Shown here piece by piece: positions 1 to 64,000 of a stretch of DNA of 64,000 nucleotides; the first letter of the stretch is position 1, and each line of letters starts with the position of its first letter. The notes beneath the pieces were generated by a model that ran no database searches, was not told where the DNA came from, and saw nothing but the letters and a program-made list of their open reading frames with translations. The stretch comes from Symbiodinium natans (lineage: Eukaryota; Sar; Dinophyceae; Suessiales; Symbiodiniaceae), in the NCBI GenBank assembly GCA_905221605.1, contig CAJNDS010001802.1:359922-423921 (forward strand), in the 5' to 3' direction. Made by a program: the position numbers and the translations under genes.

Positions 1-226
1 TGTGTTGGCAGAGTGTGAGGGATGTTTCGGGTCTAAAGCGGTTTGAAGCTTGGCGTCGGCAGTCTGCAATGTCGGAAGGCAAATCGGACACAGGTTTTGG
101 ATTTTAGAGTCATTGGAGGTGCAGCGGCGACAGTGGCGGGGCATGGCATGTGTTTTTAGTGTAACAGTTGTCAGATTCGGCACGTGGGTTAAGGGTTATC
201 ATGGACTGGCTCGCTTGGGCTTGCAG

Positions 227-282
227 ACCCTGGACGCGGATGGTGACCACATGATCGATGCAGATGAATTCCTGGACTCTTG
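227..282 (+). CDS. Exon with EF-hand calcium-binding loop
   Basis: The frame from position 50 carries a canonical 12-residue EF-hand loop, DADGDHMIDADE (233-268), with Asp at positions 1, 3 and 5, Gly at 4, Ile at 8 and Glu at 12, followed by FLDSW as the exiting helix. A clean acceptor (ggcttgcag, AG at 225-226) opens the exon, and a GC donor in 'tcttg|gcagg' (283) fits the other end. The protein upstream and downstream is not visible, so this may be one exon of a calcium-binding protein or of an EF-hand-bearing channel or kinase. The loop is seen directly; the exon ends are inferred. Confidence 0.6.
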
Positions 283-605
283 GCAGGATTCACGTTCCTT
301 TCGCCCACAGGAAACGTAGCAGTAGGACTCGGTCTGACCCTGAGTAAGTAGAGTCTTGTTCATGGTTGCTTGCCTCGGACTTGTGTGCCATGTGAGTTCT
401 GAGGATAGCTGCATCCGCATGCGCGGACCCCCTCGGTCTGTGGACGTTTGTGCCATCAAGCGGCAGGCGAATAAGATTCGGAGGTGGGACCTTTCAGAGG
501 GAGTGCGCTGGGAAGATGCAACTCGCAGCGCACCATGCCAGAGCCAGTTCAACTAGTGGTGAAAGCTTCCAAGCTACACTTCGCCAAGTGACATTTGTGG
601 TGTGA

Positions 606-818
606 GGCATGTGACAGACCTGTCAGATGCGCTTGACGACGTGATGCAAGTCCAGGAGGCGAGCAAGTGAACCCGAGCCAAAAGCACGAGCGGGACAGCC
701 AAGGGATAGTGCACCAAGCCTCGCCAGTCTGGTCCTTGCTGAGGAGATGCAATTCATCCTCCAGAAGACCGTCCGACAACAAGAGGTCAAAGACATGCCG
801 ATGCTCTCTATGCAGCAG
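606..818 (+). CDS. Two short exons, helical/coiled-coil-like protein
   Basis: Exon 606-666 reads VTDLSDALDDVMQVQEAS. Exon 728-818 reads LVLAEEMQFILQKTVRQQ, then EVKDMPMLSMQQ, up to a GT donor at 819. The 61-bp intron 667-727 begins GTGAAC and ends CCAG, and both sides are in phase 2, so the junction codon becomes Asn. The sequence is rich in Glu, Gln and Leu, which suggests an amphipathic helix. It lies 320 bp after the EF-hand exon and could belong to the same gene. I do not recognise the family. Confidence 0.4.
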
Positions 819-1051
819 GTTTAAGCCAATTTGGAGTTTAAAGGCCCTTTGCAGCCCAAAGGTCTGAAGGCCATAGGCCCTGACAGCCTAAGTTGGAGTG
901 GCATTGCGGTTTCCGAGCGGAAGGTTTTGTAGCTGTCCCTTTTGGCGGCAGCCTCGACCCTGGAGTCTTAGACACCGGGCTTCCAGAGGCAATGCCTTGA
1001 ACGCTCAGGGCTGTACAGAAGTGTTTCCAAACCGTGTCGTCGAGTCGTTCA

Positions 1052-1080
1052 TTCGTGTGTGTGTGTGTGTGTGTGTGTGT
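1052..1080. repeat. (GT)n microsatellite
   Basis: Uninterrupted GT dinucleotide run. The short open frames across it on both strands (VCVCV / HTHTH) are artefacts. Confidence 0.9.
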
Positions 1081-1451
1081 GCCACGGCGCAGCAGCTTTT
1101 CTTGTAAAAAACGGTGAGCAATGCTGGTCGAATACTGACGGCCCTAAGCCGCTAACCCACCGCATTTCCCGAAATCCATAAACCAGGTAAACCTTGGGAG
1201 GGTCCCCTGAGCCCTCTTCTGCAGGTGGGTTAGCCGGGGGGGCGCACCGGCGCACACAATTCCTGAGGAAAAATCGACACCTTCCCAAGTCGCATGACCA
1301 CTGTTACCTTTTTTTTTAGACTTCTCACAAGATCTGTGCTGGGTGGTACCTGGGCCCATCAGAGGCGCAGCACCCAGCTTGGGCTTCTTGGTGATGGCCC
1401 CTCTGTTGCAGCAAGCCGAGTGCAGGGGTTTCGGGTCGTGAGGTGTCAGTA

Positions 1452-1530
1452 CCCTAAACCCTAAACCGCCTAAACCCTAAACCCTAAACCCTAAACCCCA
1501 AACCCCTAAACCCTAAGCCCTGAACCTCTC
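1452..1530. repeat. Telomere-like CCCTAAA repeats, C-rich on + strand
   Basis: Several near-perfect CCCTAAA units with degenerate neighbours (CCCCAAA, CCTAAGC). It is interstitial, not a chromosome end. The whole stretch 820-3,075 otherwise shows no exon I can defend. Confidence 0.85.
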
Positions 1531-3078
1531 GAGGTGTTCTCGGAGCGCTGCTTGCTGCAGAGGTGGCGGCTCAAGGCTCTGAAGACATGCAGACACTGCA
1601 GCTGTCGCTTTGGGCTGGCCCTTTTTTTGGGAAAACCTTAGGGAGCCTCCGGGTCTGGGGCGCGGCCTGGGGTTTTCTTTGGGCAGTTGAACCTTGAGAC
1701 GTGTGCAGGTGGCCTACGATGGCTCCGGGTTCCGGGGCTGGCAGCCGTTGGGTGTCGAAGGTGCGCGAGAACATGTCCAGACATTTGTTTGAGCTTGTGT
1801 GTGTTTTTTGGGAATTATTCCCTCACCCCAAACTTGAGACTTAAACACGTTAATCCCTGGACCCTTGAAGTTTTGAGGGGAAGTCCTCTGCTGCACAGTC
1901 CCCGGCCTCGCAGTGAGCGTGGCTTACATCGCTCTTTGTTTTCTGGGCCTACGTTGGCCAGCGGAGCCTCTTTGGAAGATGTTCGTAGTCCCAGCTCATC
2001 TCTCACTCTTCTGCTCTCCTCTCTATGTCTGTGTTTTGTTGTGGCAATTCGAAGAGGATGCAGCGTTCACACATATGGACTCTACAGACTCGCATGTCAA
2101 TGTTAGCCCCTCGTTGCATGTGGCGTTGTTTAAGAGGTTTCGCGAGGTTTGCTTTTGGAATTCATGTATCAGGGCCTTAGGCTCTTGATGCTCTATGTAT
2201 CACATTCCTTCCACACAGCATCGGCATCACCACAGGCGCGCGGACGGTGCATCGCACACTGGCTGCTGCTTTGATGGCCTCGCATCCTTTGCACAGTGCT
2301 GCGGCGACACTTCAGAGATTGCTCTAAGGCTGATTGACATAGACAATACGATGTCGTGCCTGGGCCCGAAGCTCTAGACCCGAAACATCCTAAACGTCCG
2401 AAAGACCTCCTTGAACAAAGCAAGGCTTTCAGCATGTGCGCGCCTTTTTGTCCCAAGTGGTCATATTCCAACTTCCGACCCCAAAACGGCAGGTGGCATG
2501 CGTATTTCAACTAACCATCTTTGAGATTGAACGAGTGCTGTGGCTTTGATTTTGCACAAGTTTGGGGCATCTTCAGCCGTTTTTGCAAAATTTCCCGTCA
2601 TGTCCGACAGCTCTGTGCATGTTGCTGTCGGAAATCGTGCTCCACGCCACCCCTCGGCCGCTGAGTCTGCGTCAAAGAGCTTTATGCCATTGCTTGGGGT
2701 GTATGCCGGCATACTCACGAGCCTCGCACGCCCTTGACTGATAAGGCCGGCTCCGGCAGGCTCCTGTGCTGGTGGGCTGTTCACGCACGGATCGGGGTGT
2801 GCACGCGGAGGCTTGGGTCATTGGGCAGAGCTTCTAAAGTTTTCGGGTCTGTGTGAGTGTGAGGGAGATTGGTGTAGAGTGTTAGGGTTTCTGGGGGTTT
2901 GAGTGCGAAGAGAATTCGAGGTACATGACGTGGCGCATGGGTTCGAGACGAGGCCCCGAAAACCCTTAAACCGTCAAACCCCAGAAACCCCCAAAAATCG
3001 AAAAAGCCCTAAACCTTAAACCCTAAACCTTAAAACCCTAAACCTTAAACCCTCAACCTCCAACCGCACCAGGGCCAG

Positions 3079-3147
3079 GTGGCGCACGTCGACCTGCTGA
3101 GCCTTCCGGACCTTGATGCGGACACCCTCAGGCACTCCCGGGGCGCG
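3079..3147 (+). CDS. Exon of unrecognised gene
   Basis: After the acceptor GGGCCAG (AG 3077-3078) the frame reads VAHVDLLSLPDLDADTLRHS with strongly G/C-ending codons, then loses coding character. It is preceded by 60 bp of CCCTAAA-type repeat (3,000-3,060). It is probably the first visible exon of the gene that continues to about 5.8 kb. No family is recognised. Confidence 0.45.
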
Positions 3148-3710
3148 AGGTTTGCTGTGGGGGTGGGGGCTGCTCGGGCCCTCAACGCACGAAGCGTGCG
3201 AGTTCAGAGTCCATGCCAGCCAAGCTTCTCATGACATGTGGATTGCTTGCTGGACAGCCTGCACAGACCCTGAGCATCCCTAAAACCCAAACATCTCCTA
3301 AGTACTCTCGGCATGCCGGAGGCGGCGGGTGAACCGCCGGCTGCCAGAAGACGTGCTACTCAGTCGCCTGCGTTCTGTTTAATTCTTGTGAACTGCTGCG
3401 CTGGGATGTCCGCACATGTCGAGGTGTTCTAGAAGTTAGAATGGAAAAGACAGAAGCCGAAGGAATGGCAGCAGCCGCCAGTAAACAGAAGCTGCATTAT
3501 GTCTACAAGGGCTGACAGAGCAGGTAAGGCAGTTGCTGGAAGCCTACCCAGCCACCCAGCAGCAGACAAGCTCAATCCTGGACGGCACTAGCGCGTGACC
3601 CTTGTTGGAATCTTCGGCTTTGCAGCTCATGCATTGGTGCCAGAAATGTCCTTTACCCCCTTGCTATGACCGTAGCCTTTGTGCCGTTCATCAAAGAGGG
3701 CCACCCCGCC

Positions 3711-3732
3711 CCCCCCCCCCCCCCCCCCCCCG
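3711..3732. repeat. Poly-C run
   Basis: About 20 consecutive C within an otherwise mixed sequence, just upstream of the 3.8-4.0 kb exon. Polyproline frames across it are artefacts. Confidence 0.9.
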
Positions 3733-3794
3733 AAGCCTCCTGAAACCCATTCCCAGAAAGAGGATGCCGATGGATGGACGCGGTTCCCCAACCG

Positions 3795-4044
3795 AGGTCA
3801 ACAGAAGCTTTCACGCGCGGAGGTCCGCCTTGCACAAGTGCCTGGACAGCCAGACTACTTGTCCTTCGGGGACTTCGGAGTGTTCCCCCGGGCAAGGCAT
3901 TGTATCATACATTCGAGGAGTTGGCAGGGGGAGGTCCAAGCAGGTGTGTGGCGCAATATTCTAGATTTCAGGCGCTACCGCTACGACTTGCTGCTGCGCC
4001 CGCGCCCGTCGCCGTTCGAAGCGCGGTTTGTCTGGGCAGCTTAG
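3795..4044 (+). CDS. Long exon-like segment, unrecognised protein
   Basis: The frame passing through 3,679-4,044 has protein-like composition: RAEVRLAQVPGQPDYLSFGD, then FGVFPRARHCIIHSRSWQGE, then LDFRRYRYDLLLRPRPSPFE, ending ARFVWAA and TAG. The Arg/Tyr/Phe-rich segment and G/C-ending codons make coding likely. The part before about 3,790 is poly-C derived and probably intron. The exact 5' end is unknown, and the final TAG may lie beyond a donor site. I cannot name a family; homology search of this segment is the best way into this gene. Confidence 0.45.
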
Positions 4045-4436
4045 ATGTCAGCAGAGCCAAGCAAGAAGTGTGCTTTTCTGCGTGCCCATGGCCTGATCTT
4101 CAGTGCTGTCTTTGGTAATGGTTGTTTGTGAGAATCGACATCTGCCAGCAATTTCAAGGCAATCACCTGCACAATTTGCCACCGTCCTATGATCTGACCA
4201 GAAGCCTGACAGTACTTCCCTTGCAGCGAAGCTCCGAGCTCGCTCTGAGATGTACCGAGTACCGAGTAGCATTCCTGATCAAACCCTTGTGCAGAATCAC
4301 AACGCAGCTCCCTGAACCCTAAATGCAAAGCCCTCGGCCCTCAACAGAGCCGAAACCCTGGAATCCCAACCCGAGCCCCCACTCCCCCCCCGCCCCCCTC
4401 CTCACGCCCAAATGAATGCTTCAAACCTCAGCCCAG

Positions 4437-4514
4437 GCAGTGGGTGACCTGCCCGCGGCCACTATTGCCGAGGCCGCACAGCGGCTCAATGGGCAGGTGC
4501 GGGGTGGCTGCCAG
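4437..4514 (+). CDS. Exon, alanine-rich helix, unrecognised gene
   Basis: Acceptor CTCAGCCCAG and donor CCAG|GTTTGT bracket exactly 26 codons in phase 0: AVGDLPAATIAEAAQRLNGQ then VRGGCQ. The upstream intron end is C-rich (CCCTAAA-like, poly-C) and the downstream intron start is G/T-rich (ggggggttc, gggtttggggttcag), the pattern seen around many exons here. No family is recognised. Confidence 0.6.
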
Positions 4515-4947
4515 GTTTGTTTTTGTGTCTTTTGGGGGGGTTCATCGAAGGGTTTGGGGTTCAGAGGTGCTTCAGGGTTCAGGTTTACACTCTTGAGTCT
4601 TGTGGGATGAGGCGACCTCAACCCCCTTTAATTACTCGCTTCGGCTTCCTTCCCAGAGAAGGCCCTGGACTGCAGCCTCCTGACCGTGAACTGGCGGGCT
4701 TCCTGCAGAGCTGGCACGGCGCCTCCATGCAATGTGGTCATGGGCCCTTCGAAGCCGCCCCCAAAGTTTTTTAAGGACCATGGCCAGGCTACTAAGAGGC
4801 CATGGGCTTTTTCTAATATGCACCTTTTGAGTAGGATCGGGGGCCTTCTCTCTCCCGGACTGTCATGTCGGCTGTTTAGAGGTTTTGCCATGAGGATCCA
4901 GCTTCTGTGAGGCTTCCGCATGTCACCCATCTACAGCTTGACGTCAG

Positions 4948-5160
4948 GATGACTTCGATGAGGCCTACTACGGGCCGCTGACGAAGCGGCTGCATCCTCA
5001 GAGGCCTTTGTTAGCTAACTGCAACATCTGCGCCACCAGAATCGTTTCCTCAAAGCGCCCCCCTTCGGCCCCAAGGCTGCTCATCGACACATGCTGGGAC
5101 GCTGCATCGGAAAAGCTGATCCTCAGCTGCCACCATTTGCCTGCCCCCTTTGGTGTGTCA
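4948..5160 (+). CDS. Exon, unrecognised gene
   Basis: After acceptor GACGTCAG the frame reads DDFDEAYYGPLTKRLHPQRP and stays open through 5,232 (LLANCNICATRIVSSKR, LLIDTCWDAASEKL). The first 20 residues look most coding. The 3' boundary is uncertain and may be earlier than given. It is part of the 3.0-5.8 kb gene. Confidence 0.45.
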
Positions 5161-5195
5161 TTGAAGAAGTCTTGGTTGCTTTTTGTGTGTTGCAG

Positions 5196-5290
5196 GTTTT
5201 ACGTACACACAGCACAAAGTTCGGCTCTATAACAGCACCTTGCGGCTAGCCAAGGAGCGTGCGCCTGGAGTGCAAGGCTTTCCTGTACAG
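5196..5290 (+). CDS. Exon, unrecognised gene
   Basis: Acceptor TTTTTGTGTGTTGCAG (AG 5194-5195) is a good polypyrimidine-AG site. The phase-1 frame reads FTYTQHKVRLYNSTLRLAKE, then RAPGVQGFPV. The exon end is not fixed. It follows the 4.95 kb exon and is probably the same gene. Confidence 0.5.
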
Positions 5291-5564
5291 GCGGCCTGTG
5301 TGGCGACCCCAAGAAAGCCCCAGCGGGTTTCTCTTCCATGGCCTTGTGTACATGTCTTGCAAGCTCCATGTGCTCAGTCCTCTTGATTCTGGTCCTGATG
5401 TTGGGTGCACTAAAGACTATATGGGGCCGTGCTAAGACCGGAAAGGGAAAGGGAGCAGAAAGTGCCAGTTGGGTAGATCTTTGACGGCTGGACTCTTAGA
5501 CGCTGGGTTTCGGGAGGCCCCGCTGGGCCCTGAGCCCTAACTCCTACACCCAAGAACCTCCTGA

Positions 5565-5645
5565 ACCCTAAACCCTAAACCCTAAACCCCAAACCCTAAA
5601 CCTTAAACCCTAAACCCTGAACCCTGAACCCTGAACCCTACACTG
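5565..5645. repeat. CCCTAAA telomere-like repeats
   Basis: About ten CCCTAAA/CCCTGAA units in C-rich orientation, immediately upstream of the 5.67 kb exon. A TTTAGGG-orientation run follows that exon at 5,805-5,838. Confidence 0.9.
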
Positions 5646-5665
5646 CAAACGCCCGACAGCTGCAG

Positions 5666-5748
5666 GATGGCTCGGGTTGCGGTTTCTGCACTTGTGGCCG
5701 GCGCACGCGGTGTCATCGACCCTGCAGACCTCAGCGACGCCGGGCACC
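5666..5748 (+). CDS. Exon, unrecognised gene
   Basis: Acceptor GACAGCTGCAG (AG 5664-5665), then MARVAVSALVAGARGVIDPA followed by DLSDAGHP in one frame with a clear preference for G/C third bases. It is flanked by CCCTAAA repeats before and TTTAGGG repeats after. It could be the last visible exon of the 3.0-5.8 kb gene. Confidence 0.5.
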
Positions 5749-5804
5749 CCGGGGTTTTCTGGGGGTTTCAGGGAGGCGCAGCTCCGACAGGTGTCTCCAA
5801 TGTT

Positions 5805-5838
5805 TTAGGGTTTAGGGTTTAGGGTTTAGGGTTTAGGT
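5805..5838. repeat. TTTAGGG repeats, G-rich on + strand
   Basis: Five consecutive TTTAGGG units, opposite in orientation to the run at 5,565, so the two could pair across the 5.67 kb exon. The stretch 5,850-7,550 holds no exon I can support; a possible phrase WLFAAASYQDWLRLLTD (6,945-7,010) after a TGCTGCAG acceptor is too ambiguous to call. Confidence 0.85.
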
Positions 5839-7551
5839 TCTGATCAGAACCCTAAGGCCTGCTTGCCTTGGATTTGCACAGCTTGCACTGTGTTGGCAGG
5901 GAGCGGCATCCTGTCCGATTATCAGACGTTCTCGTGTTCTTCGTGATGTGGTACGTGTGTTTGCCTCATGTTCTCTGGAACTTTTTTGGCTGTTACCTGA
6001 CTGCACACAGGAGGCTGTGAATGGTGTAGGTAAGCCGTCTCATGGATCCCCCTTTCATGGCGCCCACGCTTGAAGAGCCATCACAATCAGTCAAGTATGC
6101 CAAGTTTTGCTGCACCTTTTCAATTCTCCCTACCGCCGAACCCCTCTGAACCCTGAATCCTAAACCCTTAAATCGAAGCCCTATAACCTCTTAAACAGTT
6201 AAACATCCGTACCGTTGCGTCCTGGAGCTCGGAATGGGCCCAGGCCTCCTCTCCGACCTTCGCCAAAGCTATGCGAAGAGTGAAGGGCAGGAGTGGCGGG
6301 TCGGGTTTTGGGGGGGTTTGCGTTGGGAGGTTGGGCCACCAAGCACCCGAATGGCCCTCAAGCCCCAAGCAGAGGGCACTTCTGCCTGGAGTTGGGATTC
6401 GGAGAGCTTTTTTCGGGGGGGTTTGGGCAGTTTTTAGGGTTCGGCGTGGAGCCCTGAAGCAGCCCTGAAGCTCCTCAAGCCCTGGCGAGGATGGAGCTGG
6501 CCCCGCCCAGTGGTTTGTTCCTTGAAGAGGTTGCGTACCCACCAGAAGCTGGAGATGGCAGAGCAAAAAAAGTGGTGAGACTGCTGGGGGATCAGAGCTT
6601 GTGGGGCTCATGTGGGATTTTTGGGTGTTTGGTTATTTGGGAATTTGAGGATAGGGGCTGCAATCTTTGTGTGTGCACCACTGTGGCTCAAGCTTACGTT
6701 CTACCACCGTGTGAAATGCGCGAGCAGCGCCCGCCGCGTGGCTGAAGTTGTTGGGATGCTTTCGAGAGGTTTGGCAGGAGGCCGACGGGCCAGGTTGGGT
6801 GTTTGGGGTTCGAGTGCACTGGCCCATGTTGCGGAGTGCTGTGGCGCTGAGACTCGGCATGACTCGATCTTCGAGGATATGGGCGTCCTTTCTGCCCCTC
6901 GGCAGCAGATATTCAGACATGGGTCGGGCTACTGCTGCTTGCTGCAGTGGCTATTTGCGGCCGCATCCTACCAAGATTGGTTGCGGTTATTGACGGATAC
7001 TTTCAGCGATTGAGAACGGTCACAAGAGTTATGCATGGGGGTGGGCAGGCAAGTCGGCAGTGGGGGCTCAGTTTGCGCTTGTCTCTGCCATCCAAGAACC
7101 CTGCTGTCCTATGCAGCCGCAGCCTGCACAGGACAGTTCGTTTGGGGGCTTAGGGGTGTTTTGTCCAGAGGCTATCTTGTCTAAGGGTAGTTACATGGGC
7201 CCTTTTGATGGTCCCTCACCTCCTGAACAGGGTGCTGAAGTGTGGGCCCTTTAATTTTTAATGGGGTATATAAGGGGTATGTAAGGGGTCCCGTTCTAAC
7301 CTTCTAAGGGCCCATTCGGAATCCTAGCCAGACAATCTCTGAACCGCGAAGGAGACAATTGCAAAGCGGGGGAAGAGGCGCTCCGGGTCAAAAACCATGG
7401 TAGAGCTGATGTGACTTGGGCAGGAGCAGCAAGAATAGCAGTTGCGAGGATGGAACTTCCCTTTTCTGCGGATAAGGAGCTTTTAACAACGTGCTGGGTA
7501 TTTGGCCCTACAGCCATCGTGTTTCACCTTCTCCAACCAACCGCATTGCAG

Positions 7552-7583
7552 GCCAGATGTCCGAGGCGTTTAGGGCGTGGCTC
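7552..7583 (+). CDS. Micro-exon (QMSEAFRAWL)
   Basis: A 32-bp exon between a strong acceptor (caaccaaccgcattgcag) and a perfect donor (ctc|gtaagat) encodes QMSEAFRAWL. Both splice sites are textbook, so an exon is likely although it is tiny. The host gene is unknown. Confidence 0.5.
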
Positions 7584-7705
7584 GTAAGATCCTTCGATGT
7601 GTAGGCCGTGCTGATGCAGATTCGGAGCAACAGTCAGATGAACTCTTCGCTGCCACTTGGCTGGTGCAGGTTGCCATGAGAAGCCCCGCCGCTTGTAGCT
7701 TCCCA

Positions 7706-7800
7706 CTGGGAGTTTACGAAAATAAAGTACTCAAATATAGACCCCCAAGCAGTAGGATTCCCTGATATAAGGACCCCAATAAGGTACCCCAAACCCCCCA
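7706..7800 (-). mobile_element. Short inverted-repeat element, family B, copy 1
   Basis: A 90-bp segment (tttacgaaaataaag ... ggaccccaataaggtaccc) whose reverse complement matches segments at 16,440, 38,556 and 49,004 (reverse). Shared landmarks are GGTACCTTATTGGGGTCC, GGAATCCTACT and TTTCCGAA/TTCGTAAA ends. Size and dispersion suggest a non-autonomous DNA element (MITE-like). Confidence 0.55.
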
Positions 7801-7887
7801 TGTGCTCATACTGCCAAGGAAAGAGGTCCAACCCTTTGGGACCAACCTCGGAGGAGGGGAACGGAGGGCTCCTCTTGTCAACTGGGC

Positions 7888-7970
7888 GGTTTACGAAATG
7901 AGGGACCCCTTACGTACAGATCTCCATCCAATAAGGTACCCCTCTCATGTCGGAAACCCCTAACTCAGCA
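7888..7970 (-). mobile_element. Short inverted-repeat element, family B, copy 2
   Basis: Divergent relative of copy 1: gtttacgaaatgagggacccc, then caataaggtaccc, then tcggaaaccc. Between 7,970 and 9,578 I see no secure exon; short open stretches near 8,110-8,180 are suggestive only. Confidence 0.45.
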
Positions 7971-9279
7971 TCTGTGGCAGTGTATTCACTGATGCAGGTT
8001 CGGGGAAGCGCTCGGATGTGCTAGGATGAACATGTTGCTGGTGCTGGACTGTTGAGGGTTGCAATGAAGCCCCCCTGCAGGCTGGCTTTGCCTTGAAGAC
8101 TGGTTCTTCTCCGGCTTTGCTGGGCGCTACGTGTCGGGGCCCGGGACCTCCACGGACAGGAGTATGGTTGGACGGACGTTAGGATGGCGGCCGTTTTGTG
8201 CAGTTTCTCGAACCCTCCAAAAGAAGCGAAAGCCCAAGGCTAACATACAACCGACCGAAGCACGATAGCCCCAAGCCCTACCAGCAGCCCGGAATGACGG
8301 AATTCTGAAACCGAGGACCCAAGGCCCAAACCTTTTTGGCTCTCCAGGTCAACCTCCGACGGGGTGGGCCAGGGCGCCTGCTTGCCGCCGCTGCTGTTGG
8401 GCTGCTGGGCCTTCAATATGTTTTGTGTTTTAAGCTGCTTGGAGGTTAGTGGGGGGGGTTCATGGGAGCCAGTTGTCTCCTTCCCAACCCCTCCTCTGCT
8501 GCTGAATGCAGACGTTGGCTGAAGAACTGGCGGGGAGCCTATACACGCGAATATGAGCTTTGGCAGCTTTGGGGTGTAAGCTCTTAGCCCTGGCACTAAG
8601 ACTGCCTCACCTCGTACAGGAGAAAAGTAAGCCAGCAGCTAGGGAACAAAGGGGCAGTCACACCTGAGACAGAAGGCCCACCACACCTAGGAAGCAACCC
8701 AGACCTTTGCCGGAGAGGAACAATAGCCAGCAAACAGCATCCACACCTAGAAGAATCTCAGACCCCTGCTGCACCCACCTTGTGTCATTAGAGATGTGAG
8801 CGGAGAGTGGTGAGACTTCAAGGCGGTCAGGCCTGGAGCCGCGATTGATCTTGGGCATGTCATTCACCATAGCCGCAAGGTCGTGATGCATCTGCCTCGT
8901 CTAAAGACCCCTTCCGCTTCTAGAATTGCTCGGGTTGGTTTCGAGAGCTGGGAAGGTTATGCCTTAGGGGTTTCGTTCATATACTCCCAGCACAGAACCC
9001 CTACATTGCCCAAGTTCTCTGAGGAAGCTTCCCCCCACATGCCTACTTGCACGTTCCGTAGAGGGAATCTGAAGTTCCACATCCCCCATCCCCTCAAACC
9101 CCAAACGTACTGGAAGGCTCTTCATAAGGAAGCAGGAAGGTACCCCATCTAGTCGCCATGCGAGTCTTAAATCCTACGCCTCCGACTGAGAACCCGCGAA
9201 CGCCCGAGAGCCCCCGCGGAGCACCTTTTTTAAGACAGTGCCGATGAGAGTTTGGATCCCTTGAGTTGCTTTGGGGTTT

Positions 9280-9350
9280 GGGGTTTAGGGTCTGGGGTTT
9301 GGGGTTTGGTTTAGGGGTTAGGGTTTAGGGTTTAGTGGTCAAGGTTTGGG
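9280..9350. repeat. TTTAGGG/TTTGGGG degenerate repeats
   Basis: G-rich telomere-like units (ggggtttgggg, gggtttagggtttag). Confidence 0.85.
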
Positions 9351-9578
9351 GTTTAAGGTTTAGGACACTTCAGCTTCAGGTGATGAGGGTCCCTGGCCAT
9401 CCGAGGGCGTCCTCACACAGAGGCGGGGTCAATTCTGGGACTCCGAGCCAGGGGAGCTTGTTTACGTTGCGATCCTTTGAATTCCGAAGCCTTGAACCCC
9501 AAGAAGGCCGAATCCCGAAGCCCCAAGAAGCTCCAATGCCCTAAGGCTTGTAGCACCCCGTTCTTTGGATCATGGCAG

Positions 9579-9652
9579 GCTTGTGAAGCAGTACGGCAAG
9601 CAGTTCGCGGCCGAGGTTTTCATGGCCCACAGGCCAGTCTTCGCGCATGGGG
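9579..9652 (+). CDS. Exon, unrecognised (LVKQYGKQFAAEVF)
   Basis: Acceptor GGATCATGGCAG, then phase-2 frame LVKQYGKQFAAEVFMAHRPV, FAHG, with strong G/C third bases. It lies 490 bp before the first GH5 exon recognised and could be its upstream exon or belong to a separate gene. I do not recognise the sequence. Confidence 0.5.
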
Positions 9653-10137
9653 ATGGGGTTGTTCCAATTTGGCCCTGACATGGTGGTGTGCTGCTTTTCC
9701 TCAGAGTTTAGTCAGTCTGCATCCTGGACCAGAATGCGTATCAATTTAGTGAAAATTCGTGGCGGGATGAAGTATCTCTTCCTGATAGTTCCAGGAATCG
9801 CGAATCGAATCTGCCACCCCAAACGCTCTGGCATGCACCTTCCTTGTTTCATGCCCACACAGAGGCGGCAAGGGCTCACTTCCATGAAAATTGACTGGTG
9901 ACCAGGAATGACTTCATCGGACCGACTGACCTCCAGGCATGCGGGATGGAACCAAACGAAATTCCCAGCTCTGTTTCATTAAAGCAGAATCGTCAGGAAG
10001 CCTCGAATTGTCGCCGCAGCCTGTGTGCAGCCATCGGTGGCGCAACGAGAGACCGCACCCCGAAAAGCTACGTTTGGCCATGTAACACCATAGTTCTACT
10101 GGTGACGCAACAACTGGTGACGCAACAGCTGTTGCAG

Positions 10138-10240
10138 CTTGTTTGCCTTCGTCATGTCGCTGTTCGAGGCCATGAAGAAGATCGGCATCAAGGTGGTCAG
10201 AATCCCTATTACCTGGACTCTCTTCGCAGATGCCCTCGCT
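10138..10240 (+). CDS. GH5 exon: strand with VRIPITW
   Basis: Reads LFAFVMSLFEAMKKIGIKVV then RIPITWTLFADALA. 'G-x-K-x-VRIPxTW' is the hallmark N-terminal GH5 barrel segment; the Arg is normally an active-site residue. Acceptor CAGCTGTTGCAG, GT donor at 10241. Confidence 0.75.
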
Positions 10241-13200
10241 GTTGTTGTCGCTCGGCAGTGTTCCCCTCCGGGAATTTAACATCCGAGGTCTCTAAAGGGG
10301 CTATATGGGGCTGTTGCATCTGCAGGTTCCCAATCTACTTTCCTCAACTGCACTGCGATGTCATAGTCGAAAAGCTATCAATGAAATTCTAGAGTAAATG
10401 CGAACCGCTGGCCCAGGGTGAGGGGCTCATTGGTGCTACTTTTTAATTCCGCAACGCCAGCGAGAAAACCTAGTTCTCTGCCCACGAAGCTGGTTGTGGC
10501 AGCCCTCCCTAAACCCTAAAAACCCTAAACACCCTAAACCATCTGAGGACAAGAAGGTGTATGGCTCGCACGACCCTATCAAGGACACCGTCATTGCAGC
10601 TGGGTTGCAAATTGATCGCAGTGTGGAGTCGGCATCTTGATGTGAAGGAAAATGATTCATATACCAATGAATAAACTGATCATAGTAATATACTAATTCA
10701 TATACTAATTAAGATACTAAGTAGTATGCTGCTACTATATTTTCTGATTTTCCTAATTTGTTAATGTACTTGTTAATATACCGACTAATATACCGATTAC
10801 TGTACTGATCTTAGAGCCGCCTGCCAGGTGCCAGATCCCTACTACACCAAGGACTCGGGAGCTCTGTCGCATGGGGGCTCAGAGTTTGAGGAGTCCACGG
10901 CTTCTAGGGATGCTTAGAGGCAGCCATATACCCTGTGCATGCAAATCTGAAATCCTGGCAGACGCTTCAAGATTCTCGCGCTTGTAGGTTTTGGGGTGTA
11001 GAGATGCTGATAGCGTCACGTCCCCAAAACAGTTAAACGCAGCAGCCGACACCATGAACCGCATGAGATCTATGGACCGTGATGAGCAAAGCTGATCTGC
11101 CTTAAGCAAGGAAAGCCAAACGAAAAAGACCTGAACCCCCAATCCCTACAGGCCTGGCTCCAAACTTGGAGAGCTTTTCAGAGCCCTTAGTAACCTGGAA
11201 GCCCTCAAAGCCACCCGTAAAGATCCTAAGAACCCTACTCAAGAAAGAGACCCACTTATAACCCCCAGACCCCTGCAACCGGCGAGAACATCTCCTACGC
11301 GACCATCCCGCGCAGCCTCCTCGAGGGCCTTTTCATCCAGGTGGGCTTTTCTAGTTCGTCGGTATGCGTCTTTTTCTGCTTCGGGTGCGAGGGGAACTGA
11401 GTGAGGGTGGGTGCAAGGGTCTGTGGTTTGGGTGTGAATGTAAGGGTTTAGGGGACTTCGGATTTTGGGAAGGCTGCTTTTGCTTGTGAGGTCTCTTGGG
11501 GTGTTTTGCCCAGCACAGCGCCTGGCAGGCCTTGGAATCGTCTTCAGGGTTCACCCAGTGTTGACCCCCAGCCCTATCTGAGCTACTGGACAGCGCAAGG
11601 CGCCAGTGCCTCTGAACCAGGGGATGCAGGATGGACATGGAAATCCCTTGGGCATTGAAGACTGGCAGCGTGGTGTTACATCCACGCCTCTTTCTTCGAC
11701 TGAGCAAAAGGCTCCCCCGTTTTGGCAGAATATCCACTGTGGTGGAACATCCGTAAAATTCAACCTGTATTGAGGAATACTCCCGCTTCCTGACTGCCTG
11801 CAAAGCAAGTTGTCGCGTGATTGTCGTCAGGGTCAACGCTGTGTCATGGGCTCAAACAACGACAGACGCAGTACTGCGCTCCCCTCTGTATGCCACATGT
11901 GCCCCAATTGCAGCCTCCTACGTCTGTACTGCAAGCCTAGACCCATACGTCAGCCACCTTGAATCCTTAAGCATCACAGCCCCCCTGGGCTCAGGGCAAC
12001 AAGCTTGGCCTCAAGTTCCTGCTGGCCACTTGGGGCAGCTCAGAGGGTCTTCCCCCCCCCCCCCCCCCCGGGCTTTTTGGAAAGGAAACGCTCGCACCTT
12101 TACAGTAAGGTGCTGGTTCCCTGAAACTTCCAAACACTTTCAAGCGCCCCCTGCACCGAGGATCTTCATGCCTTTCCGGGTGGATCCTCTGATGGCGCCA
12201 CGCCCCGGGAAGTTTGGCATGCTGAGGGCTTCACCTCGAACCTCTCATTTGCCCTGAGAATCAGTTCGCCCCCCCCCCCCCCCCCCCAAAGCCTTTAAAC
12301 CCCCCTAGGCGCCTTTAAGTATCCCCGTAGCCCCAACTTAAGTGCCGCCACACCCCTGAACCATGAAGCTGCAGGTTCGAGGGTTCGAATGCAGGGCTGG
12401 GGGTCTGGGGGTCGTGCTGAGGTTTAGGGTTCATGGGGGCAGGGCTTGAGGGTTTTGAGGTTGGAGGGTCTAGAGGCTTCGGGTTTAATTATGGTTTAGG
12501 GCTCAAGATTTCGGACTTGGTTCGGATCTGTCATGGCAGGCAGAGTGAGCTGTTTCAAAGGGTTCTAGGGGTTGAGGGTTGTGTGGTTCGAGTCCTGCCT
12601 GGGCCTTTGATGCCAGTTTTTCCTCAAAGCCGGTAGAGCTCCGGACACATCTCAGGCACCTACAACGGCATCTACCCCTCGAAGCCGGTGTTCTGGAGGG
12701 AGTCTGTCCAAGCTTCTTGGCTTTCGACCCCGCCGAGGGTCCAGGGCTGGGGGTTCGAGGGCCCGGTTAGGATTTTTTCAGGGAGGTGGAGCGACTGTCG
12801 GCATCTTGCGAAGGGTTGCTGGTAGCTGACGAGCGGTTGTGGTTCATGCAGGGCTCCGTTGACGGACTCTCAGGGCTCCTTGGTTTCAAGATCCTTTCAT
12901 GCTTGAGGGTTTCCATGTTTGGTCTAGGACAGTTTGAGGTGGGCGGTTTCCCCCCTGGTGCGCCTGAAGACATCATGCTTGGGGTTTGCTATTGGTGTGC
13001 TGCCCCGGCACTTGGACACAATTTCCGAAGTGCCCGCAGATTTCTTTTGGATTTCTTTCCGGGTGTCCGCTGATTCCCCTGTGAGGCTTCTCAATTTCCA
13101 GCAATCCTTCATGGGCCCGGGGCCCTTAAGGCCTATCCCGAAACTCCTCTAAGCCCCTAAACCCTCAGGCACCTTGCAGTAGCCAGCCCACCACTCAATG

Positions 13201-15681
13201 GGTAACTAGGGATCATATCATCCCTAGGATTAGATACAGAGATCTGAGGCATCTCATTCCTACTTCCCCACTGAGAACGAATTACGAGCTACCTGACCTC
13301 TACTTCCTACAAAAGAACTAGGTACTGGCTCGGTTATAGGGTTCCTCCCAAGTTCTTCCCGAAGCTCCGCACTGCCCTCGCCCAGTTGGGCAGCTCACCG
13401 CGCATTTCCCTGCAGGAGGCGGGTCCGAATGCGGAGGGCAGACCCCCCCGACATCCCCAAATCCCCGAAAAAGTTCAGGGCTTAGGTGAAATCCTGAGGT
13501 TCAGGGTCGTGAGACTTCTCCCTACGAGTGGCTGGAGGGCGATCATTGGACTTCCGTTTCAACACTTCGGCTTTCTCACGGGTAAGATTGCTCCTCATGT
13601 CAAAGCTTGGCTTGATGGGCTACTGTTCTGGGCCTTTCTTCTTGAATCATCTTCAACCGGCAGACGAGCAGACATGGAGCCGGTGAGAGGGTTTAGGGTC
13701 CAAGGCGCAGAGTTGCATCCATCCTCCTGTGGCCTAAGCCGTCCATTTCCCTAGATTCCCAATTCTGAAGCTCGATGCGGCCCCAGCTGCACTTGTCTTT
13801 TCCGGGGCCATATGTGTTCATTCTTTGCTTAGCCCCCTGTGCTTGCCCTCACCAAACACATCATCAGGCTGGGTTGCTCATCGTCGAGGCGGCCATCAAG
13901 TGGTGGCCCGGCTAGGGAGATGCATAGGGTTTGGAGATGTTTCGAGTTTAGGCTGTGGAATCTTGGGGGTCGGAGGCTTCCTGGGGCGCAGGGTGGTTGC
14001 TCAGCCGGGGCGTGGAATAGTTGCCTTGCATGTGGTGCGAGGAAGAATTCTTGGGCCGCTCCAGATTCCAGTTTCACCGAACCAATGATCTTCAGATGAT
14101 CTTCAGTCTCAACTTCTGATCCTCAACCCTCGACCCCTTCTACTCCCTGGACCCTAAACATTGAAACCGAAACCTCAAACACTCTGAACTCCACAAGAGC
14201 TGGTCGTCAGAGAGCACGCTGCTCTTCTATGGGGGTAGGGGGTTCGTTTAGTCTAAGCGTTTTGGGGCTTAGGGTTTAGGGGTGCGTACTCAGATTCCCC
14301 GGCCAAGGATTGAGGGCCTAGACGACGATGTCAAGAAGGCCGTGTATGGCCTGTCACCCATGCCGCTGGGCTGAGGAGGGGCAACTCCTCCATCTGAGCT
14401 TAGGTTGGCCTGTCGGAGTTTTGGGGGTAAGGCATAGGTCGAGAGTGCAGACTCGTCGTTTTTTCGATGACCGCTCAGGAACGAGCCCGCCCACCTGGCT
14501 GGATTTCAGATGCTCGCCCGGATCTGTAAGCCGCGGAGGGTCTGAGGGTCCTCAGAATGGAAACCCTAAACGCTAAACCCTAAACCCTAAACTTTAGGCC
14601 CCAAACCCACTTTGCTGAAAGGAACCCCACCTTTGCTCATCCCGACGAAGTGCTGGTGTGGCTGGCGGAAGCCACGGACCTCTTCAAGAACTCCAAGTTG
14701 CTCGGTGTTCCCTCGAGCCCTAAAACCTAAACCCTAATCCCTAATCCCTAATCCCTAAACCCTAAACCCTCCAATTTGAGGAACAAAGTGAACAAAATTG
14801 CTCTGAGGTTGGTCGACCAGGCTGGGCTTCTTGTGCGTTCGAGTGGGCGAGTTGAGCTGGAGCTCGGCAGAACTCCAAGTCTCGGGGGCTTGGCTATTTA
14901 AAGGATCAGGGGACTTAGTAAGCAGGGATATCATTAGGGCAACTATAGATACAAGTACTTGTAACCCCAAGTAGGTTACTTTTCACCCTACTTCGTAAAG
15001 CTGTGTTGCTGTGTTGGTGGAACCTTGGAGGAATCTGGAGTGGAGGGTGGGTGACAGTTCTGTAAGTAGGCGTGGATGGCCTGAATGTGACTACAACGTT
15101 ACATCCTGGTCAGGGCATGAAGATGTACATGCAGGTCATCGAGAGCCTTTGTTGCACTTGGAAAGTCTTGCAGGTGCTTTGCAGGTAGGCTGGAGTTCCC
15201 AACAGAGCCAGAGTAGGCTTGACGGCGGAACGGCCATCTGTCTGCTGGTGCGGGCCTCTCGTGCTCAAAGTAGGCCTTTGAACAGGGTGAACAGGGTGCA
15301 GCAGCTCGCCAGAGTTTGCTCACAGACGGTTGGCTGACAAGTGATCCGTCCCTTTTGAAGATCCAACAGGTCTTAGTCTGTATGCGTGGCTCACCTTTGA
15401 TACCAGTAGAGTGTCTACTGCGAGGCACTGTGGTAGGCCATGCTGTTGCTGTAGGAGATCCAGCATGAGTAAACGAAGCTGTGGAAAACAACCAGAAAGG
15501 ACGGCCTTTCCTGGCGGTTCCTTCAACTCGATGGCAGCTGTGTTGCAATCTGTGTCGAAGCTGTGCTGCTGGATTTCCAGTAGTACCCGGAGCTTATGGC
15601 ACACCTGTCTAAGTTCCACTTTTTGTTTGGTCAGCTCTGTCAGCCGTCACGGTAAATCTTCAATGGAAAGATGATGTGGCT

Positions 15682-15745
<64 letters not shown>

Positions 15746-18700
15746 CGGGGAGTGGAGTGGGGAGTGGGTGGGGGGGGGCTGTGGAGGGGCTGCACATAGC
15801 AAAGCTGGCATAGCATCTCTTGTGCAGGGCGACAGACTTGCCAGACTCAAGACTTCTACAGTGAGGTTCCTTCTTGGTGGAAGAATACCACGAGCAAAAA
15901 GGATCGCGAGACCTGGGCCGGTGCCTTACACAAGAGCCCGCTGCTCCTAAACTCCAAAACTTCTGCCCCAACAAGAAGCCTAAACTTTAAACCCCTGATC
16001 GCTGGTAGCAAAGCCTCAGCCATTCCTTTGCCTGCCTGGCTTTTATTTCTGCGAGAGGCAGTGTTTGACATGCACTGGTACACCGCCTGGGGCACGAAGG
16101 CTCACGGCGAAGGGGGAGTGGCTTTGACAGGTCGGCATGCCTCTGCGCGTTTTGAGGAACCCCCCACTAGCCACTGTAGCTTGAAATTAGCCAAATGTCA
16201 AAAACCTGGTTCAATTCGATGCTTTCCGGACCTGAGCCCTGAACCCTAAACCAACAGACCTTGAAGCCCAAGGCCTTGAAGCCCGGTGAAGCCCTCAAAA
16301 GGCTGCCCTCCTCCCGGGCGAAGCGGTCCTCTGCAGCCGGCCCTTGGACGAGATTGTGGAGGCCGACTCGCGAAGGGCTCCGAGAGCAAAGGGCTGAGAA
16401 CATCTGAAAACCCTCCTTGTGGAGGATAAACCCTAATACGGGGGTTTCCGATATTCAGGGTACCTTACTGGGGTCCTTTAAAAAAGGAATCCTACTATTT
16501 GGGGGACATGTGCGGCAGATGAGGCAGAAGTGCCATCTGCTTGCCACACGAAGCGATGGCGCGTCACTGAGTCAGGTTTAGCTAGTTCTGCAGGTTCTAA
16601 GGGAGTCATACGGTTCTGCAGCTGGCATTTACGCCATAGACTGCAGGTTCTGGGGCCAACAGAGTTGCATCCCAAGGCCCGTGAATAGGTTAGAGGTCCT
16701 CTGAGACTTACACATCGTTGTCAGGCCCCTGTCTTCCCGAGATCCCACCAACAATCTTGGCGCAGGTCTTGACCCCGGGCATTGTCGGGTTTGCAAAGAG
16801 CTTTGAGGCCATGGCGAACTTGGTAGGTTTCTATGCTTGTGCACTTGCTCTGTATCTCCCCTAGCGGCCCTCGCACTTGCGTGTGGAGAGTGGCGTCACA
16901 GATTCGGAGTTTTGCGTCTGGCTGCGCGGGGCGTGTGATAGGGGTCAAGTTGGGTCATGCAACATGTGTGCTTGCCACGCCCTAGCACCTATCAGTCTCC
17001 AAAGCACCCCCCCCCCTCCCCCCCCTCCCCCCCCCCAAATCCTGCTGTCACAGACGCCATCGGACACCCCGAAGTCTGCTGGCCAGGAAAATTTTGATGG
17101 CCAGCGAGCCACTTCCGTACCCCGGCCAAGTCCGCACTCTGCATCTCACCGGTTCTTTGTTTGGGAAACTGGGAGTGTGTTCAAAGTTCAAGGGTTTTGG
17201 GGGTTTTGGGGTTTCAGATTCGGGTGGTTCTCTTGATGAAGGGGAGTGGTGCTCCTCATCTCACATAAACAGCAGGCTGTTCTGACGGGCGTGAGGATCT
17301 TGGACTCTGACCCTTCGACTTCAAAGCTTTGCCTTTGAAGGTTTCAAAGTTTCGGGCCAGAACCTCCCCCAACAAACCCTCGACGCCTCAACCTCCTGAA
17401 CCCCAAACTGCAACCCCCCCCCCCTCCTTCCCAAAAAAACAAAAACAAGGCCTAAACCCTATAAACCCTAAGCTAAACCCTACATTCCCTTTACAAACTT
17501 TTACAAACACCCTGCCATGGATGGGATCGCTGCAGGAGTTTTCAGCAAGCACGAACGCAGATGCCCTCGTGGCTCGACTCGTCCTGGAGTTGGGGGGGTT
17601 TAGGGTTTAGGGTTCAGGGTTTAGGTTTTAGGGTTTAGGGTTTAGGGTTTAGGGACTTCGGAGTTTTGGTTCTAAAGGTCTCTAGGTTTCGCCACGAGCC
17701 GAACCCCTGTGCTGTCATTCGGAGGCGCAGTCTTTCAGGGAATTTGTGAAAGTCGAGCTTACCATCCTGAGATGACAGGCTTCGAGCCGGCATCGCATAC
17801 TCGCAAGCACATCCTGCTCTGTGCCGAGGTGGCTTGCAGCGACACCGCGATTACCAAGGCCTTCATGCTGAAGCAGGCGAAGAGTGTCAAGCCCTAAGCG
17901 GACAATATTCCAAGGCCAACAAGGCCTGCGCCCAAGTAACGCTCTGAAGCGCATCGAGCTACGGAACTGCCCTCAGACACCACAAAGAAGCTACAGTACC
18001 CCAAATGCAAATTCCAGTTGAAACAGTTCATTACATCATGTGATCCTCGCAGGTGGAGGTCATGCAGCTCCTTGGCCTAAGGGAGGTTCTTTTGAATCTG
18101 AGAAGGCGAAATCCGAAAGCATCGAGCTCAAGAGCCGCAAGCATTGGGATGTTCCCCCTTATACTAACAGTCCTTCATAGGGGTTATAATCGAGGGTATT
18201 ATAGTCCCTATTAAGGAGTAGGGGGATCATCCCAACGCACGCCTCTCAAAAAGGGGCAGTGGGTCACAGGGAACCCCAACCCGTTTCAGGGGCGAGTTTT
18301 GTATTTCACTTTGGGACAACCGACAGCTGGGAGATCTTGGACTCGATGGTTCTGGGAGGGCAGGCTTCGGCGACGGCGATGCTGAGGTGGTTTTGTTACG
18401 CTGCGCGCAGCCCCCCGCCCACCCCCTCCGGCTATGAGGTGCTTCCATTGCTGGGACCCCAACTACATTTACATCTCAATGCCCCAGATGCGGAGATCTC
18501 TAGCCCATCTTTTGTGCGCCCCGTCCTGGCTTCCCGCCCTAACGCTTGCATCCCAGAGCCCTTCACTTTCGCCAACCCAACTATCGCGGAATCTGTGGGG
18601 TCCCAAACCCCTTCCTCCTGCACACTCAAAGTACGTCTCACACAGGGACATTGGCACGAAACCCAGCACGATTGTCATTGGACGGTATCTTGTGCAACGG

Positions 18701-19483
18701 GGTCGGCATGCGGCCGCCAGCAAGGGCGAACGCGGCTCGAGTGCAGTCACTGCAAACACAGGCGCAGTACTCAACAAAACCACGTTGATGAGCTCCTCTT
18801 CTGCAGTTCCGCAGCTCAGGGTGTTCATGCTTCTGTCTGTGCCCCCCACGCGGCATCGCGGCGACGTGTCCGTAGCGAGTCGTTCCACGGGAATCAGCAG
18901 CGCGCCTCCGTGTGCCCATGGCACTGCGAATACTTCATGGGTTTGGTGATGCTTGGTGTGATGGTGGGAGTGCCGGCGTGCACAAAGACGCACGCAAAGT
19001 ACCCGAGCAACTCCCGCCGACTCCCGCCAACTCTTTTTTTCGTCGGTCCAAAACAAGCAAACCCAAACCCATTGGGAAGCCTGAACCCGTTGTCGCAGGT
19101 CACGACCTATTTTTCACTTTCAAGTCCATGAGCTCAGAATTCAGGAACCACGGGATCAATCCTTACTTCTGGTCCTTGAAGATGCCCTACGGCCGGGAGG
19201 CTCAGACAACAGCAGGGCTTCGAAGTGTGCGGTGATTTTTTTTTTTTTTTTTTTTTCGCTGGGCTCTTGGGGCAACCTCGTGGGTTTTCTGATATTCTGG
19301 CACTGCCGGGGGTTTGAGAGTTTGGGTTTGACTTCCTTGGTGGGGTCATGAACCCTGTACCGGAGACCTTGAGAAACCCCAAACCCCGGGAGGTCCGCAT
19401 TTCCAGAGTTCAGCTGAGGCCCCGTCTTCGAAGCAGGATGGAGCCTGAAGAAGGCACCAGCTGATACATGGACGACTCCTTGA
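10138..19483 (+). CDS. Glycoside hydrolase family 5 protein (multi-exon gene)
   Basis: Endo- or exo-beta-glucanase type GH5 enzyme, followed through about 19 exons: 10138-10240, 10548-10595, 10828-10860, 11287-11340, 11995-12024, 12161-12194, 12656-12705, one or more unseen, 14294-14361, 14479-14520, 14622-14706, 15114-15160, 16058-16099, 16302-16376, 16766-16822, 17536-17586, 17731-17745, 19125-19191, 19419-19483. Motifs appear in GH5 order: VRIPITW, DLHAFPGG, MNEPAH (proton-donor Glu), HWYTAW, EFSAS (nucleophile Glu), PYFWSLKMPYG, GWSLKKAP, stop TGA 19481-19483. Many junctions are phase-consistent (12194/12656, 14361/14479, 19191/19419). The N-terminus, including any signal peptide, is not identified. 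Dinoflagellates have cellulosic thecae, so wall or storage glucan is a plausible substrate (inference). Confidence 0.75.
10548..10860 (+). CDS. GH5 exons: KVYGSHDP and VPDPYYTK
   Basis: Exon 10548-10595 reads DKKVYGSHDPIKDTVI, with acceptor ATCTGAG and GC donor ATT|GCAGCT. Exon 10828-10860 reads VPDPYYTKDSG, with acceptor CTGCCAG and GC donor GGA|GCTCTG. All junctions are phase 0. The intron between them is an AT-rich island (10,640-10,810) unlike its surroundings. Confidence 0.7.
11287..11340 (+). CDS. GH5 exon: NISYATIPRSLLEGLFIQ
   Basis: Eighteen codons in phase 0 between acceptor CCGGCGAG and donor ATCCAG|GTGGGC. The ATIPR segment continues the same GH5-like protein. The 161-residue minus-strand open frame in the following intron (11,351-11,836) shows no family signature. 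Confidence 0.7.
11995..12194 (+). CDS. GH5 exons: GLKFLL and DLHAFPGGSSD
   Basis: Exon 11995-12024 (GNKLGLKFLL) ends at a GC donor (CTG|GCCACT). Exon 12161-12194 (DLHAFPGGSSD plus one base) ends at a GC donor (GATG|GCGCCA). Joined, they give the GH5 segment 'GLKFLLDLHAFPGG', with the conserved His after the Asp-Leu. The 136-bp intron contains a 17-base poly-C run. Confidence 0.75.
12656..12705 (+). CDS. GH5 exon: TYNGIYPSKPVFWRES
   Basis: Acceptor ACATCTCAG; the first two bases complete a Gly codon split with the previous exon. Donor TCT|GTCCAA. 'GTYNG...FWRE' sits where GH5 enzymes of this type carry the loop after the DLH strand. At least one exon between here and 14.29 kb was not identified. 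Confidence 0.75.
14294..14520 (+). CDS. GH5 exons with catalytic NEP motif
   Basis: Exon 14294-14361 contains IEGLDDDVKKAVYGLSP and ends in phase 2 at a GC donor (AT|GCCGCT). Exon 14479-14520 opens in phase 2 after CCGCTCAG, making Met, then NEPAHLAGFQMLAR. The Glu of NEP is the GH5 acid/base residue. The second exon probably ends at a GA or nearby GT donor (gatctGTAAG). Confidence 0.75.
14622..15160 (+). CDS. GH5 exons: helix DEVLVWLAEATDLFK and GMKMYMQVIES
   Basis: The first exon (to 14706) reads NPTFAHPDEVLVWLAEATDL then FKNSKLLG, with a GT donor. It may begin at 14598 rather than 14622. The second begins at 15114 after TGGTCAG and reads GMKMYMQVIESL in phase 0; its end is not fixed. CCCTAAA repeats lie on both sides of the first exon. 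Confidence 0.65.
15682..15745. repeat. Poly-G run of 64
   Basis: 64 uninterrupted G on the + strand, inside the GH5 intron between 15.16 and 16.06 kb. Polyproline frames on the other strand are artefacts. It is likely to form quadruplex structure, and the length is prone to sequencing error. Confidence 0.9.
16058..16376 (+). CDS. GH5 exons: HWYTAW and SRPLDEIVEA
   Basis: Exon 16058-16099 reads AVFDMHWYTAWGTK; HWY is the conserved His/Tyr of the GH5 sixth barrel strand. Exon 16302-16376 reads AALLPGEAVLCSRPLDEIVE then ADSRR. Both end at GC donors (AAG|GCTCAC, AGG|GCTCCG) and the junctions are phase 0. Confidence 0.65.
16440..16508 (+). mobile_element. Short inverted-repeat element, family B, copy 3
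   Basis: ggggtttccgatattcagg, ggtaccttactggggtcc, ggaatcctactatttgggg. Same order of landmarks as the copies at 7.7, 38.6 and 49.0 kb; intronic in the GH5 gene. Confidence 0.55.
16766..16822 (+). CDS. GH5 exon: VLTPGIVGFAKSFEAMANL
   Basis: Exactly 19 codons between acceptor CTTGGCGCAG and donor TTG|GTAGGT, phase 0. The helix FAKSFEAMANL precedes the nucleophile strand, as in this GH5 type. Confidence 0.7.
17455..17655. repeat. CCCTAAA before and TTTAGGG after a GH5 exon
   Basis: CCCTA(T)AAACCCTAA units at 17,455-17,492, then the exon at 17,536-17,586, then eight TTTAGGG-type units at 17,600-17,655. A clear example of opposed telomere-like tracts flanking one exon. Confidence 0.9.
17536..17745 (+). 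CDS. GH5 exons: EFSAS nucleophile and SFREF
   Basis: Exon 17536-17586 reads EFSASTNADALVARLVL after acceptor ATCGCTGCAG; the Glu is the expected GH5 nucleophile. A 15-bp micro-exon SFREF (17731-17745, acceptor GGCGCAG, donor TTT|GTGAAA) would join in phase 0 to the exon at 19125. The micro-exon is the least certain part of the model. Confidence 0.6.
18144..18236. mobile_element. Palindromic MITE-like element, family A, copy 1
   Basis: TTGGGATGTTCCCCCTTATA, CTAACAGTCCTT ... TTAAGGAGTAGGGGGATCAT, CCCAA: imperfect terminal inverted repeats covering nearly the whole 93 bp. Related copies lie at 39.08, 39.50 and 43.45 kb. Confidence 0.7.
18259..19110. other. Intronic segment open in several frames
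   Basis: This 0.85-kb stretch lies in the GH5 intron between 17.75 and 19.12 kb. It is free of telomere-like repeats, unlike most non-coding DNA here. It is open in two + frames (290 and 171 residues) and one - frame (195 residues), with no motif I recognise. It could be a nested or retroposed gene or simply stop-poor DNA. Confidence 0.3.
19125..19483 (+). CDS. GH5 C-terminal exons: PYFWSLKMPYG and GWSLKKAP-stop
   Basis: Exon 19125-19191 reads SMSSEFRNHGINPYFWSLKM then PYG, ending in phase 1 at a GC donor (TACG|GCCGGG). Exon 19419-19483 opens in phase 1 after CAGCTGAG and reads PVFEAGWSLKKAPADTWTTP, then TGA. The Trp in PYFW is the conserved eighth-strand Trp of GH5. The intron contains a 22-base poly-T run. 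Confidence 0.75.
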
Positions 19484-19587
19484 TGTCATGTCGCGTTGCT
19501 TCAAGGTGTCTCACTGTGGTGGGCACATTGGGCACATTCCCTGAAGCAGACGCAGTGAAAGTGGCCTTCAAGCCAGATCATAAGCTA

Positions 19588-19626
19588 ATTTTAACGCTAC
19601 GCGACCCGCCTCGGCCCGGCCCAGCG
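19588..19626 (+). repeat. Dispersed 36-bp repeat, copy 1
   Basis: attttaacgctacgcgaccc, gcctcggcccggcccagc; almost identical to 30,694-30,730. It lies 105 bp after the GH5 stop codon. Confidence 0.7.
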
Positions 19627-19682
19627 CATCCGCGTGAGCATGGTGATTCCGCAGCGCCCAAGTCGCTGGATCCCAAGCAATA

Positions 19683-19692
19683 AGGGTTGGGT

Positions 19693-19731
<39 letters not shown>

Positions 19732-19735
19732 GGTT
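19683..19735. repeat. (GGGTTGA)n array
   Basis: Seven tandem GGGTTGA units, a variant of TTTAGGG. C-rich low-complexity sequence follows at 19,876-19,935. Confidence 0.85.
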
Positions 19736-20214
19736 CCGGGTTTATGGTTTAGGGCTCAAGGTTCACGCTTTGGGGTTGAGGGTTTTTTTGGGTTTAGGGT
19801 TCGGCTTGGGGTGATCGTAGGGTTGAGCCAGGCCATTTAAGGTTTAAGGCGACTCTTCGGCAGGGTGGGGGCAACCCCCCCCACCCCCCCCACCTCCCCC
19901 CCCCCTATCCCCCCCCTACCCCCTCCTTTTGTCCCTCCCCCAAAAGCCACATGAGCGGCTGGGCTCGAGGTGCTAATGGACGCAACAAGAGGGGCTTGAT
20001 GTTTGCAGGTGTCGCTTTCGCACACCCAATGGTTCATGACCTAGGGGTGTCGCTTTTCAAGTGTTCCCATCGTTTTACAGGGTTTTGGGCATTCGTGTCC
20101 ACTCCTTGCTTAATTGAATGGCTGGGGGTTTTGGCGCTTGCTCACATAAGGTGTTTGTGAAAGGCGGAGTTTTCCTGCTCCGACGCGCTGGCTTGAGGGC
20201 CGGAGGCTCAACTG

Positions 20215-20720
20215 GTGTGAGCACGGCGAACAGACACCCCCCACACTTTCGGACCCCTTTTTTTTGGCCTCAAATGGGTACCCCCCCTGGGAAACCGGGG
20301 TCCGCAAGCGGACGGTTCGCCAGGACCAGAGGCAGTTGAAGCCCCTCCCAGCAAGCAGGGCCCCCCCCACCCCTCCCCCACCCCCCCCACCCACCCCACA
20401 CCCCCCCCCCACCCACCCCACCCCCAACCCCCCCCCCCCACCCTCCCCCACCCCCCACCCCACCCCCCCCGGTAGGTAGGGCGGGGGTGGGGGGGTGGGG
20501 GGGGGTGGGGGGGGGGTTGTCGGGGGGGGGGGGGGGGGGGTTTGGGGGGGGGGGTTGGGGGGGTAGGCTGCTGGGAAGGGCTGCAACTGCCTCTGGTCCT
20601 GGCGAACCATCCGCTTGCGGACCCTGCTCACCTAGTGGGGGTACCCATTTGAGGCAAAAAAAGGGGTCCGAAAAAGGGCCTTGGATGTGGGGGGAGGATT
20701 TGCCTGTTCTGACTTCCTCT
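20215..20720. mobile_element. Large foldback with C-rich/G-rich loop
   Basis: The left arm (about 20,215-20,362) and right arm (about 20,565-20,720) are inverted copies. The left includes cctcaaatgggtacccc, gtccgcaagcgg, gttcgccaggaccagaggca; the right carries the reverse complements in reverse order. The interior is C-rich (20,363-20,470) then G-rich (20,471-20,567), so it is itself self-complementary. No coding capacity is seen; the proline/glycine frames here are artefacts. It resembles a foldback/MITE element, possibly with an expanded core. Confidence 0.65.
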
Positions 20721-20882
20721 TGCACCTTCGGCCCGAGGCCTCGGCGGATATTTCCCGGTGCATATACTCACAGCCAAGAGCGAGTTCTTGCTTAGACATT
20801 CCGCACACCTCCCTGAAACTTAAGACCAAACCTCCAGCCTCCAAGACCCCGAAATCGCAATAACATCGCACCTGGCTGCCAG

Positions 20883-20927
20883 ATCTACGGGCTGCAAGAC
20901 ACGCCGCGCTTCCCATGCGCTGTGGGA
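20883..20927 (+). CDS. Exon, unrecognised (IYGLQDTPRFPCAVG)
   Basis: Acceptor CCTGGCTGCCAG, then IYGLQDTPRFPCAVG to a candidate GC donor. The open frame continues to 20,996. It precedes the longer exon at 21,019 and probably belongs to the same gene. Confidence 0.4.
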
Positions 20928-21018
20928 GCAGGCGGCTTTCGGTGTTCTGACTCTGCTGATTTAATCCTTCAAGCGCTAGAGGGGGGGCCGTTTTGAAGGA
21001 GATCCCTGAAGCACGCAG

Positions 21019-21218
21019 GTGTCAACTTTCCGGCCGGGGATGTCCCTTGCTTCGCCGGGGACTGCTCCTGGGCAAACAGAGGGCCTCTTTTCTGGACAAG
21101 TCCTGAGAAGTCCTGCGCCTCGAATCTGAGGCTGAGTGATGCCTGGAAGTTCTCCAAGGTCTCCCAGGGTTCAGCTTTTGACTGCTTGCTTTTGGGCGCT
21201 GGCGATGTGAAAACTTAA
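21019..21218 (+). CDS. Terminal exon, cysteine-containing protein
   Basis: After acceptor AAGCACGCAG the phase-1 frame stays open for 65 codons to TAA (21216-21218): VNFPAGDVPCFAGDCSWANR, GPLFWTSPEKSCASNLRLSD, AWKFSKVSQGSAFDCLLLGA, GDVKT. Composition and codon ends look coding. No ATG is present because the start is in an upstream exon. Family not recognised; four Cys residues are spread along it. Between 21.25 and 22.45 kb I see only weak candidates, for example NNQCTWQFRETTQ near 22,200. Confidence 0.5.
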
Positions 21219-22471
21219 GCCACGTGCTCGCGTTCCATCCTCTCCTGAGCACGCGGCCTCTTTGCACAATGCCCGCGCATCTTCTCTGAGTCCCGGTGCC
21301 TGCAGACTCCCTGAGGAGCCCCCTGTGTTGTGGGCAAATCCGAAGAGATTCAGCACAACATGGACTCCTGAGAGCATGGCTTTTCGCCTCCTCTGCTGTG
21401 TGCTCCATTTAGGGCACATAGGCGTATACGGAATATTTCTTCTGGGAAGCAAGTAGGTGGTTGAGAAGCATGGCGCAGAATGACCCTCAAACTTTGCAGA
21501 GCTGCATTTTTTGCGTTGGTGAGACCATTCAGTCGGATGGCAACGCTGGTCGCAGTCTTGCCCATTAGAAAGCGAGTACTGCCTCCACCATAGTGGTTTA
21601 ATGCACCTCGGACTCAAGATTTCCGTGAGGCCGGCAGATCGCAGCAAAAATCTGACTTCGCAGACCGCGGTTTTGTTCTCGAGCCAACCCTTGTTTTCCT
21701 TTTCTGACTCGACTCTGTTGTTGGTGTTTATGACAACTGGTGGTAGCTAGCTATAACCATGCTCATTGCGAGTACTGTCCCAGCCACAATCGTTTGCCCG
21801 TAAGAACCCGGAGATTGAGCCAGGCCTAGCCAGGCCTAGATGTTAAAGCAGTACCTCTGTCTTATCACAAAGCGGTGAGGCGGACGCAACGCAGGGGCGA
21901 CCGGGAGTTTGAAAGAACATGCTCATAACCTATGGCTAGCCTGGCCGGACGGGCCAAGTCCTTGATTTGATTCTTCAACCACGAACGGCGGGGCCTTTCC
22001 CTTCAATCTCCGACTCCCGAAAGCCCAAATCCCGAGCCTTCAGATTTTCTAGCGGCCCCCGAGGCCTGCTTTGGTGGGCTTGGCGGTTGTGGTCGTCGGC
22101 GATGCATGTCCGGGAGAAGGACCCATCGCAGGAAGAGCAAGATTCATGACCAGAGTTCTTTGTATTCGGACAAGTTGCCAACACTCGAAGGAAACAACCA
22201 GTGCACGTGGCAATTTCGGGAGACCACGCAGCACAAAGAAGGGTTTGTGGGGTTCCAGAGATTCGAGAGGCGCTCTCCTCCCGACACCACGTGCTGCTCC
22301 ACTCAGCCGTAAGAGCTCTGGGCCAGATGGCGCGGGTGCCCAGCGTTGTGTTGTTTCCGTGTTGTTACACCGTGTAGTGCTTTAGGGATGTTTGAGGGCC
22401 AGGGTTCTTGCATTCATGTGGTAGCGCCGCATGAAGCTAAAGGCAAGCTTCTTGGAAGTGACCTCTCTTAG

Positions 22472-22528
22472 GACATCATTCCGCCTGAGACGATGCGCTC
22501 GGAGTATTTTCTACGATGGCGGCTCCAG
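22472..22528 (+). CDS. Exon, unrecognised (PETMRSEYFLRWRLQ)
   Basis: Acceptor GTGACCTCTCTTAG and GC donor CTCCAG|GCGCTC bracket 19 codons in phase 0: DIIPPETMRSEYFLRWRLQ. It is probably the same gene as the terminal exon at 24,390. Confidence 0.5.
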
Positions 22529-22924
22529 GCGCTCGTGTGTGGCTGTGCGGAAGCCGTACTAGCTTGTGCTCCACCTCTGCTGCATGCTGCTGTTGCTGGT
22601 GGCTGACTTACGCCACTGGGAACCCTTCGGCACGCTCCTGTCCCAAGATCTGTGACATGTGACATGTCACGGACATGCATTCCAAGGATTTTCAGGACCA
22701 TGGTATTGGGTTGACCCTTCACGGGAGAACAAGACCAAAGCCCCCCAAATGCGAGGTGCAACAGGAGCGGCGGAGCCACGTTGAGCGTATGGTCGCGTCG
22801 GATGCAGGACACGACGTGCTTGCTCCTGGGTCTGGACAAACGTGACGAAATCCGAAACCATCCTAAGCTCCTCAAACCCAGCCACCCCTAAACATCAACA
22901 AACAAGCAACAAAAGATAAAACTA

Positions 22925-23430
22925 AATAGAAATAGAAATATACATACAAATATAAACATGAAAATAAACATAAACATAATTCATAGCACCAGAAACAGCA
23001 CCAGAAATAGCACCAGACATATCACCAGAAATATCACCAGGAATAGCACCAGGAATCCCCCTCAATTTTTGGCATTTGCCGGGTGCTATATGTTGTGGGT
23101 CTGCTGGTGGGGACTGTTAGTATGGCCGGTCCGGTCCCAAAGCATGAACATGAGCATAAGCATAAACATAAACATAAGCAGAAGCATAAGCATAAGCATG
23201 AGCATAAACACATAAACACAAACATAAACACATAAACACATAAACACAGCAACACATAAACATAAACACAAACAAAAACATTTTCATAAACATAAACATA
23301 ACCATAAACATAAACATAAACATAAGCATAAGCATAAGCATAAGCATAAGCATAAGCATAAGCATAAGCAGACGCATAAACATGAACATAAACATAAACA
23401 TAAACATAAACATAACCATAATCATAAATA
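22925..23430. repeat. CATAAA/CATAAG microsatellite and CACCAGAAATAG array
   Basis: Hexamer-based arrays: cac-cag-aaa-tag type units (22,980-23,055) and long runs of cataaacataag (23,150-23,430). The tyrosine/valine and methionine/leucine frames on the other strand are artefacts. Confidence 0.9.
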
Positions 23431-23529
23431 TAAATGCAAAAGCAGATATAAACAATATGAGAAATACACAACAAAATAAAGGAACGACAAATCCCTAAAC
23501 CTGCCGAACCCTCGACTCGAACCCCACGG

Positions 23530-23562
23530 TGCAGACCGGCTTCGACGAAACCTGGGCTCGCT
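23530..23562 (+). CDS. Possible micro-exon (TGFDETWAR)
   Basis: CCCACGGTGCAG acceptor, then TGFDETWAR before a stop in the intron. Tentative. The following 300 bp (23,590-23,900) are G/T-rich low complexity. Confidence 0.3.
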
Positions 23563-24063
23563 AAGCCGGCAAGCCTCAGCGAAGGAGGGGCGTTTTGGGA
23601 GGTTTGGGGTTTTTTTTGGGGGGGTTTTGGGTGGTTTTTGGGGGGGTTTTTTGGGGGGGGGGGGGGGTTGGGGGGTTGGGGCTTTTGGGGGGTTGCAGTG
23701 CTCCACGGCCCTCGCAGGTTTTCAGTTTTGAGGGTGTTTTTAGGTGTTTTTTTTGGGCTGGGTTTTATTTAGGGTTGGAGGGTTTGTAAGGCTTTTAGGT
23801 TTTTAGGCTTTTTGTTGTTCGAGCTCGTACGGTTTTAGGTCTTGTAGGGTTTCAGGTTTTAGAGTTCAGAAAGAAGGTTTCGAGGTTTAGTGTTTAGGCA
23901 TTGCGTGTAGGGAGGGGTGCAGGTGCTTGATCACTTGATCACGCAAGCTTAGGAGCATGGCGATTGGAAGGCGCCTGGCAGGGTTGTGAGTTGAGAGAGT
24001 GTTGCCGTCCATTTTTTGCGCCTGTTTCTCACGGCCCTTTGGCGTCAGCACCGCCATATTGAG

Positions 24064-24168
24064 GTATTTCCCAAAAGTGGGGGCTGCCCCGTTTATACCC
24101 CAAATAGAATAGAAGCCCCTTAAAGGGACCCTCCAAAAAGGGTTCCCCTATTTTCGGAAACCACCATT
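24064..24168. mobile_element. Short inverted-repeat element, family B, copy 4
   Basis: atttcccaaaagtggggg ... ccctattttcggaaacc: inverted TTTCC-type ends like the other family-B copies, with a diverged middle. Confidence 0.4.
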
Positions 24169-24389
24169 TAGCAAGTGTGGGGGTTGATGCTCTAGGCTGC
24201 AGTGCTGTCTGAAGGAGCTCCTCTCGTCCTCGTGGGACGGGCCTGAGGTTGCGGCTTCATGTTCATTCGCAGGTCCATGACTTTTAGTAAGCTTCGCCCA
24301 AAGTTCAAAAAGTGAGGCGAGCAGATGTTGGTCAGGGGTCTTGTGGAGCGCTGCTCGTAAATTAAGGCATTCATGTCTTGTTTTGCCAG

Positions 24390-24455
24390 GCACAGCTTTC
24401 CCGGCTCTCGGTGGTGGTTGACGAGCTGCTGAACAAGTTGGACGTGCCCGCCTGA
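24390..24455 (+). CDS. Terminal exon (AQLSRLSVVVDELLNKLDVPA)
   Basis: Acceptor GTTTTGCCAG, then AQLSRLSVVVDELLNKLDVP, A and TGA (24453-24455). A short amphipathic C-terminal helix with coding-type codon ends. The 24.4-25.0 kb minus-strand open frame (207 residues) overlaps it in antisense and has no recognisable feature. From 24,456 to 25,960 nothing firm is seen. Confidence 0.55.
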   Translation, partial: AQLSRLSVVVDELLNKLDVPA

Positions 24456-25960
24456 TCGTGATGGGGTTCGTCTATGAGGATTGAAACTGCGAGCCCGAGT
24501 CTTGGATGAAGCCTGGCTTGAAGCCTGGCTACACTCGGCATATTCGACACACCCATGCCCCCTCCATGCATTGGTCTCTTGCTTCTCCTGAAGTTTGTGT
24601 TTTTGGCATGGCCCTCCTTAGAAAGTTGGGCCGGCCAACGACAGGTCTGCGTCTGGCCGGTTGCTGTTGTGGAATGGATCTTGCTTGGTGTTTTGGTGAC
24701 GATGCTGCTGCAATGATGATAAATTTCGCTCCAGCCAAGCTGAAGCAACTGTGAGGATTCGCAGACTTCCACATGAGATTTCTGAGCGGCAGGGCCGTTG
24801 ATGGTGCGGACTTGTCCGTCTTCCTGCATGTGGCAGCAGCTTTTGTAGCGTTTGAGGCATCGTGCGCGCCCGGGTCGCGTGTCACCGTGTACCGTTCCAG
24901 CTCCGCGGCAGACTGTTGTGGTCGATGCTGTTGTTCTCGAGACCTTTACATCAAGCCCTGATTGGCCCAAAGCCTCGAACAACACCAGCGGCAAGACTGG
25001 TTGGCAGGTACGGGGCGCCGCGCCGAATCTGGCCCGGGGCCCCTCTGAGAGGGAGTCGGCCGTTCTTCCGTTGGGTTAAGGGCACAGGAAGGGTCGGTTT
25101 TGGGTGTTGCAGATCGTCATGCCGAGCCCTGCTCGGGGCAAGGCGCGAGGCCCGAATTTCCCCTGAATCCTCCCGCCATGCAGGCTGATCTTGCAGAGTG
25201 AACGGGAGAGGAGACTGTCGACATTGGGTAGTTCTAGGTTTTAAGGCCTTTGAACTATACACGCGCACACTCCTGCATTCCGAAGTCTGAATTCCGCAAG
25301 AACCGTTCAAGCCCCCAGCGCACACCTTCAAGTCCATCCAAGTCCCCCAAAATCCGAAACCCTGAGCCCTGAACCGTAAACGCCCCCAAGGCCGCGGCAG
25401 CAGGCCGGCAGTCAGGTCTCCGCAATAGAGGCGCCATGGTGTTGAGCACGGATTAAGAGCTGGGCCTTGGGGGCTATTACGGTTTAAAAGGTTTATAGGG
25501 TTTGGGGTGATAATTATAAGGCCTATAAGGGTTCATGGTGATCCGATGCCTGAGGCTTCGGGGCCCTTGGGATGACAGAACTCGCGTCCCAAGCCGTAGG
25601 CTGCGACGACGTCCTGAACCAGGCCGGTTGGGGGACCTCGAGTTTGGCTTTGGTGTTCCTCAAGTGTTGGACCCGCCCAAACCCAAGCCTGAGCAGCGAA
25701 ACCTTCGCCTGCCCAAATGCATGCTTGTCTGCCAGCTTGGCTCAAGGCTTCCTTGCACGGAACCATTGGAGCTGCCCAGGTGCAGGTACATGCGCCGCTG
25801 TCAAGCGCCGTAGGCCCTGTAGCGTTGGGCAGGTGCCTTTCGGGTAATCCCCTCTGTAGTCAAACTGTGGGTGCCTTAGAGATACCCTGTGGCCCCATGT
25901 CTTAAGTTGCTTTCCGTCTGCTAGAGACCCTAAGAAACCCTAAGCCATAAACCGAACAGA

Positions 25961-28900
25961 TCGGAAGACGACTGTAGGGAGAGCCTGAAGCTCCTGGCCG
26001 AGCTCCGCCTTGGAGCGAACCTTTGCGTCCAGGGAAGTTATCCCCCTTGAAAGCGGATGGGCAGCGAGCCCTCCCCGGATGCTGAAGCCCATCGATGCCC
26101 TCTACTGTACGACGATCAAGGCTGCGGGCAAGAACTGGCAGCTGGCCCTTCTCCTGTGACTTGGCAGAGTCAGTGGGCGCAAGCCGAAAGGACAGCCTGT
26201 TTTACTGGCAGCAGGCCTTTGGCTCAGAAGCCTCGGCTTCCCCCCCCGTTACCTCTTACGCTGGCTCCTTAGTCCTTCGTACCCCAACTCATGGTCCGGA
26301 CCTTTTCGAGGGAAGGAGCCCAAGAAGCCCAAGGAGCCCGACAAACCCATTCAGAGAGCTACCCTTTTTAAGGTTCAGGGTTTTTGAGGGCTTTAGGCGT
26401 TTTAAAGGTGTTAAAGGTCTCAAGGGTTTTAGGGGTTTAGGGCAGTTGAGGGTTTACAGGGCTTGATTCAGAGAACCCTTGAGGTTCCTGGAGGTGGGAG
26501 AGCGCCAGCTGCCGTACGATGTGCTGTCCTTCGGGGCCGCCGTCAAGGCCTCTCAGAAAAAAGATATCAGCGGCCGAAAAAGGGTTTTAGGATCGGGCTC
26601 TGGCCCTTGTAAACCCGCAAGCCTATCGGGCTCTAGGATCTTAGGATCTTCGGGTTTTTTGGGGAGGTTTGCGCCTCTGCCGGGCGTTGGCAGCTGGCGC
26701 TGTGGCTTCTGTGACTTGGCGCAGAAGGGCAGTGATGTAGTGGCTTAGGGCAGGTAGGCCTTTATTCTGTTTCCGGATGTGGGTTTCTAGCCAGCAATTG
26801 AGAGCTCCCAGCGGAAGGATCTTAGAAAGGCATGCTTGCCTAAGCCGATGTCGTGGATGTTCAGGACGCAGATGACAGAAGAGCAGCTCCGAGGAAATGC
26901 CATCGTGTGCCTCAGCTTTGCACCTTTTCAGGGCTTAGCCGAGACCCGCAACCCTAACGTCGGGGTGATGCATGTCAGGGGCATCTAGAGAACATGTCTG
27001 CCCCGGGTTCGAGAGGGAGTCAGAAGCACAAGTGTGCTTTTAGAGCCGGTTGGCTTCCCGAAGCACTACTGGAATCCTTGTCCACAGCTGCTCAGAGGTG
27101 CAGCGCAGCCATCACAGCCTGCACTCGAGGCCGGGGGGGTCCCTGGCCACCGGCTTCTTACCATCACACCTCGGAAGCCAGGCGAACACTGGCCGGATGC
27201 TGTGGCTCTCTTCGAGGGGATGAAGAGCCAGCAGGCGGCCCCTGCTCCTGTGCGATCGCAATGCCTCTGTCGTCATCTGCTGGATTCTCAAATTCTCCGA
27301 CTTCCTCGCGTTTTGCCTTCCTGTCCATTTCTTACTTCTTGCCTCTGCCATGGCGCAGGTACAGAGCGACATCGTTGCTTGCAATGCGGCCATGGCGGCT
27401 TTCGGGTGCCTTCGACAGGAGTAAGGGAACGGTGGAGCGTATGGAGTTTTTGCAGCGTTCTGAATATGCAGTAGGGTTCATATCAAAGTTTTGTTGAATG
27501 TACAAAGGTCTCTTGGACGGTGCACGTATGTGTTTTCTGAGGATACTGAGTAAGAGCAACCCTACTTCAATTGAGGGTGTTCAGGTTTTAAACCCTAAAC
27601 CCTAACACCTAAACCCTAAGCCCTAAGCCCTAAGCCCTATAAACCCTAAGACCAGGGCTGGTGGCTGCTGGCTGCACTCCTTACAAATGCTGTCTGGGGC
27701 GGCGAGCAGCCACAGCTTCGGGACCGCTATCAGCGCCCCGGTTGATCTGATTGCAGGGGTACTTAGCTTCTTCTTCTTCTTCTTATTATTTTTTGTTTAT
27801 GGTTATTATTATTATTATTATAGCTTTCGCCCTGGCCCAGGCGCCTGCCAAGGTGCCACGCAGTGGGAGGCTGCACTGCATCTGCTCCCTTCGGCTGAGA
27901 CGCGAAGTGAGCCGACGCTCGGAGCCAGATCTTCGCGCAAGAGATGCCTTCAAGCAATTGACAGGTTTAGGGTTTAGGGTTTAGGGCTTAGGGTTTACTC
28001 CGATGTCCCTTACGAGACGCAAGGATCTGCCGTCCCGTTGCAGTGCTGGTAGCGTGCTTGCGTTCGATTTTCTTAACCAGGCAGCAAGACAGCCCAGGCC
28101 CCGAGCAAACGTACAAGAAACGCCATAGGAATTTCTCTTTGCGGCTACTGAAATTGCCTTTCCAGGAATGCCTTCATGTACAGCGCGGCCATCAGCTCCT
28201 GCGCGAAAGGCACGGCCTGGCAACTGGCGATTTGGTTGCCGCCAGGTCGCAGGTCTCGGGGTTCGGTTGGGTTCGGTTGCAGAAAACTTTACAGCGCCCT
28301 AGATCGTCAGAGTGGTTTAGGCAAAAGGAAACGGAAGAGTGCGAGCTGCATCGGCATTCCGCCGCCAAGGGTTTGGTGAGTTGTTCAGAAAGCCAGAAGT
28401 GTTCAAATCACGTTTTTCCCAGTATGGCCAGGCTGTAGGCAAGGTCTTGGTACATGTTTAGTCCGACACACGTAATTAGGGCGGAGCCCCAAACCCTTCC
28501 AGCAAACCTACAGGCTGTCAGAGATGCAGCTTTCGAGGCCAGATGCATGTGTTGTTAGGGCTTCCCACAAGAGGCCCCAAGCCCCTAACCCTGGCGTGCA
28601 GCAGCTTTCAAGGGGGCGACGTGAGCGGAGGAAAGCCCCACGACCTGAGACCCAAAGCCCTATGACCTGGGCCCCAGAGCCCCAAACAGTCAACTCGGTT
28701 CAGCTGCAGAAGTGTGCTCGGGGAGTGCCTCCTAAAACCTACAATCCATGCCGGTAGTTTGGGGAAGGAGTTTGGGGTGGGGGCGGGTCAACCCGAGCCT
28801 CGCAGGCTGAAGAGCAGCCTCGTAGCGCACAATGCGGCCCTTGCTGCATGTGTCCCGACTTCCGAGCAGCTGCTGTGTTTGGGAGTGCTGGATTTAGGTT

Positions 28901-31380
28901 CTAGGCAAGGTAGGATCCCAACAGAACAAAGGGAGCAAGCAAAAGCCTCAAGGTGAGCATGACGGCCAATGGCAGCGTGCTCTGTTTTTCCTGGATGCCA
29001 TCCAACATGAGCAGCTGCGGAGCAACATCATTACCCATTCCTCCGCCATCAACGCGTGTGCCAAATGTGGGCAGTGGCAAGAGGCCCTGCGCTTGTTTGC
29101 AGACCTGCCACGGCTCCGAATTTCTTCGAACATCGTGGCCTATGGTGCGGTCTCTTGGCTGTCCAAGCAGCTCGTGTAATCGGGAAGTCCTTAGCACGCA
29201 ACTGCGATTTAGGATAGTTCGAGGCTTACAGCTCCCAACACTCAAAACTAAGACCCCCAGACCTTGAAACCCTAGGAAGTTTCAGGTTGTGGCAGCCTGC
29301 TCCGAAGTCTCCGAGTGGAAGCAAGCACTGGCCATGCTCGGGCAGCTGGAGACACAGGCCCTGCGGATGAATTCGGTCGTGTGCAACGTGGCTCGGAGCA
29401 TTTAGGTTCCAAAACCTAAAAACCCCCGATCCCTCAACAACCTTCAACAACAACCCTACACTGTTTTATACAAACCTGACCCAGGCGGCTATCAGTGCAT
29501 GTGAAAGAGCTGGGAGGTGGCAAGAGGCCATCAGCCTGTTCGAGGCTATGGAAGCAAGGCTCGCAACACCCTTGATGTTTCCAGGGTTGCAGGAGTTGGG
29601 CTTGGCAGTTCCTTTTGGCAAACTCCGCCCGCCGATGCTCTGGGCGCGAGGTACTCCCTTTGAGACGCCCGTAAACACAGCCTAATCTTGAAGCCTCCCA
29701 GCCTTCAGCCCACTCCTCGGCATCGGAGAGGCGTCTGGCGCCAGATCGGTTTAGCGGCAGCAGCGTTGCAGCCGCCTTGGTGGCGTCGGGGAAAGGGCGC
29801 GACCCTGAGAGACTCATGACGGTGCTGGTGGGGAGCATTGGAATGTTGAGCTAGGTTTGCCCATGTCATGATCTGTGGCCAGATGCTACAGCGCTACAGC
29901 TTGTTGCAGGTTCAGGGTTTTAGGGTTCAGAGTTCGGGGCTCGAGCAGAATTGGGTGCCAGCGGCCAGATGCACAGAGCATTCCATGATATTCCATGCAA
30001 GTTCAGAATGCAGGGTGCACGATCGTTTCTGAAGCCCGAGTTTTCAACAACCGACTCAAGAGCCCCAACGATGTATACCTCGAAGGATGAAGAGTTTGGC
30101 AGTTAAGCACGAAGCTTTTACCAAAAGAAACAGTCCACCAACTCCAAGCCTCAGAACAACGAGGCCCAATGCCTTGTCGGCTCAGATTTCGTGCAAACTC
30201 CCTGCTCAGCAAGGCTGGAGACGCATCACTTGCTTTCCCAGTTGGAGGAGCGCGCCGTGCAAAACGAGGCGATGGAGAGCAGGGTCCATGCACATGGGTC
30301 TGTAGTTCTGAGTAGGATGATGAGTAAACCGAGCAAACGACGCTCCCCAGTGTTCATCACCAAGTATGGGGCGGGCGGCGCCTCAGCCCTCAACCCTCAA
30401 GAAGGCTGGACCAGGCAATTTCCCGATCAACTTAGCATTGAGGAGACGCTATGACCAAGTTCCAAACAACGTGCTCTCCTATTCTCCGGAGTCCTCTGCA
30501 ACCTGAGCTGCGCAAACGCTCACTGACGCACAGTTCTGCGTCTCAGCAGATTTTGGGCTCTCTCATGCGTGAGGTGATCACCTACAGCGGGCTGGTCAAC
30601 GCCTGCTCGAAACGACAGGACCTCTTTTGAGCACACTCAGTAGATGCAGTGTGGTTCGGCAGGATCCACGGGCGGGTTTGTGTGATGTTGGTCATTTTAA
30701 CGCTACGCGACCCGCCTCGGCCTGGCCCAGCCAGCGCTGCACCTGTGCCAGCGTCATTCCTGGTGGGGGGGGGGGGTGGGGGGGGGGGGGGGGGGGGTGG
30801 GGGGGGGGTGGGGGGTTGGCCAGGAGGCAGTACGCAAGTGGTCCGGTGGACGGCCCAAGGCCTCGGCGGATTACTCGAGATCCGCGTGTGGTGGTCTGGC
30901 AAGTGCTGTTCTGCCCCATCTGGCCATATGGAGGAGTGGCAGTCGGCATTGTCGTGGCTGCTTTTGGTGGGCAGCAAAGGCTTCTGCTTCAATACCATTG
31001 CAGCCTGGACCTTACCCAGACCCTGAGACGTGCCAGACAGAATCTGCTCCGACTCTGGGTCAGAGAGGCTTCGCTTCATGCTGGAACGTGCCGGAGCCAG
31101 TTCAATGGGGTAGGAAGCAGCTAGCTAGCAAAGAAGCTTCATGCAGATGCCCTCCATCTATGAATGTATGCTGTTTTTCGAGGTCAATGCCGCCATCTCC
31201 GCTTGTTGCAGCCTTCGCTGGGAGTGGCCGGGCTGCGAGGTCTCTGACTTGTAGCATCCAAGGAAGGGCATGGAGTCACGTGGGCAGACCATGAATTTGG
31301 TTTCCTCTCCCAGGTGGGCGCTGCTACTCCTCACCGAGGCTGCTTGCACGAAGGCCTCGAGCCGCAGCTGCACATCCGTT
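25961..31380 (+). CDS. Pentatricopeptide-repeat (PPR) protein gene, many exons
   Basis: At least eighteen exon-sized phrases carry the PPR consensus of dinoflagellate proteins (helix A 'NAAISAC', helix B 'WQEALxLL'): SLKLLAELRLGANL (25,961), YCTTIKAAGKNWQLALLL (26,091), YDVLSFGAAVKASQ (26,510), WQLALWLL (26,690), RCSAAITACTRG (27,096), HWPDAVALFEGMKSQQ (27,182-27,234), SDIVACNAAMAAFG (27,359-27,420), ATQWEAALHLL (27,855), YSAAISSCAKG (28,175), LVAHNAALAAC (28,815), two repeats at 28,955-29,157, VVAACSEVSEWKQALAML (29,286), AAISACERAGRWQEAISLFE (29,485-29,553), REVITYSGLVNACSKRQ (30,570), EWQSALSWLLL (30,935), VNAAISACCSLRWEW (31,183-31,239), WALLLLTEAACTKAS (31,314). PPR proteins bind organellar RNA; the targeting peptide and start are not identified. 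Confidence 0.75.
27585..27650. repeat. CCCTAAA/CCCTAAG repeats
   Basis: Upstream of the 27.69 kb PPR exon; a TTTAGGG run in the opposite sense follows at 27,965-28,000. Confidence 0.85.
27765..27825. repeat. TTC/TTA trinucleotide runs
   Basis: cttcttcttcttctta followed by attattattattatta, inside a PPR-gene intron. Confidence 0.85.
28955..29157 (+). CDS. PPR exon with two complete repeats
   Basis: Best-preserved PPR segment: DGQWQRALFFLDAIQHEQLR, SNIITHSSAINACAKCGQWQ, EALRLFADLPRLRISSNIVA, YGAV. Two helix-turn-helix units of about 35 residues with N/S at the base-recognition positions. The frame runs on to TAA at 29,177, but the exon probably ends earlier at a GT or GC donor. Confidence 0.8.
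30694..30730 (+). repeat. Dispersed 36-bp repeat, copy 2
   Basis: attttaacgctacgcgaccc, gcctcggcctggcccagc: one mismatch to 19,588-19,626. A poly-G tract (30,764-30,815) follows 35 bp later. Confidence 0.7.
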
Positions 31381-31498
31381 CATGATCAGCGATCACCACG
31401 AGAGTGCAATGTGTGTTGCTGGTTGCGTGGTATCGCGTGGTCGTGCACTGTCGTGCACTGCAGCCATTTGGTGTCAGCAGCTAGGAGTACAGCTGAAA

Positions 31499-31514
31499 GC
31501 CGTCTTTTGCACAG
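31499..31514 (+). promoter_or_regulatory. Possible trans-splice acceptor of POR mRNA
   Basis: ccgtcttttgcacag ends in AG at 31513-31514, 15 bp before the POR start codon. Dinoflagellate mRNAs receive a spliced leader at such sites (family knowledge). No spliced-leader sequence is present in the window. Confidence 0.35.
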
Positions 31515-31529
31515 AGCCGCTTGGTCGAA

Positions 31530-33368
31530 ATGCTCGCCCCAGCATTCTCCTTTGCGGCCTCGACTCCAGTCGCTCGAAGCCTGCAAGCGCAGAGCTTGGC
31601 GGAACCCGCAAAGCAATCTGCGCCTGGCAGCGCCCAACAGCCTGGAGCAACCCCGTCTTTCCTGGCGATGGCTGGGATCGCCGGCTTGGCAGGCCTGGCC
31701 CAGCGCACGAAGGCCACCAAGGCCACCAAGGCCAAGTTGACGGCTCGCAGATTCTCCTTTCAGATGCCCCAGATGCCCTTCATGCCACCACCGGACAAGA
31801 AGACCGTGATCATTACCGGAGCCTCGTCTGGCCTTGGCCTGGCTGCAGCTAAGGAGCTGGCAGCAACGGGGGAGTGGTATGTCATCATGGCCTGCCGGGA
31901 CTTCCAGAAGGCCGAGAAGGCAGCCAAGGAAGCGGGCATGTTTGCAGATTCCTATGAGGTGCTCCACTGCGACCTGGCCTCCAACCGCAGCGTTCGTCAC
32001 TTTGTGGAGGGATTCCACGCTTTGAACAGGCCCCTGGATGCACTTGTGTGCAATGCGGCCGTGTACTTCCCCAATGCGCACAAGCCGGGAATCTTCCTCC
32101 CGGGCCTTTTCGCAGGAGAGGGCCCTCGATATTCTGCCGATGGCCATGAGCTCAGCTTCGCGGCGAACTACCTCGGACACTTTCTGCTGTGCAACCTGCT
32201 TCTCGAAGACCTGAAGCGCAGCACGGTCAAGCCCGCACGGTGCGTTATCCTGGGCACAGTCACAGCGACCGTGAATGGCGCGGAGTTGGGAGGAATGATC
32301 CCTCCGCTCGCGCATGTTGGGAACTTCGAGGGGCTGGAAAAGGGCATGAAGGCACCCGTGTCCATGCTTGATGCGCATGAGTTCAATGGTGCCAAAGCCT
32401 ACAAGGACAGCAAGGTCTGTGATGTGATGCTCATGAAGGAGTTGCACCGCCGGTATCATGACCAGACGGGCATCGTCTTTACCTCCCTCTACCCAGGATG
32501 CATCGCAGAGACTGGGCTCTTCAGGGAGCACTACCCACTGTTCCAGCATCTCTTCCCGGCCTTCCACAAGTCCGTCACCCGCGCCTACGTCAGCCAAGAG
32601 GAGGCAGGCAAGCGCCTGGCAGCATGTGCTCCCTGCATATGAAATGTTATGTTGTTTTCTATTTTTCTATATTGTATTCCTGTGTAGGGCTTTGGTTCCC
32701 TAGTGTGTGGGGGGTCACACGTTGCTTCTTTGGGGTCTTCAAGCAAGCAGAGGCTTACCCCAGACCTCACACACCACCAAACCCCTAAGGTGGGGTTAGG
32801 GGAGTTCTTCGGATTTTGTTTTGTGCTTTGGGGTTTGGTGTTGTGTTGGGAGGTGCTTTGGTTTTGGAATTCTATTTGGAATTTCGGCGTGGGATTTGGG
32901 AGGTGCTTTGTGTTTTTTTTGGATCGTGTCATGGAGCATGGGGTTAGCTTGTCGGGTGTGCTTTGTGCATTGTGGGTTTGGAAGGGTTGATTTAGCAGGC
33001 GGGTTGAGAAATGGGGTGAAAGCGTACGGGTGGGGGTGGGGTCGGGAAATGAGTGTGCGGTCTGGGGCCAGCCACTGCTTTCGCCCTTAAGTGGAGAGAG
33101 CGGACCGCGTGCTGAGAGAGTTCACACCGAGGTTGCGGATGAGCGGTATGCGACCTCCGGCTCCTACTACAGCTGGGGAGGTGAGGCAGGAACGGGAGGA
33201 AGTGGAGGCAAGGATGCGGTGGAGAACAAGGACAAAGAGCTGGACTGGTTCATGAACTATGGCAGCTTCCGCACACTTTCCGTCGACGAGATCGGGGGAG
33301 AGGCTGCTGATGACGCCCGATGCCAGAAGTTGTGGGATCTCAGTGAGAGGCTTGTGCAGACCAGATAG
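31530..33368 (+). CDS. POR: Light-dependent protochlorophyllide oxidoreductase
   Basis: Reduces protochlorophyllide to chlorophyllide with NADPH and light, in the plastid. The CDS is 31530-32621 plus 33117-33368 (447 residues), stop TAG. The start is ATG at 31530; in-frame TTG lies at 31521. Residues 1-90 are Ala/Ser/Lys-rich with a hydrophobic stretch ([14 protein letters not shown]), consistent with a plastid-targeting presequence. Then follow the dinucleotide motif TGASSGLG (31815-31838), [20 protein letters not shown] and the catalytic Tyr-x-x-x-Lys YKDSK (32400-32414). The family C-terminus [16 protein letters not shown] and LWDLSERLV comes from exon 2. The intron 32622-33116 uses GC-AG (GCA|GCATGT ... 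CTGAG) in phase 0. A GT donor at 32626 with acceptor AG at 33119-33120 is also in frame, changing RV to AF. The upstream PPR exons end only about 150 bp before the start codon. Confidence 0.9.
32622..33116 (+). other. POR intron (GC-AG)
   Basis: Bounded by the conserved POR frame: GKRLA before and [11 protein letters not shown] after. T/G-rich (ttttgtgctttggggtttgg). It lacks the clean opposed telomere-like arms seen elsewhere. Confidence 0.65.
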
Positions 33369-34019
33369 GAGCTGCTTGGAGAAAATGAGAAGATGTGGAT
33401 GCAGGTGTCGATGCTTGCCATACGACGCCTGAACATCAACACATCCCCCTTTTTAATGTCTGAATTCGGTGCCAAAACCACGTTTCCGAGCTTCGGCTTG
33501 TTTCAAGATTGGGAGCTCGGCCGCCCCCCGTGAGCGGCCGGCCTCCTTGGCGTGTGGCCTGTGGCCGCTTTCTGCCTCTGCGCAGCGCCGCCGTTTCAAG
33601 TGGTTTTTGAAGCTCGGCCCGGCTACGGCCATGGCCTCCAGTCACCTGCAACTGTGTGTTCGAGGTCTGTATACCCCACTACCAGTAGCACTATTATATG
33701 TGAAGTGCCCCGAAGCCTTCCGGATGCAGGTGCTGTGCACATCTTTGCACCCTGCAGCAGTGCATGCAGGCATTGCCTGTCTCGCGCCTGCTGCTTTTGC
33801 GCCACAGTATTTGATTCATAAACTCCAGCCGTAGGCGCTCGCAACGAGCAAAAGGCCATGAGTGAAGACGTTCGTCCATGCACTGCTGGAACCTGACCAA
33901 ACTTAGTGAGAATCTCTTCGGCCCTTTACTAACATACAAGTTTCCTCCTTGCCATAGCCGCAGCTGCAGCCTTAATGGCTGCAGCCTTAATGGCTGTGTT
34001 TTGGTGGCTCGTCTCGTGA

Positions 34020-34110
34020 CTTGGCCCAGGCAGAGGGCTTGGCATTAGGCCACGCCCTCGGCAGCCTGCGGGACGTCGGCCACTGGCAGCGAGGCAGATG
34101 TCGGGTTCTT
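34020..34110 (+). CDS. Possible PPR fragment downstream of POR
   Basis: LGHALGSLRDVGHWQRGR resembles half a PPR unit (helix A followed by 'WQR'). It is isolated, with no clear splice sites; it may be a remnant of a second PPR gene. The rest of 33,370-34,630 shows nothing firm. Confidence 0.25.
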
Positions 34111-34555
34111 GTGCAGAAGCTGGCCATGTAGGTTCCGCATCAGCAGAGAAGGTGATGGTGGGAACTCGTGCGCACAGCCTTGGAGTTTGACCCCTCTGTT
34201 CTATTCCGTGCTTGGTCAACACACGTTTCGGGTTTTCGGGGCTAGGGTTGGACACAGTTTCATGTCTTGGAGTCTACGACTTTCACGGTTTTGGCTCTTG
34301 GCGAGATATTGCCCCTGTTGTGACGCTTGGGTTCAGGCTGCCATTTGGTGCAGGAGCCCGCGTTTGTGCCGTTGTAGGGGGTGAGGGCTTCGCAGAAGCG
34401 GCTTGAGAGGATGATCTGAAACCTGGAAGTGCGTGCCCTTGCGTGCTTCGAGGTGCATGGAGAGCTCCAAGTGGGGTCAAAAATGGCAAGACATCAGTCG
34501 ACATGAGTGCTTCTGTCCTTACTTGGGGGTCCTGGGCCCCGAATTCCACCGAAGT

Positions 34556-34865
34556 CCTGAACCCTAAGCCCCACACCCTGAACCCTAAACCCTAAACCCC
34601 AAACCCTAAACCCTAAACCCCCTGAACCTTGAAGACCCCTACGCCCTCGAAAAGAAACTCGAGGAGCTGCAGTCCCAGCGCACCCTCCTGACTGCTGAGG
34701 AGCAGTCCACGGCCCCCTGGCATAGCTACCTCTCTTCAGGGTTTAGGGTTTGGGGTTTAGGGTTTAGGGTTCAGGGTCTAGGGTTCAGGGTTTAGGGTTT
34801 AGGGTTCAGGGTTTAGGGTTCAGGGTTGGGGCCTTAGGGTTCAGGATTCAGGGTTTAGGTTGGGT
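34556..34865. repeat. CCCTAAA tract, exon, TTTAGGG tract
   Basis: CCCTAAA units at 34,556-34,622, then the exon at 34,635-34,738, then about fifteen TTTAGGG/TTCAGGG units at 34,738-34,865. The two tracts are complementary and flank one exon. Confidence 0.9.
34635..34738 (+). CDS. Exon, coiled-coil-like protein
   Basis: Phase-1 frame after ACCTTGAAG: DPYALEKKLEELQSQRTLLT, AEEQSTAPWHSYLSS, strongly helical and charged (heptad-like LEKKLEELQ). It is bounded downstream by the G-rich repeat intron. Host gene unknown; possibly the gene ending at 37,806. Confidence 0.55.
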
Positions 34866-36209
34866 TGAGGGCATAGCGTCGTTGCAGGGCTAGGACCCAT
34901 CAGCTGCTATGTGTTTTTTCTTCTGGTGCTGCCTTCGCCTTGTACTCGATAAGATATATTATATGCCCCTTTCAAGAGAAAGAGGCATCCCTTTTTATAT
35001 TTTGCATTCCTAGGTTTATTTGGGGCCCAGTAGAGGTTCTTCATGACATCGCACGTCGTGTCTAAGGGTCGGAGGTTGTCTCGGCGAAGGCGTGCCAGTC
35101 ATAGACGGATCATACAAGACGCGATCCCAGGGAGCCCAAGATTCCGGCTGTAAGGGGTATACAGGCTGGTTTTAAAATTCGGACTTCTATATGACTATAT
35201 GGTTCCATCAAGGTATTTTGGGTTTCTTCCTTAAGGCTGTGCGGGGCATTGGGCTTCCAGGGTACCGGGCCTGACATGTCAACCGACACAGCAATTGCCC
35301 GAACAAGGTCATCTCCATGTACGTGGCTTCGTGAGCACAAGTTCATGACCCCACACTCTGGCGCTTCATTCGCGGATTCTTCAACATGATGCAGGGGCTG
35401 TGAAGATCGTGGCCGTTGCATGCAGCATAAACCCGAAGCCTAAAAATAATGGTTTGCCTCCGTGCCTGTCAGTAGACATGTGGCTGCTCGAACAAAGACT
35501 TCTGGCAGCAGCCAGTTCTTACTTTGCGGTGGCGTTGCAGCTTGCTTTGCAGCTTCCCACCTTGTGCAGGGGTGCGGTTTACGGGGTTCAGTCTAAGCTT
35601 TTTGGGCTCAGGGAGTTGTAGGGTTGAGGGTTGAGGGTTTAGGCCCAAGCTTTGCCGCCCAGTTTTCCATCTGTGAGAGATGCAAGAAAGCCGCCAGTCG
35701 GAGCAAAGACAGAAGCCCCGAACCCTTGTTCGCAGGGTGCCAACTTGGAATGGTTGTGGTTTCTCCTATCGCTTAATTCTAGGATCCCCTCCCCCCCTTC
35801 CCCCCCCCCCCCCCCCCCCCAAAATTCTAGGATCCCCTCCCCCCCCCCCCCTACGCGCAAGAAATCGTTGAGGGTGGTTGAATTATATGCCTGGCGAAAG
35901 GTTTAGGGGTTTGAGGTTCAGGCTCAGGTTGGGTTCTCCATCATCTGAGCTTCGCAATGGCTTCGGTTGGGGCGTTTAGATGTAAACTTTTGCTTTCGCA
36001 GTGAGAAATCCTTCGGGTTTAGGAGGGCTCCAGAACCGACATCGTTGGCGATTCTCCTCGAACCGAACACCACACTTCGTACACCCGAAGCCACGAAGCA
36101 GCAGAAGGGGTCTTCGTGTCGCGCCTGATTTCCTCAAGCCCCGAAGACCCTACATCACAACCCCCAAACCCTAAGCTCCAGACCCAAAGTCCCAGAGTCC
36201 CAGAGTCCC

Positions 36210-36370
36210 AAAGCCCCTAAACCCTAAACCCTAAACCCTAAACCCTAAACCCTAAACCCCAAGCCCTAAGCCCCAACAAACCCCCAAATTCCCCAACCCC
36301 AAGCCCTAAGCCCCAACAAACCCCCAACTTCCCCAACCCCAAGCCCTAAGCCCCAACAAACCTCCAAATC
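36210..36370. repeat. CCCTAAA repeats and 37-bp duplicate
   Basis: Five perfect CCCTAAA units, followed by a tandem segment (ccccaagccctaagccccaa, caaacccccaa) repeated three times. Confidence 0.9.
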
Positions 36371-36390
36371 CCCCAGCCCTCAAACCATAG

Positions 36391-36447
36391 GCTGTGGAGG
36401 GCCTAGTCGAGCTCGGTGCCGCCAAGCAGGCCAACAGTCGCCCTGAA
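36391..36447 (+). CDS. Exon (AVEGLVELGAAKQANSRPE)
   Basis: Acceptor AAACCATAG and GC donor GAA|GCAGGG bracket 19 codons, phase 0. CCCTAAA-type repeat precedes it and GGGTTCAGGGTTTATAGGG follows. Possibly the same gene as the 34.6 kb exon. Confidence 0.5.
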
Positions 36448-36694
36448 GCAGGGTTCAGGGTTTATAGGGCTTTAGGGTATACAGAGTTAAGGGTATTAGG
36501 GTTCTGGGTTTACGGTTTTAGGGCGAGCTGAGATTGAAGGATTTTCGTGGGGTTTAAGGACTTAGTGGCTTCGTGGTGGGATTTGGGGGCTTAGTTGTTG
36601 CTTTCGGGATTGGACTAATGACCCAGGGTTGCCGAACACCCAGCACAGCACACCCAGAGACATGAGAGACCAAACACCTTGGAAGCCCAAAAGG

Positions 36695-37115
36695 GTTTAG
36701 GGTTAGGGTTTAGGGTTTAGGGTCTAGGGTCTAGGGTCTAGGGTTTAGGGTTTAGGGTTTAGGGTTTAGGGTATAGGGTTTAGGGAAACCTGGCACTCGC
36801 CCCGGTCCTAAAGGTTTAGCGTTTAGGGTTTAGGGTTTATCAACCTAGAACTGGTTTGGGGCTTCATTGGGGTAGGTTCGGGTTTCGGGTTTTAGGGTAT
36901 GGCCGCCCAAGGCTGCCTTAGCACAAAACCCGACACCACACAGGCTTTGCCCAACAGGATCCCCTGAACCTGAAACAATATATATCCCCTAAACCCTGAG
37001 CCCTAAACCCTAAACCGTAGAACCTAAGCCCTAAACCCTAAACCCTAAACCCTAAGCCCTAAGCCCTAAGCCCTAAGCCCTAAGCCCTAAGCCCTAAACC
37101 CTAAAAACCCTAAAC
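36695..37115. repeat. TTTAGGG tract then CCCTAAA/CCCTAAG tract
   Basis: About twelve TTTAGGG/TCTAGGG units (36,695-36,785, 36,820-36,838) followed by about eighteen CCCTAAA/CCCTAAG units (36,985-37,115). The order G-rich then C-rich fits a single intron with complementary ends. Confidence 0.9.
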
Positions 37116-37296
37116 GTATGCTTCGTGGTGGAAGGCTGCGGTGAGCCTGCACTCGGAGATCAAGTTTGTGTTGTGCGGCGTCCTTGGTCGAGATCTATTT
37201 TCTTTCTCCCTGCTAGACAGACCGCTGAGGTCTCCGTTGTGTCTCGGCGTGGATAAGATTCGCCTGGACCTTGGACTAAATTCGTGAGGGAGCTCC
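37115..37296 (+). CDS. Exon-like segment, unrecognised
   Basis: One frame reads YASWWKAAVSLHSEIKFVLC, GVLGRDLFSFSLLDRPLRSP, LCLGVDKIRLDLGLNS and stop. Composition is protein-like; splice sites are not clear, and the exon may be only the AAVSLHSEIK part. It directly follows the CCCTAAA tract. Confidence 0.35.
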
Positions 37297-37725
37297 AAGA
37301 ACCATGGGAGCCATGCTTCCCGATGCTGGACATGCGATGGGCAGCAATGCTCATTGCAGGCGAGTGACGAGAGAGCTGCACGGCGCGAGGTGGGGGGTTT
37401 GCACTGACAGCCCGGCACAGATGTTAACTTGATCCTGTCAGGCGCGCATCTCTGCTTCACGAAGCTTCCAGGAGGGAAAGCTCCGCCAGACGGCGGGGAA
37501 CTTAACTATCTGCCATGTACATCCGGTTTTCCAAATCAGGGTCTCTTTTCGTGCTCGAAGTTCTTAAGGCTGCAGCTGCTCCAGGGCTTCCCCTCTGTCC
37601 CCAATCTAAACTCTGGGCCTCCAAGGGGCCTAGGATTATGGATGTGTAGTACTCCTGTTCTCTTGTTGTTTTGGTTAGGATCCTGTGAGATTGACAAACT
37701 GCACCCTTGACACGTTTCACTGCAG

Positions 37726-37806
37726 GCTCACAAACTGGGAAGCCGCATCGAAAAGCTGGGCAGCAAGCGCTTGCCAGCTGGCCGCAGCTTTCTTGGACGT
37801 TCATAG
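37726..37806 (+). CDS. Terminal exon (AHKLGSRIEKLGSKRL...)
   Basis: Acceptor ACACGTTTCACTGCAG, then AHKLGSRIEKLGSKRLPAGR, SFLGRS and TAG (37804-37806). A basic C-terminus. Likely end of the 34.6-37.8 kb gene; family unknown. Confidence 0.55.
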   Translation, partial: AHKLGSRIEKLGSKRLPAGRSFLGRS

Positions 37807-38555
37807 GAGCCATCAGTAGGACGTAGGACCCCGCAGCCCCTGAACCTTTGAGGCCTAATCTCTGAACGCTGAAAGCCCTCAAGCCCCTGAAGCCCCTGAA
37901 GCCCTGAGCCCCAAAGCCTTCAGGCTGCAAGAGGCTTTTCTTCAGCTCGGGCCCCGGTTTTGGATGAATGGTAAGGTCAAGGTTAAGGCGGTTTCGGCAA
38001 GTCTTGGGATGCCTTGCAGAAGTTTAGCGTTTCGGGTTCAGGGGTCAGGACGGTCAGGGGTCAGAGTTTCTTTGGAGTTTCGGATTGTTTCGCGTTTGAG
38101 GGTTTAGGGTGCAATGTGAAAAGCATCTGTTCACACGGCAGCCTTTCCAAGCTGGCCTGCCTGAAGGCCTACTTGGCAAGAAGACCAAGATTGCCCGAAA
38201 CACGGAAACCCCAAATCCAAGCATTCCCAACGCCCCTGCAAGCGCCCGAAGGTGGCTCCAACAGGCCCAAGACCAAAGCGGCTTGAGGAGGCCCACCCAT
38301 GGGACTTCAGTAGGGATTTTGCAACTCAGCTATCCTCCAGGGTCTCCTGTACTCCTCCACTTCCCAGCCCCCCGGCCTTCCCAGCCTTACTGAATGCGCG
38401 CAGTCATCCTCACACAGATGATCCCTATAGAACCCTCCAGTGACAAGCAAGTTGCTAAGTTCCAGTATTGGCATCCTCTTAGTCGGCATGGAAATCTGAG
38501 TTGGGGAGGGGAGGCAGTGTAGGTTCAGTGATCAGGAGCTAAATGACGTTGAGGG

Positions 38556-38640
38556 TTTCCGAAATAAGGGGTACCTTATTGGGCCCTTGCAAAAAGGACA
38601 AGGGTCCCCTTCATTGTGGGTCTAAATTAGGGGTCGCTTG
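38556..38640 (+). mobile_element. Short inverted-repeat element, family B, copy 5
   Basis: ggtttccgaaataaggggta, ccttattgggcccttgcaaa ... gggtccccttc; matches copies at 16.4 and 49.0 kb. Confidence 0.5.
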
Positions 38641-38967
38641 TTTGGATTGGAGAGCTGGGGGGCTTTCGCCGTGGTGCTTCGCGGGCGTAAGGGGCTTGGG
38701 GGTTCGGGGACAGAGCTCCTTCAGGGCACCCCTACGCGGTGCGGAGTATGCATGAGCCTGACAGTCTACGGAAAACCCCCGAATCAGAAATCAACCCTAA
38801 GACCCTCGAACCCGAAAACCTAGGGGCCCTAAGCAATTCCCTGAAAGGAACCTTGTGAGGTTCCTCATACCCGAATTCCTTGCCAAGACAAACCTTCAAC
38901 CACCCCAAACCGCGAGCCCTAAACCCTAGACCCCAAACCCTAAACCCGATGTAAACCAACAACAAGT

Positions 38968-39036
38968 CGAGGAGGAACCAGCTCCTGGCGGCCTCGGCGG
39001 AGCAGGTCTGGGCGATGCGCCGGGACCCGAGCAAGG
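38968..39036 (+). CDS. Exon (SRRNQLLAASAEQVWAMRRD)
   Basis: After CCAACAACAAG the frame reads SRRNQLLAASAEQVWAMRRD, PSK. CCCTAAA-type repeats precede it and GGGTTT-type follow. Opens the 38.9-43.2 kb gene as far as I can see; family not recognised. Confidence 0.5.
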
Positions 39037-39079
39037 GGCTTTGGGTTTTTTTGGGGTTCAAGGGTTTGAGGGTTTTGGG

Positions 39080-39178
39080 TTGGGATGTTCCCCCCTAAAC
39101 TAGCAGTGCTTAGTAGGGATTATACTAGGGGGTACTAGAATCCCTGCTAAGGACTGCTAGTATAAGGCGGAACTTCCC
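39080..39178. mobile_element. Palindromic MITE-like element, family A, copy 2
   Basis: TTGGGATGTTCCCCCCTAAA, CTAGCAGTGCTTAG ... CTAAGGACTGCTAGTATAAG, GCGGAACTTCCC; nearly complete hairpin. Confidence 0.7.
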
Positions 39179-39497
39179 GAGCTTAAGGTTTTTTTGGGTT
39201 CAAGGGCTTTGGGTGCTTGCTTTTTTTGAGGGACTGTATGTTTCTGGTGCAGGGCGTTAGACTTTGGTTTAACATAAGAAGCCCTGAGGGCTTTGTATCG
39301 GCAGGGTTGCACTTTGGGTTTCAGGATTTAATTTGGGGCTTGGAGGTTTTGTATAGGGCTGCATAGTTATGGCTCTGGCGTTTCGCAGTTTGGTCGGCTT
39401 AGGATTTCGGTCTTTGACGCTCATATCTCATGATGGGCCTCCTTAAATGAAGCGGACCGTATGCACTCAGGGAAGGGAAGCCCAGGACCTCTTCATC

Positions 39498-39578
39498 TTG
39501 GGATGTTCTCCCTTATACTGCCAGTCCTTGTAGGGATGATTCTACTAAGGACTGTTAGTATAAGGGGGAACATCCCAA
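39498..39578. mobile_element. Palindromic MITE-like element, family A, copy 3
   Basis: TTGGGATGTTCTCCCTTATA, CTGCCAGTCCTTGTAGG ... CTAAGGACTGTTAGTATAAG, GGGGAACATCCCAA. The cleanest copy, with about 35-bp inverted arms. Only 320 bp from copy 2. Confidence 0.75.
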
Positions 39579-39642
39579 TCTTCATTCCCCTTCCTGGGTT
39601 GTTCACCACCCTGACATCCAATCCGATCTTGTCTGCCACCAG

Positions 39643-39680
39643 GTCGGCACAATTGCCTATGCCAATGTCTCTCCTCACGC
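39643..39680 (+). CDS. Possible exon (VGTIAYANVSPH)
   Basis: Acceptor CTTGTCTGCCACCAG, then VGTIAYANVSPH in phase 0. Short; same presumed gene as 38,968. Confidence 0.35.
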
Positions 39681-40008
39681 TAATCATTCATCGTAGAGCT
39701 GTCGTCAAGCAACATGCGGGGGTGACCCAGACTCAGGAAGCGCCTTCAGTCATTTTTTGGATCGTCCCCTGATATTCCCCCAGTGGCTGCGGTGAGAAGG
39801 CTCCGTAGAGAAGATTGCGTATTCCATCCTGACACAGACAAAGAGGCCCAATCTGGCAGTGTTGGTGGTCACTTTAATAAGACATGGTTTAGCACAGCGT
39901 CTTATATGACTATTCTTGATCTTACTATTATTAGTATTAGTATCATCATTATTCTAATTAGTATTAGTATGAGTTTTATGATTATGATTATTATTCTTCT
40001 TCTTGCAG

Positions 40009-40062
40009 CACTGCTGAGGCTCCGACGCGAAGAGGCGGTCCATGCAGCAGGCGCCCTTGTGA
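40009..40062 (+). CDS. Exon (LLRLRREEAVHAAGALVK)
   Basis: Excellent acceptor TTATTCTTCTTCTTGCAG, then LLRLRREEAVHAAGALVK to a GTTGTG donor (the frame otherwise stops at 40,085). Helical and basic. Confidence 0.5.
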
Positions 40063-40843
40063 AGGTTGTGACAAGGAACTCGTGACAAGGAACTCACGTT
40101 GGGCTCTGTGCAGATCGCTTCAAGAGTTGCCAGGCGGAACGCTGGCAACGAGACAACGACAGTATTCTCCTTTACTTCGTCATGGAACGTCTTGCGCCCA
40201 ATGTGAGGGCAATGAAATGCCTTGACATGTACAGGCTTAAGGATCTTAAGGACTTAGAGCCGTCTGGGTGTTACGGCACAAAGCCCAGAACCGAAGTTAT
40301 AAGAAATTCGCAAGTCCCTCAACACTCGAAGCCCCCAGACTGAGGCTGGAATGCTTCTGCTGCACAAAGTATGCGACAGAATGCCCAGGGACTGAGGAGC
40401 TTCGGTTGCAATGGCACCCTAAGCATTGGAAACATCATTGCTCTTCGGTCTTGAGCTTTGATATTATTGTTGCAAATGTTACAACCCTTTGAGCTATTCC
40501 GTTTTTGTCGATCCTGAACACTTAACACAGGCACTGAAGTCCTAAACCCCAAAGTACCTGCTCCATCCTAGATCCCCTAAACGCCCTAGCCCCGCCGTCC
40601 TTCGATTGCTGTGCTTTGCGGCGCGTGAGCCAAGGAAGATGGAGGACTGGCAGCTTGTGTTTCTGAGGCTTCCCTCAGGTTTTAGGGCTGAGGTTTGCAG
40701 CATTTTATTTTGTTTTTGGCGGGGGGTCTCCACCCTCGAAACAGGTTCTACAAGATGCGAGCAGGATGTGGGGGGTGGAGAGGGATGCCCTGTTGTATGG
40801 AGATCATTGTGTTCTCAGCCTCTCGGCCGATTCTCTTCCGCAG

Positions 40844-40900
40844 CTGCTGCAGCGGTAGACAGGGCGGTCGCTCATGGCACGAAGTATGACCCGTATGCAG
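40844..40900 (+). CDS. Exon (AAAVDRAVAHGTKYDPYA)
   Basis: Acceptor GATTCTCTTCCGCAG, phase 1, AAAVDRAVAHGTKYDPYA, with TTTAGGG-type sequence after it (41,000). Same presumed gene. Confidence 0.45.
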
Positions 40901-41244
40901 GATGGGATGCTAGACGATCCGCAAGTCCACCGTTAGACCAAGACGACTCTTGATGAGATCGGTACAAATGCAACGACTTCCGGACCTTTCAAGCTTCGAA
41001 GGGTTTAGGGTTTAAGGGTTCAGGGTGTCGCTATGCGCCATCCTACCGCCCTCGGTCCCGCTTCTGTCGCACAAAGCGAGAGTCGAGGTTCATCAGCTTC
41101 AAAATGCCTAGCCCTTGAGCCCCGAAAACTCTCGGATACCCACCCTTTCCAGAACCCCCCCCCCCCCCGAACACCCAGGAAGCCAAACCTCCCACACGCC
41201 AAGCCTCTTACACGCTGATTCTTCAGCTGTCTTGGGCTCCTTAT

Positions 41245-41409
41245 GATCGCCATGGTCCGCGCCAAGCTACGCCGGTCTGCGCTGGGCCTGGCCCGGTCCT
41301 CCGTTTCCTGCCGCCCCCTGCCTTCTTTTGGGGGATTAGGGGCTGCCGGGGCTTGGGAGCTTTACAGGCTTGACATTGGGAGCTATGCCCGAGGCCGTTG
41401 TTGTTAACT
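41245..41409 (+). CDS. Possible small ORF/exon
   Basis: ATG-initiated 54-codon frame: MIAMVRAKLRRSALGLARSS, VSCRPLPSFGGLGAAGAWEL, YRLDIGSYARGRCC, TAA. Protein-like but without splice evidence; may be chance. 41,420-42,780 otherwise holds no firm exon (weak candidates near 41,870 and 42,660). Confidence 0.25.
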
Positions 41410-42788
41410 ACTGTGAATGTGTGTGACGTTATATGCACAGACATGCAGACATGCTCAAGTATGAAATCGTAGGTACGCAGGACACGAAAAGACGGACAAC
41501 CAAGTAAAGCTGGAACCTGCCCCTTCGGTACTGATGTCTTCAGAGTTTTGGAGGGGTTTAGGGCTTAAAGCCCCAAACCCGAAAGCTGCATATCACCTTT
41601 TGACGCTGAGGATCGCAAAGCCTCTGGCGGTGGCGCTTCCACTTGGCGTGTGCAGGCCCAGGGTTCATAGTCAGGGCTTCGCGCGGGATTGGGCAGGTGC
41701 AGGGTTCTAAGATATTTGGGCTTCAGAAAGTTGGGGTTTGCGGTCCAGGACGTAGGGTTACCCCAATTAGGGTTACGGCTGTGGGTTTCGGGATGTCTGG
41801 GTGTTGTGAGGTGGGCCTTCAGGTCTAGAGTCTAGAGTTTGCCGATGGGATGTTTTTTCTGGGTTGAGGCTTTAAAGGCTTCTGAGTGCGTGGAAGTACC
41901 CTATGATAGAGCGGAGAAGCTCTGCCGTTTTTTGTCGCTTGATTTCGGATGTGCCGGGTCGTGGAGGATGAGTTTGCCTGACTTGATGGACACTATGGCT
42001 TCCTGTAACAGGGATTGTAACCTGACACCCTACACCTGTGTGTTCGCCTACAGGGCCTGAGCTTTCCTGTAGGACACTGAATATTATCGGGCCCATCCAA
42101 GCAAGTGGCACCCCGGACCCCGGATCTTGAGACGGCAGGCAGCAAGCAGTGCTGGACCACCTGACAAGAAGTACAGCAAGGGTCATGATCTTCAGAGCAG
42201 CCTGTGTTTTCCCAACGCCTTATAGGGCCCCAAAGCCCCCAAAGCCAGGGAAGTGGGGTTGCGTCCTTGGTTGCGGAACAGGCTTTTGCTCCTTCTTGGT
42301 GCCCCTACGCTGCTCCGACGGCGCACGAAGGCAAGGCATGGTTGGGAGATCTCGAGGTTCGACGCTAGCAGAGGTAGCCGCGCCTTGTAATTCGCGGAGG
42401 TCAGACCCTTGTTTTAGTATCTGCGCTGTGTGTCATCCTCGTCCTCATCATCGTCCTCAGCGGCTAAGCTGAATTCTGGTAAGGTAGAACTACACTAAAA
42501 GAAGGCATTGAGCATCCATGCCCCCCAGCCACCCTCATTCAAAACCGACATGCCTGGCATGTCAAGCAGGACCTTCTTCACAGCAGCTCCGTTTCAGGCG
42601 CGAGCCCGAAATCCAGGCTTCTTGGCAACGGAGTATAGGATTGTGCTTGTTGTTAGAGAAGGGTTGGGCAAATAAGGCGGTAATGAGAGCCTTACGCGGC
42701 ATAATTGTGAAAGCGGCCCAGTTACTACAGAACATGTCGTCAACCATGCGACCACTGGACTGCCCTGTCTGAGGCTCTGCGCCCACAG

Positions 42789-42838
42789 CGCGACGCTTGG
42801 TCAACGAAGCAGGCTTCGAGGCCCTGGGCATGAAAGCA
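42789..42838 (+). CDS. Exon (RRLVNEAGFEALGMKAR)
   Basis: Acceptor GCGCCCACAG, then RRLVNEAGFEALGMKAR with G/C-ending codons; end uncertain. Penultimate visible exon of the 38.9-43.2 kb gene. Confidence 0.5.
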
Positions 42839-43137
42839 CGGGCCACCACCCCAAACAAGCTGAGGGTTCGGCTTGGACTTCCCCACAATCCTTTGATCCC
42901 AAGGCCCAATATAGCTTATTCTGCTCACCATGAGCCACAAAGCGTCCCAGATCAAGTGCTCAGCCACCATCTGCGAACTCCCGGTTCCCAAAAGACCTCC
43001 CCGACCTTCAATCCCAGGATTTAGCTTCTTCCCCCAAGACCCTCTTTGGGTGCCTGTGCTAGTAATTAGGGTACCCCCCCCCCTCCAATTTTGAACCCTC
43101 AACCTTGAAGAAACCCCACCACCCTGAAAACTGCCAG

Positions 43138-43236
43138 GTGGGTGTCATGATGTCTCCCGAAGAAGCAGACCGACTGGGTCTCAAACCTTTCGGAGATGGC
43201 GGGGCTGAGAACGAGACGTCGCCGTGCCGGGGCTAA
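43138..43236 (+). CDS. Terminal exon (VGVMMSPEEADRLGLKPF...)
   Basis: Acceptor GAAAACTGCCAG, then VGVMMSPEEADRLGLKPFGD, GGAENETSPCRG and TAA (43234-43236). Good coding composition. Upstream intron end is C-rich; downstream sequence becomes GGGTTTAGG-like. Family not recognised. Confidence 0.6.
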   Translation: MGVMMSPEEADRLGLKPFGDGGAENETSPCRG

Positions 43237-43453
43237 CAGCGGAGTCCAGCCTGTTGGGTTTAGGATTTATCGGGCTTAGGGCCAGGGGTTTAGGCTATTT
43301 GGGTATTTTAGGTTGGTATTTCCAGGGTGTTTTTGGGGGTTTTTGTGGTTTGGGGTTTGCTTTGGGCTTGGAGGGTTTGGACGTGTCGGGTTCGAGCTTT
43401 CTTTAGGGTTTTGAGGCTTCGAAAACCCTCAAACTCTCAACCAACCTGATTCC

Positions 43454-43556
43454 TTGGGATGTTCCCCTTCTACTAACAGTCCTTAACAGGGATCATAGTA
43501 CCCCCTTACTATACTCCCCAAAAAAGGGCTGTTGGCAGAAGGGGGAACGTCCCAAC
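43454..43556. mobile_element. Palindromic MITE-like element, family A, copy 4
   Basis: TTGGGATGTTCCCCTTCTAC, TAACAGTCCTTAACAGG ... GGGCTGTTGGCAGAAGGGGG, AACGTCCCAA; lies 220 bp after a stop codon. Confidence 0.7.
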
Positions 43557-43827
43557 TGCCTCCCGTCAAGCCGAGGCGGCGGCCGAAATTCTACACGCAC
43601 GGCCCCTGCCGCTCTCCTGCGGCCTCTCAGTTTGTTGTGCCTCTCGGCTGCTTCTAGGAGCACATGCCTCGCAGCCTAGACGAGATATAAGTATAGGGTG
43701 AAAAGTAGGGTAGCTATACTTATAGCTTTATTAAGGATACGTATAGCCCTACTTCTAACTACCCATGAACCTCCAAGCAGTCTGCAGGTAAGAAAGCCCG
43801 GAATTGCGCGACGCGGGCTTTCTTCAG

Positions 43828-43915
43828 GTCCTGCGCGGGCTTCGACGATGCAGACGAGGCCGAGCAGCGAAGAATCGCTGCCGAGGCGACGGAGAAGATG
43901 AGGAGCAACGGCTTC
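43828..43915 (+). CDS. PhyH-like exon 1 seen: acidic helix
   Basis: Acceptor GCTTTCTTCAG; CAGFDDADEAEQRRIAAEAT, EKMRSNGF, to a GC donor (GGCTTC|GCCACT). The last 17 bases plus donor are duplicated 104 bp downstream (44,003-44,035). Confidence 0.6.
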
Positions 43916-45081
43916 GCCACTTGGTGGGGTTTAGGGTTTAGGGTTTCGGGTTTGGGGTTTAGGATTTCGGGTTTAGGGTTCAGGGTTTAGGGTTTAGGGA
44001 TCTGAGGAGCAACGGCTTCGCCGCTTGGTGGGGTTCTTGCTGAGAAGGGGGAATGTTCATTTTCAGTTCTTTCTTCCCAAAATCGTGGTCCCCAAATCCT
44101 CTTCCTAAATCCTATGCATTTGCATTAGGACTTCGCAAATAAGATTTAAGCCCTGCCCGGGGGGGGGGGGAACTAAGAACTCCGCTTAGGATTTAGGGAT
44201 CCGTTTGTCTTAAGACCTTCAGAACAGGATTGAGGGACTAAGATTTGGAATCTCATCGTTGGCCAATATGATTTTGCCTTCGTAATGTCGGGACTTTCCC
44301 CTTGAGCAAGGAAGCGAAAAAAGCAAAGTCTTCTGTTTAGCCTTTGGAGAACTTAAAGGTTGAAGTTTGCAGATGCCGATGTGCGCATACCGATCGTTGA
44401 CCTTTTTTTTTAGGGCCCAAGACGCCAATTTCAGGATTAAAATTCTTAAGATTCTCAAGAAGAGAATTGAAGATTGAAGACTGAAGATTCTTGGGAAACT
44501 CTTGGGAGAATTCTTCGATTTTCATCTTGGGCGCCTGTCGCGTACTAAGGTTCTTTCGACCCAATAACTTCAAGACGATAATTGAAGGCACTCTTGGGCA
44601 GTGCCCCATGAAGCTTAATCTTCAGTTTCAAGATTAAATTCTTGAGATTCTTAGGTTTCTTGGGAGGTTTTTAGTTCTTGGGTGGAAGCTGTCTAAAACA
44701 CATGAAGCTTGGGGGTACCCTAATCTGTTATGTATATGTACAACATGAAGTATTATGTTTTGATATTATACAGATATTATGCTAGCCCTAAACCCTCGGC
44801 CTAAGTGTGAGATCCCGCTCAGCATCTTAAGGTGGTGCTCGAGAGCCTCTTCCCACGGGAGTGGGTCACCAAGCTCGAGGCAGAGGCCGCTTCGTCCGGG
44901 CCCTCAGATTTGGTTTTAAGAGGTCCCAGGATTCGGGGTTTTTGCAGGGTTTTTGCAGGGTTTCTGGGTTGTGTAGCGATTTGCTTGCTGTACTCGATAA
45001 TATCGAGTACTCTATATTATAGAGGCTACAGCCGGCTTGGGTCTGCCCTGATTGTGTCGTGTGGCCGCACTTGCTCTTTGT

Positions 45082-45120
<39 letters not shown>

Positions 45121-48100
45121 TTGCCCGTATGTGGGGCCTGCCAGCAAAGAGACAGGAGCCTCGCGCAGAATCAAGACTAGTCTGTGTAGTTTCATCTTGA
45201 GAAAGAGCTTTTGGAATGCTACTTGAGGCTGCTTGAAACAGTCTAAGCCGCAAGCACCAGGGCCAAACAACCCATTCCCTTGTACCTAGCCCGAGCTCCA
45301 AACTCCTCAAGTCTTGCACGGGAGGTTGTCTAAATTATGGCCCTTTGGCGTTCCTGTAAATATACGGAGCCGCGGAACCACGTTTATGTATGTATGTATG
45401 TATGTATGTATGTATGTATGTATGTATGTATGTATGTATGTATGTATGTATGTATGTATGTGTATACATACACACAAAAAATTTGTGGAGGGTGACAAGC
45501 AGAGGGAAATTGACACCAACGCGCGTAGAGGTAATTATGTGTTCGTCTGGGGCTAATAGAAAACATTTAACCCGGAACAAACCCGCCCTGACCCTTACAA
45601 CCCTTAACCCCCATAAACCCCATGAACCCTATCGTTGCCCTGTTTTTTGTTGAATCCTAAAACTCTAGACCTCAAACACTAAACAGACTAACCCTTGACC
45701 CTATATAAACCCATGAACCCTAAAAACCCTCTAGACTCTAAACCCTTGATTTCGATGAGCCCGACAAGCGTTGTAAACCCTAAGCCTTGAGGTTTCTAGA
45801 CCTGCCCCAGCCGGGCTTGGTCCCACAGCCACTGCGAGCCGGCCGAACTGCCCCACGGCTCGAAAGGGTTTTGGGTTGAAATGCCGAACCCTAACCCCCA
45901 AGCCCTAAGCCTAAAACCCAAAACCCCTAGAATTTGGATAGAATTTGGAGTTCAGGATTGTTCTTGAGGAGTTGGGGGTTGGTGGGGTTGGGGGGGGGGG
46001 GGGGGGGGGGGGCGTTATTCTGGGGGCATTGGCTTGTGAGCCTGTGCTTTACGGGCTTGTGCGTCTCGGGTGTGGTGGAAGTGTCAGTCTTGGCATCTCA
46101 GTTTAGGGTCGGGGTTCAGGATACTTTCTTGAAATGCTCTGAGCTCTTGCAAAACAGGTTCTGGAGGTTGCCTGAAATGACTGGCAAACCTCCCTCCGCA
46201 GCATCGCCAGCACCCTACACCCTAAAGGCCCGAAACCCTACACTCTAAACCCTGAACCCTAAACCCTAAAGGCCCGAAACCCTACACCCTAAACCCTGAA
46301 CCCTAAACCCCAAACCCCAAGAGGAGGGTCATCTCTCCTTCACGGCTCCATGGGCCAGCGACTGGCTGCTGACTCTCGGCGCAGAGAAGAAAAACATCTA
46401 GCGCTTCGGACTTAGGTTTGGGGACTTTTTTTGCAGATTCCAAGGGTAATGTAGGGGCCATATTAGGAGTATATGAAGGGAAACCTTTAAGGGTACAACC
46501 TTAGAACGACCAGTCCTGCCAGCACAGGGTACGGAACCTCCGAGTACCAATGACCAAACCTTAAGAAGTCAGCCCCGAACCCTGACCCTGACTCCTTCCA
46601 TGCGCAATCCCGTAGATATGCCTGCATGATGGGGAACCCCCCTCAGTTCTCATCCCCAACATTCTCAACCTTCTTCCTCCATGCCATGCAAACACACTGA
46701 GGAGGAACGAGCTCGTCCTGGAGGTTCGGACGGGTCGGTCTCAGCGCTGAGGTTAAGGGCCTTGGGTGTTAGTAGTTACTTTGCTTCGGGGCTTGGGGCG
46801 TTGAGGCGGATGTAAGGTGGAAGTAGCATAGCTTGCCCAAGCATAGTTGTACGGAAGTACATATCAGGGAGGGGAGGGGCTGCGCAGCGGGGGAATCGCA
46901 CTTTGGGATCTGCTGCCAGCAGTCCTTTGGGTTGTGGCAGAAAGTGCCTCAAGCGTCAGCGTCCGCCAGAGCTCGTGAGTGAGTGCATTGAGAGCGACAT
47001 GCTACGCCCACACTGGGGCTTAGCCTGTTTTGATGCAAATTCTAGTCGCTGATGTGAAATTCTCCACAGGAGCGTCCAAGGTGTGATGTGCTCCAAAAAT
47101 TTTACCCTCAGCCCCTAAGCCGCACCCCCCACAAGGTGGTCGCCGGCTACATGAATAACAATCTAGCAGCAGGCCGCACTCAGGACTCTTGGACTGCAGG
47201 GAGGGTGTAGGGGCACGGTCGGACCTGGAAAGCCGAGCTTCAAACTACCTGAATATCTCAGCTGACCCAGCCAAACCCCTGAAGCCCTCGGCCATCTTAG
47301 GTCCTAAATCCTACAGCCGCAGCTCGAACGCCCGCTCCCTTCCTTCCCACCAAAACATCAGGAGCCCTAAAGCCGCAAACCCTGCAGCCCCCCTCTTAAG
47401 GATGAGCAGCAGTGGGGCCTGGTTCAGTGGCTCACCTCCGGGGCCTCCCTCGACTGGTTCTCGTCCCTTGGCCTCAACCCTCCTGAGGCCTCAGCTTGGT
47501 TGCGGGTTCAGGGTTTAGGGTTTCGGCCGTTGGCGGTTGATTGGGGCTGAGGAGGGTTGAAGGTTTGGGTTGTAGGGGATTCTTGAGGGTTGATATGGGG
47601 TTTCAAAAGGGGTCTGAGGCTGAGGGTTGGGTCCTCACCAGCACTTCTTGAGCAACCAGGACCCCAACCCCAAAGCCCAAACTCCCTACAGCCCTACATC
47701 CCAATTCCTGAAGCCCCTCAGCGCAACCCCCAAAAAGCCCCAAATCCCCAAAAAATCCTGAAGCATGAGGATGCCTGAGTGGGGCCCGAAGGCCGGGCAC
47801 TTGCTGGAGAAGCCCCCGCCAGGGTGCAGCGACGTAGGCGGGAACGGGGTTTCAGGAAGATGGGGGCTTGGGGGTTCTGGATTTAGAGGTCACGGCTGTC
47901 AGCTAGGGCGGGTTTGGGTGCAGTGTTTCGGGTTTTTAGGGTCAGGTTTCAGGGATCATCGCGCTCCGGCTATGTCGGGGTGACGCGTGGAAGCACGATG
48001 TCGCGAAATGTTGCTTACGGGGGCTGGGTTTGGGGTGGGGGAACAAATCATATTGTCAACGGTGGAAGTGCCCTTGACATAGGATACACATTTTTCGAAG

Positions 48101-50210
48101 GTAAGGGACCAAGAGTTCATTCAGGCTTTAGCCGCAGCCTGTGGGTGGAAGCTTTTGGCCACCATCTGCCTGGACCACCTTGCAAGTCCTACTGTGCCCT
48201 TCGGAAGCTTAGGGGTACATCTTCCCCTTTGGGTTCTGGAGTTCTCGTTGGACCTACACAGTTGCAAAGGGGTATTACTCTACTCTGGTTTATGGGTAAC
48301 AGCTTAACAGTGAAACCCTAAACTCAAAGCCTTGACCGAATTGGCAGTTCCCTGTCAACCCTCAACCCTAAGGTGTAAAGTCGAAGCCCTGAATCCTAAA
48401 CTCTCCAAAGTCCCAGACCACACCCAGAAGCCTTGCATGGCAGTGGCCCCGATGAGGTACCCATGGGGACATCGGCCCCTTCTTTGGCCGAATATCGCTC
48501 ATCCGAACACCACCAGGTTCCATGCAGAGGGAGGGGGTTTAAGGGCTTTTTTCAGAAGGTTTGGGGGGCTGCGGGGGGAGGGGGTGGGGGGGGGTGGCTG
48601 GGTTGTTGTTGGCTTTCAGAATTTTGTGTTTGGGGAGTTACTGGTAATTCTTGACTGCTTGTATTATCTAATTTCTTGGTGTATGGGTGTAAGCGACACG
48701 GCGCTCTTGCATCGGCTCTGCAGGGGGTTTAGGGGCACCTGAAGTCGCCAGAACTTCCAGAAGCAGAACATTTCGCGCACAGCTAGCACCTTGATTCTAA
48801 AGCCACCGCGGAAGAGCAGTCGGCTTTTTGCCATCTCCTGCCTTGGAAGAAGCTTCTCAGCTTCAGACTTCAGACGGGATAGAACAGCAGAGGGCTCGGC
48901 CCCCTGAGGCTCTGAGCCCCAGAAGCACCACCGGGACATTAACTTTCCGGGCCCTGCCGCGCAGGTGACGGCGCAGGCACAAAATTCCAACGTAGGGGTC
49001 TACGAAAATGAGGACCCCGAATAGAGACCCCCCAAAGAGTAGGATTCCCTTATAATCAGGACGCGATGAAGGTATCCCGAATTTCGGAAAGCCCCATGTC
49101 AGTCAAAGAGCTGTGGCAGAGTGTGGGTGCTTCTGTCGTAGTCTTGAGTTTCTTGAATCTGCACATTGGTACGACAGTACCATCTGGTTGACCGCTGAGA
49201 TGCGTGGAAGATGCACTTTGTGGGCTTCCTGCACGCTTTCCCACAGACACGCAGACTTGGCGTTCCTCATTCGCGCCCTACCAATCACCACCCGATTTTT
49301 TCTTCTTCGTGTAGCCCTTGGTGTTCAAGAAACGAAAAGAAAGAGTGCATCGAGGCTGCAGCGGCATTTTTTGGAGATTCATGAGAATGAGAATGATAAG
49401 GCATTCCACGAACAAAGGCTTCAAGCCCGAAGGTCTGAACCCAAAAATAACAAAACATCTTTTGGCCCAACCGCAGGTCGCCCTCACGCAGCTCCAGGCA
49501 AACAACGGGCCGCCGCAGCCCAAGAATCCTGGGTGTAGGGTTAAGTGTGCCCTGAACCCTGCAAGCAGGACCCCACCCCTAAACCTTAAACCCTAAACCC
49601 TAAACCCTAAAACCACCGAGGCTGGCCTACGTCCCCGGCTCCCACCGCATGCTCACTCCCGGCTTTGAAGTGGTTGCCGCGCCTCCGCTTGGGTCGGCGA
49701 CGTGGCGCAGAAGTGCTGTAACTTTCCACAAAGCTCCACCCAAAACGAGAGGCCCAAATCTCGCCGCCCTATAAGGTCCTACAGCGACCAGACACGTTGA
49801 GCATCATTGAGCCTTCACAAGCCCTCCCCAAACCCGAGCTCTGGGACTTTGGCAACCCTGAGCTCGCCGCAACAGCACTTTCGGCAAGGTCGTGCTGTAC
49901 GATTCTTTCTGTGAGCATCGTGGCATCGAACATCACGGCAACAAAGACCGGCCACTTGCCCGAGATCATGGCCCAGGGACCCGAAGCCTGAACCCCTCCC
50001 AAACCCCAAGGACCTTAACCCTGAACAACCTAAACAACATCCCCACACCGAAGATCCTAAGCCCCTAATTAAGCCCCTGTCTTGAACCCTTAGGCCCTAA
50101 ACCCAAGCCTTTCAAGGTATGCCGTGTACTACGAGTTCGAGACCCGGGGGGTCTTCAGCGGCTACACCGCGGCGCACTTCGGCCCGGAGTCGGAGGCTCA
50201 CATGCGCGCG
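43828..50210 (+). CDS. Phytanoyl-CoA dioxygenase-like (PhyH) Fe(II)/2-oxoglutarate oxygenase gene
   Basis: Exons in order: 43828-43915, 44832-44900, 46322-46398, 47136-47169, 47401-47493, 47770-47833, gap, 49477-49514, 49621-49669, 49889-49950, 50117-50210. The N-terminal join gives MRSNGF|VVLESLFPREWVTK, the usual PhyH opening. The C-terminal joins give VALTQLQANNGPP|LAYVPGSH, then VVLYDSFCEHRGIEHHGNKD|RYAVYYEFETRG: PGSH, the distal metal-ligand His and the 2-oxoglutarate-binding Arg are where PhyH proteins have them. Phases match at 49514/49621 and 49950/50117, both GC donors. The proximal H-x-D motif was not found, so an exon in 47.9-49.4 kb is missing from the model, or the middle exons belong elsewhere. 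Substrate unknown. Confidence 0.6.
43926..44000. repeat. TTTAGGG tract at an intron start
   Basis: About ten TTTAGGG/TTTCGGG units lying between the two copies of the duplicated exon end. Confidence 0.9.
44832..44900 (+). CDS. PhyH-like exon: VVLESLFPREWVTKLEAEAA
   Basis: Acceptor TCAGCATCTTAAG, phase 0, VVLESLFPREWVTKLEAEAA, SSG. G/T-rich intron start (gggtttttgcaggg) follows. Confidence 0.65.
45081..45118. repeat. (GT)n microsatellite
   Basis: tgtgtgagtgtg then uninterrupted GT. Translates as VCVCV / HTHTH artefacts. Confidence 0.9.
45385..45462. repeat. (ATGT)n microsatellite
   Basis: About 19 ATGT units; YVCM and HTYI open frames on the two strands come from this. Confidence 0.95.
46322..46398 (+). 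CDS. Exon (GHLSFTAPWASDWLLTLGAE)
   Basis: Follows a C-rich telomere-like intron end (46,230-46,320); reads GHLSFTAPWASDWLLTLGAE, KKNI, then TAG. The end is not placed on a GT/GC donor. Assigned to the PhyH-like gene by order only. Confidence 0.5.
47136..47493 (+). CDS. Two exons: VVAGYMNNNLAA and DEQQWGLVQWLTSG
   Basis: 47136-47169 after CCCACAAG reads VVAGYMNNNLA to a GC donor. 47401-47493 after CTCTTAAG reads DEQQWGLVQWLTSGASLDWF, SSLGLNPPEAS, to a GC donor (TCA|GCTTGG). The intron between ends in CCCTAAA-like sequence; GGGTTTAGGG follows the second exon. Confidence 0.55.
47770..47833 (+). CDS. Exon (MPEWGPKAGHLLEKPPPGCSD)
   Basis: Acceptor AAGCATGAG, donor GAC|GTAGGC; reads MPEWGPKAGHLLEKPPPGCS, D. 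The upstream intron end is a C/A-rich tract (ccccaaccccaaagccc), the downstream start G/T-rich (ggggtttcagg). Confidence 0.5.
49002..49096 (-). mobile_element. Short inverted-repeat element, family B, copy 6
   Basis: tacgaaaatgaggacccc ... agtaggattccc ... ggtatcccgaatttcggaaa; reverse-complement relative of 16,440. 47,840-49,470 otherwise shows no firm exon. Confidence 0.6.
49477..49669 (+). CDS. PhyH-like exons: NNGPP and LAYVPGSH
   Basis: 49477-49514 reads VALTQLQANNGPP and ends phase 2 at GC. 49621-49669 starts phase 2 after ACCGAG and reads LAYVPGSHRMLTPGFE. 'ENGP...PGSH' is the PhyH core strand pair. The 106-bp intron ends in four CCCTAAA units. Confidence 0.65.
49889..50210 (+). CDS. 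PhyH-like exons: CEHRG...NKDR and RYAVYYEFETRG
   Basis: 49889-49950 reads VVLYDSFCEHRGIEHHGNKD plus two bases. 50117-50210 completes the Arg codon and continues YAVYYEFETRGVFSGYTAAH, FGPESEAHMRAAA. The His and Arg match the distal Fe ligand and 2-oxoglutarate anchor of the family. Confidence 0.65.
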
Positions 50211-50961
50211 GCCGCCTCAGGGTTTAGAGCTTGAGGGGGCACAAGGGGTTTTAGGGGCTGTTAGAGGGGCTGTTCGAGGGGCTGTTCGAGGGGCTTTTAG
50301 GGTTTTCTTTGGGAGCTTTTTAGGGCTGATGCATGCCTTGCTCTCCGGCCTCTGACTCTGGCGGGCAACGTAACCCACGGCATCTTGCCAAAATAGACAT
50401 GACGAGCACCCTTCGCGCAGTAGTAGTAGGGGTGTGATTGCCATGATGACTACGACGACGACTCCTACTACCATTGCCTCTGCTACTGGGCCATCCTTCC
50501 AGGCCTTCCGAGACTTCGTGGACCCAGCACTCCGTGACTGGGTGCAGCGAGTCCGTGCTTAGGTACCCAAGCTTAGGGAGGCTTGCTACTCGGCTACTTG
50601 TTGCTTTCACGTAGTGGTGGGTCTACTAGTTGAGATATTGGGCATGGAATGTTACAAGCCCACGGGTCCACAAGTGCATAAGTAGCAAGCCCAGTCGACT
50701 TCTGTTCCGCGGGGGCCATGCGTGAACAAATCAGTCAGATGGCGTGACCCCGCCACGGCATCTATGCGGTCAGTCGCCGCACGTTTCAGCTCAGGAGGAA
50801 CAAAAGACCACTTGCATGTGGTTGCCAGAATCAGTCAATTCATCACGCCTGTCAAGCTGCTCGTTCCGTGTCAAGCAGTTCTGGTACATGAATCATCATT
50901 TCAGTCCATGCATGCATACGAAGTGCAGCTGCAGCGACCATAATTGGGGCCCCATCTGCAG

Positions 50962-51045
50962 AGGGGTTTATGGGCGCCAGGAGATCCGGGGCAGCACCAA
51001 GTCTTCCCTGGCGCTGCTCTTCCGGGGCTCCGAGGCGCACTTCAC
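50962..51045 (+). CDS. Exon (RQEIRGSTKSSLALLFRGSE)
   Basis: After CATCTGCAG the frame with G/C third bases reads GVYGRQEIRGSTKSSLALLF, RGSEAHFTSI. Ends not fixed. It may start a separate gene after the PhyH-like one. Confidence 0.45.
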
Positions 51046-51167
51046 ATCAATTGGGTCCCAACCGTGCGACGAAAGATGGTTGCAACGACTGCGCGCACCA
51101 GTGACAGCGAGATCAGCACAAGCTGAGACGTCTGCGAGGTCGCTGCAAGTGTTCATCGCTGTTGCAG

Positions 51168-51715
51168 GAGAACAACCGACTCCTCATCGAGCACAGCTTC
51201 GCTGTGTGGGCCGACAAGGTCTTGCGTGGATGCGTGTCATATGGAGCCAATCCTAAATACCACAATGCACTTCACCCCCCCCAAATCCAGACTCTGCACT
51301 TACATTTCGAGATGGGGGCAGGCGCGCTCGCGGCGGAGTCGCCTGTCCAAGATCAATGCAGCCGCCGGGATGCACAAGTTCCTGGAGGAACAGGAGATCA
51401 AAGCCCTCAACTGCCCCACCCCTTCAAGCCTTCCTCCCCGGGAACGTGAAACATTTGAGAACCCTGAGCTGCCATCCCAACCACTGCCAACCCCCCAAGC
51501 TCCCAAAGTAGCCCCGCGCATGCCCTGCCCAGAATCTCCCGGGTGAGCTATCACTCTGCAACAGGGTTTGGGTTTAGGGTTTAGGGTTAAGGGTTTAGGG
51601 GTTAGGGTGCAAAAGTTTTTCGTTGACAAGGCCCTGAAGACTCCCCCCGAATGCCAAGCAGGTCGTGGCCATCCTCAGTGGGGACGAGCGCATCCTCCTC
51701 CGCACGGCCTTTGCC
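51168..51715 (+). CDS. Three exons with FAVW-type helical repeats
   Basis: 51168-51218 (acceptor GTTGCAG, donor AAG|GTCTTG): ENNRLLIEHSFAVWADK. About 51312-51410: WGQARSRRSRLSKINAAAGM, HKFLEEQEIKALN. 51662-51715 (acceptor AAGCAG, donor GCC|GTTGGG): VVAILSGDERILLRTAFA. The recurring 'LL..-F-A-(V/x)W' helix is reminiscent of Sfi1-like centrin-binding repeats, but with two copies this is only a suggestion. Confidence 0.45.
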
Positions 51716-51974
51716 GTTGGGGACTCGCCTTTTGCAGTGTGCGGGCGCTGGCCGCCAGCTTTAGGGTTCGGGTGTCAGTGCTTCGCCCTTTACTAATCAA
51801 AAAAACACGAAAGCGTTCCGGGTCGAGGCTGGAAGCAACTTGGGTAGGAGAGGTCTTTTCCCAATTCGTCCTATCCAGAGGTCGTTCCGCTGCCAGACAG
51901 CAGCGTAGCGACGTAGCGCCTGAAAGGGGTGGCAAATGAGAAGGCTCAGCGGGAATACTGCGAAGTCTCGTACG

Positions 51975-52035
51975 CAAGTACATATATACATATATACATA
52001 AATATCTATATGTACGTATATATATATATATATGA
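51975..52035. repeat. AT-rich TATATA/CATATA tract
   Basis: acatatatacatatatacat followed by (TA)n; simple repeat near the junction with the T/C-rich block. Confidence 0.85.
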
Positions 52036-54224
52036 GGCAGGAACCTTTATGTATGATTTGACCTCTTTCTTTGTTTTCATACTAGCCTATACTACTGCTA
52101 CGATTAACAGAGTTATCGAATAGGGCCATCACGCTCCTCTGAAGACTGCTTCAAAACCCCAACACTAAACCCTAACCCTAAACCTTAAGCCCGAAAAACA
52201 AGAAATATAATAAAACAAGAGCCTACCTACCTCCCTAGAGGCGAAACAGAGAGACTACACCGTGTGTTTCTTTCGCACTGAACCCCAAAGACCTACCCCT
52301 AAGCTCTAGGGGAGAGGACGCTGTGGGAACCTATTCTTGGGATAGGTTGTTTTTAAAAAGATTATGAAACATTCGGACACGGTATCACGAGAATACTGTG
52401 AGCAGATACTTCATTTTTTGAATTCATGCCCGTGCATGCGAGTTCATGCCCGTTCATGCCCCGTGCACGCGAACGCCCCGCAAAACGGAATAACAACGAT
52501 ATACCCTCCAACTAACCTATTGTTGGGACAGGTGCTCGAACGAACACACGGTGAATCTGAAAGGTCTGGGGTTCATGGTTGAACAATAAACCCTATAAGG
52601 CTTCAAGGTGTGGGGACTACAAACCTGAAACCCTATAGGGACCCGCCCCTTGTGGAGCATTTAGGGTTTCACGTGTAGGGTTAACGGTGAAGTGTCTAGG
52701 GTTTTCTTTTCAAGCTCATCTATGCGACTCGCGCGATTTCTGATGGGAGAGCGGGCGTGCAGCTTCGCACATTGGCACACTGTGGGTCGAAATGCAACGG
52801 CAGCAAAGAGGCCGCAAGCAAAAGGCAAGGCAACACGTTTCGGACAGGCAGGAGCAGTGTCAGAGACCAAATGGTTGGGTTGCAGGCCAGCCACTTGAAT
52901 AGCCCAGCCAAAATGACTTAGTAGAGGGGCCCCGACTAAAGCAGGTAGAACATTAACTTTCAGCCTTTCGCAAAATCGCCACGTTCGTTGCAAGAAGGGA
53001 CCTCCTCCCCTGCAGCGGCTGAGTTCACTTATACAATCTCTTTTGTTTTCTTTCTGTCCCTTGTTCCTATGTCTCCAATTTTGTCGATTGTAGGTATTCA
53101 AGGGAAGTGCTAAGCTACTAAAGAGGACAAATAAGGTTTCCCTGTCCCCTTTGGCTGTCCTGAATTAATCTTGTCTTTTCTCAGTCTGCACTCTGCGAGA
53201 GAGGACAGTAGAAGGGAAACAACAACGCATGGGCAAGAGTGCTTCTCTCTCTTTTCTTATTGAGATGACTGGGCACATAAGACTGAGAAGAGACTCCCCT
53301 GAATCTCTGCTTTGGCTCTTATCTTGCAGAGGAGAGGAACGTTTATATAAGAAGAGGAACCAGGAACAGACACCAGAGAGAAAGTGCAAGGAGCTGACAA
53401 GAGTGCTTCTCTCTTCTCTTTTTGACAAAAACCGAGGGAAAGAGAGTGAAAACAAGAAGCTTTGTTTTGTCCGTTGCAGAAAGGGGGCTCCCTCTCCCCG
53501 TGGAGCAGGGTTGATTTCCCGTGTTCGCTCCCGTTTGCCTTCTTTCTCTCCTACGCTCCTATGTCTTCTGTTCCTTTTTTTGAGGAGATTCAAAGGGATA
53601 GATAAACGAAAAAACCCCTGCGCTGTCCTTGATCTTGTCTTTTCTCAGTCAGCGAGAGAGGAAGACACAGTAGGAGGGAAGCTGGACAAGAGTGCTCCTC
53701 TCTCTCTTTTCTTATTGAGAAGACTGGGTACATAAGACTGGGAAGAGACTCCCCCTCCTCTCCGATTCTCCGCTCTGGTTGTTTTCTTGCAGGGGAGAAG
53801 AACTTTTATACAAGAAGAAGGGGCCAGGAACAGACAAGAGAACGAAAAGTGCATGGAACTGACAAGAGTGCTAAGAGAAAGGGAAGAAAGCTTTGTTTTG
53901 TCCGTTGCAGAAGGAGGCTCCCTCTTCCCTGGAGCAGGGTTGATTTCCCGTGTTCGCTCTCATTTGCCTGCGATCCTATGTTTTCTGTTCCTTTTTTAGG
54001 GATAGATTGGTTTCCCTGTCCCTTTGATGTCCTTGATCTTGTCTTTTCTCAGTCAGCCAGAGAGGAAGGCACAGTACTGGACAAGAGTGCATCTCTCTCT
54101 GTTTTCTTGAGAAACAACGGATAAATAAGCGGAAAAGAAGAAACCCCCTCTCCTCTCCTCTAGATCTGTTCAGCTCTGATCCTGGGAAGTAAAAACATGA
54201 ACACGCAAGGAAACATCTCATCCT

Positions 54225-54950
54225 TCTCTCTTCTCTCTTCTCTCTTCTCTCTTCTCTCTTCTCTCTTCTCTCTTCCCTCTTCTCTCTTCCCTCTTCCTCT
54301 CCTCTTCTCTCTTCTCTCTTCTCTCTTCTCTCTTCTCTCTTCTCTCTTCTCTCTTCTCTCTTCTCTCTTCTCTCTTCTCTCTTCTCTCTTCTCTCTTCTC
54401 GCTTCTCGCTTCTCTCTTCTTCTCTCTTTTCTCGTCTCTCGTCTCTCGTCTCTCTTCTCTTCTTCTCTCTTCTTCTCTCTTCTTCTCTCTTCTTCTCTCT
54501 TCTCTCTGCTTCTCTGCTTCTCTCTTCTCTCTTCTTCTCTCTTCTCTCTTCTCTCTTCTCTCTTCTCTCTTCTCTCTTCTCTCTTCTCTCTTCTCTCTTC
54601 TCTCTTCGCTCTTCTCTCTTCTCTCTTCTCTCTTCTCTCTTCGCTCTTCTCTCTTCTCTCTTCTCTCTTCTCTCTTCTCTCTTCTCTCTTCTCTCTTCTC
54701 TCTTCTCTCTTCTCTCTTCTCTCTTCTCTCTTCTCTCTTCTCTCTTCTCTCTTCTCTCTTCTCTCTTCTCTCTTCTCTCTTCTCTTCTCTCTTCTCTCTT
54801 CTCTCTTCTCTTCTCTCTTCTCTCTTCTCTCTTCTCTCTTCTCTTCTCTCTTCTCTCTTCTCTCTTCTCTCTTCTCTCTCCTCGCTCCTCGCTCCTCGCT
54901 CCTCGCTCCTCTCTCCTCTCTCCTCTCCCCTCTCCCCTCTCTCTCCCTAG
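54225..54950. repeat. (CTTCTCT)n heptamer array
   Basis: About 700 bp of CTTCTCT with 5-bp slippages. The 344-residue and 298-residue Glu/Arg/Lys frames on the minus strand and the Leu/Phe/Ser frame on the plus strand are products of this array. Confidence 0.95.
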
Positions 54951-55644
54951 AGCAGGCTTGAGTCCAATTATTCTCCCACTGCTGCCTTCTTTCTCGTGCT
55001 CCGACGTCATGTGTTCCGTCTTCTATTCGAGCAGATTGAAGGGAATAGGTCGACAAAAGGTTTTCACACTCCCTCTCACTTCTTCAGCCTCTTCTTTGCC
55101 GTGTTCTTACAACGGAGAAGAGTAAAACGTAAGAAGATGAGGAGTCAATCTCGCTACCTTCATGCCTTGTCGTCTTTCTTTTGTTCACTTTGCTCTTACA
55201 CACGCGAAAACTGAAAATGCAAGAAGATAAACTGACGAGAAGGCAGGGAAGGAGACAGTCTTTGGCTCGCTGCCAAAATGAGAGAGCGACGCAACAAGGA
55301 CATGACAAGAGTGCTTCGCTGTTCTCTTTTTGTGAGGATCGGGCAAACAACAGGGGGAAGAAATTCCTTCTCCCTCTTCTCCCTGTTCTTTGGCTCTCTC
55401 CTTACACAAAGACAAATAAAAACACAAGGCAACAAATTTCAGTCACTACGTTCATCCGTCCTCGGGTTTCTTTTCCCCTGCTGTCGCTCTCTCCTTACAG
55501 AAAGACATTCACATATACAAGGCAAACCAAAACCACTCACTACTTTCATTCTCCGTCCTCTTTAGTTTCCCTCTTTGTTCACTCTGTTCTTACAGGGAGG
55601 AACTGAACATGCAAGAGCACACCCCGATCTCGATACCATCATCC

Positions 55645-55676
55645 TCTCCCCCTCTCCCCCTCTCCCCCTCTCTCTC

Positions 55677-55728
<52 letters not shown>

Positions 55729-55730
55729 TT
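55645..55730. repeat. (CT)n microsatellite
   Basis: ccctctcccc units grading into pure CT. Similar CT runs at 56,660-56,700 and 56,905-56,952. Confidence 0.9.
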
Positions 55731-56903
55731 GTTCTTTCTTTTCACAAGACAAATGAATGAACAGAAGACATGGACAAGAGAAGCAAATGGACGAGAAAAG
55801 ACGGAAGGATGCATCGTTTTGTTGGTGGCAAGAAGGGAGGCTCCCTCAGGGCAGGGCTGAATTCCATTGCACTCTTCTTTTTGCCTTCCTTCTCTCTTGT
55901 GTTTCCTATGTCTTCTGTTCTTTTGCGTTTAGGAAATTCAAGGGAACTGCTAAAAAAGGAGGAAGGAGTTTTTCTTGTCTCTTTTCGTTGCCCTTGCTCT
56001 TTTCTTTTCTCATTCAGCGAGAGAGGAAGAGACTGTAGGAGGAAAACAACAAAGAATGGACAAGAGCGCTTCTCTCTTATCTTGTTGAGAACAATGGATA
56101 CGCTATCTTCTTGAAAAGGAGAAGCGGAACACAACGCACACATCGAAGACAAAAGAATACACGATGAGAAGAAGGGGGCGTTGCGTAGACAGACAAGACA
56201 ATTCTGTTTTCATTGCTTTTCCATCGCTCTCTTCTCTCTTCAATTCTACCCCTGCCCTCTTCCTATTCCTTCTATGTTTTTACTCGTCTCAGAAAGGAAT
56301 GGAAGGGCGGGCACTTTCCTTTTCTTTCGGTCTCGCTACAGGCAAAAGAGGAGAATGGAGATGAAATGGAATGAGACAAGCTTCGGTAAGGACCCCTCGC
56401 CTCCTCTTCCCTGCATTTTCTTGTACCTTTTCCCATTGAGGCTCATTCACTACTTTCAGCATCCCTCCTCTTTAGTTTCCCTCTTTGTTCAGTTTGTTCT
56501 TACAGTGGGGGAACTGAACATGCAAGACACACACACAAATCTCGCTCCCTTCTCTCTTCTCTTCTCTTCAAGTCGCTTCGCTACTCTTCTCTTCTCTTCT
56601 CTTCTTCTCCTCTTCTCTTCTTCTCCTCTTCTCTTCTTCTCCTCTTCTCTTCTTCTCCTCTCTCCTCTCTCCTCTCTCTCTCTCTCTCTGTCTGTCTGTC
56701 TCTGTCTGGCTTCTTTGTTCTTTTCTTAAACCCGTGACAACTGGATACACAAGAGGACAAGGAAAAGAGAAGCTAACGGGCGGGAAAGAAGGAAGGATGG
56801 ATTGTTTTGTTCGTGGCAAGAAGGGAGCCCCCGCCCCCCCGTAGAGCAGGGCTGAGAGCCCTTACACCCTCTCTTTTGCTTTCTCTCTTTGCTTTCTCTC
56901 TTT

Positions 56904-56953
<50 letters not shown>

Positions 56954-57679
56954 GCGTTCCCAGGTCTTCTGTTCTTTTGCGTTTAGGAAATTCAAGGGAA
57001 CTGCTAAAAAAGGAGGAAGGAGTTTTTCTTGTCTCTTTTCGTTGCCCTTGCTGGCCCTTGCTCTTTTCTTTTTTGGTTTTTGGTTCAGCGAGAGAGGAAG
57101 AGATTGTAGGAGGAAAACAGCAAAGAATGGACCAGAGTGCTTCTCTCTTATGTTATTGAGAGAGACGGGGAAGAAGTTCATCCTCCTCGCTTTTTCCGTA
57201 TGCTTTGGCTCTTGTTTTGCAGACGAAAACATGAATACACAAGAAGACATGAAGAGGCAACTGGGAGAAAACGACAAGGAGCTCGCACGGGTGCTTCTCT
57301 TTTCTTACTGGCAAAATAAGACATGTTGGGTTGATTTCCTGTGTTGGCTCTCATGCGCCTTCTTTCTCTCCTGCGTGCCTATGTCTTCTGTTCATGGTTT
57401 GAGGAGATTCAAAGGGACAGAAAAGATAGGCGACAAAGGTTTACCTGTCCCTTTCGCTGTCCTTGATCTTAAGAATCTTGTCTCAGTCAGCGAGAGAGGA
57501 AGACACAGTAGAAGCGAAACAGTAGGAATGCTTGAAAAAACAACGGATACATAAGAGGAAGAAGAAGAAACTCCCGCTCCTCGCTTCTCGATCTTGTTCA
57601 GCTCTCTTCATGCAGAGTAGCAACATGAACACGCAAGGAAAAATCATCTCCTACCTTTATCCTTCCTTTTCTCCCTTCT

Positions 57680-57936
57680 CCCTTCTCCCTTCTCTCTTCT
57701 CTCTTCTCTCTTCTCTCTTCTCTCTTCTCTCTTCTCTCTTCTCTCTGCTCTCTGCTCTCTGCTCTCTGCTCTCTGCTCTCTGCTCTCTGCTCTCTGCTCT
57801 CTGCTCTCTGCTCTCTACTCTCTGCTCTCTGCTCTCTGCTCTCTGCTCTCAGCTCTCAGCTCTCAGCTCTCAGCTCTCAGCTCTCAGCTCTCAGCTCTCA
57901 GCTCTCAGCTCTCAGCTCTCAGCTCTCAGCTCTCAG

Positions 57937-57995
<59 letters not shown>
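57680..57995. repeat. (CTCTCTG)n / (CTCTCAG)n heptamers then (CT)n
   Basis: Ordered change of unit along the array: TCTCTTC, then CTCTCTG, then CTCTCAG, then CT. Confidence 0.95.
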
Positions 57996-57998
<3 letters not shown>

Positions 57999-58900
57999 TT
58001 GTCCCTTTCTTCGAGACGAGAAGCAGATGGATAAGACGAGATGGAAAGAGAGATTCTTTGCTTCGCTGCAGAATGTGGGGTGAAAACAACAGTAGACTGT
58101 TTGGGGAACAAGTCTTCCCTTTGCTCTTTTTGGGCATACAACAGGGCGAAGAAATTCCTTCTCCCCTCTTATCCCTGTTCTGTAGTCTATCGTTACAGAA
58201 AGACAAATACATATACAAGGTGCCAGTTTCACTCTTGTCCCCCTCCTTTAGCGCTTTTCTTACAGCAGAAAAGCTGAACATGCAAGAATACAGCCTCCTC
58301 TCTCTTCTCTCTTCTTTGTTCTCTTGTACGTGACAAATGAATACACAAGAGGACAAGGAAAAGAGAAGTTAATGGGCGGGAAAGAGGGCAGGGTGGATTG
58401 CTTTGTTCCTGGCAAGAAGGGAGCCCCCCCCCCCCCGTAGAGCAGGGCTGAGAGCCCTTACACCCTCTCTTTTGCTTTCTTTCTCTCCTGCGTTCCCAGG
58501 TCTTCTGTTCTTTTGCGTTTAGGAAATTCAAGGGAACTGCTAAAAAAGGAGGAAGGAGTTTTTCTTGTCTCTTTTCGTTGCCCTTGCTGGCCCTTGCTCT
58601 TTTCTTTTCTCGTTCAGCGAGAGAGGAAGAGACTGCAGGGGGCAAACAACAAAGAATGGACAAGAGCCCTTCTCTCTTATCTTATTGAGAAACTGATAGG
58701 TAAGAGGAGGAAGAAACTCCCCTCCCCTCAGTCTCCATCTCTTCTCTTCTTTTCTCTTCTTTACGTGCACCTCTCAAACCGAAGACAAAAGAACAAACGA
58801 TGAAGGGAACATGATATCGACTGTTTTGGCTATCCTTCTTGCTTCTCATTGCTGTTCCATCGTTCTCTTCTCTCTTCAAGTCTGTCCAGATATTTTCTTT

Positions 58901-59000
58901 NNNNNNNNNNNNNNNNNNNNNNNNNNNNNNNNNNNNNNNNNNNNNNNNNNNNNNNNNNNNNNNNNNNNNNNNNNNNNNNNNNNNNNNNNNNNNNNNNNNN
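58901..59000. other. Scaffold gap (100 N)
   Basis: Exactly 100 N. The 413 bp before it (58,488-58,900) and the 413 bp after it (59,001-59,413) are the same sequence with about four substitutions and no indels. Confidence 0.98.
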
Positions 59001-59699
59001 CTGCGTTCCCAGGTCTTCTGTTCTTTTGCGTTTAGGAAATTCAAGGGAACTGCTAAAAAAGGAGGAAGGAGTTTTTCTTGTCTCTTTTCGTTGCCCTTGC
59101 TGGCCCTTGCTCTTTTCTTTTCTCGTTCAGCGAGAGAGGAAGAGACTGCAGGGGGCAAACAACAAAGAATGGACAAGAGCCCTTCTCTCTTATCTTATTG
59201 AGAAATTGATAGGTAAGAGGAGGAAGAAACTCCCCTCTCCTCAGTCTCCATCTCTTCTCTTCTTTTCTCTTCTTTACGTGCTCCTCTCAAACCGAAGACA
59301 AAAGAACAAACGATGAAGGGAACATGATATCGACTGTTTTGGCTATCCTTCTTGCTTCTCATTGCTGTTCCATCGTTCTCTTCTCTCTTCAAGTCTATCC
59401 AGATATTTTCTTTTTTCCTTTCGACGAGGAGAATGGGAAGAGAAGGTCCTTTCTCTTCGTCCCTCGTGTTCCTTCCAAAACACGAAGTGCGTGCGGCGTG
59501 TGAAAAGGTAGAATTTCTACCCGCGTCGCGCAGGTATATAGGATGTATGTGTTGCATGAGCAGCTAGAATTTCTACCCACATCTTGTAGGTGTGTATATG
59601 TATTGTATATCACATAGAGAAACGGAGAGGAAAGGGCGGGAATACTCAAACCGTAAGACTAGGATTTGAGGGCATTGGGTTTTTGTATGTAACCCCGAT

Positions 59700-60500
59700 C
59701 CAGCGAGAATATTGTGAGCAAGTATCTGGGTTCTGGGCCTTCCCACAAGCCCAACTTGCTCGCAAGTACATGGGTTGTCATTTCAATGTTTCCCAAAGGG
59801 TCACCCAGAACAATTCTCATTTCTCACACACACATCATCCCCAATACTCACAAATACATATCTCATAAACCCTTCTCGTTTAAGGTTTAGATTTGAGCGT
59901 ATTCGACGAAGGCTTAGGGTAAATTCCAAGATTTACACATGCTTCTTATTTAGTTTTGGGACATAGCCTTATTCCTAAACCTATTCCTTTAACGTTTAAG
60001 ACCAAAACGCACGCATGAGCCTTAGTTGTTTAAGGTTTGCGCCGGACACTGAGGTTTATTAATTCTAGATTCTTAAACCACGCACCTGGGCACGACGAGG
60101 TTGCGGGAAAGGGGGGAGAATCGCGAACCTTATGGCTGAAGCTTAAGCCTAACCCTATTCCAAACCATATTCGCTGAAGATCTAGTGAATTCAGATCGTG
60201 TTTTAAGTTGGGGTCCCTGAAGGAGCAAAAAAGGGGGAAAAAATCCAACAAAATGAGCAATTTGGTGAAAACCCTTATGTTTTGGTCTGAGATGGAGCTG
60301 TGTAAAGGGTCCTTCCGAGTCCTTGCTCAGAAGACTTGCTCCTTTTCAATCTTCAAGGGTTTTAAAGAATGTAAGAGGTTTTTTCTAATTTTAAGGGGCC
60401 TCTGTGGCATATTCGTTAAGTATCAACAATCTTCTTCTGAAAGAACCCTCCGAGTTTTATCTCCTGAAAAGAGGAAAAGGAAAATGCTAAGCGAAGCGTT
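59700..60500. other. Region without recognisable gene
   Basis: Moderately AT-rich sequence between the T/C block and the satellites. The 166-residue frame at 60,208-60,708 runs into the 75-bp repeats and lacks features. Confidence 0.5.
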
Positions 60501-60519
60501 CACTCATTGTTTTCCCCTA

Positions 60520-61040
60520 AAAATTTTGCACCTTCACGGACCCCCAATGAAGGCCAAAAACAAAAGGGTTTTCACCAAATTGCTGATGTTGATGATTTTG
60601 CGTCTTGCACGGACCCCAGCTAAAGCCAAAAACATAGGTGTTTTCGCCAAATTATTGTTCATTTGGGCGATTTTTGGCAATTTTGCACCTTCACAGACCC
60701 CCAGGTAAGGCAAAAACATCCGGATTTTCAATTTTCGTGATTTTTTGCAATTTTGCGCGTTCACCGACCCTCAGCTAAGGCCAAAACAAAAAGATTTTCA
60801 TCAAATTGCTGATTTTTGTGATTTTCCTGAGTTTGGTTGTTTTTTGCAATGTGGCGCCTTGACGGACCCCTATCCAAGGCCAAAACATAAGGATTTCCAT
60901 CAAACCGTGCTTTTTGTAATTTTGCGCCTGCACCCACCCCCAGCTAAGGCCAAAACATAAGGATGTTACCAGATTGCGACTTTTGGCAATTTTGCGCCTT
61001 CACCGGCTTATTTAGGTGATTTGTTTGCAACGTGGCGCCT
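60520..61040. repeat. Degenerate tandem repeat, about 70-80 bp unit
   Basis: At least seven copies of ttttgcgccttcacggaccc + cagctaaggccaaaacata + gattttcatcaaattgctg (starts near 60,527, 60,597, 60,677, 60,750, 60,850, 60,920, 60,990). Confidence 0.85.
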
Positions 61041-61069
61041 TGACGAACCTCAAACTATTCGAACACCCC

Positions 61070-62175
61070 CCCTCCCAATACTAAATTACGAGCCGGGCCT
61101 TCTCCCAATACTAAATTACGAGCCCGGGCCTTCTCCCAATACTAAATTACGAGCCCGGGCCTTCTCCCAATACTAAATGACGAGCCCGGACCTTCCCCCA
61201 ATACTAAATTACGAGCCCGGACCTTCCCCCAATACTAAATTACGAGCCCGTGCCTTCCCCCAATACTAAATTACGAGCCAGGCCCTTCTCCCAATACTAA
61301 ATTACGAGCCAGGGCCTTCCCCTCCCTCCTTTCCAGACTGGTCTCCCCGGGCCCCCCCCCAAACTATTCGAACTATTCGAACTATTCGAACTATTCGAAA
61401 TTATTCGAACTATTCGAACCCACTTGGTTCGAATAGTTCGAATAATTTCGAATAGTTCGAATAGTTCGAATGGTTTGGGCGCCCCAGGCCGGGCCCCAAA
61501 CTATTCGAACACCCCCCCTCCCAATACTAAATTACGAGCCCGGGCCTTAATTACGAGCCCGGGCCTTCTCCCAACACTAAATTACGAGCTCGGGCCTTCT
61601 CCCAATACTAAATTACGAGCCCGGGCCTTCCCCCAATACTAAATTACGAGCCCGGCCTTCCCCCAATACTAAATTACGAGCCCGGGCCTTCCCCCAATAC
61701 TAAATTACGAGCCCGGGCCTTCCCCCAATACTAAATTACCAGCCCGGGCCTTCTCCCAACACTAAATTACGAGCCATGGCCTACCCTTCCTTTCCAGACA
61801 GGTCTCCCCGGGCCCCCCCCCCAAACTATTCGAACTATTCGAAACTATTCAAACTATTCGAACCCCCTTGGTTCGAATAGTTCGAATAGTTTCAAATAAT
61901 TCGAATAGTTTGAATAGTTTGGGCGCCCCAGGCCGGGCCCCAAACTACTCCCAAAACAAAATTACGAGCCCGGGCCTTCTCCCAATCGTAAATTACGAGC
62001 CCGGGCCTTCTCCCAATACTAAATTACGAGCCCGGACCTTCCCCGAATACTAAATTACGAGCCCGGGCCTTCCCCCAATACTAAATTACGAGCCCGGACC
62101 TGCCCCGAATACTAAATTACGAGCCCGGGCCTTCCCCCAATACTAAATTACGAGCCAGGGCCTTCTCCCAATCGA
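61070..62175. repeat. 31-bp tandem repeats in three blocks
   Basis: Unit ccaatactaaattacgagcc + cgggccttctc in blocks 61,070-61,330, 61,515-61,790 and 61,945-62,175, separated by TTCGAA palindrome clusters. Many units contain CCCGGG. Confidence 0.9.
61350..61475. repeat. 9-bp ACTATTCGA inverted arrays (first cluster)
   Basis: Tandem actattcga units run up to a short C-rich spacer, then the reverse complement (tagttcgaa) follows, making a long hairpin. Similar clusters at 61,820-61,925 and 62,225-62,295. Confidence 0.9.
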
Positions 62176-62292
62176 GCACGAGCCCTCCTTTCCAGACTGG
62201 TCTCCCCGGGCACCCCACCCCCCTAAACTATTCGAACTATTCGAAATTTTTCGAACTATTCGAACCCCCTTGGCTCGAATAGTTCGAATAGT

Positions 62293-63500
62293 TTGGGGCA
62301 CCAGTTTTGTGCGGCATTTGCAGGACTTTTGCAAGGTGCCAAGGGGATCCCGGCAAATTTTGACAGGCAACGTTGTTCCTACCCTTTTCCCGTTTTGCCT
62401 GGTTTTTGCAGGACTTTTGCAGGGTGCCAAGGGGATCCCGGCAAATTTCGACCCGCAAAGTTGTTCCTACCCGTTCCCGTTTTGTGTGATATTTGCGGGA
62501 CTTTTGCAGGGCGCCAAGGGGATCCCGGCAAATTTCGACCCGCCAAGTTGTTCCTACCCGTTCCCGTTTTGCGTGGCATTTGCAGGACTTTGTCAGGGCG
62601 CCAAGGGGATCCCGGCAAATTTCGACCCGCAAATGTTGTTCCTACCCGTTCCCGTTTTGTGTGGTATTTGCAGGACTTTTGCAGGGCGCCAAGGGGATCC
62701 CGGCAAATTTTGACAGGCAACGTTGTTCCTACCTGTTCCCGTTTTGTGCGGTACTTGAAGAACTTTTCCAGGGTGCCAAGGGGATCCCGGCAAATTTCGA
62801 CCCGCAAAGTTGTTCCTACCCGTTCCCGTTTTGTGTGTTATTTGCGGGACTTTTGCAGGGCGCCAAGGGGATCCCGGCAAATTTCGACCCGCAAAGTTGT
62901 TCCTACCCGTTCCCGTGTTGTGTGGTATTTGCGGGACTTTTGCAGGGTGCCAAGGGGATCCCGGCAAATTTCGACCCGCAAAGTTGTTCCTACCCGTTCC
63001 CGTTTTGTGCGGTATTTGCGGGACTTTTGCAGGGTGCCAAGGGGATTCCGGCAAATTTTGACCTACAAAGTTATTCCTACCCGTTCCCGTTTTGTGTGTT
63101 ATTTGCGGGACTTTTGCAGGGTGCCAAGGGGATCCCGGCAAATTTCGACCCGCCAAGTTGTTCCTACCCGTTCTCGTTTTGTGTGGTATTTGCGGGACTT
63201 TTGCAGGGTGCCAAGGGGATCCCGGCAAATTTCGACCCGCAAATGTTGTTCCTACCCATTCCCGTTTTGCGTGGTATTTGCGGGACTCTTCCATGGTGCC
63301 AAGGGGATCCCGGCAAATTTCGACCCGCAAAGTTGTTCCTACCCGTTCCCGTTTTGTGTGGTATTTGCGGGACTTGTGCAGGGTGCCAAGGGGATCCCGG
63401 CAAATTTCGACCCGCAAAGTTGTTCCTACCCGTTCCCGTTTTGTGCGGTATTTGCGGGACTTTTGCAGGGTGCCAAGGGGATTCCGGCAAATTTTGACCT
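62293..63500. repeat. 87-bp tandem repeat, 14 copies
   Basis: Spacing of the 'gatcccggcaaattt' landmark is 86-89 bp, mostly exactly 87 (62,345, 62,434, 62,521 ... 63,480). The unit is a multiple of 3 and lacks stops in several frames, which creates frames of 520 and 334 residues on + and 455 on -. No splice, start or domain evidence for a protein. Confidence 0.9.
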
Positions 63501-63559
63501 TTGGGGGCCCCAGGCCGGCGCGAACCCCCCTTCCTCCCAAACTGGTCTCCCCGGGGACC

Positions 63560-64000
63560 CCCCAAACTATTCGAACTATTCGAACCCCCCTGGTTCGAAT
63601 AGTTCGAATAGTTCGAATAGTTTGGGGCACCAGCCCTCGCCCCCAAACTATTCGAACTATCCGAACCCCCCTGGTTCGAATAGTTCGAATAGTTTGGGGT
63701 ACCAGGCCGGGCCCCCAAACTATTCGAACTATTCGAACCCCCCTGGTTCGAATAGTTCGAACAGTTCGAATAGTTTGGGGCACCAGGCCGGGCCCCCAAA
63801 CTATTCGAACTATTCGAACCCCTCTGGTTCGAATAGTTCGAATAGTTTCGAATAGTTCGAATAGTTCGAATAGTTTGGGGGCCCGGCCTGGGGCCCTCAC
63901 ACTATTCGAACTATTCGAACCCCCCTTTCTCCCAAACTGGTCTCCCCGGGGACGCCCCAAACTATTCGAACTATTCGAACTATTCGAAACTATTCGAACT
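63560..64000. repeat. TTCGAA 9-bp inverted arrays to the window end
   Basis: Five or six hairpins of actattcga units and their reverse complements, each with a cccccctgg-type loop, separated by ggggcaccaggccgggcccc. NYS and RTI peptide repeats in open frames are artefacts. Confidence 0.9.

Follow-up and report, generated by a model that had tools for sequence, protein, structure and literature searches.

Splice-anchored G/T-to-C/A polarity and telomere-like tracts in introns from a 64-kb window of the dinoflagellate Symbiodinium natans

Fish introns reportedly carry a GT tract near their start and an AC tract near their end. The relevant section of a review describes introns of fish and lamprey as structured by AC- and GT-rich tracts (PMC7404189). 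Among dinoflagellates, the introner elements of Amoebophrya have inverted repeats (PMC7789003), and inverted-repeat introners are said to be enriched in Prorocentrum cordatum (P. cordatum; PMC10666404). In the passages cited from these two papers, introners are defined by inverted repeats of 8-20 nt and direct repeats of 3-5 nt at their very ends. The introners of Symbiodinium microadriaticum are described, in the cited part of PMC9860276, as having TIRs and 4-bp TSDs. In euglenids, according to passages of PMC4770533 and PMC6221363, the ends of nonconventional introns are brought together and conserved borders are absent.

The dinoflagellate telomere unit is given as TTTAGGG in the cited section of PMC11453091. 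In the horse, a target duplication is described for 3 of 66 loci that carry interstitial telomeric insertions, and in-register bases at the break are described as well; the same passages call a test of the splicing effect of intronic telomeric repeats interesting (PMC7215372). For the intron pattern reported here, no description was found in titles, abstracts and passages from the literature on intron telomeric repeats, dinoflagellate introners, Symbiodiniaceae introns and the S. natans genome, a body of text with most subscription literature outside it.

The window, by which we mean the whole 64-kb stretch of DNA that was analyzed, contains 76 copies of TTTAGGG and 72 copies of CCCTAAA, and these are strongly clustered. 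The introns under study belong to the following genes.

8080..21065, + strand: EXG1-like (GH5-type glucanase) gene, 30 exons found (tblastn with P0121-P0126, junction refinement)
31530..33365, + strand: protochlorophyllide reductase (POR) gene, two coding exons (protein homology)
32628-33131, + strand: POR intron, GC-AG, tract-free (homology-defined junctions)
36391..50550 (about), + strand: PhyH gene, N-terminal part plus phytanoyl-CoA dioxygenase (PF05721) domain (tblastn; Pfam on relatives)

After splicing, the EXG1 exons give a frame that is open over 452 codons. The product is 80% identical to P0122 (EXG1 of Symbiodinium sp. CCMP2592) and, in the aligned shared residues, identical with few exceptions to the S. 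natans record P0121. The exceptions are two residues at the start of P0121, the junction at 14707 and one exon in which P0121 is short of 18 residues. This near-identity indicates that the source of the window is S. natans or a very close relative. The P0121 record (S. natans EXG1, 304 aa) is without the 5′ exons, the 18 internal-exon residues and the C-terminal exons that were found here via P0122; the exon total of the gene is about 30.

The best open reading frame of the window (31497-32642) is protochlorophyllide reductase, and its closest named relatives include Effrenium, Symbiodinium (symbB), Polarella and Togula. The PhyH gene is located 3′ of POR on the same strand (31530-50550). It is homologous to P0127 and P0131, with the phytanoyl-CoA dioxygenase domain at its end, and its N-terminal part is presumably Sfi1-like. 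The PhyH-domain protein P0127 of S. microadriaticum bears the name 'PORA, partial', which suggests that POR and PhyH are neighbors in that species too and were merged in the gene model. At about 37774-37791, after ...GSKRL, the counterpart of the P0131 residues LQESF, read by eye as LQEAF, is found in a different frame only, which points to a frame change or a sequencing error in the exon. Pfam searches with exon pieces of the window gave two matches, both below the cut-off, and viral contigs, scanned by pattern and by protein, contained no relative. The far end of the window (54223-54942, 57669-57998, 62304-63499) has long CTTCTCT-type arrays and an 87-bp unit repeated in tandem about 14 times, and the region at 54-56 kb shows an extreme strand skew (GC skew -0.45).

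The exons were placed by tblastn of P0121, P0122, P0127, P0131 and P0001, and the resulting test set has 57 introns (29 in EXG1, 27 in the PhyH gene and one in POR), set by protein homology alone in one window and mainly two genes. At each junction, the candidate whose spliced peptide agreed best with the relative was taken; an AG acceptor was compulsory, and a G[TCA] donor raised the score. Motifs inside the introns, including the tracts, played no part. The median intron length is 304 (56 introns), and the mean exon length is 52 nt. Junctions 37274, 37792 and 40229 were dropped before counting because of a missing intervening exon or a non-G-type donor; the acceptor end of junction 37792 has a CCCTAAA array in the right-way orientation. 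Intron 36430-37134 was added by hand from P0131 boundaries, an addition that favors the claim, and some counts cover 56 introns and later ones 57. Junction 15530-15861 was shifted by 4 nt to 15534-15865 on the basis of P0121; the inverted-repeat, blastn, folding, skew and circular-shift analyses use the earlier form. Junction 14707-15113, where P0121 reads LVDQG, may hide a micro-exon. The counts leave aside the tracts at 3-8 kb, 26-30 kb and 34-36 kb, regions whose genes are undefined. Ends that belong to the same gene share some dependence, which makes the sign-test p values below optimistic.

The usual donor of introns is GTAAGT, and the donors here are unlike it. They begin with GC in 39 introns, GT in 13 and GA in five, such that 44 of the 57 are other than GT, and the acceptors are AG|G in 54/57. 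Position +5 is C in 33/57 and position +8 is G in 34/57, with sites such as GCCACTTGG. This mix of donors resembles the dinoflagellate figures published in the cited part of PMC10666404. Unlike the euglenid nonconventional introns, as characterized in the passages noted above, the borders here (G[CTA]...AG|G) are of the spliceosomal type.

With junctions that are blind to the tracts, the telomere-like tracts of the 57 homology-defined introns have an orientation bias relative to the splice sites, as an earlier preliminary description of this DNA had proposed. The first 150 nt contain 19 copies of TTTAGGG and four of CCCTAAA, and the last 150 nt five and 30, respectively (the end region being 150 nt, or half the intron, from the splice site). 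For the exact heptamer, 18 ends have the predicted sign and five are wrong-way (p=0.011), and for a broader motif 40 ends are right-way and 15 wrong-way (p=0.001). When the intron map was shifted circularly around the genic region, 0 of 430 shifts reached the observed sum by any of four motif measures. Dinucleotide shuffles give about three heptamers at each type of end, compared to 17 and 21 observed (56 introns), and the tracts are therefore not a by-product of composition. CCCTAAA is located in the second half of the intron in 33 of 37 cases, close to the acceptor (distance quartiles 29, 51 and 120 nt, n=37). TTTAGGG is in the first half in 29 of 45 cases, and its placement is loose (quartiles 72, 244 and 328 nt from the donor). 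The arrays cited in this comparison are listed here, together with two counter-examples.

17599..17654, + strand: TTTAGGG array 3′ of the exon at 17536, on the donor side of intron 17569-17828
10507..10538, + strand: CCCTAAA array, acceptor side of intron 10247-10547
46220..46314, + strand: CCCTAAA array, acceptor side of intron 45850-46323
49550..49611, + strand: CCCTAAA array, acceptor side of intron 49512-49620
38903..38944, + strand: CCCTAAA array before the exon at about 38967, acceptor outside the counted set
5566..5831, + strand: CCCTAAA and TTTAGGG arrays around the putative exon at 5666
34576..34853, + strand: CCCTAAA and TTTAGGG arrays around the putative exon at 34635
9270..9351, + strand: counter-example, TTTAGGG array at the acceptor end of intron 8401-9379
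14718..14766, + strand: counter-example, CCCTAAA units at the donor end of intron 14707-15113

The five wrong-way ends for the exact heptamer are the acceptors of introns 8401-9379, 13903-14307 and 41313-41610 and the donors of introns 14707-15113 and 39019-40018. Exon 14622-14706, with CCCTAAA-type sequence on both sides (14564-14605 and 14718-14766), is the clearest break of the rule. The exceptions noted previously (after 14706 and at 12.2-14.3 kb) are real by motif counts per intron. The preliminary description had also listed 12 exons preceded by CCCTAAA and followed by TTTAGGG. Nine of them are on protein-matched stretches, and the arrangement holds on both sides in five of the nine only (17536, 36391, 38968, 44832 and 47401); at 43828, 46322, 47770 and 49621 the motif is on one side alone (broad motif count, by eye). 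The protein match of exon 36391 is weak (E=0.036), and the peptide at 34635 has no match in the aligned relatives; the listed exons at 4437 and 5666 are putative.

At the held-out ends, which do not flank the exons of that list, the bias is not significant for the exact heptamer (10 versus 5, p=0.3), and is 30 versus 15 for the broad motif (p=0.036). The held-out ends of EXG1 show no heptamer bias (4 versus 3), with 14 versus 10 for the broad motif. Moreover, an expected-side heptamer (TTTAGGG at the donor and/or CCCTAAA at the acceptor) is present in 15 of the 57 introns and neither is present in 42. Both occur in the same intron in 3/57, compared to 1.35 expected from the margins. The broad motif is found at both ends of 8/56 introns (7.5 expected) and on both sides of 11 exons (7.8 expected). 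The idea that one intron begins TTTAGGG-like and ends CCCTAAA-like is not supported as a paired property of these introns.

A broader asymmetry is found at the same ends. The firm finding of this study is a splice-anchored polarity from G/T to C/A, and the telomere-like arrays mostly follow it. For GGG and CCC, 79 ends are right-way and 25 wrong-way (57 introns, p=1.1e-7), and with the telomere-like units masked the numbers are 76 and 23 (p=8.5e-8). The polarity for GGTT and AACC is 62 versus 18 ends. At the held-out ends, GGG/CCC gives 66 versus 24, with 37 versus 15 in EXG1 and 28 versus 8 in the PhyH gene. Because the GGG/CCC bias survives masking and holds in the held-out ends and in both genes, the tracts are part of this broader polarity, and they are its most visible form. 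From the donor onwards the GC skew runs at +0.11 to +0.22, whereas the final 150 nt have -0.26 to -0.09 and the exons 0.00. Deeper in from the acceptor the skew is near zero or positive, and the sense strand of the introns is G/T-rich away from the acceptor. AAACC, CCTAA and AACCC are among the top 5-mers on the acceptor side. Motifs for RNA G-quadruplexes are few (8/57 introns in the donor-side region, 3/57 in the acceptor-side region). The polarity was also considered as a guide of tract orientation or insertion, and this is not supported: after masking, the local polarity matches the orientation of the tract at 17 of 23 ends, a rate similar to that of tract-free ends with the expected polarity (63 of 90).

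The complementary tracts raise the matter of pairing between the two ends of an intron. The best case is the following intron.

36430..37134, + strand: 705-nt intron with TTTAGGG arrays in the 5′ part and CCCTAAA arrays in the 3′ part (boundaries set by hand from P0131)

Its G-type arrays are at 36692-36785 and more, and its C-type arrays are at 36987-37115. The intron is predicted to fold as one hairpin, with the outermost pair (36438-37131) joining the splice sites, a minimum free energy (MFE) of -346.5 kcal/mol (z -15.6, 10 shuffles) and 133 pairs spanning more than 200 nt. The picture of complementary ends in the preliminary description fits this intron well. Higher-order tandem repeats of CCCTAAG/CCCTAAA-like units are located just 5′ of exons at 36255-36379 and 46212-46314 (40 and 44 bp), showing local expansion of acceptor-side tracts.

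Across the set, folding of the intron RNAs, which had been suggested as a check, covered introns up to 1000 nt and left out two longer ones. The mean number of predicted end-to-end pairs is 21.0, compared to 12.9 in whole-intron dinucleotide shuffles (55 introns, p=0.005), and nine of the 55 are above the shuffle mean by more than 2 sd. However, shuffles that keep the regional composition give 18.1 pairs (p=0.097), and the MFE of the whole introns is unremarkable (median z -0.12, with 13% below -2). Duplexes between the donor and acceptor ends of the same intron have a mean of -56.4 kcal/mol, versus -53.6 for mismatched ends (50 introns, leaving out seven under 120 nt; p=0.026), and without intron 36430-37134 the p value is 0.074. 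Cognate duplexes have a mean of -52.2 kcal/mol once each of their ends is shuffled, and non-genic pairs give -46.9. Donor-donor duplexes (mean -57.8) are as strong as donor-acceptor ones, and acceptor-acceptor duplexes have a mean of -41.3 kcal/mol. Duplexes across 52 exons have a mean of -51.2, the top six being -90 to -81 kcal/mol. The same sequences could equally pair across short exons, which would loop the exon out.

Since cognate ends hardly beat mismatched ones, and donor-donor and cross-exon duplexes are comparable, the predicted closeness of the ends comes mainly from composition and polarity. A shared inverted repeat of at least 8 nt within 150 nt is found in 22/57 introns (15.9 +/- 3.3 for mismatched ends). 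The earlier proposal of end pairing thus holds for the excess over whole-intron shuffles and for intron 36430-37134, but not for a telomere-specific pairing system: the tracts have no clear co-occurrence, the bias survives masking and the cognate advantage is slight. The predicted folds support a telomere-specific reading for single introns only.

The comparison with fish introns follows the same lines. Both have complementary low-complexity tracts, with letter classes and a reported order that are alike. The fish tracts are simple repeats for which an effect on splicing is reported, whereas here there is a general polarity, with heptamers in a minority of introns and mostly at one end. In the set as a whole, an intron does not generally carry complementary tracts at its start and its end; single introns such as 36430-37134 do.

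The tracts themselves are period-7 tandem arrays of the CCCTAAA/TTTAGGG type at internal sites, as in interstitial telomeric sequences, and are probably interstitial telomeric insertions. Information on their origin is provided by one array in the PhyH gene, located 14 nt inside intron 43916-44831.

43899..43929, + strand: 31-bp direct repeat, left copy, across the exon end and donor
43930..43999, + strand: TTTAGGG-type array
44003..44033, + strand: right copy of the 31-bp direct repeat

The two copies are identical at 30 of 31 positions, and 0 of 100 shuffles were as good. The left copy ends in GGGG and is directly followed by TTTAGGG, in the telomere register. A long direct repeat is found at one of the 27 arrays only. 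Among the other 26, six have flanking repeats of 8-19 bp (p<=0.02, 100 shuffles), three of these six being tract-like sequence, and 20 have none. With one strong case among 27, a long target duplication was rejected as a general feature of the arrays. Telomerase-type insertion is supported at this one locus (43899-44033), and we infer it for the other arrays. The short arrays and, at this one locus, the direct target duplication and the register at the break are shared with the short interstitial telomeric sequences of mammals described in PMC7215372. The differences are the TTTAGGG unit and the orientation bias relative to splice sites, which is not reported in the cited passages of that paper.

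We favor, at roughly even chances, a reading in which a splice-anchored compositional polarity is combined with interstitial telomeric insertions and is kept by splicing, with no dedicated telomere-like pairing system. The introns of this window are polar, with a G/T-rich donor side and a C/A-rich region that covers about 150 nt next to the acceptor. The interstitial telomeric sequences would most likely have been added by telomerase-type repair of DNA breaks in the introns and retained mainly in the orientation that matches the polarity, a bias visible in the counts and possibly a result of selection. The polarity would probably be maintained by splicing, through G-runs near the weak GC/GT/GA donors and C-runs near the acceptors. 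Such runs also give the two ends a broad complementarity, and the G/U-rich starts may pair with the C/A-rich ends without sequence-specific partners, as the predicted pairing excess suggests, and this pairing may affect splicing. In a further proposal, which we consider improbable, telomere-type sequence would have turned into a splicing aid in a dinoflagellate lineage, with break-repair inserts of TTTAGGG repeats kept mainly in the orientation that favors G/U-rich donor ends and C/A-rich acceptor ends, and generic G/U-C/A pairing holding introns with weak GC/GA donors closed.

Several other explanations bear on the same observations. The donor G-runs could act as linear signals, as intronic enhancers, with the C-rich acceptor side as a pyrimidine-like tract, the telomere-like repeats supplying the runs and pairing being unneeded. 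This possibility, which we hold to be rather doubtful, agrees with a polarity that is present with and without tracts, with the closeness of CCCTAAA to the acceptors and with AAACC, CCTAA and AACCC as top 5-mers. It is at odds with the lack of T enrichment on the acceptor side and with the frequency of CTNAY, which is not enriched at -60..-15 (3.9 per kb, versus 5.6 per kb at -160..-100); by the same frequency, the CTAA of CCCTAAA was rejected as a branch site. The model of the preliminary description, in which the splice sites of an intron are brought close by pre-mRNA pairing between its complementary telomere-like tracts, as reported for the GT- and AC-rich tracts of fish introns, draws on the hairpin of intron 36430-37134 (-346.5 kcal/mol, z -15.6), on the 9/55 introns with excess pairing and on the slightly better cognate ends (p=0.026). 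We regard it as unlikely, given both tracts in 3/57 introns versus 1.35 expected, a cognate p of 0.074 without the best intron, equally strong cross-exon duplexes and inverted repeats in 22/57 versus 15.9 +/- 3.3. A neutral strand asymmetry, linked to transcription or mutation and combined with expansion by slippage, would need no role in splicing and would account for sense-strand introns that are G/T-rich away from the acceptor. However, a uniform transcriptional bias would not flip sign in the last 150 nt, and the exon skew is 0.00; this explanation also has a low probability.

Broken ends that were healed by telomerase and rejoined would give a left end with TTTAGGG and a right end with CCCTAAA, making the G-then-C order automatic within an intron. 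Such healing would produce the head-to-head order in intron 36430-37134 and fits the target duplication at 43899-44033, but it leaves unexplained the lone tracts near the matching splice site and the polarity after masking, and is quite unlikely as the general explanation. Introner elements with terminal inverted repeats, with ends that are telomere-like by chance, are the least probable reading. Dinoflagellate introners with inverted repeats are described in passages of PMC7789003, PMC10666404 and PMC9860276. The introns here are from a dinoflagellate as well, and they share with those of Amoebophrya and Prorocentrum an inverted complementarity that, in the cited passages, is proposed to join exon borders. 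On the other hand, inverted repeats of at least 8 nt within 30 nt of both ends are found in 2/57 introns, at the level of the mismatched controls (1.1); the terminal inverted-repeat part of the definition is absent in 55/57, and the tracts are mostly one-ended. As for direct repeats of 3-5 nt, AG|G borders would often produce such short repeats by chance. In addition, all-against-all blastn of the 57 introns found similarity limited to the tracts and some short repeats, with no intron family. The introners of S. microadriaticum, as described in the cited part of PMC9860276, are alike in genus and in insertion origin, and they form sequence families, of which there is none among the 57 introns. 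The absent terminal inverted repeats and shared families disfavor introners, although one window can miss families. A short repeat around GGGATTATACTAGGGGGTACTAGAATCCC (39080-39153) is common to introns 17891-19144 and 43224-43575, in both orientations (blastn), and is perhaps a small palindromic mobile element.

The splice-anchored polarity addresses an open question, the recognition of splice sites where donors are other than GT in 44 of 57 introns. Two main genes in one window cannot establish its generality. Because the polarity is visible in as few as 57 introns, a cheap genome-wide test is available of whether the composition or pairing of intron ends compensates for weak splice signals. 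The same test would also examine splicing as a filter on telomeric insertions, a question that the mammalian work, in the passages cited, left open (PMC7215372).
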